This document shows positions 1 to 64,000 of a stretch of DNA of 64,000 bases, piece after piece; the first letter of the stretch is position 1, and each line of letters opens with the position of its first letter. The notes under the pieces are model-generated. The model worked only from the letters and a program-made list of their open reading frames with translations. It did no database searches and was not told the DNA's origin. Made by a program: the position numbers and the translations under genes. Origin of the DNA: Glaciozyma antarctica PI12. Lineage: Eukaryota; Basidiomycota; Microbotryomycetes; Kriegeriales; Camptobasidiaceae. The stretch lies in assembly GCA_002917775.1 (NCBI GenBank), contig KZ627147.1, forward strand, positions 166,226-230,225. Direction: 5' to 3'.

Positions 1-8
1 CGCCCTTT

Positions 9-403
9 CCCTTAAGTTTCGCACTGGCTTTGCTGTTCTGGCGGCGTACTTTGTGCATATGGGGTCGTAATCGACGAGCTTTACGAGAGGAAAAGCCTCG
101 ACCTAGGTCGGGGAGCAGCTCCGCAAGATCAGGTCAGAGTGGCGGATTCCGAACGAGCGGGCGCTGATTTCGGTTCCTGCGGTCCCTTGAGTTTCGCACT
201 GGCTTTGCTGTTCTGGCGGCGTCCTTTGTGCATATGGGGTCGTAATCGACGAGCTTTACGGGAGGAAAAGCTTCGACCTAGGTCGGGGAGCAGCTCCGCA
301 AGATCAGGTCAGAGTGGCGGATTCCGAACGAGCGGGCGCTGATTTCGGTTCCTGCGGTCCCTTAAGTTCCGCGTTTCTGTTCTGGCGGCGTACTGCGGCA
401 TTC
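9..403. repeat. 175-bp direct tandem repeat, about 2.2 copies
   Basis: A unit starting at CCCTTAAG/CCCTTGAG recurs at positions 9, 184 and 359, an exact spacing of 175 bp. Copies 1 and 2 agree almost base for base over the whole unit, differing at only a few positions. Copy 3 keeps only its first roughly 40 bases, with a small internal deletion, and then diverges. The left end is cut by the window edge, so more copies may lie upstream. The unit contains no convincing coding frame and no rRNA or tRNA-like fold that I recognise. Its near-identity implies recent duplication or ongoing homogenisation. Confidence 0.9.
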
Positions 404-610
404 CCCTAGGAAGGCAGCACAAGTAGCCGTTATAGAGCGGGGAAGGCACTGCGCAGGAAGTTGTTACAACCATAGGTACGCTTACCCTACGCTCCACGCC
501 AGCTCCCACTTCATCCGGAACACCCTGCTTGATCCTGCTTCTGATGGGGTGTTTAAGGCCCAGGATACCCTTGTGAGCAGCGAGGGTGGATTTGAGAAAA
601 AAAATGTGTA

Positions 611-683
611 CTTCCTGGCCGGGAATCGAACCCGGATCACACGCGTGACAGGCGTGTATACTAGACCGTTATACGACCAAGAA
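611..683 (-). tRNA. tRNA-Asp (anticodon GTC)
   Basis: Read on the minus strand, the 73 bases from 683 to 611 fold as a cloverleaf. The acceptor stem TTCTTGG pairs with CCAGGAA and is followed by a G discriminator. The anticodon loop holds CTGTCAC with anticodon GTC, and the T arm carries GGTTCGATTCC (B box). There is no intron. The D-arm region (GGTCGTATAACGGTCTAGT) matches eukaryotic tRNA-Asp. It lies between the tandem repeat and the CUS1 start, on the strand opposite to CUS1. Confidence 0.95.
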
Positions 684-827
684 CCATTTGATACTGCGGC
701 GACAAAATGCCCAATTCAAAGCAAACCGAGGTTCCGCAGGCCCAAGTAGCAGCCGCAACAAAGGTAGGCTCGACTTGGGTGAGCGAGGGCTCTCCCCTCC
801 TCTCCCGTCCACACTCAGCGAGCAGCG

Positions 828-3282
828 ATGCCGACTGTTCCAACTACGAACGGGGTCACTTCGACCTCAAACAAGTCTCGTAAGCTCCCTTCAAGCCATC
901 CCTCAAGCCGTGGACGAAAGACTCACTCCCTCCTCCCCCTCGCGCAGGTGGTCAACTCAAGCGACTCAAGGCCAAGGCCAAGGCCAAGGCAGCGCCCGCC
1001 GAGGTCCTCGCACCCGCTGCGAATGGCAACGGTAACGGGGCTGCGCGCGAGGTGGAGCCTGTGGTGCGTCTCGCCAGCTCTTCGCGCCGTGCCCGCCTTC
1101 TGACGTTCTCTCGTTCCGAACGCAGACCGTGCCCAAGGTGGAGGACGACGACGCCGTCTACACAGTGGAGGAGAACAAGGATCCTAGCCTGGAGGCCTTT
1201 GCCGACATCTTTGCGCGCTTCCAGCTTCCGACCGCCGAGGCCGACGTGAGTCCATCGTCTCGAGGTGGAGGGAGCGCTCAAAGCTGATCCCGGCGTGTTG
1301 GATGTAGGGGGAAGGAGGCAAGGGCGGAGTGGACGGCAAGGGCGAGATCATCTACTCGGACGACGAAATGCCGTCAGAGGAGGAGGAGGACGAGGAGGAG
1401 GTCGAGATGTCCAAGCGGAAGCAGCGCAAGCTCAACCGACTCTCTGTCGCCGAGCTCAAGCGCCTCGTCAAGAAGCCTGAAGTCGTCGATTGGGTGGACG
1501 TCTCCGCCACGGACCCCAAGCTCCTCGTCCAGATCAAGAGTCACCGCAACACCGTTCCAATCCCGCCTCATTGGAGCCAGAAGCGCGACTACCTCCAGGG
1601 CAAGCGAGGAATCGAGAAGCCCGCCTTCCAACTTCCGAGTGAGTTGTTCATTTTTTCCCAGCGAGTGTTGGGTGTCTCTCGCGTCTCGCTCCCACGGCGC
1701 GAGCCTGTGAGCAAGCGCGGCACATGGTCGCTCTGTCGCAAGCTCGCGAGCAATCCTCCGCCTCAGCGATGCATCTCTGGACAGGCCTGCGAATACTGAC
1801 GCCATGACTTGTGCAGGCTTCATCGCCGATACCGGCATCGCTTCGCAGGGAGACGCGATCAAGGAGAAGCAGGAGGGACAGTCGCTCAAGGCCAAGACGC
1901 GCGAGCGCGTTCAACCGAAAATGGGCAAGATCGACATTGACTACCAAAAGCTGCACGACGCCTTCTTCAAGTTCCAAACCAAGCCCAAGATGACCGAATA
2001 CGGAGAGCTGTGCGTCGACTTGTGGCTCCCTTTCATTGAGCGCACGCTCACGCTCTTTTCTGCAGGTATTACGAAGGCAAGGAGTTCGAGACAAAGCTCA
2101 AGGAGAAGAAGCCTGGAGACCTCTCGGACGACCTCAAGGACGCCCTCTCGATCCCTCCCCTCGCCCCTCCGCCCTGGCTCATCAGCATGCAGCGCTACGG
2201 CCCTCCTCCCAGCTATCCTAACCTTCGCATTCCTGGGCTCAACGCGCCGATACCTGAAGGGTACGTACCTCCGACTGCTCGCAGCCGAGGGAGAAGCTGA
2301 CGAGTGGTGAATTGCGCAGCGCGGCTTGGGGATTCCACCCTGGAGGATGGGGCAAGCCCCCTCTGGACGACTACGGAAGACCTCTGTATGGCGATATCTA
2401 CGGCGTTACGCCCAAGTTCGTTCAAGGAGATGTACGTCCTGTTCTCTTCCAAGATTTGGTCTCGAAACTGACTCGCACGCTCACACAGGTTGGAGAGCCT
2501 ATCGACAAGACGGTTTGGGGAGAGCTTGAGCCTGACGAGGAGGGTGCGTCTCCACCTGCGCTCTCGCTACTTATCACGAAGCTGACTTATTGTCTCCAGA
2601 ATCGGAGGAGGAGGAAGAATCGAAGAATCGGAGGAAGAGGAGCGGCGACCCGAGGCGCCTGCAGGAGGACTCGAGACTCCTTCTGGTCTCGACACGCCTT
2701 CTGGATTCGCCTCTGTCGCATCGACTGTACCGGGCGGCATCGAGACGCCCGACTTTTTGGATCTTCGCAAGCGGAGGGAGGGAACCGAGGTCGACGAGGC
2801 GCCCAAGTCGCTGTACCAGGTTATTCCGGAGCGGGAGTCGAGGATGCGGGGGCTTATGGGAAGTGATCGCGTGTACGACGTCAGCGGGGTGGTGGGTGCG
2901 GCGGCGGCGCCCCCGGTGCTGGGTCAGGAGGAGCGAGGAACGAAGGTGCGTTTGGACTGTTCTTGCCCTGGTGCGAACGGGCAAACTGATGCTTCTCTCG
3001 AACCGCAGCGGAAGGCTGGTGGCGTGGAGATCTCGCTCGATGCGAACGAGCTCGAGGGTCTTTCCGAAGCCGACTTGCGAGCAAAGTACGAGCAGGCAGG
3101 TCGAAAAGCGGGAACGCACGAGGACTTTTCCGACTTTGTGGGCAAGGAAGTTGCGAAGCGAAGAAAGACTGGTGAGTCCTTCTCAGGATGTGGCTTTTGC
3201 GCGCGTGCTGATAAAGTCATCTCGTGCAGCGGACTCGAAGAAGAGGGAGGGGAAGGAGGGCAAGGAGAAGTTCAAGTTCTAG
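828..3282 (+). CDS. CUS1: Splicing factor 3B subunit 2 (SAP145/Cus1)
   Basis: U2 snRNP SF3b subunit that helps anchor U2 at the branch point. The first exon (MPTVPTTNGVTS...) starts at 828 and is followed by several short introns, for example 877-948. The DUF382 core is clear: KKPEVVDWVDVSATDPKLL, then SHRNTVPIPPHWSQKRDYL and GIEKPAFQLP. It is followed by the PSP-type region with PPPWLISMQRYGPPPSYPN and GFHPGGWGKPPLDDYGRPL. An acidic Glu/Ser stretch precedes the conserved SLYQVIPERE motif. The lysine-rich C-terminus ends at the TAG at 3280-3282. No N-terminal SAP domain is visible, as in shorter fungal homologues. Exon joins were inferred by frame and homology, so small boundary errors are possible. 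Confidence 0.93.
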
Positions 3283-3410
3283 GGCCGTGGACGTGTAATA
3301 CCAGTGCGACGAATGCGATGCGTACGTCTTGGTTGACGAGAGACAGTCTTCAGGAGACGAATACATTGCTCCTTGACAGCTCGCACCTCCCAAGTTCAGC
3401 CGTCGTACGA

Positions 3411-5002
3411 TTACCCGCTACGCAGAGATTAATGTCAGCTCAGTCGTTGATGCGTGCGTTGCGAGTGACTCACGTTCGCTTGGAGATGTTGAGGAACCCA
3501 GTCCCGACACAACTCAGCACGTACTCCTCCGGCGCCTCAATCACCGCCTCTCCCGATTCGAGCTGCGCGGGCTCGCCAACAGCCACTGCGACGACAGGCT
3601 TGATCTTGAAGGTCGTTCCAAAGAATGCCTTGAGGTCGCGCAGGTACTGAATGCTGCAGACGAGAGAGCAAGACCGTCAGCCGCGCCTCCACCTTTGAAA
3701 GCGAGCAACGCACAAAGTCGCCTCAAGTGGACCTCCCACAGTCGCTCGTCCCACATCCTCTCCTCCTAGCACGAGCATCGTCGCCACGAGCCACTCCCAT
3801 CCGCGATCCACACACCCTCCTCTCCGAATCTCCGCCAAAAGCTGCCGCGCCGCCAGGATACCCAAGTCTTCCGGACTCGGTGGTGACCAAGTAGGTGCGT
3901 CCTTTTCGCCGCTGAGGGAAGGGTCGCCGGAAGGAGCGCAGGAAGTGGTTTCGGAGGAGTGGAGGACGTGCGAAGTCGAGGAGGCGAGGAGAGTGAGGGC
4001 GTAACCAGGAGATCTGCAGGGCGCCAAATCAGCAAAGTTCTCTCCCGAAAAGCTTTCGCGAGCTCACTTTCCACTGTCCTCGCCGCGGTAGACGTCGGTG
4101 TAGATGTAAACGTCGGGAATGTAGCGGTTCAGGACGGAGCGTGCTGCTGCGACCAGTCGATTTGAGAGTTGGGGAGATACGCGAACCGAGTGGCTGTGGT
4201 GCAAAGGTGTGAGTAGGAGGTCTTGTGTAGGCAGGGAGAGAAGGAAAGAACTCACGCGATACCACGGATCTTGCTCACGCGTCCGATGTTGGTGAAGTCA
4301 AAGCCGCTCTTGACCGCACGCACAGAGGGGCAGGTGAAGGTGACCTCTCCTCCTCCCAAAGGTGGGTGTCCACGCTTCGTTATCTGCAATAGCCCCGTCC
4401 ACAGTCAGCTCCCAAGGCCTGCGCTCCTCAAGAGCTCGCGAAACGCACCCGTAGCTCCAACCCCTCCTTCTCCAAGAACATGGCCAGATGCGGCAGCGCC
4501 GACGTCCTCAACGTGTCCACACTCGCGTCCCTCCCATTCGTCGTAACTCCCTTGAGCGTCAAGACGAGATCCTTCTTCCCAAACGGTGCAATCGCCAACA
4601 GCGGCTCCAAGAACCACCCAACGCTCCGGCTCAACGGGCACTGATGCGTAAAGGTCCCTCCTGCAAGCGTGCCTGGGTGGAAGAGGAGCGATGTACCCGT
4701 GTACGAGATCTCGACGCGGGAGCCCTCCGTGATCTTCTCCAGCAACCGAAGGAAGGAGACCTCGTACTCCTTCAGTCCCGGCTGGTCGTCGTCGGGACGG
4801 ATGCGATCTATCCGTACGGGCCGGCGGGAGAGGAGGGAGAGGACGAGGCGGTGACGGAGGGCGGAGTGGGAGGTGAACTGGAGGACGCGAGAGGAGGAGG
4901 AGGAGGGGCCGGCAGCAGCTGCTGCTGAAGACTTGGGGGCAGGCCTGCGCGCGAAGAGTTAGCTTGACCAGTTCCTGTAGCTGGTCTGAAGACTGCGTAC
5001 AT
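3411..5002 (-). CDS. RCL1: RNA 3'-terminal phosphate cyclase-like protein Rcl1
   Basis: Nucleolar endonuclease-type factor for 18S pre-rRNA processing, working with Bms1. Visible family blocks are RPDDDQPGLKEYEVSFLRLL, EKITEGSRVEISYTGTSL, GGGEVTFTCPSVRAVKSG, IRGIA, YTDVYRGEDSGK and LRDLKAFFGTTFKIKP. The cyclase catalytic His motif is not seen, as expected for Rcl1. The only usable start is split. AT at 5002-5001 is joined to G at 4944 by removal of a 56-nt intron (GTACGC...GCTAAC...GCGCAG), giving M-P-A-P-K-S-S-A. A second 56-nt intron (3473-3418) appears to precede a 7-nt terminal coding exon, so the protein ends ...NISKRTG. If that intron is retained, it stops at 3470 after ...NISKRT. Confidence 0.9.
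4945..5000 (-). other. Intron splitting the RCL1 start codon (AT|G)
   Basis: The donor GTACGC at 5000 directly follows AT (5002-5001). The branch site AGCTAAC and acceptor GCGCGCAG end at 4945, and the next exon begins with G (4944) CCTGCCCCCAAG. Splicing recreates ATG in the frame of the conserved protein. The unspliced RNA also shows an ATG at 5002, but it opens a different frame (MYAVFRP...). No other ATG lies in frame upstream of the conserved core. Confidence 0.85.
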
Positions 5003-5386
5003 CCTTTGCGAGGGCAGCTGAGGATGGGAGGGAGCTGAGAGAGGGGCCGGCCGATTCCAGAAAAAATGGATTGTGGCTCCGCCAGACAGGGCAGGGCCGA
5101 GGAGTTGAGTTCAGTCTCTCTCTTCATTTGTAGCTGTAGCTGGTACAACATTGGCAATATTCCGTACAGCTGCAGGTATAATAAGATCTTCCCCCCTCGG
5201 CCCCGAAGTCCAGTCCTCATTCGAACCCCACTCGGCGGACCGTCCCCCTGCCAGTGAGAACTCCCTCGCTCTCCGGAGGCAATAACCTCCTTCGATTCAA
5301 CAGCTTCGAGGTGTCCAGTGGTGAAGCAGAGCAGGGCGTCCACCTCAAACGGTCCCTCCTCCCGAGCTGCTCGTTCAGATGGGGTA

Positions 5387-6069
5387 TCCTGCGAACCAGA
5401 CGTCCATCCATCAGTTCTCTGCACAAAAACAGCGCGAATCGCACTTACATAGCTCCACGTACATCCGCGCAAGCGAGTCGAAGGCGATCAGGTCCCCACA
5501 TCGAAGGAGGTTTGCTGTTACCAAGACCAAGGGCATTCGTCAGCTCGTGCCTCGAGCTACCCACCTTTAACGCACCTGCATCCACGTTCAACGGAGAAGA
5601 AGGCTCTGGTGCTGCGAGGAGAGCCTGAACGGCCAAGCAAGCCGACGCCAGCGTCCAAACGGGCGACCACTGATCCTTGAGAATGTCCAAGCAGATCTCG
5701 CCCGTCTGCAGCGCCCGACGGGGTCAGCTTTCGTCCGTCGGGCCCTTTTGACTGCGTACCTTGAAGTTCACGTTAGGATGGAAGACGTGGCCCTTGAAGG
5801 CGATAGTGGGAGGGACGGCGGGGTAAGTTGCCGGGATGGTGATGAGGAGGGTGAACGTGTGCCCTGCGCGACAAGTCAGCAAGGCAGACAAGCACGCACA
5901 AGCTCTACTGACTAGCGTAAGGAGTATCGGGAGGTCCTTGTAGCTCTGCCGTCCACTCGAACAGGTCGTCGTCCGAAGTCGGGCCAAGTCGAACAAGACC
6001 AGAGGCGGATGAGGACCGCTGGAAGTCTGTGAGCTCAGAGAGCAGTCGTTTGGCGGTACGAGAGGACAT
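5387..6069 (-). CDS. PEX4: Peroxisomal ubiquitin-conjugating enzyme Pex4
   Basis: E2 enzyme that mono-ubiquitinates the import receptor Pex5 at the peroxisomal membrane for recycling. It starts MSSRTAKRLLSELTDFQRSS. E2 landmarks follow: FEWTAELQGPPDTPYAGHTF, the YPAVPPTIAF motif, GHVFHPNVNFKTGEICLDIL (active-site Cys in the last block) and DQWSPVWTLASACLAVQALL. The C-terminal SSPLNVDAANLLRCGDLIAF block is typical of Pex4 rather than Ubc4/5. Four short introns are inferred. The terminal intron 5448-5389 yields a stop codon split T|GA right after ...ARMYVEL. Without that splice, 12 extra residues would be added. It is transcribed divergently from RPN8, with 277 bp between the two starts. Confidence 0.9.
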
Positions 6070-6345
6070 TTTCCTGCAGCTAGCAGTTTGTGGACGAACG
6101 AGCAGTTGGTGGGGAGAAGGACAAGAGCATCTGGACGTCGGGCTCCCCTTTCGCCCCTCCTCCCGTTCCGACTCCGAGTCAGCTTCAACCCGACCTCAAC
6201 TCCCTCAGCACTTCTCCCAGTCTCAGAGCAGCAGCGAGAACAGCAGCACACGAGCTCACCACCTCCAGATCGACCAGCTCTCCTCTCCTCGCCCCTCCCC
6301 CTCCAAGCCGCGTCAGCGCTTTAGTCGCCAAGCCTCCAACCAACC

Positions 6346-8075
6346 AGTACGCAAACTACCTCCAGCGCCCTAAGAAGCACTCGCTAACACAGCCAAACCT
6401 CTCCCAGTGGCCTCCATCGACCCCATCGTTCACCTTTCGACAAACGTCGTCGTTCACCCTCTCGTCTTACTCTCGATCCAGGACCACGCAGCTCGAGCAG
6501 CCAAGGGAACAAAGAAGCGTGTGCTCGGTATCTTGTTGGGTCAGGATTTGGGCGTTAGGGGGATCAATGTGGCCAACTCGTTTGCTGGTGAGTAAGAGCA
6601 GAGGTGGTGGTTTGCTGGTGCGGCGAAGCGGGAGTACTGGCGCAGGCTTAGCCGGCAGAAGGATGTCAATGCGCGAGTGCTGCTGGCAACTGCTAAAGGC
6701 AACGACTGGGGCCAGTCTAGGTCTCGAGGAGGCACGCGCGATGGATCAGGCGAGCAGGCACTTTGGCTTTGCCAGGCGAGTTTGTGAGCAGAACGCGCAT
6801 CGTAGGGCTGGCGTCGAACGGAGGAGCAGTGGTCATATATGCCGGCACGTAGTGCTGTGTCTCCAGTGAGGCGTGAGCTTGCCAAGGCGTACTTTACGCG
6901 AGGGCAAGCTTCCAGCCAGTTTCGCGGCACGGGCACCCGAGCACGACTTCATACCAAGTCGACGAGCTAAGCTAACTACAACCGACTCCTCCACAGTACC
7001 GTTCGAGGAGGACGACAAGGACCCTCGAACCTGGTTCCTCGACCACAACTACATCGAGGCGATGAACGACATGTTCAAGAAGGTCAACGGCAAGTCCCTG
7101 CGCTCCGATAGCACGCAGGAGCTACGCTGACGCGGTCTGCTGCTACAGCTCGGGAAAAGCTGATCGGATGGTACCACACTGGCCCTAAGCTGCGCGCTTC
7201 CGATCTCGAGATCAACGAGGTCATTAAGCGCTACACCTCCAAGCCGGTCATGGTTATCGTCGATGTGCGGCCCGACAGCGAGCGAAGCGGCGGAGGAATC
7301 CCTACGGATGCGTACTTTGCAGTGGAGGAGATCAAGGACGTGCGTACACTGTCTCGTGTGGCGAGCTTACGCGACGATAGCTAACCCACTCTCGCAGGAC
7401 GGAACGGCGACGCTGAAGACTTTTGTGCACATCCCCTCGTCAATCGAGGCAGAAGAAGCCGAGGAGATCGGAGTCGAGCACCTCCTGCGCGACATCAAGT
7501 CTCTTGCCGTCGGCACCCTCTCCTCGCGCGTTTCGGACCAGCTCTCCTCTCTCCGCGGCCTCTCCTCCCGCCTGAACGAGATCAAGGACTACCTCGAGTC
7601 GGTCGTCAACGGAACCCTTCCTGTCAACCACCAGATCATCTACAACCTCCAGGACATCTTCAACCTCCTACCAAACCTCGACGCGGCGGAACAGGCGGGC
7701 GAAGGAGTCGGCGGACGCAAGCGACCTTTCACCGTCGCGACCAACGATCAACTCCTCGTCATGTACCTTTCCTCTCTCATTCGCGCCGTGATCGCACTCC
7801 ACGACCTCGTGAGTTTCGCTTTCTTTCTCCTCCCTATCCAGCCGCTGATCTCTCCGACGCAGGTGCTGAACAAGCAGGCTGGTGCGGCGGAGGGAAGTAC
7901 GGAGGAGGAGGTCGAGGAGAAGACGCCCGAGGAGCTCAAGAAGGAGGAGGAGAAGCGCAAGGACGAGGGACTTTCGGACAAGCAGAAGGCGGATGCGTGG
8001 TTTGCTGAGGGGGAGAAGGACAAGAAGAAGGACGAGAAGAAGGACGGCGAGGCAGGCGACAAGAAAGGGTTCTAG
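6346..8075 (+). CDS. RPN8: 26S proteasome regulatory subunit Rpn8 (MPN domain)
   Basis: Lid subunit that pairs with Rpn11. The start is split. A at 6346 is joined to TG at 6408 after a 61-nt intron, giving [20 protein letters not shown]. The MPN domain follows ([40 protein letters not shown]). The JAMM metal-binding His pair is absent ([13 protein letters not shown]), as normal for Rpn8. The second half has [20 protein letters not shown] and INYNLQD-like blocks ([16 protein letters not shown]). The C-terminus is a long Lys/Glu/Asp tail ([16 protein letters not shown]). Intron 2 is unusually long (6588-6996, 409 nt) and intron 3 is GC-AG (7090-7148). Convergent with the PP4 gene; 180 bp separate the two stop codons. 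Confidence 0.95.
6347..6407 (+). other. Intron splitting the RPN8 start codon (A|TG)
   Basis: Donor CCA|GTACGC, branch CGCTAACAC and acceptor CTCCCAG|TGGCC give a 61-nt intron. Only the A of the initiation codon lies in exon 1. The unspliced RNA has GTG, not ATG, at this place, so correct translation depends on splicing. The spliced context is CCAACCATGGCC, a strong initiation context. Confidence 0.88.
6588..6996 (+). other. Unusually long intron (409 nt) in RPN8
   Basis: It lies between ...VANSFA and VPFEEDDK, which are contiguous in all known Rpn8 proteins, so the whole stretch is intronic. The donor is GTGAGT, a branch-like GCTAAC sits near the end and the acceptor is CCACAG. Typical introns in this window are 48-70 nt. 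I see no clear C/D or H/ACA box pair in it, so no intronic snoRNA is called. Confidence 0.8.
7090..7148 (+). other. GC-AG intron in RPN8
   Basis: The exon ends ...AAGGTCAACG and the intron starts GCAAGT and ends CTACAG. The splice gives [17 protein letters not shown], the conserved Rpn8 sequence. The nearest GT donor breaks the frame. GCAAGT matches the known consensus of GC-AG introns. Confidence 0.88.
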
Positions 8076-8255
8076 TCGTGATTGAAACGTTGAAGCTGTG
8101 ACTAGACTCGGCGTTTGATTGAGGGAGCAGACTTGAGAGCGACCGACCCAGATCCGTTCCTCGCTCATGTCTCGTTCAAGCGGTGCTTTGGAATTAGGTC
8201 TACACACAAAAAGGGAAGCGGGGAGTAGCACAGTATACACCAGAGGAATGCCCCT
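8076..8255. other. Convergent 3' intergenic region of RPN8 and the PP4 subunit gene
   Basis: 180 bp between two facing stop codons. It must hold both 3' UTRs and polyadenylation sites. No gene is visible. Confidence 0.7.
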
Positions 8256-11200
8256 CTACCGCCTCGACACTTCTATAAACGCGTCCTCCCCCTCGAGCTC
8301 CCTCGTCCACAGCTGAGGTGACGGCCCCGTCGCTAGGACCTCTCCCGAAGGAGCCTCGAGCAGCACTCCCTCGTCCGTCATCTCGACGTCCTCCTCCTCC
8401 TCCTCCTCCTCCTCCTCCTCGCCGCACTCGTCGCCATCGGCCATCATCGAATCGTCGCGATTCAAGCACACGTCGTGCATCTCGTTATCGTCGTCGTCGA
8501 TTCCGTATCGAGGTCGAGCGGTCGTCCTCGCCAGCGGGATCCCTCCATCGGTCGTAGTCGAATCGTCGTCTCCGTACGTTCCCATCGCGCTCTGAGCGCC
8601 CGTACGATCGAGTCCTGACGGCGGAGGCGAGGGGGAGGGCTGGGGCTGGGGAGAGTCGGAGACGTAAAACTCGGCGATGGGGGCCTTGACGTCGCGGTCG
8701 TGCGAATGGGCGAGCGTGTGAAGGATGTTCTGGATGCGACCTCGCGAGCTTGGGTCGGCGTACAGCAAGACTGAGAGGAGCACGTCAGCAGTTGATCATG
8801 CGCAACGAATGGAAGGAGAGACGAACCAGATCGACACGCTTCACCAATAACCCTCGCGACACCAATCCTGACGTTGACGACGCCGTCTCGCGCGAGCCTC
8901 GACAGCACGTCGACAAAGTAGGCTTCGAAGGTCTCGCGCGACACTCCTCCTCGGACGGCGGCGAGCGCGCACGCTGTGTACGTCATGCGGTTACGGTAGC
9001 CTGAATCCTCGCTGAAGACGGAGAGGAAGGCCCAAATCTTGCTGCGAGCGAGGGCGTTGCCGTCGGTGGCGCTGAAGATGGCGGGGAGCTAGAAAGATGA
9101 ACACATCAGCAATCACCCGTGCATCGTAGAAGAAAAGAACGCACTGCGTAGACGGCCTGCTCTCGCACAGCGGCAACCCGATCCTTGAACGCCCTCGCGA
9201 GAACTCCCAAGACCTCTTCGGCAGCGTCAGAGATGACGAAGTGCGCGCCGAGAGTCGCCAAATCCTTCGCGACCGCCTCGCGTCGTCGCCAGTTCTTGAT
9301 CTCGCCCCAGTTCTCGGCGACAAGCTCCAGCGCGCGTTGCGCCGTTTCCGAGCCGAAGCAAAGCAGCAGCGTCGAAATGTTTTCGAGAACGGCGCCTTGG
9401 ATGTGATCGAAGTCGCGAAGGTACCAGGCGAACGGTTCGAGTAGGTAGGCGTCTGCTTGAGCGGGTCCGATGATCTTCGCAACCTCGTGGAGGGACGATG
9501 CGAGGCTCTGGCGGACCTTGTCGGCCTTGTCGCGACAGAGGGTGATGTGATAGGGCTGAAGGAGGTGCCACTGCTCGCGACCGACGGTGAGAGCGACTGC
9601 CGGGAAGTTGAAGGCGCTGCGAAGGCCGGTTCGTTAGTAGCGCACGACAGGGCTTGCGAAGACCGAAACGTACCACATGACTGGTCGATCCGGATCGCGC
9701 GCCGTTGCGAAAAGCGAGTTGTTGGGCGCCGAGGAGGGTCGTCCATCGTAGAAGGTTTCGGCGGGAGAGTCCAGAGCGCTTTGAAGAGGGGTAAAGACGT
9801 TGTCGGAGTGGTCGGAGGGGGTGACGGGGGTTTGACCGAGGAAGAAGGCGAGGAGGTCGTCTGGTACGCGATCTGGATTCCCGTGAAAGAGGTAGATGAG
9901 CTCGCCACAGACCTCGAGAGCGCCGCTCCGAACGTTGCGAGAGGCGTCGCTGCTGAAGGCCTTGATGTGGGCGACGACTTCGGCGCGAAGGAGAGGAGGG
10001 GGGAGGCGCTTGCAGATCTGGGGAAGGGCGAGGCAGGCAGCGCGACGAACGTGCCAAAGTGGGTCGCGGGCGAAGATTGCGTGCAGGGGAAGCTGCAGAA
10101 AAGGACGTATCAGCTATCCGCAGCCCAAGTCGTCGAGAGATCACGCACGATAGAGGACTCGAAGACCTCGAGCGGCAGCGTCCGTGCGAGGCAGCCTAAC
10201 GCCTGCACAGCCTCCTTCCGCACGTAGAACATCGTCTCGGATTTCATCCGATCGACCTCTGGGAGAATGTGCTGGACGAGGGCGTCCGGCTCGAGGCAGC
10301 CTGCCGTCGCGATGGCGGCGATGAGGCTCATGGAGACCATCTTGCCGATCGCCGACTCCTCGTCTCCTTGACCGTCGGGCGAGAAAGCTGAGTACATCGG
10401 TTCCGCCGGCGACGATTCGTTGATCCCGTGCGAGTACTGGTCCATCTTCGGGTGGTCGAGTCCGTCGTCAAAGTAGGAGACGAGGGGTTCGCCCCAAGCC
10501 TCCGCTGTTGGTCCAGGCGCCGTCTCGTGAAGCGCTCCGCCCGCCGCGAGCCAGCCATCGTCGAGTTGGTCGTCGGTCGGGGCTGAGGACGAAGGACGAG
10601 TACGGCCGATCCTCGTCGCTGCGAACCGACGAGCTTCCAGGAGGACTGCTCGCTCGCTGCGAATCATCCTCGAGACCCTCCATGCCCTTGTCGCCGTCTC
10701 GCTCCTCGTCGTCCAGTCGAGCGAGTCCGAGAACGATCCCGGTGACGAATTCGTCCTCGAGGACGCGACAGGCATCAGGGCTGAGATGGTACGGAGGGTG
10801 CTGGTGGGAAGAGGAGGCGAAGTCGGTATGAGGGAGGGGAATCGTTGGGAGGTCGAAGGAGAAGTTGGCGGGAGAGGAGGGTTCGGACCCGGGAGGAAGA
10901 GGTGTCCCTTTGAGGCGACAGAGGAAGCGGACGAGCGACGCTTGAGTTGACTTGGCGACGATCGTCGACTGGTCGGTGAGGAGCGCCCCAAGAAGGCTCG
11001 TGAACGTCGTCGCCGAGATTCGAGGGACGTCCGAAACCTCCGTGTTGGACGGAGACGTCTTCGAGGTCGAGGGAGGGGTGAAGATAGATCCCGATTCGTC
11101 GGAATGGAACTGAGTTGATGCGGGGGAGGGCTGCGTGAGATTGGGGAGGGGAGTGTAGCGGGAGGGGACGGGAGATCCGGCTGGCGAGGCGTCCGCCGTC

Positions 11201-14069
11201 CCGTTGTTCGTCTCGGACGTTGCGTCGAGCTCCAGGAGAGGACATTGCTAGATAAAGCGTTCGTAGGTCAGTTTCGCGTTCTCGGCGAGACGAACGGGAG
11301 AGCTCACCGAGAAGAAGTGCCACATAATCCGGTCGAGTTGAGGCGAGAACACCTCCTTGACGAGCTCTTCGCCTTTAGCACGTCCGGGATCAGCAAAGGC
11401 TTCCATCTTGGCTGAGGCTAAGCACTCACTATCGGTCGCAAGGCCCGCTAGCAGCGGGAGAACGTACTCGACAGCTTCGCAGATGTCGACCGTCACCAGC
11501 CATTCCACCAAGTGATGCGCGACTCTAGCTCTGTGCGTTGATTAGGAGTCAGCCAGCGAATCCACACTGGAAAGGCCCTCGAGGAACGAAGGGAGGAAGG
11601 CGGAGGCGAAGAGAAAGGGAGGGAGAAAGGGACGAAAGAAAGGGAGAAAAGCACGAACCTCTCTTCCGTCGTGTCGCTCTTAGCGCAGACGAAAATCCTC
11701 TCCAGCGACGACAACGACTCCTCGTCGATCGCCAGCTCCTCCTCGCTCTCCAACGACCCCTCGACGACGCCAGGCGCGACGCCCGTCTCGAGCCCGAGGG
11801 CCGAAGCTCCATCGACGTCCATGAACCCCAACGCGCGATAGTCGTTCCCGACCAGCAGCGCGGCGCAAGGCTCAGCGGGTACGAGTTGCGGAGCTCCTGA
11901 GGCGACAAGCTCTGCGCGCGCGACGTCCGTGTCGATCTCGCTGATTCCGAACAAAGCGTCGCCGTCGGGACCGTGGCTGACGACAGCTTGGTAGGCGGGA
12001 CTGTGGCGGGGAGGAGAGGATGAGGCGAATCCTTCGTCGAAGTCGAGGATTTGGGAGGAGGGGAAGGGCTGCGAGGACGACGGACTCGCTAGCGGCGCAG
12101 GCGAACCGTCGTTCCAGGCGATGCCGGTCGAGAAGAGCGAGGACGAGTCTTGGTGGAGGGAGAGGTACGTCGAGACCTCTTGATGCTCTGGCGACCCGCA
12201 CGGCGACAGCGGTCGACTCGCCTCCGCCAGCAATCCGAGGTCCATCCCCGTTCCCTCGGCCTCGGACAACTCCTTCTCGACCTGTCCCCTCTCGTCCCTG
12301 ATAACCTCCAACGTACTCTCCACCTCTTCCAACCGCAGGTCCTCGCCCTCCCCGTCATCTGGTTCGCCCGTGATGGACGGCGAAGCGAGGGGCGAATGCC
12401 TCTTGGGGACATGCTCCGTCCCTACGACCGCGGCCAGCTTGCTCGCGAGCGCGCTGCTCGACGCCTGAGCTCTTGCGAGCTTGCTCCCGCCTAACCGAAC
12501 ATGGTGGAGCGGAGGACCGCCGAGGTGAGGTGGGAGAGGGGCGGGAGCGACGAGGGGTGGCGGGAGAGCGATCGTTGCATGATGAGGAGAGGGCGGAGGG
12601 ACGAGGTCGACTGGAGGAAGGATGGCGTCGAGGAGGAGGTCAACGTCGGGGTGAGGGAGGGATTCGGACTTGGGCGATGCGGCGAGGGCTGGTTCGGGTA
12701 GGACAGAGGGGAGGCTGAAGGTCGGAGGGGAAGGCGTAGAGATCGGTTGGTTTGGTGCAAAGTTTCGGTCGGAGGTGAACGAACGAGATCGAGAGCGGTT
12801 AGGAAGGGGAAGAGTGATGGACGGGGGAGAGGTGTGAGGGATGGCGGGTAGGCATGGAAGGGCGGCGGGGACGAGGAAGAGGGGAGGCGTAGGCGGAGGA
12901 GAGCTCGTATGCTGCTCCGTAGTTGTCGTCCTCATGTCGCATTGCCCAAACGGCGAAGGCTCTTCCGTCTCGAGGTACAGCATTGCGGGGGACGGGGGCG
13001 AGACCCTCCCAAAGCTCCCTGCTCGCGCCCTGCCCACCCCTGCTCCTCCCAAGACTCCTAAGCAAGCCGAGGAGAGTGGTGGAGAGCCAGGAGTGCTGCC
13101 GTCGAAAGCTCCTGGCAAGTTCGCCTCGTATCCTCCTCCCCTCGTCTCCGCCTCTCCTCGACGCCTACTCTCCTCGAGTCCCGACTCGGGTGATCCTCGA
13201 GATAGTTCGAGGGCGAGAGGCGAGGGGAAGTGCACTGAAGGAGGTGTCGGGCCAAAGGGGGGGGACTGAGGTGCGCAGGCGAGTACCGGTGGCCGCGAGA
13301 CGGGGTAGGTGAAGGTCGAAGTGGCGAGGTCGTACGACTCGGCCGTGTTGACTGGCTCCATGACGGGGGAATGGGGGAGGGCGTGGGAGCGGACGCCGGA
13401 GAGGAGGGCGGCGTGGGAGGATGGGTAGCCAGCTTGACCGTGCGAGTGGAAGTGGTGGGTCGAGTTGGGAGAGGTCGACGGGGAAAATGGATTGGGGGAA
13501 TGAGGTGAGGTGCTGGCGGAGGTTGGAGAGCGTCCGGAGCCGAAGCTGCGAGGGGGAGGAGGTGAAGGTCCAGTCGAGATTGGGATCGGCTTCGCTATCC
13601 GCTCCCTCGACGACGACGCCTTGCGCGGGACTCGTACCTCTGCCGCCGGTGGCAGCGCTGGTGCTGCTCCAAATCCAGAGACGTCGCCTTCGCTGATGAT
13701 GGGAAACCCTGGGGGGCTAACGCTTTGCGTCCTCCGATGACGGTTGACGCGCCCCGCTCCTCCTGGCGCTACCGGAAGAGGCGAGACGATGCCAGGAACC
13801 GGCAGCGAAGGTCGATGCCCCCACCCTCCGCCTCCCATATTCCCTTCTCCTCCTCCGCTCGTCGTCGACATGGGCCAATGCTTCCTCGTCGACGCGTTCG
13901 AGGAGCCGGCGTCGGGAAAGAGGGAGGGGAGGGGAGTCGAGGATGTCGGAGCTGGTCCTGGGGAGCCGTTGGAGATGGAAGTAGAGCGGGGTCGGCCCCG
14001 GGTGACGGGAGGAAGGGAGGAGGGGAGGGAGGTACTGGTCGTGGCTTCGGTCTCGCCTACTGGTCCCAT
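8256..14069 (-). CDS. Protein phosphatase 4 regulatory subunit 1-like HEAT protein
   Basis: Probable scaffold/regulatory subunit of the PP4-type phosphatase. The C-terminal half is made of HEAT repeats (for example SETMFYVRKEAVQALGCLAR and HVRRAACLALPQICKRLPPP). It contains a block close to human PPP4R1: FPAVALTVGREQWHLL, DKVRQSLASSLHEVAKIIG, YLLEPFAWYLRDFDHIQGAV. A short N-terminal HEAT part (SLSSLERIFVCAKSD, ARVAHHLVEWLVTVDICEAV) follows a disordered Ser/Pro-rich region of about 800 residues encoded by 14069-11660. Near the C-terminus a (CTC)n tract at about 8390-8420 encodes a poly-Glu run. The start is uncertain. An acceptor at about 14102 precedes the ATG at 14069, so an upstream coding exon may exist. 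Even from 14069 the protein is longer than animal PPP4R1. Confidence 0.82.
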
Positions 14070-15974
14070 ACTGAGAGATAGCTTCTTGATAGCGTGTACT
14101 GCATGGACGACAGAAAAGTCAGCTCCTGCTCGCGAGCTCAATCAAGGTTAATCCCCTGGCAGGGCAGGAATCATGCGTCAGCAGCTCAAGCCTTCGTAGC
14201 CCCTTCCCAACTATTCGGCGCTACGTGAGCTGGTGAAGGATCTGTGCTGACTTCAAAAAGCCCTGTGCGAGTGCCAGCGTCGCCACCAGATCCTGAGAAG
14301 GACGCCCTCGACAGAAAGTGCGGCGCAGCTCAGCTCGCGTGAGGGGGGTGCGGCTTCAGTGCTGCCCCTTCGACTCCAGCACGTCCCCGTCCGAAGAATC
14401 CAGGACAGCTTGATCCACCTCCAGCAACGCGGAGCACCTTCCATTGTTGTCCCTCTCCAGCCCCGAACCCCCTGCACCACCGCCCCGAGTATGGGCGCAG
14501 ATTCGCAGACTCCTGCGCGCGTAGCTCACTCACCCGCTCGTTCACTGTCACCTCCCACTCCAGTTCCTAGTCCATCCAGTGCTATACGAGTCGTGCACCA
14601 CGCGGGAGAAGGTCGCGTCTAGAGAGGCCGAACGAGTGGCGGACCGGAGGAAAAAGGATGAGGTCGTGACGCAGGAGAGCTTTTTCGCGGCTGAGTCGTT
14701 GGTTAGGCGAGGCGGAGGGGACGCTGGCTAGGATGAAGAGGAGGACGTGGCGGAGTGATGGGGCGGATACAAAGGGAAGCGGGCTCAGGTGGGCTCAGGC
14801 TGAACGCGAAATCTTCGAGAGGAGGCCGCGAGTTCAGATGAGCATCGACGATCTATTCTCTTTTCCTTCTCGAAAGACTGAGCTGTAACTACTAGGAGGA
14901 TGTGCTCAGACGCGGTAGCGAGGAGCGCTGTTGCTGTCGAGGAACGACCGCACCTCGAGCATCGCAAATCGGCGAGTGACCTCCGAGGGTCGACAAAGAC
15001 GCAGGGTCGACCAAAGGTTCGTCGTCTTTAGGAATCAGGAATCAATCAGAGTTAAGGATGTAGTCAGCGAGAACAGCAAGTGCGTGCGCTCGTGCACCCA
15101 GGAGAAAGAGCGCGACCCGACCTTCGCACGACGCGTGCTGAGAGTTGAGAGCTGGGAGCGCGGGCGGAGGCAGAGAGAGATGCTGCTAAGCCAAACAGGA
15201 ACAAGCGCAGAACAGACTGAGTTGAGGAGCAGCTCACGCGTAGGTGTGTGCTCAGCCGACTGGAACCCGACGCCGTTGCGCCAGTTGAAACCCTCTTGAC
15301 CGCTCGTCAGGCCAGGCGAAGACGGCAATCGCGATGTTGCAAGCAATGCGAGCGGCCTGGTGTAGCGAGAAAGAGCAGCGCACGCCCAAGGGAGGTGGTG
15401 CAAGGACGAAAGAGCAGCGCCAGAGACCTTGTGTCAACTGCCGCGCTCGAGCGGTCGTCGAACAGCGACTGACTCAGAGCAGACAGGGCGCCAGAATTAT
15501 TCAAGGAAGGAAGCCGAATCAGGAGCTCTGAGCAAAAAAGAGGACAAGACGAGGAACAAGGAGCACATCGCTCAGCGATTCCTGAGACTGAATCGCCCTT
15601 GCTTCGTCCGCCGGGTCCTTCTGTCCCTTACTCCTCCTCCCTTTACGCCCAAATCGACTCGGACACTACCGACCGCCTCAGTCAAGCCTTACCGAACGCC
15701 TCTCAGCACTCTCGACCCGAAACGCTCGGCGCTCCCGAAGCCCTCCTCCCGCCTGACCCTTCTCCACAGCAGCTGCTCAGGTGCTCCATCCCCCTCGCCT
15801 CTCGACCGCCCCGTCGGGCATGCACAAAAGGTCTCGCTCAACTCACTCAACAGGAGAGAACAGCTCAAGGAAGTCCCCCCAGCCCGAGGAACGACAGAAC
15901 ACCTTCAGCAACTCCACCCCTCCCAGTTCGAACACCCCTCCCCGCCGTTCCCCTCCCTTACCCCCGCCTCCACC
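14070..15974. promoter_or_regulatory. 1.9-kb divergent region between the PP4 subunit and PKA genes
   Basis: This region must hold both promoters and long 5' leaders. A good intron acceptor (GAGCTGAC...CCATGCAG, minus strand) ends near 14102, just upstream of the PP4 ATG. An open frame on the plus strand runs into the PKA start from 15429, but it has poor codon bias and no homology I recognise, so I read it as leader. No other gene is supported. Confidence 0.5.
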
Positions 15975-18363
15975 ATGTCCCTACACTCTCCCCCGGAACT
16001 GTACGCCGACCACAGCGCGATGGCGGCAGATTACTACGGGACTTTTGTTGCGCAGCTCCCTCCGGGTGGCTCTCCTCGGGACCAGATGGATCTCCAACAC
16101 TTCCACTCGGGAGCTTCTCCTCCTCTCGTAGGAACTTCTCCTCCGCCGAGCTTCTCGCCCCAATACTCGGCGCACTCAACTCAAGTAAGCGTCTCCACCT
16201 CTCGAAGCGGTCAACAAAAGGAAGCGTCCCCTTCTCTCCCTCGCTTCTCCCCAACTCCCAGGCATCTCGCACGAAAGCTGACTTGTGCGATTCTACAGCA
16301 GCGACTGGAGCAGCATCTCTCGCCAACGCAACACTCCCACTCCCCCTCCACCCTCTCCTCGCACTCGACCTCCTCCTACGTCTACTCCTCGACTCCCGCC
16401 CTCTCCACATCCATGTCGACGTCCTCCTCGTCACAAGACTTTCTCCCTCCTCCATCCCACCTTCCCTCAGTCCTCCATCCCGCCTCCACCTCTCCGTCAG
16501 GTGGCCCCTACTCCTCCAACTCTCCCTCAGCAGTCCCCTACTACCACAGCACGAGTCCGGGTCTGAACGGCGGGGGGAACACGCGCAAGGTGGAGAACGG
16601 AGGATCTGGCGGAAAAGGTTCGAGAGTGTACATCAGCCCTCCAGGCGTTGGCGAGGGGACGGTGCGAGGGACAGGAGGTGACAAGAGAAAGGCACGGGAG
16701 GCGGAGCGCGGTACGAGTGGAGTTATGAACGGAGAGCTGGTGGTGGCGACGAGGAAGGGTGAGGACCTGGGAGTCGATTTGGGCGACTTTGACATGCTCG
16801 ACACTCTGGGTGCGTCTTTCGTTTCGTCTGGTCGTCGGAGGGGAGCTAACGGTGTTGCGCTGCAGGAACTGGAACCTTTGGCAAGGTCCTACTAGCACGC
16901 TTGCGAGCGTCTATGTCACGGCCAGGTCAAGGGCAGCCACACTACTTTGCGATGAAGGTGCTTGAGAAGGTCACGGTCGTACGTCTGCGACAGGTCGAAC
17001 ACCTTAACTCGGAGCGCAGTACGCTCGCGCACGTCTCCCACCCATTCATCGTCAACCTGTACGTCTTTTCCTTTTCTCGAAACGCTTGAGCTGATGCGCC
17101 ACGAATCCCAGCTTCTGCACCTTCCAGGACGAACGCAACCTCTACCTCCTCCTCGAGTACGTCCAGGGCGGCGAACTCTTCTCGCACCTCCGTCGTGCTG
17201 GCCGCTTCTCGTCCGACGTCGCGCGGTTCTACCTCGCCAACTTGATCCTCGCGCTCGAGTATCTCCATTCTCAAGACATCATCTACCGCGATCTCAAGCC
17301 CGAGAACTTGCTGATTGATTCGACGGTGAGTCGACTGGGGTGGTCGCGTAAGAAGAACGAAGCTGATGAGTTTGCGGCTTCGTAGGGCTACCTCAAGATC
17401 ACCGACTGTGCGCTTCGTCGTTCGAGTGATGGCGAGCAGCGTAGCTGACCACTTTAACTCTCAGTCGGATTCGCAAAGTATGTAACGGATCGTACCTACA
17501 GTTAGCTGTTCCTCACGGGCGTCTGCGACCGCCTCGCTGATGACTTTGCACCAGCCCTCTGCGGAACCCCCGAGTACCTCGCTCCCGAGATGTACGCTTT
17601 CTTCCGTCGTGCACTCGCGAGGCCCTCACTAACGCATATCGTTCCAGCATCCTCGCAACGGGTCATGGCAAGGCTGCCGACTGGTACGCTCTCGGCGTAC
17701 TCATGTTTGAGCTCCTCGCTGGCTACCCGCCCTTCTTCGCCGACAACCCTCTCGAAATCTGTGCGTTCTTCTCTCGAGTTCCTCAACCGGCCGAAGAGCT
17801 AACATTGAGTTCGTTACCGCAGACGAGAAGATCCTCGCCGGCAAGTTTGGCTTCCCGCCGCACATTGATTTCGTCGCAAAGGATCTCATCAAGAGACTCC
17901 TCACCGCGGACATCACCAAGCGGCTCGGCAACCTCAAAGCTGGAGGTGCGTTACTGCTTTTTCAGTGAACGCGTAGCCCCGCTGATGCGATGCTTTCACA
18001 GCGTCCGACATCAAGAACCACCGCTGGTTCGAAGGAGTCGACTGGGAAGCTGTCGCGCGCAAGGAGATCCGCGTGAGCCTCTTCCTTCTCCTCGTTAACG
18101 AACAGTCACTGAATCGTCTTCCCTATATAGGCCCCCATCATCCCGCAGACGGCAACACCAGGCGACACGACCAATTTCGAGCGATACCCAGTCAGTCCGC
18201 TCGAGGATCTTCCAGGCCCGCTCCGTGCCCACCGCGCACGGCTGTACCAGGTCTCACACGAAAACCTCGAGCATGGTCCTGATCCCTGTACGTCCCGTCC
18301 CTCCATCCTCGCTAGTGCGAGCTGACGATTTGAGCAGATGGTTATTTGTTCCCCGCGTTCTGA
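15975..18363 (+). CDS. PKA1: cAMP-dependent protein kinase catalytic subunit
   Basis: AGC-family Ser/Thr kinase acting downstream of cAMP. The start is the ATG at 15975 in CCACCATG, giving [17 protein letters not shown] low-complexity Ser/Pro N-terminus of about 250 residues precedes the kinase domain, as is common in fungal PKA. Kinase motifs in order: GTFGKV (glycine loop), YFAMKVLEK (ATP Lys), [33 protein letters not shown] (activation-loop Thr) and [20 protein letters not shown]. The AGC tail contains NFERYPVSP and ends GYLFPAF, a PKA-type hydrophobic C-terminus. About nine introns are needed, including very short exons around TDFGFAK. The first intron (16185-16298, 114 nt) lies in the N-terminal extension. 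Confidence 0.94.
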
Positions 18364-18678
18364 GTTCGCAGTTCTTCCGTATCTCGCATCGCTCGTACTC
18401 TCCCAGCAGTTTATACCTTGCCCCCTCGCTCGCGTAGGCATGCGTGTGTGTGTCCAAGTCCCAATACCTCTCCCCACCCTGTCTAGCATCTCTCAAGCTT
18501 CGTCTCAATACCCCCCTGCATCGCTGGTCGTTGTTCTCGGTGCTTCTTTCGCCTAATCAGGTCTATCTATTGCACACGAGGGCTTGAGCCTGTCCAGAGT
18601 GAGAAGGCAGGCGTCCGTCCTCCGTCGTGCGCGGCGCGAATTTGGAGGCTCTAGGGCCTTCCCTTCCTACCCCACACC
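18364..18678 (+). promoter_or_regulatory. Spacer between PKA and VMA13
   Basis: 315 bp between the PKA stop and the VMA13 start on the same strand. It should contain the PKA 3' UTR and the VMA13 promoter. I see no gene or repeat in it. Confidence 0.5.
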
Positions 18679-20555
18679 ATGTCTTCCACGCCCGTGAGCA
18701 ACTCGTTCCTAGCCGACAGAAGTGCTAGGATTGGCAGCAAAGCGATTCCCTGGGAGGTACGTCGCCGCCCCATCCCTCCCCGCCCGTCTCTCGTCTGACG
18801 CCTCTCTGAACGCGCAGGGCTACCAGCGAGCGGGCCTATTGAGCGCCGACGACGTCACTCTTATCCAGCGTGTGGCAGGGCAGAAGGCTCAAGCGGATGC
18901 GATCCTCGAAGTTGTGAGTCTCCTCGCCGGGCGTGGCTCTTGACTCTGAGACTGATAGGGGCCGGCGGAGGCACAGGAGGGAGAGATCTACGCCAGCTTG
19001 TATGTTCGACTACTCAGCAAGCTCTCAAGGAACGATACTCTGCAGTACATCCTCGTCTTGATCGGGGACATGATTGCGGGTGAGTCCTTAGCTGGGTCGT
19101 ACTGAGGCGGGCTGGCTCATCTCACCTCCTCAGACCGCGACGACCGGATCCCTCTCTTCCTGGCTCAGCACGACTCCCCTTACCCTACTCCCCTTAAAGT
19201 AGGGCCACGCCGCTGTGCTGGTTTGAGCAAGTGCTGACCTCCCGCAGGCTCCTCGACTCTCAAGACGAGTTCGTCCGCCTCAAGAGCTCCGTCATCACCT
19301 CCACCTTCCTCAGCTGCGATCCCAAACCTACCGATGCAGTCGTCTTTAAGCTGCTCTCTCATCTGTCCTCCCTCATCCGTGCGTTCCCTCTCCACCGCGC
19401 CTTGTGGTCCCCTCTGACGTCTCCTCCCCGACAACAGGCAACGCCGCAGATCCCGAGGGCCAGGACGTCGGAGTGCAATGTTTGGAGGGGGCGCTGGGGA
19501 TCGACAAAGTGCGCAAGGCGGCGTGGGCGACGGAAGGGAAGGATTCGGACGCTCCCAAGGTCGTTGAAGGGTGAGCTTGGTTGGAGCCAGCCAGGACGAG
19601 GGAGGGGAGCTGACTGTTTGTTCGACGCGTAGGCTGGTGCAGCTGTTGAGGTCGAACCCGTCTTCGCAGATGCAGTACCAGCTCGGATTCTGCTTTTGGC
19701 TTCTCACCTTTGATACTCCTATCGCCGAGTCGATTAACGCGTACGTTCAGCTGCTCATCGCTCGTCTCTGCCCTGCTCACACTACGAGCCTGCAGGAAAT
19801 ACAACGTCATCCCCCTCCTTATCGACCTCGCTCGCAACGCCGTCAAGGAGAAGGTCGTTCGCGTCGTTATCGCCTCGTTCAAGAACCTCGTCGTCAAGGC
19901 CCCAGCAGCGAACCTTCCCTCGATGCTGGTCGCCAAGCTGCTCCCTTTTGTTCAATCGCTGGCAACAAGAAAGTGGTCAGATGAGGAGATCAAGGAGGAC
20001 ATCGACTTCATGGTCGAGGAGCTCAAGAAGAGCTTCGAGGGATTGACGTGAGTTTGCGCTTCAGCCCGAGGCGAACGGGAGCTGAGATGAAGTGATGCAG
20101 AACGTACGACGAGTACACTTCTGAGCTTGAGTCGGGTCAGCTCTCGTGGACTCCTCCTCACAAGAACGACGATTTCTGGCGCGACAACGCCGCAAAGCTG
20201 AACGCTCGGGACCGCGAACAGCTCAAGTGAGTCCATCGTCCTCGAGTTTTCTCTACTTAGCGCTAATCAGTTACCACCAGGGTTCTCGTCAACCTTCTTC
20301 TCCAATCCAAGGACTCGCTCGTCCTCGCCGTCGCCGCAAACGACATTGCGCAATACTTGAAGTTCTGCGACACGGGCAAGAAGTACGCTCTCGTCCTTCC
20401 GTTTCCTTTCATAGCTAACCGCAACCTCGCACAGCAAACTGGAGGACCTTGGAGCCAAGGCTCGCGTAATGGAGCTCATGGGCCATTCCGACCCGGACGT
20501 CAAGTATCAGTCCTTGGTTGCGGTGCAGAGATTGGTGTCGCACGCCTGGGCGTAG
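18679..20555 (+). CDS. VMA13: V-type ATPase subunit H
   Basis: Cytosolic V1 subunit that activates the vacuolar proton pump and silences free V1. It starts MSSTPVSNSFLADRSARIGS at 18679. Family blocks include QYILVLIGDMIADRDDRIPL, QMQYQLGFCFWLLTFDTPIA, KYNVIPLLIDLARNAVKEKV, KVVRVVIASFKNLVVKAP and, in the C-terminal domain, QLSWTPPHKNDDFWRDNAAK. It ends KYQSLVAVQRLVSHAWA. The fold is ARM/HEAT-like throughout and about 450 residues long, the usual length. Roughly ten short introns are inferred. The splice joins agree with the conserved protein. Confidence 0.94.
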
Positions 20556-21038
20556 AGGTTTGAGCTTGTTGATTAATGAACACTGGTCGTATTCGCCAGA
20601 GACTTTCGAACGAGGAATGGGGCCATAACTTGAGGAGAACGACGAGGGGTCCTCGGAGACCGACGCGAGGGCGATTCGAGTGCGCGGACTCGTTCGTCTC
20701 GTCGCCGTTTGTGCTGCTCTCTCGTTCTACCTTGTTCTCTCAAGCGCGTAAGCACGTAAACGCCTCCCCCCTGAGCGCGAGCAGCTCCTCTGCTGACCAA
20801 GCACGGCAGCCCTGGCCTCCCAAGTCGACTTCGGCGCCTCCTGGCTTTCGACCTCAACAGTCCTCAGCAAGACACGCCCGCCGCCCTAGAGCCAGGCACA
20901 ACCAGCAGCACAGCAACACCGCGCGCGAGGGCTCTCGCCCGCCTGTCCCTACGAGACTCACCTTATCATTCCCGGCGCGGTTCACCTCGATTCAGCCTCG
21001 AGTCATCCACTCCTATCCTCTCGCCACCACAAACCAGA
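20556..21038 (+). promoter_or_regulatory. ATG1 promoter and 5' leader with a probable leader intron
   Basis: The stretch from about 20750 (GTAAGC donor) to about 20811 (CTGACC...GGCAG acceptor) has all the signals of a short intron and lies in the presumed 5' UTR of ATG1. No independent gene is supported here. Confidence 0.45.
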
Positions 21039-24000
21039 ATGGCCTCTCCCCGGCCCTCCAACGAACCACGCCGCAAGGAGTCGACGTACGAACGCGAACG
21101 GCAGAGGGATGGAGGTCGAGGTGATCGGCGGACGCCCAGCAGTGGTGGCGCGAGCGGAGCGGTCAGGACGACGCGAGAGGACGACGACCGGATAGGTCCG
21201 TACATCATTGGAGAGGAGATTGGGCGAGGTAGCTTCGCGACTGTGTTCAGAGGAGGGAGATATGTACGTGTTTGTGCTCTCCCCCCCTCTCGACGTTGTT
21301 GTTTCTGGGACAGGAGAGGCAGCTGACCCGGTGCGGCAGGACAACAACGCTCCCGTCGCTATCAAGGCAGTCATTCGGAGCAAGCTCACTACCAAGCTGC
21401 TCGAGAACCTCGAGTCGGAGATCTCGATCTTGAAGCGAATCACCCACCGCAACATCGTCGAGCTCAAGGATTGCCTTGTGAGCCCTCCTCTTCCCGCTTC
21501 GCTCCCCACGTATGCTGAGCCCACTCTTCAGAAAACGGAAACCCATATCTACCTCATCATGGCCTTCTGTTCCGCCGGAGACCTCTCCCTCTACATTCGG
21601 AAGCGAGGCGACCTCGTCGCTCTCACCGCTTCGAATCAAGGTCTTCTCCAGGACAGCGGCAAGGCGAAGGAGGTGGACCTTCGAAGAGTCATGTATCCGC
21701 ACCCGAAGGAGGGCGGGCTGAACGAGACGATCGTGCGCTGCTTCCTGGGACAGCTCGGTTAGTCTCTCTTGCGCAAGACTGGGCGCGAGAGCAAGAAGCT
21801 TACGACGCCGTGTACTCTCCAGTCGACGCTCTCAGGTTCTTGCGCTCTCAGAACGTCATCCACCGCGACATCAAGCCTCAGGTTGGTCTTCGCGTTCGGC
21901 GAACGAACATCAAGCTGACTCAATCCGCCCACAGAACCTCCTCCTCCAGCCAGCGGAGGCAGCCGATCTCGCAGCAGGCCATCCTCCTGGGATCCCCGTT
22001 CTCAAAGTTGCCGACTTTGGCTTCGCTCGCTGGCTTCCATCGCAGAGCTTGGCCGAAACCCTCTGCGGTTCGCCGTTCGTCCTTTCTACCCCTCTCGCCT
22101 TTGTCTGAGAAGCTGATTCATCACCCTCAGGTTATATATGGCTCCCGAGATCCTGCGTTACGAGAAGTACGACGCCAAGGCCGACCTATGGTCCGTCGGC
22201 GCCGTCCTCTTCGAGATGAGCGTGGGGAAGCCGCCGTTTCGCGCTCAGAACCACGTCGACCTCCTGCGCAAGATCGAGCGTGGCGAGGACAAGATCAAGT
22301 TCCCCGACGAGAAGCGGCAGGAGGAAGGAACGGACAAGGTTCCGACTCAGGTCGCGCCGGACGTCAAGGCCCTCATCCGCGCCCTCCTCAAGCGCAACCC
22401 GACGGAGCGAATGAACTTTGACGACTTCTTCCGCGAAGCGACCGCCGTCGCAACGAGCGGAACCGCTTCGAACCTCAAGTCCGCCGAGGCCGTCTCCGCA
22501 GCGTACACTCGAGTCGTCGCTGCACCCACGTCGTCGTCGGGCCCCCGCCCGCCCTCTCGGTCCCCGTCGACGCACTCGCCCGCAGAGTTCCCCGTCACCG
22601 CCGCGACAGCCAGCTACGCTCAACCCGCCGCCGTCCCTCTCCCTGCTCTCCCTTCGCCGCGGATACCCTCCTACATCGACCAGGAACCCCCACCATTCGC
22701 TCGTCGGTCAGCATCTACGTCCTCAGTACCCACTGCACCTTCGCGGGCGCCGAGCTATTCCAAGTACACCGCTGGAGCAGGCGAAGCCGATGTCAAGGTG
22801 CGAGATTTTGCGGCGGCGAGGACGTCGCAAGATGGAAGGCGAGCAAGGTGAGCCGTCCTTCGCTACCGAGCTGACGGCAGAAGAAGCTGATGTACGTAAA
22901 ACAGTGCCGACTCGAATTCGCATGCTTCGTCGCCGCCTACAGGTGTCGGACGATTCGCGGAAGCGAACAAAGCTGGCGACTCTATGTCGGAGTCGAACGA
23001 TTCGATTCTGGGCCGCGATTACGTTGTCGTCGAGAAGCGAACGGTGGAGATCAACGCCCTCGCAGATGGTTCGTCCGTCGCTTCTCTAGCTCGACTGCTG
23101 CTGACGACTTCGCTGCAGAACTCGCCAACGCACCGAAGCGAGACAACGTGATCACTCGTCGACCATCGCGAGGATTCCTCTCTCGACCATTGTCTTCGCT
23201 TGGCGTTGCAGGCGCCGGAACCTCCTCTACGCCACCCCTGCCAGCGTCGCCCTATCCTCAGTACGACAACGCAACCCCGCCGTTCGCCATCCCCTCTCAG
23301 CGACAGGTCTCCGCCCCCCACCCCTACTCCCTCTCCTACTCTCCTCGACCCCTTTCGCTCCTTTCGAGCTCGCCTCGAAGCAACCCTATCGAGCGCTTCC
23401 CTGGCTCCCCGCTTGCCCTCGTCGGCAGCCCCACCGCCGCTATCGCGAAGGCGCTCAACATGGCGAGCCTCAAGATCTTTGGCAGTCCGGCAGACGGGAT
23501 CCTCCTTCGTCGCGCGTCCACTCGCAAGCCTATTAACCGGACCGCTCAAGTCGTCGACCCCGAGGAGGACCGCGTTATGGCCGAGCTGGAGGATATCGCG
23601 CAGAAGGCGCTCGTCATCTTCGATTTCGCCGACAGCAAGATCGTGCAGATCCTCCCCCCGACGCCGCAGACGTCGTCCTCCACTTCCCTTGGAACGCCCT
23701 CGTACTTCAGTCACGTCGCAGCGCGCGAGCAGGCCGCCTCGAACCCCTTCAGCCCCGTCCCAACTCCCTCGTCGCCCAGCATGCGCCGAACTTCGTCCTC
23801 GTCTTCGGAACGGCCTTTCGTCCTCGCTTCGTCGGCCAAGGCGGACGTACTCGCAGCGGAGGCTATGGTTCTCTACCTCAAGTCGTTGGCATTCCTCGGC
23901 AAGGGCATCGAGAAGGCGCGCAAGTTCTGGGCGCAGCGACATTCCGATCAGGCTGCGAGTGCCGACTTTAACGAAGGTGAGTCGCGCACGCTTCTCTATA

Positions 24001-24433
24001 TTTAGGACGATTCGCTGACTTCACTTCGCACCAGCGGTACAATGGTTCCGGCAGCGGTTTAACGAATGCTTCGACAAGGCAGACTTTGCCAAGTCTCGTT
24101 GCCAGGACGACATCCCCGAATCGGCCTCGTTCGCTGAGAAGCTGGTGTACGATCGCGCTCTCGAGATTGTGAGTCGTCCTCGCTGTTGATCTCGTGAATC
24201 CTCGCTGACCCCGTCGTCGTCGCCAGTCTCGAGCAGCCGCCGTCAACGAACTTCGCGGCGAGAACCCCACCGACTGCGAGACAGCGTACGAGACGGCTCT
24301 CTGGATGCTCTACACCATCCTGGACGAGACGATGTCGGACCAGACGGGCAACGCGGTCGAGGACGAGACCGTCCACAAGTTCGTCGCCTCCATCACCGCA
24401 CGTCTCCAAGCTCTTCGGCGCAAGATTGGCTAG
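21039..24433 (+). CDS. ATG1: Autophagy-initiating Ser/Thr kinase Atg1
   Basis: Kinase of the Atg1-Atg13-Atg17 complex that starts autophagosome formation. It starts [20 protein letters not shown]. The kinase domain follows: [75 protein letters not shown] and [21 protein letters not shown] long Ser/Pro-rich middle region has probable phosphosites. The C-terminal Atg13-binding region (EAT/MIT-like) includes [40 protein letters not shown] and [20 protein letters not shown]. The TAG is at 24431-24433. Introns are short, and the join after the catalytic loop was set by homology. About 900 residues, typical for basidiomycetes. Confidence 0.93.
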
Positions 24434-24761
24434 AGTTCTTCCTCCTTTTATCGTGTGCAATGATTCTTCAGTAGTTTTAGCGCCTTCCTCCCTCCCCCTT
24501 TCGCATCGTCTCCCCCGCAAACCCATAATCTCACATTTTGCCGCGTTACTTACCCAGCCGTACCATCTTCTGTAAACTATAGCTCTCATTTACCATCGTT
24601 CCCTTCGCGTGAAGAGAGAGACCACGTTATTTTCGCGAACTCACGCGCGGCCGTCTCAAGGGGCCGTTGGGGACGAGGTCGGTGCGTCGTCAACTCGTTT
24701 CTTCCTCAATCTCTCTCCCGCTCCCACTTCAACCCACGTCGTGCCCCTCTTCGACTTCGCC
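24434..24761 (+). promoter_or_regulatory. Spacer between ATG1 and the MYND gene
   Basis: About 330 bp in a same-strand arrangement. The first part is T/C-rich, as expected for a 3' UTR. The last part leads to CGCCATG at 24762. No other feature is visible. Confidence 0.4.
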
Positions 24762-25512
24762 ATGCCGCAGAAGATTGACGATGAGATGGTGCCGAACCCG
24801 CACGTATCAGGAGCTTGCTCCTCGAGGGTGCTCTGGTCCGGGCTGCGACAAGTGGAGTACGTTGCGACAGAGCTCTCTTCTGCGCGTGACTGACAGAACC
24901 CACTAGTGCACGGTGACCCGAACCTCAAGATGCTGTGGTGTTCTCGGTGCCGCGCGGCCAAATGCTGCACCTTGTACTGCTCGCCGTGCGTTCCTTCTCT
25001 TATACAGCGAGAGATGAACTGACGCTTGAACGAACAGCAAATGTCAGAAGAAAGACTGGCGTGAGCACAAGATCCACTGCGGCATCTCGGACCCCACTCC
25101 CTCGTTCGCCATCCCCCCGAAGCTCTTCACCTCTTCCCCTTCCCCCGCTCTCCAGCGCCAAATCACTTTCCTCACCACACACGGCTCGACGTACGACTAC
25201 GCCTTCTTCCCTCCGTCCGGCGAGGCGATCGGCATCGTCCTTCCTCAAGCCCTGCGCGACGACGCTCGCGCCGTTCGCACGTCGCTCATGGTGGGAGCGA
25301 AACAGGCGCTCAGCCCTGAGATGGCGGCGTCCACGTCGCTCGGAGTCGCCACCAAGGCGTGGACATGGGAGTTTGCGGCATTGTTGGCGAACGCGAAGGA
25401 GATGGTGGCGTACGAGAGCAGGATGGGGAAGAGGGAGGAATTGTGCAAGACACAGTTGGGGAAGGAGTACGAGGTCGATACGAAGGTCGCCGAGGTGGTC
25501 TTTTTGATGTAG
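24762..25512 (+). CDS. MYND zinc-finger protein
   Basis: Small protein with an N-terminal MYND finger and no recognised partner domain. After splicing, the finger reads GCSGPGCDKW, then LKMLWCSRCRAAKCCTLYCS and PKCQKKDWREHKIHC, giving the Cys/His pattern of the family. The rest (FLTTHGSTYDYAFFPPSGEA, SLMVGAKQALSPEMAASTSL) ends ...KVAEVVFLM. The start is a problem. The ATG at 24762 has the better context and gives MPQKIDDEMVPNPH, but it is one base out of frame with the finger exon. Deleting one base near 24815 would join them as PNPH-YQELAPRGC. The ATG at 24781 is in frame with the finger but gives an odd N-terminus (MRWCRTRTYQEL). Confidence 0.7.
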
Positions 25513-25790
25513 CGTTAAGGAATCGACGAGTTCGCAGCTTGAGTCGAGAGAGACGAGCAGGTTGAAGCGCAGCTTGCGAGCGGCTGCCGGGAGAGCAGGA
25601 CCGCGTACGTCCTGTAAAGACAGATTGCTGGAGCAGTTTAAGCGAAGAAATGAGCAGGCGACGCGAGCAGGCAAGCTGAGCAGATGCGACCGACCCCTCA
25701 CTCCGCACAAACTGAGCGGTGAATCAACTCTACTCCTCCAAATTGTTACCCGGTTACACCTGGTTCCCACGAACGTACCCTCTATATCTA

Positions 25791-27156
25791 TCACATGAAC
25801 TTGCTGAAGATGGGGATAAGGGATTGTGCGAGCGTGAACGAGAAGATGAGCTTGGGGCCCACGACGCTGCGTCGTCCAAGGATCCATCAGCTCTCGCCCT
25901 CCGTCCACAGAAAAAGGGGAGGGAACGCACAGCACCTTTGGGGTGAATCCCTTGAAGAAGCCGCCAAAGCCCTCGTTCTTCATGAGATCCCGAATGACCC
26001 ACATCCCGCCGTTCTTGGACTCGAACGCCTGGTTCTGGATGCGCGTCTTGATAACGTCCAGCGGCTGGGAGATGGCGATGGAAGAGACCTTCACGCAGCT
26101 ACAGCGTTAGCTCCCAGCGTGCGTGTCGTCGAAGCGAGCGAGGACTGACGGATCCAGCGATACTGGCGACAAAGTTCTGCGACCACGTCGCCGATCTGTA
26201 GTCCTCCAACCCAAACAAGTACTCCTTCGTGAACGCCGAACCTCCAAAGAGCTGCGTCGCCAACGAAAGCCCTTATCAGCTCCCATCTCCTCCTCAGGAC
26301 ACGCGCGAGAGACGCACCGCGAAACTTCCCGGCGCGTTACGCGCAGCGGTCCATCCGGCACCGCGGTAGAGACCCATTCCCTCGTCCCTAACGATCTGAA
26401 CGAATCCACGCGAGCGGAACGCCTCGGGGTTGGTCCTGCAACCTCATCAGCTTTCCATCTCGGAGCGAGGGAGCTGGGAACGCACTGGCGCTTGATCTTG
26501 AGGACGTCGAGGGGGAGGAGGACGATCTCTCCGATTCCAGTGAAGCTGTGCGCGCAAAGGTTAGCTGTGTCGTCCCCGCATCCGCTCCCTCCTCGGACTC
26601 ACGATCCAGCAGTCGCCTGCATCAACGCCTTTCCGTTCTTCTCTCCAAACGCGTTCGTGAACCTACTCCTGTAGTTGTTGTTCAAGAAATCGTTAAAGTA
26701 GGGCTGTCCACCGAACCTGCTCCCTCCATCAGCTCCCTCCCTCCGAGCAACCGAAGGCAGAACAGACGCACTTGTACACGCGCTGAAGGATCTTGTACCC
26801 CGCCGCGTACCCAAGCCCCGGGAAGAGACTAAGGAACTTCTTAGGGACCGTAGCTCCCGCGTGCTCCCTGAAGACGACCTGGAGCATAGGCAACTGCCCG
26901 ACCGACCAAAAAATCAGCTCCCTCCCTCCCTCCTCCGAAGGAACGAGGACGTACGGAGGAAACCTTGTTGCTCATAAGACGCTTGGCGACCGTGTCAACG
27001 GGGTGGAAGATCATCCTGTCCAAGTCAGGGATGAGCATACGAAGCGGGAGGAACGCGGAGAGGAGGGACGTACAGCTCTGCGATACCGGCGGTTCCGGAT
27101 CCGACGATACGGGCGGCATGAGAGTCTGAGCCCTTGGAGGAAGGAGGAGGGGACAT
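25791..27156 (-). CDS. GGC1: Mitochondrial GTP/GDP carrier
   Basis: Inner-membrane carrier that exchanges GTP for GDP and is linked to mitochondrial iron and nucleotide balance in yeast. It starts MSPPPSSKGSDSHAARIVGS. All three carrier signatures are present: FHPVDTVAKRLMSNK, LLPLDVLKIKRQTNP and SQPLDVIKTRIQNQ. Ggc1-specific blocks include LFPGLGYAAGYKILQRVYKF, GQPYFNDFLNNNYRSRF, FGEKNGKALMQATAGS and GWTAARNAPGSFALFGG. It ends SFTLAQSLIPIFSKFM. About 300 residues from three repeats, the normal size. Seven or so short introns are inferred. It is 436 bp downstream of SRP1 on the same strand. Confidence 0.93.
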
Positions 27157-27592
27157 GCTTGGGGGAAGGGAGGGAGGACAAGGGTCGAAAGCCCGCCTCG
27201 CGCCCTTGGGATTTTTCGGGTGAGCTCCGCGACCCGAGGAGAAGAACGGCAGGACGGCAGTGAACGATCTCGACAGTCTCTCTCTCAATTCTCGCTGAGG
27301 GAGAGGCCTAACAGAGCAAGTCAGGTTGCGCCGCATCGACATTACGAAAAGAGGGCGTCGCAGGAAAGGGAGGAGGGGGGTATGAAGAATGAAAGGGGGT
27401 TGTAGTACCAGAAGTAATAGCTCACTGGAGTTCGCAGAGCCGGGTCGTAGTAGTGTGGCCTTTAGCCGATGAGGCGACGAGGATGCTCGAGGTGTGGGGG
27501 AGTAATGCGATGGGAAGGCGTACAGTCGTTTACGAACGAAGAGGCGAAGAGGGGGGAGTCGAATGGGGGGACGAAAGGAGGGGTGCGGGTAG
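27157..27592 (-). promoter_or_regulatory. Spacer between SRP1 and GGC1
   Basis: 436 bp between the SRP1 stop and the GGC1 start, both minus strand. It should carry the SRP1 3' UTR and the GGC1 promoter. Open frames here are short and poorly biased, and no gene is supported. Confidence 0.45.
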
Positions 27593-29790
27593 TCAGGCGT
27601 TCATGTTGGCCTGCGGGAGGTGGTGAATTAGCCGAGCTGAGACGGGGAGGAGCAACGGGGACGCACAAAGGAGAAACCGCCTTGAGGCGCTGCGACGTCG
27701 GAACTGAAGGTGAAGGCACCGCTCTGGTCGACCTGGGCGTCCTGAATTCCAGTCTCCTCGTCCTCGGGGTAGAACGTATCCATGAGGTGGAAGCACTTCT
27801 TGTAGATCTGCGTGCGGCGCGGCAAATCAGCTCCCCCGCCCTCGTAACGAATCGACGAAAAGCGAGAACGCACCTCGAGGTTCTCGTGGTGCTGCAAGTT
27901 GTGGATCGAGACCATTCCTCCAGCCTCCTCGACGAAAAGCGCATACTGGTTGACACCTCCCGATGCCTCCTTGTCCGCCTCTCCGACCTTGAGGATGTTC
28001 TCGAGTCCGTCCAAAGCGACCTGAATGATCTTGTTGTCGGTACTCTTGAGCAAGTCACACAGAGGCTTAATGCAGCCCTGCGAGACGAGGTAGCGAATCT
28101 GACTCGGCTCCTGGAGTCCTCCACTGGTCGCGTTCGACATGGCCCAGCACGCCTCCTTCTTCGTCTTGAAGTCGGCGTTTTGGAGGATGTTGATGAGGGG
28201 AGGGATGATGTTGGCGTCGATCACGGCCTGGATCTGCTGAGGGCTACCGGCGGTGATGTTGGAGACGGTCCAGCACGCCTCCTTGCGGATGCCTTCCTTG
28301 GGCGACGAGAGGAGGGAGAGGAGGGCGGGGAGGGCGCCCGAGGCGAGAACGACTTGGGTTTGGAGGTCGTCGCCAGTGACGATGTTGCCGACCGAGCGGA
28401 GAGCGGGAGTCTGAACGGCAGTCGAGTGGTGCCTGCGTGGGCGTAGGTCAGTGCAAGCTCGAAGGGACGCAGTGCAGGCACGAACATGAGGAGGTCCACC
28501 AGGCGGCGAACGACGCCCGACTCGATGACGGCCTGAATCTTGTCGGAGGAGCCGTCGGAGAGGTAGGAGATGGCCCAGCACGCATCGATTAGGACCTCGT
28601 CGTCGAGAGAGTAGATGAGCTTGGTGAGGACGGTGAGAGCGGGGGAGATCTGCGAGTCGTAACGGCGCCCAGTCAGCTCCGACGTTTACTCCTCTCCGCA
28701 CACACGACGAGAGAAACTGAACGCACAAGCTCCCAGTTGGGCTGAGGGTTCTTGCCTCGGCAGAAGTTGCTCAGAGTCCACGTAGCGTTCCTGAGCATGC
28801 TGATCTTGTGGGGCTCGTTGAGGAGGGAGAGGAGAGGACGGAGGGCGCCCTGCTCGAGGACGTAATCGCGGCACTTGGGGCTGTCTCCAGCGATGTTGCC
28901 GAGAGCCCACACGGCCTGTTCGCGGACGTCGAGGACGGGGGAGGAGAGGAGCTCGATGAAGACGGGGACGGCGCCAGACTCGATGACGACCTGAGTGTGC
29001 TCCGAAGTGCCGGAAGCGATGTTGGTGAGAGCCCAGGCGGCCTCGAACTGGGGAGAGGAAGGGAGTCAGTTTGGAGGAACGACCGGGGCGGCCGAGGTTC
29101 AACGCACCTGGATCATTGAGTGCTCGTTGCGGAGGAACTCGACAAAGCGGGCGACGACGCCGCACTCGATGACCTTTTCGATAGGAGGGTTGCGCTCCTT
29201 GGAAAGGAGCTTGCGGAACTTGGTGGTCGCGTCAAGCTGCTGATCAGGCTGGTCCGAGAAGACGCCCTGGATCATGGCCGGGAGCTGCTCCTGCCACACG
29301 CATAGCCCATCAGCTTCCCTCCTCCTCGCTCGCTAGCCAAGCCGACAAGAAGAACGTACGGCGGCATCGACTCCTCCGTCGTCGTCCGATTCTCCTCCAC
29401 TGGCGGCACTGACAAAGTTCCTCCTCTTGGCGACACTCTCCTCGCGCTTCTGCTTGCGAATCTCGACCTGAGCCTCCTCGCGGCGCCTACGAAGCTCTGC
29501 AGAAGGACGAGTGGCGTAGGTTAGCGAAAAGGCGCGATGGGGCAGGTGGAAGGGTCGGAGCGCGGTGCCTCGGCGGGGGGAGGGGAGTGGGCTGAGTGAA
29601 TTACCCTCCTGACCGAAGATGCCCTTGTTCTTGTATGCGGCCCGTCGGGATCTGTAGCGCGCGGAGAGGAGTGTTAGGGAGTAAGTCTGGGTCGCTAAGA
29701 GTGGAAAACTTGCGCTGGTGCTTGACGCTCAGACACTGCAAACGCGGGGGTTAGTCGAGAGCTACGTTGGCGTACTCGAGTCTACTCACT
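27593..29790 (-). CDS. SRP1: Importin subunit alpha (karyopherin alpha)
   Basis: Nuclear import adaptor that binds classical NLS cargo and importin beta. The start is split. A at 29790 is joined to TG at 29735-29734. After a second, GC-AG intron the N-terminus reads [18 protein letters not shown]. The importin-beta-binding domain ([20 protein letters not shown]) is followed by about ten ARM repeats with the usual Asn/Trp ladder (for example [60 protein letters not shown]). The acidic tail with [20 protein letters not shown] ends GGFSFANMNA. About 530 residues. It diverges from the PARP gene across 323 bp. Confidence 0.94.
29652..29713 (-). other. GC-AG intron in SRP1
   Basis: The exon ends GCACCAGC, the intron begins GCAAGT and ends GCTACAG, 62 nt in all. 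Only this donor links the MSERQAPA exon to [10 protein letters not shown] in frame. Using the nearby GT (GTTTTC) gives the wrong phase. Confidence 0.83.
29736..29789 (-). other. Intron splitting the SRP1 start codon (A|TG)
   Basis: Donor AATCA|GTGAGT, branch CGACTAACC and acceptor TTTGCAG|TGTCTGAG define a 54-nt intron on the minus strand. Splicing gives ATGTCTGAGCGT, the MSER start common in fungal importin alpha. Without splicing there is no ATG in this frame. Confidence 0.87.
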
Positions 29791-30113
29791 GATTAGGACA
29801 GAGAGAAGGGAGGAAGAGGTTGAAGTGAGGAGAAGAATGGAAGGCGTTCAACGAAAACGACAAAGACGATAATTCATTCAATACAAAGATTACTTACTCT
29901 GAGTTCCAGTTGATTACCAAATCGTTCACTTCTCACTCAACTCCTTCCTCTGTCTCTCTTAATCCCTGCTGTTGCTCGTTGACTCTGTAAGCTCTACTGG
30001 ACTACTCTTTAGAGTAACTTGAGCAGCACTGACTTCTCTTATCAGCCGAGCCAGGCTCTCTCTCCAGCCTCATCTCAGTCAATTGCATCTCACTCAATTG
30101 CTTCCTCTCCACG
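29791..30113. promoter_or_regulatory. Divergent promoter region of SRP1 and the PARP gene
   Basis: 323 bp between the two starts, with A/T-rich stretches unusual for this window (around 29860-29960). On the minus strand GTAAGT near 29905 could be the donor of a leader intron. No gene is seen. Confidence 0.5.
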
Positions 30114-33100
30114 ATGCCACCACTCTTCACAGGAGTCCACGCCTTCACCATAGGCAGCTTCCCTGGCACGACTCAAAAGTCGATCCAAGCTGCTCTCGTA
30201 GGAGCGCACGCGACTTTCCCCCTCAGCTAGCCCCTGTCCCCCAGCTTACCCCCCCGTCCAACCCACCAACGCGCAGGACGTTCGCCAAGAAGCTAGACGA
30301 CAAAGCTCTCACTCACGTAATCTCTGGTTCGTCACTTCACTCAGCGGAGAGAGTCGGGGAACCCGCCTTGCGAGGGCCCGTGCTTGCTCCTCCCTCCCTC
30401 CCGCTAACTCGCTCCTTCGCAGGGAAAGGAAAGGTCGACGCCTGCATCGCGGCGAAAGAATTGCGCAAGGCGAATGGAGGAGAACCGACGTGGATCCTTG
30501 GGCTGGATTGGGTGACGGATTCGGTTGAGAAGGGGGTTATGCAGCCTGAGGAGGAGTACGATTTGAGCGTTGAGAGAGGGGAGGAGGAGGTGGAGGTGGA
30601 GGAGAAGGTGGTCAAGGAGAAAGGGAAGGGGAAGCGAGCGAGGGAGGCGAGCGAGGACGCTATCGTTGCTCCGGTCGCTGCTGGTGCGTTCACTCCTCCT
30701 CCACTCTACGCGAGCTAACCCTATCGAATTGCAGTCCCGATGCCTTCTCCTCCTCCTGCGGCTACGATCGTCAAGGTCATCCAAAAGGGAAAGTGTCCCG
30801 TCGACCACAGGTTCCCCTTCGCCAGTTCGTCCTTCCTCCCTCCTTCCTCGGCCTGTGCTAAACGACGTGCGCAGGCTCTACGCACGTCCACGCCGATGCC
30901 AACGGGATCTTCTACGACTGCATGCTCAACCAGACTCATGTGCGTTCTCCGAGTCTCGCTGCTTTCCGGTGGCTGATATCGCGTTCGTAGGTCGGCAAGA
31001 ACGCGAACAAGGTCCGTACCTTCCCTCATTCCGCAATCAAGCTCGCTCACGATGCGTCACTTTGCAGTTCTACATCATCCAGATTCTTAAAGCCGACGCG
31101 GGGAACACGTTCTACACCTCCAACGTTTGGTGAGTTTGCGAACTTGCTATGCGACGAGAGCGAGCTGACGCTTTCGTGGCCGGTCGTCGCAGGGGCAGGG
31201 TCGGCGAGAACGGGAAATCCAAAGTCTTTGGTCCGCACACTTCGGAGCAGCAAGCGATCAAGGAGTTCGAGAAGAAGGTACGCATTCCCACCTTTGGCGA
31301 CGGAATCTCGCCAACTATCTCGCGCAGTTCATGGACAAGACGAAGCTCACTTGGGCGAACCGCACTGGTCCTCCTTCTGCCGGTACGTTCTTCGTGGGAG
31401 GGCTTTCTCCCGAGTCGAGCTGATGAACGCACAGACAAGTACACGTGCCTCGAACGCTCGCACGAAGTCAACGACGAAGAGCCCCAGGCTGGTCCTTCCG
31501 CCGGCTCGCCAAACAAGAAGCCTAGGACGGACGACAAGCCAGCGACAGAGTCAAAGATCCACCCCGAGCTTCAATCCTTCATGAAGGTCCGCCTTCCCCA
31601 CTCCGCACTCCGTCCTCGCTAACACGACCGACAGTTCATCTTCAACCGCTCCACCCTCAACCAAACCATGTCTCTGTTCGAGTACGACTCGCGCAAACTC
31701 CCGCTTGGCAAGCTTGCGAAATCGACTATCGAGCAGGGGTTCTCGGTCCTCAAAGACCTTGCGGCGCTCCTCCAGGACCCGTCTCTCGCGAACAAGCATA
31801 AAGGGAACTTGCAACAGGCCGTGGCGACGCTCACGAACCGGTCCGTCCCCTCTTCCTCCCCGCCACCTCCGAATCTAATGCGATGGACGCAGGTACTACA
31901 CTCTCATCCCTCGTCCGCCCTCCCCCTCTCCTCTCACTGCGATTTGCTAACCGAGACGCGCAGACGCGTTCGGACGAAACGTCCCTCCGCTGATCAGCGA
32001 TACTCGGATCCTCAAGCGCGAGTTGGACCTCGTCGAAGCTCTCGGCGGTTCGTTCTTTCCTCCTTTCTCACAGCCTCGCTGACCTTTCCTTCCCTCCTCT
32101 CCCTACCTCGCCGACCCTCCTTTTCCTCCCCTCCCGCCCTCGCCGGCCCACTCCTCGCCAAACGCCACACAGATCTCAAGATCACCGCCGAGCTCATGAA
32201 CAAGTCCTCGCTCACCGAATCGGGAGATGCGATGCACCCTCTCGATGCGCAGTACTGGGGATTGAGGCTGGAGAAGCTGGAGCCGATTGAGAAAGCTTCG
32301 AACGAGTTTGACGTGTTGAAGAAGTTGTTGCTGAATTCCAAGGTGCGCTTTTTCGCTCGTCCTTCGTTCGTGAGGGGAGCTGATTGGGACCGCAGGGGGT
32401 TACGCACAATTCGTACGTACTGCGTTCGAGAGCGAACGCGGTTCGATTACTGACGTCGTTCGCAGGTGGGATCTCGAGCTCCTCGACTCGTTCAAAGTCG
32501 CTCGCAAAGCCGATGAGGAGGGGTTCAAGAGTGGTGGATTCGAGCAGACGCTCGGTGGACAGCGTCGTCTCCTTTGGAACGGGTAAGTACGTCTCCAGGG
32601 TTGGAGAGGTCGAGCTGAGTAGGGTGGCGCAGATCTCGTTCGTCCAACTACGGTGGGATTTTGAGCCAAGGACTTCGTGTCGCTCCTACCGAAGCTCCTG
32701 CGTCGGGCTACATGTTTGGTTCGTCCTCTCCTCTCCCTATCGTCCGAACGGCGCTGATTCGAGGAATAGGGAAAGGAGTTTACCTCGCGTCGGTCTGTAC
32801 GAAGAGCGCTCAATATTGCTATCCCGCGATCTCGAACAACGAAGGTCTCCTCATGCTCTGCGAAGCCCAACTCGGTCCCAACCCTTTCTACCAGCGCGAG
32901 AAAGCTGAGGCCCGTCTCTCCCCCTTCCTCCCCCTCTCCCACTGACGAAAGCTCCCGCAGTACGAAGCTGCCGAATCTTGCAAAAAAGCTGGCATGCTCT
33001 CCACCTGGGGTATCGGTCGAACGCAGCCTGCTTCTTGGGTAGACGCTAGCGTCCTTGCACCCGAGTTGGCGGGAGTTCGGATGCCGTCGCCGGAGGAGGG

Positions 33101-33279
33101 ACCGAAGGAGGTTAACCAGAAATCTTCGTGCGTTCTCTCGTTTCTTGCTTTTTGGGATCGGCACTGATGAGTGGGGAACAGGTTGCTTTACGACGAGTTC
33201 ATCGTGTACTCGCAGAAGCAGGTCAGGATGAGGTACTTGTTGCGAGTCAAGTTTAAGAGCGGGGGGAGGTGGGATTAGC
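30114..33279 (+). CDS. Poly(ADP-ribose) polymerase (BRCT-WGR-regulatory-catalytic)
   Basis: Probable DNA-damage-responsive PARP. Domains in order: an N-terminal BRCT (GVHAFTIGSFPGTTQKSIQA, TFAKKLDDKALTHVIS, WILGLDWVTDSVEKGVM), a Glu/Lys-rich linker, a WGR domain (NANKFYIIQILKADAGNTFY, WGRVGENGKSKVFG), the PARP helical domain (LPLGKLAKSTIEQGFSVLKD) and the catalytic domain (GGILSQGLRVAPTEAPASGY, MFGKGVYLAS, LLYDEFIVYSQKQVRMRYLL). The HYE triad is altered. The block normally LLWHGSR reads LLWNGSR here, while Tyr and Glu are kept. The join between exon 1 and exon 2 (about 30200-30290) is unclear: a GT donor forces an extra loop, and a GC donor gives a tighter BRCT. Many short introns follow. Confidence 0.9.
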
Positions 33280-33610
33280 TGGTCGTTTTCGTCGCTTGAG
33301 GGGGAGGGTTTGCAGTTCAGTTCAAGTCGTTTTCAGTGTTTATTCTCGTTGTTCCTGTTCAAAGTAGAAATGACTCTTAAAGCGAACGAGAGAAGAGAAG
33401 AAAAGGGTTCGGCCAGCGAGAATTTCACCAGCTGAGTTGACCAACATTTCCCACTCTCTCACCTCCCAGCGCCTCCTCCCTCCCCTCCCTCCGCCCTCCC
33501 TCGCCTCCACCCTCCCCCCCTACCAAACCACAAACACGTAAGCCCCCTTCCTCCCTCCTCCGACCCTCCCTCCGCCGCACCTCGCTGACCGCGCTCAACG
33601 GCTCACAGAA
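33280..33610 (+). promoter_or_regulatory. ATP18 promoter and leader intron
   Basis: About 330 bp, pyrimidine-rich. A donor (CACAAACAC|GTAAGC) near 33539 and an acceptor CTCACAG ending at 33608 with a CTGACC branch form a 5' leader intron. It stops 2 nt before the ATP18 ATG. Confidence 0.6.
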
Positions 33611-33854
33611 ATGGCTTTCCTCGGTATGCGCTCCTGGGGCACTCCCTTCCTCCGCCCCATGTGGCCCTTCATGGTCGGAGGCGCCATCACTTTCTACGGA
33701 GTTGCGTTCGCGCAAAAGTCCATGTTGGCCTGTACGTCCCCTTTCTCTCTAGTGGTGGATAGACGGGTGGGATCGGACTGACTGGGATTGTGTAGCGCCT
33801 ACGTATGCGAACGACCCTAAGAACCCTCACAAGAGTACGGTCGCGGCGCACTAG
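33611..33854 (+). CDS. ATP18: Mitochondrial F1Fo ATP synthase subunit i/j
   Basis: Small Fo membrane subunit. Two coding exons read MAFLGMRSWGTPFLRPMWPF, then MVGGAITFYGVAFAQKSMLA, joined to SPTYANDPKNPHKSTVAAH. The pattern of TP-L-P-WPF, one transmembrane helix and an NDP-NP motif near the end is that of Atp18. About 59 residues, the usual size. The intron (GTACGT...TTGTGTAG) interrupts the Ser codon. The ATG lies 2 nt after a leader-intron acceptor. Confidence 0.88.
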
Positions 33855-35192
33855 AGGATAGGGAGGAGCAGGGAGGGATGGTGTAACCCGGTGCTTTTCT
33901 GCGGTCAGACTGGGAGGGACGAGAGGGCTTTGCTGTGTGGGCTTGGGTGGGCTGCTGCTGGGTTGGGTGGGCGGCTGAGGAGTGGGTGCGAAGTGGGAGG
34001 ATCGAGGGACTGAGGAGGGACTGGGGATGGCGATGGGAGTGGGGTGTGGCTCTGCGCTGGATCTGCGTGGGGAAGGGCACTGGGATGCTCTGCAGTTCTG
34101 CTCGTGCGTGCTGCTGTACCAGGTCAATGCTCTGCTCTCTGCTGTTGGCTTTCTTCTGTCGTGGAGACGAACGAGGCAGCGGGCAGCGCACGACAGCCGA
34201 CGGTCGACTCGTCGGTCCGCGCTGGCTGCTATGCTCCCTCCTTCGCTCGCTGGTTTCTCTGCGCTCGTACTCGACAGTTTCGAGTGCGATCAAGGAGCTC
34301 GTATTCTCTCTATCTCGTTATCCGTAGCTCGCGTAGAGTGACAGGAAGAACAGCATTGCAGCTCGCGAACAAAAACCTCCCTCCTCAATCCTCCAACCTC
34401 TACCACCTCCACACAAAAGCAAGCACACACGCCCATCCGAGGATCAATCAGAATCGCCTAGTGGTATCCTGGACACTTCTATCCACATAGGGAATCGAAG
34501 CGTCCGATCAAAACTTGACTCTAGTTATTAAATCGTGGCGGATGTCATCCTTGAGATTCTCGGTTGGGTCGTGTGTGCTCGTTGTGAGGTGGGACGGGAA
34601 GGAGTTGGGACGGACAGGATTGGGACGGGAGGAGGGCAGGAGCGGGAGCTGAGGAGAGGTGGTTAGTAGGGAACGAGGAAGAGAGAGGGGAGGACGTACC
34701 AGATGTGGGAGCAGAGGTGGCTGGAGTGAACGGGAGAAGGGAGGAACGGGAGTATTTGTTGCAGTTGAGCTCTTCGAGAGGGAGGGATGGTGTAACGGGA
34801 AGGAAGAGAGGCTGGTCGAGTCGAAAGTTTTCAGACCGAGGAAAGCGCGCGTCCGTTTTTGGGCGACATCGTCCCTCCTTTTTAATTCGGTTGCTGTGTT
34901 TTTTCGTGCAAGGCGGTTCGATTCTCCTGCTCCTCCTTCATGCGGTGTAGACAACGACGACGAGCAACCAAAAGTCAAAGTAAAGTGCAGCTCAAGTTGA
35001 ATCGACGACGACAAAACGACGAACTCGATCGCGATCTCGAATCCTCTGCGCCCAGCCAAAACCCACGAGCTGCTTGCGACCCAACTCCCGCAACTCAGAC
35101 GGAGACTTTCTTCCTCCTCCCACCCACCTCAGCCACCAACAGCTTCATCCCCAGTAACCTCCCCCCGCACCCTGCACCACCGCCCGCACCTG
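33855..35192. other. 1.3-kb region with one possible minus-strand spliced gene
   Basis: Most of this stretch has no convincing coding frame. The first 0.7 kb is G-rich and then mixed, with only short biased frames. On the minus strand between about 34870 and 34520 there is a clean intron (GTACGT...CTAACC...CTCCTCAG, about 34698-34650) flanked by frames that could code. See the separate entry. The right end should contain the promoter of the RTA1-like gene at 35193. Confidence 0.5.
34520..34900 (-). CDS. Possible small spliced gene, product unknown
   Basis: The minus-strand exon read as NFRLDQPLFLPVTPSLPLEE, then LNCNKYSRSSLLPFTPATSA, joins through a well-formed 49-nt intron. The next exon ends PPHNEHTRPNRESQG and a TGA. 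Codon use is C-ending, as in the neighbours. No in-frame ATG was found, because an upstream TGA closes the frame near 34940. A short separate frame (MKEEQENRTALHEKTQQPN) begins about 34939 and might be an upstream ORF or a first exon. I do not recognise the protein. It could be a non-coding spliced RNA. Confidence 0.25.
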
Positions 35193-36396
35193 ATGAGTCG
35201 CTACACCGGACCCATCCTCGAGAACCCAGGCGACGGAGAAGCAGGAATCATCATCTACGGCTACGTGCCCTCGCTCGTCCTCGGCGCCGTAGGAGCAGCA
35301 ACGTTTGCTCTGGCATTCGGGGTGCATTTCTGGCATACGATCAAAGGGCGGGGCGTGCGGACTTTCCAAGTGCTCGTCTGCATCTGTTGCGTGAGTACGC
35401 GCACGACTGGGACGACTGAGGTAGCTGATGCGGAATGTAGGCGATGGAGGTGGTGGGTTACATCTTCAGGATCCGCTCCAACTCGCGTCCATTCGTCGTG
35501 ATCAATTTCGTCCTCCAGTGCGTCTTTCCGTCCCACTTTGCACTTTCGTAGCTGACCCCCTCGCTTCCAGATACTTCATGATCGTCTGCGTACGTCCTCG
35601 CCCCGAGTGCCTGCAGAAAGAAAGGAACTGACGAGGTGGGAACTAGGCCCCCGTCTTCTTTACGACCGCTATCTTCCTCGCCCTCTCCGAGACGCTCTAC
35701 CGCCTCCCCAACACGCGCGAGATCCTCCGTTTCCCTCGCAAGGTCTTCTTAGCCGGTCCGTCCCTCTCTCTCCTCCTGCGAACCTCGCTCATTCAAACGC
35801 AAACAGTGTTCATAACGATCGACGCCGTCTGCACGGTCGCTCAAGTTGCTGGAGCGGCTTTGATCGGAGTTTCTCAGAGCGCAATCGCAGAGCGACGTAC
35901 GCCTCCCATTAGCTCTAAGGCAGCCAACGACATCCTCCTCGCCGGTCTCGCAATCCAAGTGCGTCCCCTCCCTCCTTCGCCCCTCTAAACGAAGCTGACG
36001 AGGAACGCAGGCGGCGAGCTTCCTACTCTTCTTGACGGCGCTGGCGATCATCATCTTCCGTGCGAAGAAGCTGGGAACACCGTTGCCGAAGAAGCTAACG
36101 ATCGTGCTGAGCGTAACGTCGTTGCTCATCTTCCTTCGTACGCTTTACCGACTTGCCGAGACAGCTCAAGGTACATCCCCCCACCCGCCTTCCCCTGTGA
36201 GAACAGAAACTGACGCCGCTCACCGCACGCAGGATTCTTCGGCGAAGCAAGCACGAACGAAGTCCTCTTCGCCGTTCTCGAATTCGTTCCCGTTATTCTG
36301 GCGGTGGCGCTCTGGGGAGCGTTTCCTCTCAAGTCGGTGCTGCCGCCCTTTTTGAGAAAGGATGGGAGTGGGGAGAAGGTGGCTGAGTTGGCTTGA
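35193..36396 (+). CDS. RTA1-like seven-transmembrane protein
   Basis: Fungal RTA1/lipid-translocating exporter family, plasma-membrane proteins tied to resistance to toxic lipids and drugs. It starts MSRYTGPILENPGDGEAGII with no signal peptide. Seven hydrophobic segments are visible, including YGYVPSLVLGAVGAATFALA, VFFTTAIFLALSETLYRL, FITIDAVCTVAQVAGAALIG, FLLFLTALAIIIF, KLTIVLSVTSLLIFLRTLYR and FVPVILAVALWGAFPL. The FRTLYRL-type motif before the sixth loop and the EVLFAVLEFVP segment fit the family. It ends ...GSGEKVAELA with a TGA at 36394-36396. About 285 residues with six introns. The substrate cannot be told from sequence. Confidence 0.87.
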
Positions 36397-36690
36397 TCTT
36401 TGAGGGGGGTGTAGAGGAGCGGGGGTTTGGACAGTGCGATTTTTACAGAACGTTGAGTCGAGCATCGGAGTTATTGAACAGATCCCGTTGTTCAGAACGT
36501 TCAGAGAGTAGAACCAGAGCAGATTAAAGATTAAAGGAACGCAATCCAGCAGCGAGAGGCGAGCCACCAGTTTCGGCCCCCTCGAGCTTCTGCCCCAGCC
36601 CAAGTGCAAAACCTCCTCCGACCTTTCGCCCCGTCCTGACTTCGACGCGCAAGCTCTCCTCCGCCACCCCTCCCCAACTCCCTCACACCA

Positions 36691-38874
36691 AGTACGCCCC
36701 CCCTCCCTCCTCATCCCACCTCACTAACCCCCTCCACAGTGTCAACCCCCTCCGCACCCCCTCCCCCCCCACCCTCCGACGTCCCTAAACCCACTCCCGA
36801 AACCGACTCCACCTCCTCCGCCGTCGTCGTGGATGGAGACGTCAAGATGGAGGAGATGAAGGAGGAGGAGACGCTGCCGGAGGAGATATTGGGAGCGACG
36901 GCGGAGGAGATCATGACGAGGGTTAGACTCATCGACAATGATTTGAAGGTGAGTGTGTCGTGGGTTGGTGAGGGTGCGAGGGAGGGTGCGAGGGAGAGGG
37001 GAGAGGTGGTGGGGAGCTGGGTGAAGGCGGGCGAGCGTGCGGGGAATGGCGGTCGAGGTGGGTTGGGAGGAGCACGTCGACGGAGGTCTTGCGCTGGGTC
37101 GTCAGCGCGTACCGGCAGCGAGTGCAGCCCACGCTCGCAGGCTACGCTGGGCTAAACTGGAAAGCCTGGCTTTGCCGTGGATGCTGCTGGTGCCCGCGCA
37201 CGCTGGGGACGAGGGCTGGAGCAGGAGCACCGCGGGCTGGTCCTCTCGGCGAACGGGTCAGGATCACGCTGGCAAGCTCTGGGAGCCACTGCACACGACT
37301 GATGGCATGTATACGACTGTGAGGGGAGAGGAGCGGCACCAGAACCAGGACAAACCCAAGAACGACGGCTAACTCGCGAATTGCAGGTCATGCGATCCGA
37401 GAACATGCGATTGAACCACGAGCGATCCAAGATGATGGAGCAGATCAAGGACAACACGGAGAAGATCAAGAACAACAAGCAGCTCCCCTACCTCGTCGGC
37501 AACGTCGTCGAGGTGCGCCCCTCCCTCCTCCTTCCCTCACCACCTCCTAACCCCCGCCGACGCAGATCCTGAACATCGACCCAGACGAGGACGAGTCGAA
37601 CGAAGGCGGCAACGTCGATCTTGACGCTCAGCGCAAAGGCAAATGTGCCGTCATCAAGACCTCGACTCGCCAAACCATCTTCCTCCCTCTCATCGGCCTC
37701 GTCGCTCCCGAGCAACTCAAGCCCGGAGACCTGATCGGCGTCAACAAGGATTCGTACCTCGTTCTCGATACGCTACCGGCTGAATACGATTCGCGCGTCA
37801 AGGCGATGGAGGTCGATGAGAAGCCTACCGAGACGTACACGGACATTGGAGGACTCGATAAGCAGATCGAGGAGCTCGTGGAGGCGATCGTGCTTCCCAT
37901 GAAGCAGGCGGAGAAGTTCAAAAGTCTCGGAATCAAGGCGCCCAAGGGAGCTTTGATGTACGGTCCTCCTGGTGCGTCCGCTTTCCTTTGACGGCGGTGG
38001 ACAGAGGCTGACGAGTGGTACAGGAACGGGAAAGACTCTCCTCGCACGAGCTTGCGCCGCTCAATCTGGCGCCACGTTCCTCAAGCTCGCCGGTCCTTCG
38101 CTCGTCCAGATGTTCATCGGAGACGGCGCCAAGCTCGTGCGAGACGCGTTCGAGCTCGCGAGGGAGAAGGCTCCTACGATCATCTTCATCGATGAGCTCG
38201 ACGCGATTGGAACCAAGCGGTTCGATAGCGACAAGAGTGGAGATAGGGAGGTGCAGAGGACGATGCTGGAGTTGCTTAACCAGCTCGATGGATTCGGGAG
38301 TGATGATCGGATCAAGGTGCGTCTGTGACCTGGTTTGTGAGGAAGGGAGCTGATGGTGAGGGCAGGTTATTGCGGCGACGAACAGGATTGATATCCTCGA
38401 CCCCGCGCTCCTGCGATCAGGGCGACTGGATCGCAAGATCGAGTTCCCCCTGCCTACGGAGGAAGCTCGCGCGCGTATCATGGAGTGAGTCTGCGCTATC
38501 CTTCTTGCTTCCACAGGTGCTGACGTCGCCTCGCGCAGGATTCACTCGCGCAAGATGCAGGTTAGCGGCAAGGTCAACTACGACGAGCTGGCGCGGAGTA
38601 CGGACGAGTTCAACGGAGCTCAGCTCAAAGTGCGTCCGTTCCCAATCCGCGCTCTTGACCATCGCTGACTTGTGCACGCGCAGGCGGTGTGTGTCGAGGC
38701 GGGAATGATTGCGCTCCGAGAAGGGAGCAAGCAGATTGGGCACGAGCACTACCTTTCTGGAATACTCGAGGTGCAGGTACGTTCTTCCTCGGTCGTTCTG
38801 TGGATCGCGAACGATACTGACAATCTCGTTGCGCGCAGAGCAAGAAGAAGAACGACCAGTTCTACTTTGCTTAG
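36691..38874 (+). CDS. RPT5: 26S proteasome regulatory ATPase Rpt5
   Basis: AAA+ ATPase of the 19S base. The start is split. A at 36691 joins TG at 36740, giving [21 protein letters not shown] coiled coil follows ([20 protein letters not shown]), then the OB domain. The AAA domain has [20 protein letters not shown], Walker [14 protein letters not shown], Walker [15 protein letters not shown] and the sensor/Arg-finger region [20 protein letters not shown]. The tail ends [12 protein letters not shown]. The last three residues are Tyr-Phe-Ala, so the penultimate Tyr of the HbYX gate-opening motif is Phe here. One intron (36949-37386) is 438 nt and all others are short. Confidence 0.95.
36692..36739 (+). 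other. Intron splitting the RPT5 start codon (A|TG)
   Basis: Donor CACCAA|GTACGC, branch CACTAACC and acceptor CTCCACAG|TGTCAACC give a 48-nt intron. Splicing produces ATGTCAACCCCC. The unspliced RNA has GTG at this point. Confidence 0.87.
36949..37386 (+). other. Unusually long intron (438 nt) in RPT5
   Basis: It lies between [10 protein letters not shown] and [10 protein letters not shown] inside the conserved coiled coil. The donor is GTGAGT, the acceptor TTGCAG, with GGCTAAC near the end. The sequence is G-rich at its start. No coding frame or snoRNA box set was recognised. Confidence 0.8.
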
Positions 38875-39193
38875 GCTGTCTCGCTCTGCAACGTCGCATT
38901 TGTTTCTGTACTCGAGCAAGGTGGGACGACGACGTCGTTCATCGTCGTTCAGTCTGCTTCCTGGCTGCTGCTGCTCGCTTCGTCGCTCGCTGTTTCTCCT
39001 GCTCAAGCTTTCAGACGGGTCCGCCCCTCGCTCGCTCGCAGAAGGGTTGGCAGCAGGAAGCAAGGACGAGCAGTAGCCACTTTCCCTCAAGCGCCTTGAT
39101 CTCAATCAAGGCGTTTTCCAACAACCCTCGCAGCGTAACCTCCTCCCTCTCGAAGCCGACCTCACCAGCATCCTCCGAGCGAGAACTCAAACA
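38875..39193. other. Convergent spacer after RPT5
   Basis: 319 bp between the RPT5 stop and the stop of the minus-strand hypothetical gene. It is T/C-rich and should hold both 3' UTRs. Nothing else was recognised. Confidence 0.45.
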
Positions 39194-39856
39194 TCACACT
39201 GCAGCTCCCTTTCGGCGGGTTGAAGTGCGCTCCGGTGAAGAACCTGCGGAATACCCCATCTCAGCACGTCGTCGCAGAAAGAAGGAAGGGGCGCACGACC
39301 CATCGTCGAGCGTGCTGCCTCGCGAAACGAGCGCGTCTCCCTTGTACGGCTGCGCCATGCTGCCAGCACCGATATCGTTAGCTCTCCTCAGCAACCCCCT
39401 CGATCGAACTCACAAATTCCCGACCGCCTGCGTAGCGAGCGTCAGCTCCCTTCAACCACCGCAAGGAAGAAACGCACATGCACGACGTCCAAAACCGCCA
39501 CTCCCCTCCCATTGCACGCCTTGATAACCCACTCCTCTCCCCCGTTCTCACTAACCCATTCCAGCTCCGACACCGCCGGAGTCGTCGCCAGCTCCTCCCT
39601 CTCCGCCGCCTCAATCAGCAGTCCTCCCGCTTCTCCTTCCCCTTCCTCCCGGAGTCCTTCGGGGTGCAGCTCGGCGCTATCAGCGCGGAGAGAAGATTGA
39701 AAGATGATTTTGGGATTGCCGTTGTTGGAGATGAGGAAGGGATGGAGCGTGAGTTGGAGCGAGCGAGAGGAGACGTCGGAGGGGCTAAGGACTGTGGGAG
39801 GGGGGTGAGCTGGCGTACGGCTGGTGGAAAGTCTGGGACGTACCTTGGGAAGACAT
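39194..39856 (-). CDS. Small hypothetical protein, possibly DUF6699-like
   Basis: The first exon is only 13 nt (ATG TCT TCC CAA G) and is followed by a GTACGT...CCACAG intron. Exon 2 encodes SLQLTLHPFLISNNGNPKII, then a charged region, and EEWVIKACNGRGVAVLDVV. A third short exon and a final exon (MAQPYKGDALVSRGSTL...) end RRKGAAV. The 'W-V-I-K-A-x-N-G-x-G-V-x-V-x-D-V' stretch resembles the core of the basidiomycete DUF6699 domain. That assignment is tentative, because the rest of the domain is not clear. About 165 residues, with no signal peptide or membrane helix. Confidence 0.6.
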
Positions 39857-40505
39857 TGTGAGGTCGAGAGAGCGGTAGGGAGAAGAGCAAGAGGACAAAG
39901 ACGCGAAGGTGACAGAATCCGAAGCGGACGCCTGGACGGAGTTCCGCAACTCCCGCTGCCCGACCCCAACCAAGTCAAGCGCTACGGGATGGAGAGTGCC
40001 TTTTGAGAAGAGAAAGCAGTCGCGACCAGAGTTGCTGATGGGCCTGGGAAGGTGAAAGCGGAGGGATCGATTTCGCAGAACCGAGTCGAGTACAGGAACG
40101 TCCTGCTCTAGCGATGTTGAGTGCACGGTGATGCCTGCGAACGACAAAAGGAGAAGCACCCTCGCCAGTCTACCTCGTACTCGATACATCCGCCGGAGAA
40201 GCAGCTGGACCATGCCAGGCCCGAGGCGCATTCCCCGATGTCGTCGCGGAGGTCTGCCCCTCCTCAACGAAAGCTCTCCTGCACCTCGTCCCCGTATCAA
40301 AGCAGGAACCAGAACAGAGGAAGCCCAATCGCGCGCGCCAAAGAAGCATCGAAGCCAGCATCGACAACCCTTCGGCGACCCATCTCCCAAATGACACGAA
40401 CAACGGCTTGCATCGCAACGACGAGTCTCAGCTCCGTCACCACCACCACCGCCAACCCCAACAACAAATGCAACAAAGGGACTAAGGAACGAACGGGACG
40501 GCTGA
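39857..40505 (-). promoter_or_regulatory. Spacer upstream of the small hypothetical gene
   Basis: 649 bp between the stop of the dsRBD-like gene and the start of the small gene, both minus strand. A minus-strand open frame runs through it into the small gene's first exon, but its first half is arginine-rich shadow sequence. I treat it as leader and promoter. Confidence 0.4.
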
Positions 40506-43500
40506 TCAAGCCTTCGCCGCCTTCTCCTTGAGCAAGTGCTTCAGCACCCTCCCCGCGAGCCGCTCCTTTCCGTCCTTCTCCTTCGGGTTCGGAAGCTCGA
40601 ACTTGAGATCACCGAGGACGACCCAGACGCGGAGAACCTGCTCCTCGGCTTGCCCGTTCGCACCGGTCCCTTGCCCAGACTCTTGACTGAACTCGGGTCG
40701 CTTGAGGTCGTTCGCCTTGCAGTACTCTGAATTCGACGCAACGTCAGCGGGAACGACGACGATGAGGGGAGAGAGGTCGAACGAACCTTCTAGTTGAAGG
40801 ATCGCCGACCGACGTGCTTTCGCTCCGTGCTCGTGTCCAGCGGGCTTGGCCGACGTTTGGCGAGAAGGTCCACCAGCTGCCGCGTTCGAACTTCGAGCAC
40901 GAGGCGCCGGCGCCGAAGCGTCGGTTTCTGGCGCTGAAGTCGACGTGGGAGCCGATGCGGAAGGAGCGACGACGACTGGCGGTGGGGCCGAAGTCTGCGC
41001 TGCTTCCTCGACAGGAGCCGGGGTCGCTGAGGCTGAAAGAGCGCCATTCGCAGTCGACGAGGTCGACTGCATCGCCTGCGCAGGAGCCGAGGTCGAAGGG
41101 CCAGCGCTCGAAGAAGCGTCCGCGGGCACTGCGACGGGCGCAGCGACCGTAGGACGGTCCTTCGGCCAGTCCCTCGCCACCGTGTCCTTGATCGAATCGA
41201 TAACGTTCTGCGCCATCGCCACGCTCGCGGCGGCCTCCCTCGCTTCGCGCTTGCTGCCATGGATCGCGGGCGTGTTGAACGACATCGGCTTGTCGCCGAG
41301 AGGAACGGTGAGGGTGCAGCCGAACTTGGAGGCTGCGAGGGCCGGGTCAGCAGGTCGTCGTCGAAGCGAAGGCAGAGAGCGAAACACACCGACTGAGTCC
41401 TCGTTGACGACGTAAAGCGGTCGCTTGTCGGCCGACGAGCCGAGGAGGATCTGACACGCCTGATTGAGGAGTCCAACGAGGTTCTCTCCCTTCTTCTTCC
41501 CCTCGCGCGGCGTCTCCGAGTCGTCGCCGTTCTGCTCTGGCTTCGGAGCCTTGACGGGCTTCGCCTTCGGCAGAGCGTTGACGGGTCGAGGAGGTGCGAT
41601 GACGGGTCGCTGCTGGCGCGGTACCGGTGAAGGTGCTCCTTGACGCTGCTGAACCGCCTGCTGGAACGGGATGAAGCCCGTACCGGGTGCGCCTTGCGGC
41701 GGGAGAGGAGGGCGGACGTTGGCAGGACGGTTGTTGAGCGGTTGCTGAGGTTGTTGCTGGAAAGGGGGAGTGGGGAACTGGGGTGGAGGGAAGTTGCGAG
41801 GGAACTCGCGCTTGACGGCTTCGAGGACGCCGTCCTGAATCGCGAGGCGCGCGACGGCTTCTTCCGCTTCGGTGCGGCTGAAGTAGTCGTGGTCGACCCA
41901 GTACGCCTTAGTGTTGATAGGCGTGATGGGGAGACGAACGACGGCGCCGAACTTGCCAGCTGCGAAGCATCGTCAGCCGCGCGCACCGACGAAACGAAGA
42001 CGAACGGAACGTACTTTGAGGGTTCTGACGAATGTCGTAACTCGGGAGATGACCTGGTCCCATCCAGCCTTGGCAGAAGTCGTCAAAATGCTTGACCGTA
42101 CTCGCCTCGAGCGACGGCGGCGGCGGTCCTTGCTGACCCCATCCTCCTCCCTGCCCATACCCCTGCTGTCCACCAAATCCCTGCCCTCCGCCGACACCAA
42201 AGTGCTGCTGCTGTTGCTGCCCAAAGTACGGCTGTTGAAGCTGCTGCTGCTGCTGCTGCTGCTGCTGGGGGAAGCCTCCCATCCCCTGCGGCCCACCAAA
42301 GCCCTGCTGGAACCCCTGCTGCGGTCCTCCGAACCCTCCTCCGAACCCTCCCCTCGCTCCAAATCCTCCTCCACCCCTCATCGCTCCCCGCCCAACACCA
42401 AACGCAGGCGCTCCCCTCCCGACCATCGCTCCTCCACGTCCGCGTCCCGCACCCGCTCCGCGCGTATCAAACGTCTTCGGGCGAACGCTCTCGATGACGC
42501 CGGCGGTGAGAGCGGCGCGCACGACGGCTTCCTTGGCGTGCTTCTTCGTGGGGTACTCGGCAGGGACGGAGAAGGTGTGCACGTCGTTGGGTGGGAGGGT
42601 GATGGTGAGTTTTGCGGAATTCTTGTTGGCGGCTGCGGGGGCGAGGTCAGCTTCGTGCGCAGAGCAAGTACGGGAAAAGACGCACCAGTCGGGTCGGTCG
42701 TCAGCTCGAACTCGAGCGTTGCGCGCGAAGCGGTCCATTGCTGAAGGCAGTCATGGAGGTAGGCGACAGGGCTGCGCAAAAAACGGCGTTCAGTTCCGTC
42801 CCACTCATCTCACCACAAACGACTCACTGATCCATCTCGGCGTACTCGTCAGGGTTGATCGTCCCCGCCCTCGGCACAGGCTTGATGACCTTCTTCTGCT
42901 TCTTCTCCTCCGGCGGTCCTCCGGGCAGCAGTCCCTTCTTCGCCTTCTTCATCTCCTCGACGATGCCGGCTTTAAGAGCGGCGGCGGCGGTAGCGAGGCG
43001 GGCGTGGCTCTTGGAAGGGTGGACTGGGTCGACGGAGAAGGTGCGAACGGTGGTAGGGTTGAGGTGAACTTCGAGAGTGGCGCCGTAGGTCTGAAAAGGT
43101 TGAGCTGCAAAGCGAGGGTAAGCTGGCGTCTCCACAGAGGGAGAAGGAGCGCACGTTGGCCTTCTGGCGCAGGAACGATTTCGGAAGAGTGGTTCGTCCA
43201 GACGATCGCTTTCGTCCCGCCGAGATACGCCTTTGCCTCGCGGTTCAGCAGCACCGACGCATCCACAACCTCCTCGGCCGCCTCTCCACCGTTGAAGCTG
43301 ATGTAGCCTCCCGTTTCGACGACGAGGCGCTCCTTGAACGCCTTCTCCATGAGCGCGATGACTCCGTCGCGGAGAGCTTGGCGGACGGCGTTCTCCTTGG
43401 GCTCCTTGCGCGACGAGTAGATTGTAGGCTCCGTGTAGACTTTCGTGAGGGCCGAGGTGATGGGGATCGTAAGGGTGACTCCGTGGACGTTGTCTGTTCG

Positions 43501-44519
43501 GGAATAGCGAGGTTAGCAAGGTGGAAAGAAAGTCGGGGAGAACGCAAACGCACTGAGCTCTTCGTACGAGTAGTCAAAGGTGAACATCGCGACGGGCATG
43601 AAGCGCTGGTACGCCTGGTGGAGGAGGTGCATCGGGTTGTCGACCGTTTCGACGTCGGCCTTCTTCCTCTCCTGCGGCTCCTCCCCTGCCTCCGCCCTCG
43701 CCTTCTTCCCAATCTCCAGCATGCCATGCTTTATCGCCAACCGCGACACTGCCTCCTTTGCCTCCTTCTTCGTGTCGTACGTAGCGGGAACGGTGAACGT
43801 GCGAGTGCCGGAGGGAGGGATGTGGAGGTGAAGGGTGCAGCCGAACGTCTTGTCCAAGGTCGACTGGCCGAGCTCAAATTTAGGCGAGTTGTGTACCGTA
43901 ACGTGCTCGCGCCAGTACTGGCAGAGGAACTTGACGGGGCTGCGGAGAGGGCGGAGTTAGGGTGCTGTCGCGAGATGCTCAGGATGGGAATGAGACGTAC
44001 GCCGTGACTCGCTCGTCGACTGGGATCGCAGAGGCACTGGAGGAGGAAGACTCGACAGGCACGTCGTCTACGTCCATGTCGGCCTCGAGAGGTTGGGTAA
44101 GCGTCTCGCGAGAAGGCAGCAGAGTCGATTGGAGGTCGTCCCCTTCGTCGTCGCTCTCAGCCGTCGGGATATCGCCAGTGCTGCTCGACATGACCTGTTC
44201 AACTTCTATCCTGCAGTCACGCGGAGTCAGCTCCATCTCGAGCTCGCCGTCGCTCCTGGCGAAGCGCGCAGACGCACCTCTCCTGGTCCTCCAACTGCTT
44301 GACGCGGTCGATCATAGGCACTGCGCCCATAGCGAGGAGGTTGCTGGTGACGCTGAAGAAGGCATCTCGCTCTGCCTTGTCGACAGGTACGTCCTCGATT
44401 CCTGGTACGCCGGAGGGTTGCGAGGTGCGCGGGCGTTTGGCGGCTGGCTCTAAAGTTGAGGCTGCTGGGGCTGCTGGAGGTGGAGAGGAGTATTCGAGAG
44501 TCCTTTTGTTCGAGTCCAT
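40506..44519 (-). CDS. Protein with six to seven tandem dsRBD-like modules and Gln/Gly-rich linkers
   Basis: It starts MDSNKRTLEYSSPPPAAPAA and ends LKHLLKEKAAKA. A module of about 60-70 residues recurs: a beta strand like FGCTLHLHIPP, an F-T-V-P turn, then a K-x-x-A-K-E-A-A-type helix (for example YDTKKEAKEAVSRLAIKHGM, YPTKKHAKEAVVRAALTAGV, FSRTEAEEAVARLAIQDGVL, GSKREAREAAASVAMAQNVI). This is the shape of a divergent double-stranded-RNA-binding domain. I count clear copies near 43.8, 43.4, 43.0, 42.6, 41.9 and 41.25 kb and a weaker seventh at the C-terminus. The linker between copies 4 and 5 is RGG-like and carries nine Gln from (CTG)9 at 42241-42267. Other linkers are Ala/Pro/Ser-rich. Function is unknown. 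RNA binding is an inference. Confidence 0.75.
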
Positions 44520-45847
44520 CCTGCTCTAGAGTGGAGTAGGAGGAGGGAAGAGGAGCAGGAGCTGCGCCTGAAGAATAAGGCGTTGGAATTTTGCTAGCCA
44601 CGTAGCAAGCGAGCGCCGTCCAGCTTCGACGGTCCTTCTTCCACTCTACCCCGCTCTACTTCTTGCGATTCAACCAAAGCAGCGTGAGAATCTGCAATCA
44701 GCGCTGGCGTCGAGCGCGAACTCCTCGTTTGTCCTTCGCACCCTCGCTCGCTCGCTCGGTCCCTTTCTGTCGTGGTCCTGCTCGTTCGTCCCTCCTGATA
44801 CTCTCGAAGCAATCAGTTCCAACGATTGCTAATTCCTGGCAGCTCGATCGCTTCTGTCGTCGCTCTAGAAGTAGCCAGGAACTGAACGAGGTGAGAGGCC
44901 GCAGCCTCCTTCCCTGCTCTCGTCGCGCTTGCTCTGCCTTCTCCCACTCGTTCTCCGACCTTTTTCGCTTTCGAAGCCACCTAATAAGCGTTCTGGACGA
45001 GTCAGCGATAATCAAGGCTGCTGGTCGAGGACCTCTGATTCAGCGAATTGATTCGGACAGCTGCTTCGTTTTTTAGATTGTGGTCCAGGGCGTTCGCTAA
45101 TGCGCTTTTTCCGCTTTGAATAAGTACAAACAAGAGGTGAGGGAGCATTAATCTGCTATGCGAATCCGAGGTGGCGAATCGAGATTCCCTTGCGAAGGAG
45201 TTCCGTTTCGAGATTGCGATGGCTCACCTCCTCCTTTGTTCTCCTCGCTTCTCCTTCTGATATCGCGCCATAGACCTAGAATACATAGCTGGCACGCAGC
45301 TGCACTCCCCTCGGACTCCTCACACCCGGGAGAGAGTCTTCATTCCGCTCCTCTTTCTCTTCGTCCCGTTGCCCCTCGCGCAAGCGTCACCACTGTCCAT
45401 CTGCTCAGACTCGACGTGAATCTTCTGTCGAAAGCTTTACTAGAGATTCCGGTTCTTTTATCTGCGGCGCGAAACATTGGAGCGAGGAAAGCCTGAGCTG
45501 CGCGGACTCAGCAGCTGATCAGGATCCGCTTCGACTTTGACGAGGTTCCACGAGCTACAAGCCCTTAACGACTGTATCTCTCTTAAATGCGAAATTTCAA
45601 GCCTGCAGGACAAAGTGAAGCCCTCTGGACGCTCAAACGACTCGACCGAGGACGCGTTTACGAGGGAGTTAGTGGGGGAGGCAGCGGAGCTCAACGACAC
45701 CGCAGGCGCCTGGTAGAAGCTTCACTAAGCTCACCAACAGCTTGACTTCACTGCAAAACGCGCGCAGAACAAAGCGGAAGGAACCTCCTCCAGCCCCCGA
45801 GTGCGTCCTCGAAAAAAACCCACGAGCGCGTCTCTCTCCTCTTCACC
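44520..45847. other. 1.3-kb region with traces of a cryptic plus-strand gene
   Basis: The left part contains the promoter of the dsRBD-like gene and the right part that of NUC1. Between them, plus-strand pieces look like exons flanked by good splice signals. See the entry at 44841-45714. No full gene could be assembled. There is a short inverted repeat around 44836-44879 (TTCCTGGC...GCCAGGAA). Confidence 0.4.
44841..45714 (+). CDS. Possible unresolved spliced gene, product unknown
   Basis: An exon-like block reads LDRFCRRSRSSQELNE between an acceptor (GCTAATTCCTGGCAG) and a donor (GAG|GTGAGA). A later block after CTGATCAG reads LTRFHELQALNDCISLKCEI, then SSLQDKVKPSGRSNDSTE and ELVGEAAELNDTAGAW, and ends in TAG at about 45714. 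The last block is coiled-coil-like with biased codons. Between them, LSKALLEIPVLLSAARNIGA may be another exon. No start or consistent phase was found, so the limits are only those of the visible pieces. Confidence 0.25.
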
Positions 45848-47311
45848 ATGTCCTCCTCCCTCCTCCACGCCGCCATCGCCGGCGCCGCCTTCACTCTCGG
45901 CGTCGGAACCGCCTTGGCTCTCAGCCCCTCTGCTCCGGTCCCTCGTCCAGCTCGGAAGGAGGAGCTCCTGGTGCCTGTCGATTCGCGTGGTTCTCCGTTC
46001 CCTCCGCGCTCCGGGGCGCCGCCTGCTATCTTTAATGGAGGGTTGACGGTGGTAGAGGGTGCGGGGAAGGTGATTCAGCCGGGGCAGATTGGTGAGTGCG
46101 CGGTGGGAGGAGGGAAGGGGGACGGAGCTGATGGTTGGGGTTGCAGGTCCTATCGCCGACTTCCTGCAGCGCGCAGCGTACGCCACAGGTGCGTGAAGAT
46201 TTGGAGCGTAGGGAGAGTGACGACGCTGAAGCTACGATGGCTCACGCAGCGTACGACCGACGGAATCGGATCCCAGCTTGGACAGCAGAGCACCTCACCG
46301 CCGCCTCCCTCAAGCGCGCACCAACACAAGACGGTAGCGCTCCATCCGGTGGAGATCGTGCCAACTCGACGTTCCGCGAGGACGAGGACATCCCTCCCAT
46401 GTTCCGAGCGCACCTGCTCGATTACTTCCGTTCTGGTTATGGTGCGTCCTTCTCTCCTCTCGCGCGGGACTGGAACCGAATCGCATGTACAGATCGTGGA
46501 CATATGGTCCCTGCTGCCGACGCCAAGATGAGCCAAAAAGCGATGGACGAGACGTTCCTCCTCTCCAACGTCGCGCCCCAAGTCGGTGACGGCTTCAACC
46601 GCCACTGTCCGTCTCCTCCCTCCTCCCTCCTTCCCGACTCACCCACGAATCAACCGCAGACTGGGCCTACGTCGAAGCCTTCTGCCGAAACCTCACCAAA
46701 GATTTCGAGGACGTCTACGTCTTCACAGTCCCTCTCTTCCTCCCCCGCCGAGCTCCCGACGGGAAATGGCGCGTCGTACGTGCCTCCCTCTCCCTCCTTT
46801 CCCCACTAACCTCTCGCAAAGTCCTACGAGATGATCGCACCCCCCGACACTCCTCCCACTATCGCCGTCCCGACTCATTTCGCCAAAGTCGTCCTCGCTT
46901 CTCGTCCGCCTCGAACGACGCGAGGAGAGAAGGAGTGGAACCTCGGAGCGTTCGTTCTTCCTAACGAAGTGATTGCTGATACGACGCCTTTGACGTCGTT
47001 TGTGGTCCCTGGTACGTTCTTGCTGCGTTCGGGAGAGGAGCAGAGCTGATGAGGGTGCGATCGCAGTCGAGGCGGTCGAGAGTTCGGCGGGACTGAGTTT
47101 GTTCCCCATCGCATTGAAGCAGAGTGCGAAGGCGCTTTGCCAGGTCAGTCCCGTTCCGAGCACAGGAGGAAGCAGGGAGAAGCGAGAAACTGACGAGGGG
47201 ACGTGCACGCAGACGGTGTCATGCCAGCTCGTGATCCGGAGGTTCGATGATGCGCAGAAGAAGGTCGGTGGAGGAGGGAAGGGGAAGAGGGAGAGGAGCT
47301 CGACGCTGTAA
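45848..47311 (+). CDS. NUC1: Mitochondrial endonuclease G-type nuclease
   Basis: DNA/RNA non-specific endonuclease of the mitochondrial inner membrane, involved in DNA degradation and cell death. It starts MSSSLLHAAIAGAAFTLGVG, a targeting/membrane segment. Family blocks: YDRRNRIPAWTAEHLTAASL, DIPPMFRAHLLDYFRSGYDR, the catalytic RGHMVPAADAK (catalytic His in RGH), then FLLSNVAPQVGDGFNRHYWA and DVYVFTVPLFLPRRAPDGKW. The catalytic block is assembled across an intron (GTGCGT...GTACAG). It ends ...KRERSSTL with TAA at 47309-47311. About 360 residues with six introns. It faces COX5 tail to tail. Confidence 0.93.
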
Positions 47312-47510
47312 GACGCCCCGTGCACGCAGGCCACCCAGTGCCCCACCTTGTCCCCGCCCCAACATCTCGGAGACCACCACCTGAGCTCTGTCGGAAACCA
47401 AACAACCTCGTTTTCGAATACCTCCAACGTCCTTCTCCCATTGCGGCACCATCCGTCCAGCCCGCACTCCCACAAACCCCGCTCCTCCTTCTTCCGTGAC
47501 GACGATACGC

Positions 47511-48378
47511 TTAGGCGGCGTATCCCTTTCCGGTGTATCCAGGGGACGAAGGGCCCTGCGAACGCAAGGGTTAGCAAAGAGCAGACGAGCGATCAAGCAG
47601 GAACGCACGGTGAAGGGATCCTGCTTTTGCTCGACGGCGCGGGCGTTGGAAGCCTCCTGCCACTCCTTAGTGACGGTCCGGGGCTTCTCCGTTCCTGCAA
47701 TTCGTACTCGCATCAGCTTCCCATCCTTCCCTAGCTCCTCCAGCTCGTGCATCCGAGAGAGAGAAAGGGACTGACCGAAGAGGCGGACGGTGTAGAAGAG
47801 TCCGGCAGCGATGAGGACGGCGGCAATCGTTCCTCCGAACGTCTTGGCTCCAGCTCCAGCGGGGAGGATAGGCTCCCTAGGTCCATGAGGGCCGAAAGCG
47901 ACGTAGTACGCTATCGTACGCAAGGAGGGAGAGACCCAATCAGTATCCGACAACTTCGCGTGGCTTCCCAGTCGGCGGGCCAGGGTGGACGACGTACAGG
48001 CCTTCTTCTCGTCGGGGGAAAGCTCCGTCCAGGGCTTCTTCTGGAGCTCCTCGAGCGCCTTGAAGGTCGACTCCTGCTCGGCGGGAGTGAGCGTCTTCCA
48101 GGAAGCCTCGATCTGCGTTTTGAAAGGGCGCGGGTTGGCCGAGCGAAAATGGGCGTGATGGGGAGAGGCGGATAGGGTGCGGGAAGGGGAGAAGGGGAGG
48201 AACAGGGTTAGCAGAGGTTTTGAGGCGGCGGGGAGGGGTTAGAGCGCACGTTGGAGAGGGAGACGGGGGCAGGGGCGGCGACGGAGGAAGAGGGAGCGTG
48301 GGATGCGGAGATGGTCGATGCCGAGCGGGCGACGAGGACGACTCGGGGCGTGCTTCGGAGGGCGCGGGCGGCAAGCAT
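47511..48378 (-). CDS. COX5: Cytochrome c oxidase subunit IV (yeast Cox5-type)
   Basis: Nuclear-encoded subunit of respiratory complex IV. It starts MLAARALRSTPRVVLVARSA, a typical mitochondrial presequence rich in Arg and Ser. The mature part has IEASWKTLTPAEQESTFKAL, ALEELQKKPWTELSPDEKKA, the YYVAFGPHGPREP motif, one membrane helix (GGTIAAVLIAAGLFYTVRLF) and TKEWQEASNARAVEQKQDPF. After the last intron it ends TGPSSPGYTGKGYA, matching the C-terminus of fungal Cox5. About 195 residues. Five introns are inferred, all with GTGCGT/GTACGT-type donors. Confidence 0.92.
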
Positions 48379-49441
48379 GTTGGCGAGGGGGACTGGGGGT
48401 GGTGGTGGTGAGTAGGGCAGGGGAGGAGGAGGAGGCAGTAGCGAGTGCACCCGAATTTCCCCTCCGAGATATTTTCGCTCAGGTACCAGGTGGCTAGCTT
48501 TTCACTGCTTCCTTTCACTCTTAGCAGGGACAGAGGAGACTGCTAGAAACACTCAGAGTACTCAGGACATGGTCAAAGCAACGAGCCGACCTTTGGTCTG
48601 GTCCTTAGTTCTGCTCCTGAGCGCGGCTCAGCTCTCGTTCTCGGCGGATCTTCTCCGCTTGCAGCTTTCGTTGCCCTACGACTCTTCCACCTGGACACGT
48701 CCTACCAGAACAATCCCCTGCGAGTGGAAGGTGGTGGCGGAGCCGCTCGGGACTGGACTGCGAACGCGTGTTCGGCGCCGCCGAGCTGAGGCTCCTCCTT
48801 CGCAGCGGACTGATCGCACGGGGGTGCTCCTATCGACGAGCATCCGGCCTTCTGCGAAAGTTATTTCAATTTCGGAGCCACCCTGGGCTGCTTGCAAGGC
48901 GCGGACCGTCTGCAACCAACGCATTCCTCCCTCGCCAAAATCGCTCCCTCGATTTTCGCCTGCTCCTCGCTCCTCAGTCTCTCCGACTCGCACAGAACCA
49001 CTACGCTTCGCCTCCTGAATCTGCGTACAGTCTGCTCGCCTGCGCCTGACCGCGTTCCCCGAACCCCACAGCGAAAGGCGCAGTCCGCTCCCGTTGCTGC
49101 CCAGAGGACACTGGTGAGCCTATCGTAGCAGGAGAAGAATCGAAGCGACTACGAAGCAGAGCGTCAGGAAGATATTAAACTGTTACATCTATTCCTGAGT
49201 CCGAATTTACGGCCAACACTATCACTTCTCGAGGCGAAAGCGAGGTCAGCGGTTGGCTTCGCACCTGGCGGAGACAAGAACGTACCGACGATTCCATAAA
49301 CACCCTCGAAATCAATACGTGGCGAAGGAGATCAGCGGATCGAAAGGGAGAGGAGACGATCGCGTACACAAAGCTCGCTGCGGCTCTGCGCGAATAAATC
49401 AGCCTGCGAAGCCCTCAAGCAGGATCATGCCGACGTACCTA
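48379..49441. other. 1.1-kb region between COX5 and the GAF gene
   Basis: The left 150 bp should be the COX5 promoter. A plus-strand frame with a signal-peptide-like start lies at 48569 (separate entry). The right end (about 49160-49441) shows a minus-strand donor GTACGT just after the GAF gene stop, consistent with a 3' UTR intron. Nothing else was recognised. Confidence 0.4.
48569..49018 (+). CDS. Candidate small secreted protein
   Basis: An unbroken frame of 149 codons starts MVKATSRPLVWSLVLLLSAA and continues QLSFSADLLRLQL, a good signal peptide with likely cleavage after FSA. The following part, with TRTIPCEWKVVAEPLG, is plausible. The second half is Arg/Ser/Pro-rich, and another frame there (HPAFCESYFNFGATLGCLQG) looks at least as coding. 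An unresolved intron is therefore likely and the C-terminus is uncertain. No family was recognised. Confidence 0.35.
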   Translation: MVKATSRPLVWSLVLLLSAAQLSFSADLLRLQLSLPYDSSTWTRPTRTIPCEWKVVAEPLGTGLRTRVRRRRAEAPPSQRTDRTGVLLSTSIRPSAKVISISEPPWAACKARTVCNQRIPPSPKSLPRFSPAPRSSVSPTRTEPLRFAS

Positions 49442-51175
49442 TCACGAATTCGCACCCGCATAGGCTACCAACGCCGTCGCGTGCTCCAAATCGTGTGCAA
49501 ACGTCTTGAAGAACAAAAAGTCCTGCTTATTGAGAACGCGCGTGCGAGACTCCGAGAACCCTCCCAGGACGTATCCCGTCCCCTCGTTCGTCGCCACCTT
49601 TACCACGATTCCCGTCGTAAACTCTCCCTCCTCAACCTCGGTATCCCCATCCTCGTCCGCGTACAGCAGCGCGTTGCTAGCGAAAGCGAGCGTTACTCGA
49701 TGGAGGTCGATGTCGTAAAAAGGAGGGGAGAAGGGGGCGTTGTGTGACGAGAGGATTCGGATAGGTTTGGCAGAGGGAGAGGGGAAGAGAGGGAGGTCGA
49801 TAGCGAGGAGGTAGGCGAAATCGAGGTCGAGGGATTCGCTAACGAGCTGCGTCGCGAGATCCAAATGCGCCTTGATGTCGTGCGAGACGCGCACGGGAGA
49901 GGCGTAAATCCCTTTGCGATCCCTTCTTCGCTTGCAGAACGTTGGCGTAATGGTCGTCGAGACGAAGGCGTCCGGTGCGGGAGGAGAGGTCGCGGGCTCT
50001 GGAACGGCTTGAGGAGCGGCGACGGCGTCGTCTTGCTGGCCGAATTCCGAGGCGGGCTTCGAGGGAGGAGGTGTCGATTCGACGACTGTGCGGTTCAGGA
50101 ACGCCTCGCGCTTCTTCGCAAGCTCGACCGCCTTGCGCTCCTGCTGCTCCTGCTCCCACTGCGCGATCTCGACTCCAGCTCGTCGTCCCAGCTCGGCCAA
50201 GTACGCTCGATCCTCGTTCGAGAAGCTTTTGCGAGCAGTCGGGTCGAGGATGCAGAAGATTCCAGCTGGGTAGGAGGTGCTGGACGCGTCGCCGAACGAA
50301 GCTGGCGCCATGATGGGAACAGCGGCGTAGAATCCTCCGCCATCGCACCCGAAATTGTTCTTGGCGAACCTGGAAAGAGAGCTTCAGCTGAGATCAAAGC
50401 TACACGACGAGAAGGGCGACCCACCGCCAATCCTTCGCTAGATTGAGAATCACAAGGCCATCGTCCTGTCCCGTCGAAGCCATGAGCATCGTGTGGCTAC
50501 AGACGGTCGCTGAGGATTAATCGCATCAGTGTCGCACTCCGAGTAGTCTCTCAAGCTGAATAACGCACATTCACGAGGAAGCGAAGCGACCCCCAGCCCC
50601 TCCTCCGCAAGGAACACCTGGTCGTTCCGATCCATCAACGAAACGCTCGAAGCGCTCGTCTTAAAAAACTCCTTCGCCTCGCGCGCAAGCTCCTTGATCG
50701 CAGGCCGACTGGCGAGATCGTGCCTGGCGGAAGGAGCCTCCCCGGACGTCCCGGACGCGGAGGGTTTCCGGCTTCGATTGGAGACGTCAAGGCTGTCAAC
50801 AGCGCGCTGCCTCCGCTTCTCGTTCAGAGGCACGGGTGCACGGAATTGCCCAGAGAGCGTTCGCGCTTCAGAGGTCGAGAGGGAGGTGGGAGGAGGAGGC
50901 GGGTCTTCAAAGTCGATCAAACCCTGCCGTCGCAATCAGCTCTCGCGCCCTCCCCATTCTACCCGACTCACCGCCGCGTACGCGCTTTCCCACTCGGCCC
51001 ACGTCGCTGGGATCTCGCTGGCCGGACTAGACGAGTTGATCCGTCCCTGTCTGGGTCGACGGAGGGTTGGTTTCGGCAGCAGCACCGGCTCCTCCGCCAG
51101 GGTTGACGCTGCGGGAGCGAGAGCGGCGTCCTTGAGCTTGGATGGCTTGCGAAAAAGGTTGCGGAGGGAGGGCAT
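49442..51175 (-). CDS. GAF-domain protein
   Basis: It starts MPSLRNLFRKPSKLKDAAL and has a disordered N-terminus, then a GAF-type sensor fold: SRPAIKELAREAKEFFKTSA, SSVSLMDRNDQVFLAEEGLG, LVILNLAKDWRFAKNNFG, FYAAVPIMAPASFG and SYPAGIFCILDPTARKSFSN, followed by a long helix (YLAELGRRAGVEIAQWEQEQ). The C-terminal half (SVSLDLDFAYLLAIDLPLF-like and GIVVKVATNEGTGYVLGGFS blocks) may be a second, divergent GAF domain. It ends LVAYAGANS. No kinase or cyclase domain is attached, so it is probably a free-standing sensor or redox protein. The ligand is unknown. It lies 280 bp downstream of GCN20 on the same strand. Confidence 0.8.
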
Positions 51176-51454
51176 GCTGCCGCTGCTTCTTGCGAGGGCC
51201 AGGAGGATAGGAACGCGGAGGAGAAAGCAAGCAGGGCAGCAAACGAAGCTGGTGATCAAAAGATCTGCTGTTCGATCGCGTCCCGCATGTGAGACAGCTC
51301 AACCTTGTCCTTGCGCTCTCTCTCCTCCTACGAGCAGAACGAGACGAGTCAGGTGAGCAGGAAGAAGATGCGAGGGGTTGAGGCAAAGGAAGCAAGGACA
51401 CGGCTCAAGTTTCCAGTCCCGCCTGCTTCTACACACGCCAACCATCTCTCGCGT

Positions 51455-54400
51455 TTCTGCACCGGGAAGAGGTCAGCGACTGCCTCCGCACAGGAAAGCG
51501 AGAGAGAGACGCACAGGTAGGCTTGTTCTTGGCGTTGTTCTGGCGACGAGAAACAGGTCAGCGAAGAACGCAGAGTTCGGCAGCGAAAACGACCGCACGA
51601 TGATGAGATCCTTGTACGCCGAGACGTCTCCGTAGAACTTCTCGCACTTCTGGTCGGCACACTGTAGCGTAGAACAGGATTAGCGGAGTTCTTTGCGGGG
51701 AAGGGGCGGCGACGCACGACCCAGAGCTCGTTGCAGACGCTGCGAAGGGAGGATCAGTCGCTTGAGCTCGAGACGCGCGAGCGGGAACGTACTTGTGAAT
51801 AAAAGTAGAGTCGTGAGAGATGACGATAACTGCGAGAATACGGTTCGTGAACGATTCGGAAGCGAGACGCAGGGAATCCTACCTCCGCCGTTCCACACCT
51901 TCAAAGCCTGCACATCGAAATCGTCAGCTCCGGCGCTGTGAAGCGACGACGAGAGGCACTCACGTCCATCAGAGCGTCGAGACCCTCGATGTCCAAGTGG
52001 TTCGTAGGCTGAGCAACGAACCATCATCAGCTGAAGCAATCTCTAAATGTGCCCGGCGACTCACCTCATCGAGCAGCAGGATGTGAGGCCGTTGAAGCGA
52101 GAGCGTCGCGAACGAAACACGACTCTTCTGTCCTCCCGACAGCGTCCCGATAAGCTGCAATCCCGTCATACCCTGTCACCCCCTCATCAGCTCTCTTCTT
52201 CAATCCCAGCGCGGAATCCGCTCACCGTAATCCCAAACGCTCCCAAGTGCTGCCGGTACTCCTGGTCCGTCTTGCCCGGGAACATCTTCTGCAAGAACGC
52301 AACGCTGTTGAGCGTCAAATCGAGTGAGTCGATGTGGTGTTGCGCAAAATCTGCTCTCAGCGCGTCAGCGAGCGAAGAGTTTGAAGGAGGAGGGTACGCA
52401 CAGGCGATGCGAAGACGACCGTTACGGGATTGCTGGCCGTGAGTAGGCGAGATCTCTCCGATAAGAAGCTTCATCCTACGCTCTCCAGCATCAGTAACTT
52501 CTCCCATCCGCACGAGCGACGAAACCGAACGCACAAGGTGGATTTTCCCGCTCCGTTCGCACCAATGATCGCGAGCCGCGAATCCAGTCCGACGTCGATG
52601 TTGACGCCCTTGAGAATCGGCTTCTCCTTCGTGTACCCGAACGAGACTTCGGACAACTGCAAGAGCGGCGGCGAGATCTTATCGCAGTCTTGGAACTTGA
52701 ACTTGACGATGTCGTCTTCCTCTGGTGGCTCGAGCTCGGGAAGCTTCTCGAGAACCTTGATCTTGGACTGAGCCTGGGCGGCGCGGTTGGCGTTGTCTGT
52801 GAAGAGGTCAGCGAGGGTGGGGTGGAGGAGGGGAGGGGACGAACAGCGCCAGCGGTCGATGAAGGCCTGGAGATGAGCGCGGAACTGAAGCTGAGCCTCG
52901 TACTCGCGCTTCTGGTTCTTGGCGCGCTCCGACTTGGTAGCGTAGAACTGCTTGAAGTTTCCTGCGTCGTCACAGTATCAGTTCTGCTTCTTCGCTGGCC
53001 GAGAGAGGAGTAATGCGGACGGACCCTTGAAGTAGTCGAGACGCTCGCTGTGCTGGTACACGATATCGGTCGCGACGGCGTCGAGGAAAGCTCGGTCGTG
53101 AGAAACGACGAGGAGGGTACCGGGCCAGGTCTGGAGGTAGTCTTCGAGCCAGGCGAGAGCGTTGAGATCCAAGTTGTTCGAAGGCTGCGAGGGGTGAGGT
53201 TAGCGAGTTGCCGTGGTAGGTATGACGGTAGCGCACCTCATCGAGGAGAAGAAGATCGGGCTTGCAGAAGAGTGCTGAGGGCGAAGATGATTAGCGTGAA
53301 GCGAGGGAGGTGCCGTTGGGACGAACCTCGTGCGAGCGACAGTCGCATCCTCCATCCTCCAGAGAACGCACGCGTAGGCATGTCCTACCACACAACCATC
53401 AGCTCTCTCCCCCACACGCATCTCACTGAAAGCACGCACCTGATCCGAGGCCGAGAACCCAAGTCCCGCCAACAGCTCCGCCGCCCTACTCGGTCCACTA
53501 TCCGCATCAATCTCGACCAAAAGCTGCTGCACCTCTCCAAGCCTCGCCGTCGCATCCTCCGTCTTGCGATTCTTACTCGCCGCCACTCCCTCCTCGGCCT
53601 CCTTGCCCTCCGCCACATCCTTCGCCTCGACATCCTCCATGGTTTGAAGAACGGCGTTGAGCTCCTTCTCCTCTGCGAGGAGACGAGTGCGGTGGACGTC
53701 GGCTTGTAGGACGGATTCGATGGCGAGAGTGTCGTCGCCGATGACTTCCTGTGCGGAGCGGGGTTAGCTGGAAGTTGCCAGCTTTGACGGGGGAGAGGAG
53801 ACGGACCTGCTGCACGAAGAGAATGGAGAGGTGGGAGGGGATGGCGACTTCTCGGAGAGCCATGGCGCGGAGGAGGGTCGACTTTCCGATACCTGGAGAG
53901 CGGGGTTAGGATGATCGTGAGTGACGGAGGCCGCGAAAGGCGGACCGTTGCGACCGATGAGACCGTAGCGGCTGCAAAGAGTGCACGTCAGCTGCCGTAG
54001 ATAAAATAGCAGGAACTGGGACTCACCGACCCTCGGCGAGCGTGAGAGTAGCGTTGGAGAGGATGCGCAGAGATCCAAACGACAAGTCGATTGCCTCCAA
54101 TTGAATGTCTTTGCTCTTTCCCTTGTTGGCAGAGGCCAGCTGGAGCGGGTTGACCTCGAGGAAGAGCTCCTCGTACGACTTCTGGCCTTTGTTGGCGTCC
54201 ATCAGCTTGGAGCCCTCGTATGCTCCCCTCCTGTCCCTCTTCTCCATCTTTGCCCTGATCTTGGCCTCGGCCTTTTCGAGCGCCTTGAGGTTGACCTGCG
54301 TATCGCGCGCTTTCACGACGGAAGCGATGTCGACCACCTGCGTGACGGTCTGCTTCTTGGAGAGGTGCTCCTGCCGACGCATGTCGAGGACCTTGTCGAG

Positions 54401-54652
54401 CTTTGCTGGGCCAGTCGAGCGGGTTCCACCAGTTTGAACATCCCAAAGAGACTGGAGGGAGGCGCAGATCGAGTCGACGTCGTCCTGGGGGAGGGATTCG
54501 GACTCGAGGAGAGGGCGGATGAAGGACTCGACGGGTTCGTCGTCGGCGTCGGAGGCGTCTGCCCAGAGGGACGTAACGTAGTCGATGATAGGCCAGTCGA
54601 GCTGGGATTGATTAACTGCTGCAAAGGCAGCGTTGAGGATCTCAGCTGCCAT
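51455..54652 (-). CDS. GCN20: ABC-F ATPase Gcn20/ABCF3
   Basis: Translation-linked ABC-F protein that helps Gcn1 activate the kinase Gcn2 on uncharged tRNA. It has no membrane segments. The N-terminal ABCF3-type region (MAAEILNAAFAAVNQSQLDW, RRQEHLSKKQTVTQVVDIAS) precedes two ATPase cassettes. Cassette 1: LIGRNGIGKSTLLRAMALRE and LLLLDEPSNNLDLNALAWLE. Cassette 2: AIIGANGAGKSTLMKLLIGE, TLSGGQKSRVSFATLSLQRP and LLLDEPTNHLDIEGLDALMD. The linker has RWRYNANRAAQAQSKIKVLE. The protein ends INNAKNKPT, with a stop codon formed across an intron as T|AA (51515 and 51456-51455). More exon-like sequence lies just downstream. It diverges from TIF34 across 311 bp. Confidence 0.93.
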
Positions 54653-54963
54653 CGTCGTTGACTTGGAGAAGCAAGAGAGCGCGAAAGCTGAGCGGAGTCG
54701 ATTTACTCTCGGAGTCGGAGTTCGTTTCTTGTCCCTCTTTCGAGCTCGTTCGACTCCAGGGAGCGTTTCAGTCTATCTACAAGGATTGGTACGGCGCTGG
54801 GCTGCGCTCCTTTAAACGCGTTCAAACGAGTCTGAGTCGACAGCGCAGTGAGGTATTCGATTTAATTAACGCGCAAGTGCAGGTACTTGGGCACTAACAA
54901 ATAAATCGGACAAAGCTCTGCTTCTCCGTGGCCCAAGTCGAGGTTGAGCTCCTCAAGTCAATC
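54653..54963. promoter_or_regulatory. Bidirectional promoter of GCN20 and TIF34
   Basis: 311 bp between two head-to-head translation genes. The middle has A/T-rich bases (TTTAATTAACG near 54860, AACAAATAAATC near 54896). No TATA box placement is obvious and no other gene is seen. Confidence 0.55.
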
Positions 54964-56586
54964 ATGGCAAGTCAAGCAGGACAGAGACTACCACCAGAGC
55001 AACAACTAACTCCCCCCCTTACGATCCCACAGCGTCCCATCCTCCTCTCCGGCCACGAGCGATCCCTCACTCGCAAGTCTTTCACTTCTCCATCCGCACC
55101 TCTCCAACACCCGAGCTAACCACGCCGTCGCGCCCTTCGCAGAGATCAAGTACAACCAAGAAGGCGACCTCCTCTTCTCCGCGTCCAAGGATCACGTTAT
55201 CAACGTCTGGCACTCGCACAACGGAGAACGACTCGGCACCTACGATGGTCACAACGGAACCGTCTGGAGTATCGACGTGGACTGTGAGTCTGGCGTTTCC
55301 ACATTATCAACAGGCCAAGGAGTGGGGGTGGAGTGAAAGGGGGAGGACGCACTGGGAGGGAAGCAGGAACAGGAACTGACGAGACCCGCGTGTGCAGCTA
55401 CCTCGACCTACCTCGTCTCTGGCTCAGCAGACAACATGATGAAGCTCTGGCTCGTCCGAACAGGCGAGTGCCTCAAGACCTGGGAGTTTACCACGGCCGT
55501 GAAGCGCGTCGCATGGAGTGAGGACGACTCCAAGGTGCGTTTATTCCCTTTCTCCCTTCCTCAGAAAAGAGGGCGGGAAGCTGATCTGGATACGCGAGCG
55601 CAGGTGCTGGCGGTGACGGAGCAGAGGATGGGATACCAGGGCGCTGTTCGCGTCTTTGAGATCAACCGGGAAGGAGGCGAGCGTGCGTCTTCAGCACTGG
55701 GAGGAGGGGAGGGAGCTAACGGCGTGAATACAGACGCCACGGAGCCCCTCTTCACCATCACCCCTGGAGGATCAGCGAATGGAAAGGCGACTGTCGCGGC
55801 GTGGACAGCATTGGACCAGTTCATCGTCACCGGGCACGAGAACGGCAAGCTCAACCTCTGGGATATGGTGCGTTCAGCAGCTTGTGGGGATGCAGGGATG
55901 GGAGCTGATGCGCGTACGTCGGATAGGACGGAGAGCTTTTCTACGAGAAGGAGGACAAGGCACACCTCGAGCCCATCACCGACCTCCAGATGTCTCCCGA
56001 CGGAACCTACTTTGTCACCTCCTCAAAGGACAAGAGCGCCAAGGTTCGTGCCTCCTTCCTCTCATCTACTTTCGCTAAACCTTGGAGGACAGATCTGGTC
56101 CGTCGGCCCCGACATCAGCTCGTCAGGCGAGGAGGACTACCTAACCCTCATCAAGACGTTCGCTGGCGAAACCGCTCTCAACTCGGCCGCTCTCATCCCC
56201 GGAAAGCCCTACGTTCTCGTCGGAGGAGGACAGGAGGCGATGGCGGTTACTACGACGAGCGCACGGCAGGGAGGGTTCGAGATTCGCTTCTGGCACCGCG
56301 TTTTCGAGGAGGAGGTCGCGAGGGTTAAGGGTGGTTTCGGGCCTTGTAACACGTTAGTCCCGCTCTCTCGCTCTTTTGGTGGGATGAAGCTGATGAAGAG
56401 GGTAGGATCGCGGCGCACCCGCAATCGAAGGGGTACGCGATCGGAGGAGAGGATGGATACGTGAGGGTGCACCAGTACGTTCTTCCCGCTCCCCGTTCGC
56501 ATGAGGAGGAAGCTGAATAGGGACACAGTTTCGACGACGACTTCTTCACCATGAAGCCGTATGGGAACTTGGAGCCGGAGGATTAG
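54964..56586 (+). CDS. TIF34: Translation initiation factor eIF3 subunit i
   Basis: Seven-blade WD40 subunit of eIF3. Exon 1 encodes only the Met. ATG at 54964-54966 is followed at once by a GC-AG intron, then [13 protein letters not shown], and after a second GC-AG intron [22 protein letters not shown] blocks: [92 protein letters not shown] and [19 protein letters not shown]. It ends [13 protein letters not shown]. The conserved MRPILL start and TQIKYN junction fix both unusual introns. About 340 residues, the normal length. Confidence 0.94.
54967..55032 (+). other. GC-AG intron directly after the TIF34 start codon
   Basis: ATG|GCAAGT ... ACTAAC ... CCCACAG|CGTCCCATC, 66 nt. Splicing gives [12 protein letters not shown], the conserved eIF3i start. 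If unspliced, the ATG opens MASQAG..., which does not match the family. Confidence 0.88.
55073..55142 (+). other. Second consecutive GC-AG intron in TIF34
   Basis: CTCACTC|GCAAGT ... GAGCTAAC ... CTTCGCAG|AGATCAAG, 70 nt. It restores [15 protein letters not shown], as in other eIF3i. The nearby GT (AA|GTCTTT) gives the wrong frame. Confidence 0.87.
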
Positions 56587-57082
56587 AGTTAGAGTATAGG
56601 TGTAGTGCAGCCAAAACTCTCGGAATGCAGCGAGAGCTTGTTAGCCGACTTCCTGATGGGGATCTGGAGGGGTGGAGAGAGTGGCTTGGAGCTGTGCTGC
56701 TGAGGAGAGAGGCTGGTTCCCTCTGAGGAGATTGGAGGAGAGAGCGCGACGTAACAACCGCCGTCTCTTCTTCTTCCTCCTCTCCCTCCTCGTCTACAAG
56801 GTATGTCCGCGTACAACAGCAGGTGCAGAACCCGAATGGGCCCAGGTTGCGCTCCACTACTCGCGTCGCCGTGGAGCTGCAGTCGCGCGTTGGTGGATCT
56901 TCGGAGATGCTTCTTCGCGAGCTGGCCGTCGCACGTTAAGCGGACGGCGCGGCTGGAGTGAGAAGGTGGGACGGCGTGGACGGCGTCAAGCTGGCAGCAA
57001 ACGCTGCTCTCCAGGGAGACAGCAATCACACCTCGCGAGGAGCGCAGGACGGAGCTGACCTCTCGCTTTCGCCGACTCACAG
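56587..57082 (+). promoter_or_regulatory. Spacer between TIF34 and the TPR gene
   Basis: 496 bp on the same strand. A leader intron seems to end CTGACC...GACTCACAG exactly at 57082, so the next base is the A of the TPR gene's ATG. No other gene is supported. A long minus-strand frame here is Arg/Ser-rich shadow sequence. Confidence 0.5.
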
Positions 57083-58434
57083 ATGGACGCCACGACGCTC
57101 AAGAACCTCGGCAACACGGCTGTTCACGAGCAGAAATGGTAAGAAGCGCTGGAGCACTACATGCAAGGCCTCGCGCTCCATTCCAAAGACCGAAGCTGCT
57201 GCTGCTCTCCTCTCGAACCGCTCGTTGTGCTACGTCAAGTTGGGACAGTTCGACCTTGGTGCGTTTGCCTGGGGAGGTACAGAGATGGGAGATGCGGACT
57301 TTGATGGAGGGCAGCTCTCGTGGACGCTTCGGCGGCATGCAAGCTTCGACCTACCTGGAGCCGGAGTGCAGCTCGGATGGGAGAAGCCTACGCGCATCTC
57401 CAGAGCTTCGCTACCGCCTATTCCCACTGTACGCTACTTCTCCCCCTTCCTATGACGCGCAAACTAACCTCCGCCCGCCTGCAGACGTCCAAGCCGGTTG
57501 TCTTGCGGAGGACGCCCCTACTCGCGCTCGCTACGCCCAAGCTGCAACGCTCATGAAGACGCGCGCTGCTGCCATCGAGAGCAAAGGACCTGATTCGCCT
57601 TATATGAAGGTTGCGCGGCGAGAGGATAACTGGATCACGAGGCTTGCGGCGCTGAGAAGGACGGGGTTCGTCGTCGAGCGCGGATCGGCGGTGGAGCTTT
57701 CGGTGTGGTCGTATGAGAAGTGCGAGAGGGGGATGAAGTTGATTGATGATAACCTCACGTTCATCGGGGACCAGATGGCTAGCAATTACCGCACCTCTGC
57801 GTTCGAGGATTTGTGCGGTACGTCTCTTGGTTCTCCTCTCTCTAGCTGCCGACATTCGCTGATGATCAGGGCGCAGATTCGATCATGATGGAACGCAACA
57901 CCGGCTTTCACATTCCTTACGGAAAGGACCACGCTCGCCCTCTCACGTTCAAGATCCCTCAGCAATACGCGTTCGAGCTCACGCAGTGGAAGACGATCGA
58001 GTTCCTCAAGCCCGTCTGGACGAGCAAGACGATCATCGCCAAGTTCGACAAGCAGAGGCGCGAGGACAGTCAATCCGAGTGCGTTCAAGTCCCCTCCGCA
58101 CGCTCGGGGACCCATCGAGCCGATCTGTGAGCATTCTCTCCTCTCCTACTCTCAACCCTTCGCTAATCTATTCGACGCAGACTCGCGCCAGGATCTCAGC
58201 CAGCTCGAGAGCTTCGTCTTCTCGCGACTCCAGTGCGACGGACTTCGGAACTGGCTCGAGACGCCCGCGGGGAGTGCGCCGGACGCGCTCGAGTTCGTCG
58301 TGAAGCCAGTACCGGAGGTGGACATTCGGACGTGTCCTGCGGGGACGAACTACTCGGCTATCATCAGCCAGAGCTTCTGGATGTCTTTGCCTGGACAGGT
58401 TGGGCTCGTTGATATGAAGGGAGATATGAAGTAG
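57083..58434 (+). CDS. TPR-domain protein with an interrupted first exon
   Basis: It starts MDATTLKNLGNTAVHEQKW, the first helix of a TPR array. The same frame continues EALEHYMQGLALHSKD, but only after an in-frame TAA at 57140-57142. The array then resumes one base out of frame as TEAAAALLSNRSLCYVKLGQ. Downstream exons are intact: ALVDASAACKLRPTW, MGEAYAHLQSFATAYSHY, and a long unrecognised C-terminal domain (FVVERGSAVELSVWSYEKCE, TGFHIPYGKDHARPLTFKIP, LEFVVKPVPEVDIRTCPAGT) ending GLVDMKGDMK. A stop plus a one-base shift within about 55 bp suggests sequence error or recent decay. No intron with normal size explains it. Confidence 0.65.
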
Positions 58435-60788
58435 TTTCTGCAAGCTTTCGCTGTGCAAAGAACGAGCTCGTCTCTCTCTCTCCAGTGACTCGAGGAACGC
58501 AGGCCTTAAGATACCAACGCAAGCTACGCCGCCGCCCCGATCCACATGTCACTAAACCTCCCCACCCCGTGTCCTCAGTCCCATCCTCATGCAACAGCCT
58601 CACAAACTGCCACCCATCCTCTGACCCCTCCTTCAGCTTCGTACTCAGCACGACTCTGCACTCGACGAGCGTCTTGGCCCTCAGCTTCCTCCTCCTCCAC
58701 CAGTGCGAGAGGAACCACGCTCCCGCTTTCGATTCGGCTTCTCGGATCGCGAGAGCGGCGGGAGAGGAGAGGTAGGTTGAGGGGAAGGAGAGGTCCGGGA
58801 GTTGGGAGTAGTGGGATGTGGTGTGGCAGGTTGGGAATGGAGGTCTGCCGGAGGAGTCGGGGAGGGGAGAGCGCTGCGAAGGGCGTTAGTGGGAGTTGGG
58901 AAGGGCGGGGGAGAGGACGGACCCAGTGGTAGCCGTTGCTCGAAACTTGGAGGAGGAGACCGGGGAGGATAGACTCGATCTTCTCAAGGACGAAATTGAG
59001 AGTAAGGCGGGGGATCCATTGAGCGTCGATGGGAGCGAGTAAGGCCATGGCGACGTAGTCGCCAGCTTGAATTACTGCGAAGGAGGACAGTTAGCTCGCA
59101 TCGAATCCTTAGAACGGAAGAACGCACCATCAGTACTCCTAAACGCCGTCTTGAGATCCCCATCCACCGCAGCGCTATACGGCCATCGAATCGCCCAAGT
59201 CTCCTCCTCCGCAAACAGTTCCCCACCCTCCATCCACCCCCTCGCATACCACCCCCTATGGTTCTCCCATTCCTCCAGCGTCACCTTCTCGGGACCAGGG
59301 TACGGCACTGCGTCCGGAGGGGGGTGGAGCGCGATGTTGGTGAGGAAGAGGCAGGTGTCGTCGGCGCAGGGAGAGCGGGCGTGGTGCGCGTAGGGATGGG
59401 GAGGGAGGGGAGGAGCGCGAGGATTGCGATAGGAGGTGATGTTGACGAGACGAGGGGTTTGCACGAGGGACTTGATCTCGTCGGAGGGGGCGGGGAGGAA
59501 GTCGGTGACGTGGAACAGGCCTTGTTGCTGCCGAGTTCCAGGGTCAGCAACGCATCAAGATTTGGGAGAAAGAGGAACTCACGATAAACTCCTTGTTCCG
59601 AGCGATCCCAGCCCCGTCGCTGTGGCCGTACGGCTGGGGGAGCGGCGACAAGCGGCTCGTGAGGACGTACGGCGGCTCGTTCTGGAACAGGCTGAACGAG
59701 TTGTCGGCATGTGCGAGCTCGTCCTGTCCATAGCCCGCCACCGATGCCGTAGCGAGGAAACGTTGGACATGGACCCGCGCGACGAAGGCGCCAGTGCCGA
59801 CCCAGGCGAAGCACGTGTGGAGGTTATTTTCTGCGAAGGACGTTATCAGCTTAGTGGACGCAGAGTACGAGCATCAGAACGCACGGAAGAAGCACCATTC
59901 CGAGCTGAAAAGGGTCGAGACTTCCGGGTTGGTGTGCACGACGATTGGGCCTTCGGGGTCGTCGACGGTACTGGGAGTAGAGGGCGCGAAGGGGTTGGAC
60001 GAGCCAGTCGTCGTCCTGGAAGAAGCAACTGGGTGTCGAGGCCGAAGCGCATGCGAGATAGCGTGCGACGAAGAGCATGTTGTTGGGAGACTGGAATGCG
60101 ACGTCAGCTTCGCAAGATCATTTCTGAGAACCGTAAACCTGCGTTGTAGATGCGAAGCTTTGAAGGAGGACATTTGGCGTCCTTGAACATCTGCGAGGAG
60201 ATGAATTAGCTTGAAAAGGGCTGATGCGAAGGGACAACGCACCTCGCGAGTGAGCTGGATCTCGGGGTTGTTGTTCCAGATAAAGACGTTATTGAAGAAG
60301 GAATACTGGCAGAGCGACGCCACGATAACGACAACGTTCTCCGTCCGCTTCCAATGTAGAACCACCGCCGTAACGTCCCCTTCCTCCTCATCCAAGAACC
60401 GCTCGTTCGTCCCCAGCTCGCTCCTCCAATACCGACCCTGCCCCGCCGCCGCCGATGCCACCAACTGCTTCGGCGCAAGGTCCGCCAGCACCTGAAATGG
60501 ATCTCTCCTCCAAATCTTGACTTCACGCGTGCGATCCGTCGTGGAGAGCACGACGACCTCGCGCAATCCCAACAGCAGAAGCAGCAGGACGACCCCGTAG
60601 GCAACCCTGCTAACCCTCAACGCCCTCCCATGCCTATCCATCGCTGCGTCCCCCGAACCCGCTCCCGTCATATCCTCATCCCCATGGACATGCTCCGTCT
60701 CCTCAACGACCCAAAGCGCCTCCAACGACCGCGTCGCGAATTCGACCGCGCGCCCCGCTGCCCTAGCCACCGCGTTCCGCGCGCCCAT
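58364..60788 (-). CDS. Putative type II membrane glycosyltransferase
   Basis: It starts MGARNAVARAAGRAVEFATR. One membrane helix (VAYGVVLLLLLLGLREVVVL) follows a short cytosolic tail, a type II Golgi topology. The catalytic part has VTAVVLHWKRTENVVVIVAS, NNVFIWNNNPEIQLTRE and the metal-binding CFFQDDDWLVQPL, then NLHTCFAWVGTGAFVARVHV. A C-terminal part (AVDGDLKTAFRSTDVIQAGD and later blocks) may be a carbohydrate-binding beta domain. Near 59970 the frame moves from LVQPLRALYSQ to TVDDPEGPIVVHTNPEVSTL with no intron signals, which suggests a single-base indel. The 3' end is also unsure. The stop used here overlaps the last exon of the TPR gene by about 70 bp, so a final splice may end it earlier. 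Confidence 0.7.
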
Positions 60789-61251
60789 TCCCGTCCCTCT
60801 TCTTCTTCCTAGCCATCCGCGCGAAACGGCCGCGCGCTCGAGAGCTTGGAGACGCGTGGCGAGGAGAGCTTGCCAGCGGGAGGGAGGGGGGTCATCGCGC
60901 GAGGGTAGGTCGGCTGGAGGGGGAAATTGGGATAGGGAGGGGATGTGTGTGCGGATGTAGGGGTTTGGTGGGGGGAAGGAAGTGGAGGAGGGGAGTCGGG
61001 GGGTGGCTAGGTGGATGGTGGTTAGCTCAGGAGAGGCGAGGAGTGTTGGGTGGTGAGATGCTTACCGTCTTGGGCTCTGTAAGGCGATTTTGGCATCTCC
61101 TGCCCGAGGATCCTGGCTCGGCAGGCTCAAGGGAGAGTAAGCAGTTGAGAGAGGCTCAGAGTGAGGATCAGAGCTAGGTCGCCTCGGATTCTTTGGCGTA
61201 GCCTGCTTCCTCTCTCACCCCACTCACCCTAATCTACCACTTCTAATCACA
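60789..61251. promoter_or_regulatory. Divergent region between the glycosyltransferase and TMA7
   Basis: 463 bp. G-rich near 60870-61020, then a pyrimidine-rich leader before TMA7 (CTCTCTCACCCCACTCACCC), as expected for a translation-related gene. No coding feature is seen. Confidence 0.5.
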
Positions 61252-61829
61252 ATGGGAGGACGCCAAGGTGAGTACTCGTACCTCGGGCCTGCTCCCGCAC
61301 CCCAGCTAACCCTCGCTTCTCCAGGTGGAAAACTCAAGGTTCGCTCTCGCTTCCTCGGAGACGTCCTCCCTCTCCATTCTCGCTTGCTGACTCTCTTCCG
61401 CGCTCGTCTGAAGCCTCTCAAGACCGCCAAGAAGGCCGACAAGGGAGAGGAGGACCCCGATGATGCTGTGAGCCTGTTCCTGGTGCTCTTCCCTCGCTCT
61501 TCACTGACGCGAATGCGTGTGCTCTCCAGGACTTCAAGGCTAAGCAGAAGGTGCGCTGGGGGTGTCCTGTGTGTCTTATGTGATCTGAGCTAACCAGTGT
61601 CTTTCTGATCGTGCCAGGCCGACGCCATCAAGCTCAAGGTTCGTTCCTCCTTGACCTGTCTGCAAAAGAGCAGCTGCTGATCCACCTCGCGTCCTTGCAG
61701 GAGGCACAGCTCCGTGCACAGAAGGGTGGACCTCTCGGAGGTGCCGGAGGAATCAAGAGTGCGTTTCGCCGTGTCTCGTTCGCGTCTCCAAGCTGACCCC
61801 TCGTGCTCGCAGAGTCTGGCAAGAAGTGA
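61252..61829 (+). CDS. TMA7: Translation machinery-associated protein 7
   Basis: Small basic ribosome-associated protein. Spliced sequence: MGGRQGGKLKPLKTAKKADK, GEEDPDDADFKAKQKADAIK, LKEAQLRAQKGGPLGGAGGI, KKSGKK (66 residues). The GGK-KPLK start and GGIKKSGKK end are family hallmarks. The 201 coding bases are split into seven exons: 61252-61267, 61325-61338, 61414-61467, 61530-61550, 61618-61638, 61701-61758 and 61813-61829. Exons 1, 2, 4, 5 and 7 are 14-21 nt. All six introns have GT-AG ends, and the exon lengths add up to exactly 67 codons including TGA. Confidence 0.93.
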
Positions 61830-62421
61830 AGGGGTTGCGGTACTTTTGATATTGAAAGCGCTGATGGTGGACTACGCTGTGGTTGGGCTGCAGGCGTTGT
61901 AATGCGTTTGGAGACCTCGCTATCGTACTGTTGGAGCGAGCGAGCGAGAGGAGGAAGGACGCAAGAGAGGATCTCATTTTCGCTGTTTCTTCCCCGACGA
62001 CTTCGACTGGGAGACTGTTCAGTTCGTTCTGATCTCTCTAGTCAGTCCTTGAGCTTCCCCCTGCTCTTAATCCCTGCCCGAGGAACATCGTCAACATTTG
62101 GTACTTTTGACTAGGTGGGCTGCACTAAATAATAAATTTAATTGTTGGACTTGGTAGCGCCCATCGCTCGTGCTGCCTCCAACTCACTCGTGCGTCTGCA
62201 GCAAACTCAGTCGTACTTCTGCATCAAACTCATCCTACCCTCTCTCTCGGCCTCTACCCAGCCAACACCCTCCACCAACCGTCAAGCTCGGCGCCCCCTT
62301 CTCGTCCAAGTGGCAAGCAGTCACACCTTCCACCCCTTCGCCACGCCCACCACCTCAAGGCCAACAGGTCCAGTCGACAATGACCCACCCCGCCTAAACG
62401 CGCCCATCTACCAGATCATAT
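61830..62421 (+). promoter_or_regulatory. Spacer and 5' leader upstream of NOT1
   Basis: 592 bp. A/T-rich part near 62110-62150 (AAATAATAAATTTAATTG), then a long C-rich leader. A five-codon upstream ORF lies at 62380-62397. No other gene is visible. Confidence 0.5.
62380..62397 (+). promoter_or_regulatory. Upstream ORF in the NOT1 leader
   Basis: ATG ACC CAC CCC GCC TAA, five codons, ends 24 nt before the NOT1 ATG at 62422. The context CGACAATGA is favourable (A at -3). If transcribed, it would be translated first and could lower NOT1 initiation. Confidence 0.5.
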
Positions 62422-64000
62422 ATGAGCCACAACAACCCTCCTCCTCCGACCTCGTTCGCCAACGCGAGCAGAGGTCACCCTCACCCCGCCAACCTGGGTC
62501 CTTCAGTCGGTCCGCCACCGGGGCTTTGGGCGAACGGGGGAGGTCCACCGGGTGGAGGAGGAGGAGCTGGGCCGCCACCGATGAACGGCGCGGGTCCGTC
62601 GCCTGGTCCACCGTCAGGAGGGGGAGTCAACAGCAGCCTCTTGACCATCGTTAGGGTACGTCTTCCCGCCCCTGCCCCCCACTTTGCACTCAAGCTGACT
62701 CGAACCCACACGCAGGCTCAGCTCGTATTCCTCCTCTCAACGCTATCGGAAGACAACTGGATCAAGAACCGCGACGAGATTCGTTCGGTGAGCTCTCGTC
62801 TTCGCGTGATGACTTCTCCGCCTCCCTGCTAACCCTCGTCCCCCCTACCCCAGCTCGTCGACCTCCATGGCCCTGAACCTCAAGTCCACCTCATTCGACG
62901 ACTCATCCTCGCCTCCGCCCCTCTCCTCTCTCCCGCCTCATCCGCCTCTCCCCCGCCTTCAAACCCTTCCCAGCCCACTCCCCAGCCCACCCTCGTCCTC
63001 CGTCTCCTCGCCTCTGAAGTTCAGCGCATGGCGCGGGACCCAGTCTCGGCAGAACGATTCCGGGACGCGGTGACGCAGGGCTCAGATGGACCAGGCGGAA
63101 CGGACTCTGTCCTTCGAAGCTTCTCCCTCTCGACCCTCCTCGCCAACCCCGCCCTCGCCGACCTCTCCCCCCTCGAGCGCCTCGTCTTCTGCACCCCCTT
63201 CCTCGCCCTCCTCTTCAACGCGACCTCGTCCCAACCCGCCGCGACAGGCGCAAAGCGAGCACTGGGCCTCGAAGCTGCCACCCTCATCCGCCACGTCCTC
63301 CCCCCAGCCCTCGAGCAACTCGGTGCCCCAGCCTCCTCTCAAGCGGACCTGGCCGAGCTCTCACCCCTCCCCATCTCAAAACTCTTCTCCATCCTCCTGT
63401 CGGACCTCACCCTCGGCGAAAAGGACGGCGAAGGGGAGCAAGTCCTCACCGACGACGACCGCCGCGCGATCGTCCTCGCGGCCGTACGAGGTCGCCTTGG
63501 ACCCGAAGTCGGCTCTCAGGCGCTCACTCACGCGTTGGGCGACATGTCGTTCGCGCTGAGCTCCCCTCCCTCTCCCATCGCCCTCCTCTCCCGCCTCTCC
63601 CCCGTCCCCGCCCTCTGCACTCCCGACCTCGTCCGCGCCGTCCTCGCACGATTCGGCAACTTGGCATCTTCAGAGACGGAAGCGGGTGGAGGAGGCGCTG
63701 AGCTTCGCGTGTCGGCGATGCTGTTCGACCTGGTCGACCTCGCCCTCAAGGACGCAGAGTTGGCATCGGGAATCGACTTGGCGAGCTGGATTCGAGGAGT
63801 GCACGAGCTACAGCCCGCGCTTCGGTGGGGGGACGTCGTCCGGGCTTACGACAGCCCTCTCCGTTCCCTCCCCGACTCCTGGGGTCTCCGCCTCTTCGCG
63901 ACCTTCCTCTCCCTCTCTCCCTCTCCTCTCGACCCTCCCTCCTCTCAGCAATTCACCCTCGCCTCCGCCCCAGGCGGTTCCTCCGCCATCAGCGGCCTCT
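62422..64000 (+). CDS. NOT1: CCR4-NOT complex scaffold Not1 (5' part)
   Basis: Scaffold of the CCR4-NOT deadenylase. It starts MSHNNPPPPTSFANASRGHP and has a Gly/Pro-rich N-terminus. Two introns follow within the first 450 bp, then one long open exon to the window end. Not1 N-terminal HEAT blocks: QLVFLLSTLSEDNWIKNRDE, PQVHLIRRLILASAPLL, LSPLERLVFCTPFLALLFNA, AAVRGRLGPEVGSQALTHAL, LRVSAMLFDLVDLALKDAEL and GIDLASWIRGVHELQPALRW. Truncated by the window edge. The full protein should be about 2,000 residues, so only the first quarter is here. Confidence 0.88.

What the first reader, a model, noticed from the sequence alone, without database searches (positions are those of the whole stretch)
4944..57085. 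Introns cluster at the start codon across unrelated genes
Four genes (RCL1, RPN8, SRP1, RPT5) have the ATG itself split. TIF34 has an intron directly after ATG, the TPR gene has one ending directly before ATG, and ATP18 has one ending 2 nt before. That is seven of about 27 genes, on both strands, all in conserved cellular genes. Chance placement of introns should rarely hit the three start-codon bases. The pattern suggests either a bias for intron gain at AUG contexts (A|GT, AT|GT) or selection for splicing-dependent creation of the start codon. I am not aware of this being described as a general feature of this lineage.
Basis: partly seen in the sequence, partly recalled or inferred. Interest (0 to 1): 0.9.

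Follow-up and report, generated by a model that had tools for sequence, protein, structure and literature searches.

The report
Introns that split the start codon
In this yeast-like fungus several conserved genes have an intron inside the ATG start codon, more often than chance would give, so that RNA splicing completes the start signal; the habit is known from one distant yeast but looks little described in intron-rich fungi.

Summary
A gene model trained on this genome (264 kb: the window plus 200 kb of another contig) recovers RCL1 (AT|G), RPN8 and SRP1 (A|TG), TIF34 (ATG|) and ATP18 (intron ending 2 nt before ATG) with posterior 0.95-1.0. RPT5 (A|TG) was rebuilt by hand; a relative's protein shares its first ten residues. 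The TPR case is doubtful: its frame is broken.
The excess lies INSIDE the codon, not beside it. Of 99 genes, 8 split ATG (7 if a tandem pair, one a dubious 18-residue model, counts once); 1.2 are expected given exon-junction preferences (P 4e-5; 3e-4). Introns directly before or after ATG are at chance. Simulations without such introns gave 0 false calls in 392; decoy triplets averaged 0.83.
Proto-splice bias is not supported: A|TG is the least favoured site yet the most enriched. Selection for a splicing-completed start is my favoured mechanism, but one direct test did not discriminate. Yarrowia has 47 genes whose first coding exon is only the A of ATG, and phase-0 start-codon introns are widespread: a new variant of a known kind. 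No RNA-seq was available.

The parts
4944..5002 (-). RCL1 start: AT (5002-5001) | intron 5000-4945, 56 nt | G (4944)
   Evidence: posterior 1.0; A at -3; log-odds 10.9 nats over best unsplit parse
6346..6409 (+). RPN8 start: A (6346) | intron 6347-6407, 61 nt | TG (6408-6409)
   Evidence: posterior 0.97; N-terminus matches Microbotryomycetes relatives; log-odds only 3.4 nats
29734..29790 (-). SRP1 (importin alpha) start: A (29790) | intron 29789-29736, 54 nt | TG (29735-29734)
   Evidence: posterior 1.0; yeast SRP1 aligned from query residue 5 to its residue 12
33538..33613 (+). ATP18: 5'UTR intron 33538-33608, 71 nt, ending 2 nt before ATG 33611-33613 (no excess shown for this class)
36691..36741 (+). 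RPT5 start: A (36691) | intron 36692-36739, 48 nt | TG (36740-36741)
   Evidence: hand-built; same first ten residues as a Phenoliferia RPT5
54964..55032 (+). TIF34 (eIF3i): ATG (54964-54966) | intron 54967-55032, 66 nt, GC donor (no excess for this class)
   Evidence: residue 1 aligns to residue 1 of solved eIF3i
56801..57085 (+). TPR gene: possible intron ending directly before ATG 57083; frame broken at codon 20; not counted
   Evidence: donor position judged by eye

Best explanation
These are ordinary short spliceosomal introns (median 56 nt, GT/GC-AG, CTRAY-like branch site) that sit inside the initiator codon of conserved genes more often than placement by density and junction sequence allows. 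Shown (by computation on DNA and protein comparison): the introns, their exact positions, and an excess confined to A|TG and AT|G. Inferred: selection keeps introns there, or lets start codons settle at existing junctions near the 5' end, because an unspliced transcript then cannot start the proper protein. With A|TG the initiator does not exist before splicing; with AT|G the same AUG runs into the intron. The intron would act as a splicing check on translation at the first codon.
For: Density at nt 1-2 of ATG is 8/198 (0.040 per nt) against 0.0067-0.0073 at nt 4-30 and 0.0010 in the 30 nt upstream. Junction-weighted: A|TG 4 seen, 0.30 expected, P 2.7e-4 (5 with RPT5, P 1.6e-5); AT|G 4 seen, 0.91 expected, P 0.014. 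Unseen 200 kb: 5 of 76 genes, 0.93 expected, P 0.0027; 4 if the tandem pair counts once, P 0.015. Specific to ATG: 8 calls against a mean of 0.83 and a maximum of 4 (CAG) over 60 decoy triplets. False calls in simulation: 0 of 392. Starts supported by relatives' N-termini for RPN8, RPT5 and the epsin-like gene. A at -3 in 8 of 8 called split starts (by eye; Kozak is part of the model score; RPT5 has C). Retaining the first intron alone stops the normal product in 8 of 9 split-start genes, RPT5 included. Genes with start-adjacent introns are more codon-biased (n 10 vs 86, P 0.005), in line with the high expression of start-codon-intron genes in Yarrowia (PMC13309789, passages).
Against: No RNA-seq, no ribosome profiling, no gene structures of relatives. 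The 264 kb are 1.3% of the genome; 8 cases, two of them tandem paralogs, the second a dubious 18-residue model with gene posterior 0.70. The retention test does not discriminate: in controls with a contiguous start and first intron at nt 4-120, 36 of 44 also lose the normal product, and in the epsin-like gene retention of the A|TG intron still lets an in-frame ATG make 377 of 396 residues. AT|G alone is weak (3 independent, P 0.065) and leaves the AUG in unspliced RNA. Twelve proteasome-type genes called in 13 merged loci show no split start. Four of eight calls beat the best unsplit parse by only 3.4-4.6 nats; the one at block offset 154582 has no protein check.
Confidence: 0.4

Rival explanations
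1. Intron gain bias: new introns insert preferentially at proto-splice-like sequences and the ATG region happens to offer them.
For: AT|G sites have above-average junction weight, 1.59.
Against: A|TG has weight 0.53 yet the largest excess; ATG| (2.39) and |ATG (1.93) have the highest weights and no excess.
Confidence: 0.1
2. Neutral acceptor capture: a 5'UTR intron ending just before ATG acquires, by one point change, an acceptor inside the start codon; if its upstream exon happens to end in A or AT the spliced mRNA still carries ATG. No benefit is needed.
For: Possible precursors exist: three introns end 0-2 nt before ATG in 99 genes. A single-step path is conceivable for both classes (inference). 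In Yarrowia 5'UTR introns often end directly upstream of the start codon (PMC13309789, passages). The retention test shows no special property of split starts.
Against: 5'UTR introns are scarce here (3 within 1-30 nt upstream plus 2 directly before ATG in 99 genes), so the pool looks small for 7-9 conversions unless conversion is one-way.
Confidence: 0.27
3. General 5' bias of introns, for example through intron-mediated enhancement or 3'-biased loss, with the start codon merely being near the 5' end.
For: Fungal introns lie nearer initiation codons than null distributions (PMC8476143, passages); intronic promoters work in Rhodotorula (PMC5124236, passages); codon bias.
Against: The rise is sharp: 0.040 per nt at nt 1-2, 0.010 at nt 3 and 0.0067 at nt 4-12; general 5' enrichment within the CDS is about 1.5-1.7-fold (0.0073 at nt 13-30 against 0.0044-0.0051 beyond nt 240; 0.0039 at nt 481-960).
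Confidence: 0.13
4. Artefact of gene modelling: junction ATGs picked up by chance where the true start lies elsewhere.
For: No transcripts; the model was trained on the same DNA; four calls have modest margins.
Against: 0 of 392 false split starts in simulation; decoy mean 0.83; relatives' N-termini support RPN8, RPT5 and the epsin-like gene.
Confidence: 0.1

Closest known systems
Start codon introns of Nielsen and Wernersson 2006 (PMC1626468; abstract, passages and the Discussion section read)
   Same: Excess of introns at the start codon in conserved genes of vertebrates, arthropods, fungi and plants.
   Different: Theirs is a phase-0 peak between codons 1 and 2; [quoted passage not shown]
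Yarrowia lipolytica start-codon introns (PMC2911113 and PMC13309789; passages read)
   [quoted passage not shown] introns peak at the start codon, with high splicing efficiency and expression; ATP-biosynthesis genes are enriched among intron-bearing genes.
   [quoted passage not shown] this is an intron-dense basidiomycete (6.8 predicted CDS introns per gene) with introns spread through genes and a step only at ATG.
Intronic promoters of Rhodotorula toruloides (PMC5124236; passages read)
   Same: Related red yeast, about 6 introns per gene, interest in first introns as enhancers; first intron of FAS1 and LDP1 lies in the 5'UTR.
   Different: No split start codon is mentioned in the passages seen.

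Membership tests
U2-type spliceosomal introns | GT/GC-AG ends, branch-site motif, typical length | tested here: met
   GT donors (30 of 672 GC), CTRAY-like branch site, mostly CAG, median 56 nt; the nine model-called start introns are 48-72 nt
Phase-0 start-codon introns (Nielsen and Wernersson) | Intron between codon 1 and codon 2, phase 0, in excess | tested here: not met
   1 seen, 1.38 expected in 99 genes; single instances exist (TIF34; two firm and one uncertain among 12 proteasome-type genes)
Yarrowia-type A|TG introns | First coding exon is only the A of the initiator | tested here: met
   RPN8, SRP1, RPT5 in the window; two more in the sampled block
Yarrowia-type A|TG introns | Splicing confirmed by cDNA or RNA-seq | not testable with these tools
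   no transcript data held
Splicing-gated initiation (selected) | Unspliced RNA makes no proper protein, more so than for other introns | tested here: inconclusive
   normal product lost in 8 of 9 split-start genes and in 36 of 44 controls; TIF34 (ATG|) keeps its frame when the intron is retained

The most novel reading that the evidence does not exclude
In Microbotryomycetes several percent of genes (hundreds genome-wide if the sample holds) have initiator codons completed only by splicing, kept by selection as a first-codon check that lets only spliced mRNA be translated; the same solution arose independently in Yarrowia.
Probability: 0.27. Interest if true: 0.75.

Novelty: new variant of a known kind. 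Interest (0 to 1): 0.52.

Why it matters
[quoted passage not shown] It offers a clean, testable case of splicing gating translation. In practice, gene finders that do not allow split start codons would mis-start several percent of genes in such fungi.

Tried and rejected
Genome-wide pattern counts: calibrated locally, a donor-branch pattern fits about 46% of predicted introns (326 of 703) and the counts did not separate ATG junctions from others, so no genome-wide count was run (the one own-genome pattern gave 2 matches and was uninformative). Wider family sampling (DnaJ, Ras, LSM, UQ_con, adh_short) returned places but no DNA, so none of those genes enter any count. Donor strength of start introns: slightly weaker, P 0.12 over all, 0.04 without GC donors; not relied on. 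Fold prediction and RNA-family searches were not used. Rejected: lumping |ATG, ATG| and -2 introns into the claim; counting the TPR gene.

Kept apart: proteasome loci (13 merged loci, 12 with a called proteasome-type gene, L028 with none) are outside the 99-gene statistics; RPT5 enters only where stated; the tandem CsbD-like pair is given both ways. The RPN8 query was cut to its first 303 residues.
Full report
What was done. The window lies in a 20.0 Mb, 18-contig genome (window GC 59.8%). RPN8, RPT5 and an epsin-like protein have their closest fungal matches mostly in Microbotryomycetes (Phenoliferia, Pseudohyphozyma, Leucosporidium, Microbotryum, Rhodosporidiobolus, Rhodotorula; class membership recalled), so 'red yeast lineage' is about right. 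No transcripts and no related fungal genomes were available. I wrote a semi-Markov gene model (coding Markov chain, donor, acceptor and branch-site matrices, intron lengths, Kozak matrix) that gives every nucleotide of 5'UTR, start codon and CDS the same prior chance of an intron, and trained it on the window plus C1:300001-500000. It converged on 99 genes and 672 CDS introns: 6.8 per gene, median 56 nt, donor GTRMGT-like, branch GCTRAC-like, mostly CAG acceptors.

The seven cases. Five are recovered directly (RCL1, RPN8, SRP1, TIF34, ATP18). RPT5 was truncated by the model because of a 438-nt second intron; by hand the A|TG intron 36692-36739 gives an open frame through to the conserved body. 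The Phenoliferia protein begins with the same ten residues. The solved chains do not decide alone: a start at the downstream in-frame ATG (residue 37) would leave 2-4 residues ahead of the aligned block, where the three best chains have 11-24. RPN8: 40 of the 42 relatives printed (of 120 listed) begin with Met within about 21 residues of the [VI]HPLVLL block, as the spliced product does; P0151 and P0157 have longer predicted N-termini. TIF34 aligns from residue 1. SRP1 aligns from residue 5 to residue 12 of yeast SRP1. RCL1 and ATP18 had no protein check. The TPR gene has a stop at codon 20 and a later frame change and is set aside.

Is it more than chance? CDS introns per nucleotide: nt 1-2 8/198 = 0.040; nt 3 1/99; nt 4-12 0.0067; nt 13-30 0.0073; nt 31-240 0.0053-0.0057. 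In the 30 nt upstream of ATG the density is 0.0010. With the rate of nt 4-120 (0.00582) and the genome's own exon-junction preferences as weights (|ATG 1.93; A|TG 0.53; AT|G 1.59; ATG| 2.39), expected against seen in 99 genes is: |ATG 1.11 vs 2; A|TG 0.30 vs 4 (P 2.7e-4); AT|G 0.91 vs 4 (P 0.014); ATG| 1.38 vs 1. Adding RPT5 makes A|TG 5 (P 1.6e-5). Counting the tandem CsbD-like pair once makes AT|G 3 (P 0.065) and the total 7 (P 2.7e-4); the second copy is an 18-residue model with gene posterior 0.70. The P values are Poisson and treat genes as independent.

Replication. It holds 5 split starts in 76 genes (0.93 expected, P 0.0027; 4 and P 0.015 with the tandem pair once): an A|TG epsin-like gene, an A|TG gene of unknown identity, an AT|G gene resembling ATP-synthase subunit f, and two tandem AT|G CsbD-like genes, plus two |ATG genes including a RACK1 homologue (these names are recalled from sequence, except that the epsin-like gene is named). 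For the epsin-like gene 19 of the 23 relatives printed (of 120 listed) have the same spacing from Met to the conserved lysine of the KQA block, one of them with KAA and two with an insert just after it; four have a shorter N-terminus. Proteasome loci, an extra sample, give 12 proteasome-type genes: two firm and one uncertain ATG| intron and no split start, so the split class is not universal in housekeeping genes.

Controls. Posterior sampling gives expected counts of 4.17 A|TG and 3.72 AT|G in 110.6 expected genes. Letting the split start be any other sense triplet gives 0.83 on average over 60 triplets (maximum 4, CAG), against 8 for ATG. Simulated DNA with 400 genes, introns anywhere except positions 0-3, gave 0 split starts in 392 called genes (upper 95% bound 0.76%). 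Forbidding split starts costs 3.4-15.1 nats per gene; the weakest are RPN8 (3.4, but supported by relatives), the block gene at 154582 (3.4, unchecked), the ATP-synthase-like gene (4.4) and the epsin-like gene (4.6, supported by relatives). All 8 called split starts have A at -3 (by eye), though Kozak context is part of the score; RPT5 has C at -3.

Mechanism. Junction sequence preference cannot explain A|TG, the least favoured of the four sites and the most enriched. A broad 5' bias does not readily explain a step confined to two nucleotides. What remains is something tied to the initiator itself. Keeping only the first intron and splicing the rest, the first AUG (with 60 nt of leader assumed) gives a product that ends at the normal stop in 1 of 9 split-start genes (the epsin-like gene, 377 of 396 residues, from an in-frame internal ATG), RPT5 included; in 44 controls with a contiguous start and first intron at nt 4-120 it does so in 8. 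The difference is in the expected direction but far from telling, and TIF34's ATG| intron keeps the frame (367 residues). So loss of product on retention fits a splicing check but is not special to split starts. Genes with start-adjacent introns are more codon-biased (P 0.005, 10 vs 86, genes of at least 240 nt, reference set all genes). Neutral capture of the start codon by the acceptor of a 5'UTR intron is the best rival.

What is known. [quoted passage not shown] PMC2911113 reports 47 Yarrowia genes whose first coding exon is only the A. A 2026 study (PMC13309789) finds Yarrowia introns concentrated at the start codon, those near it with the highest splicing efficiency and expression. PMC8476143 reports introns closer to initiation codons than null distributions in the fungi it studied. 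My searches of the open library listed no report for Microbotryomycetes, but most subscription papers are not held and I read only the papers named here. Hence: a new variant of a known kind, supported on 1.3% of one genome, awaiting RNA-seq.

Noticed in passing
window 57083-57260 (+): TPR gene frame broken: TAA at codon 20 and TPR-like residues continuing in another frame; assembly error or decayed gene.
   Followed up: partly
window 6588-6996 and 36949-37386 (+): RPN8 and RPT5 both carry unusually long second introns (409 and 438 nt against a median of 56).
   Followed up: no
window plus C1:300001-500000: GC donors in 30 of 672 predicted introns (4.5%), above the 0.58-1.14% for gc...ag reported across organism groups in PMC1626468; some may be model errors.
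   Followed up: no
L009, block offsets 80181 and 81400: Tandem CsbD-like genes (name recalled) share an AT|G intron, so the split start may predate the duplication; the second model is only 18 residues.
   Followed up: partly
L036/L038, L039; L022, L023, L034: Two proteasome-type genes have firm ATG| introns; three others have a first intron 7-14 nt into the CDS.
   Followed up: partly
relatives P0246 and P0250: Two deposited epsin-like proteins have an insert after KQAS that looks like a retained intron near the N-terminus.
   Followed up: no
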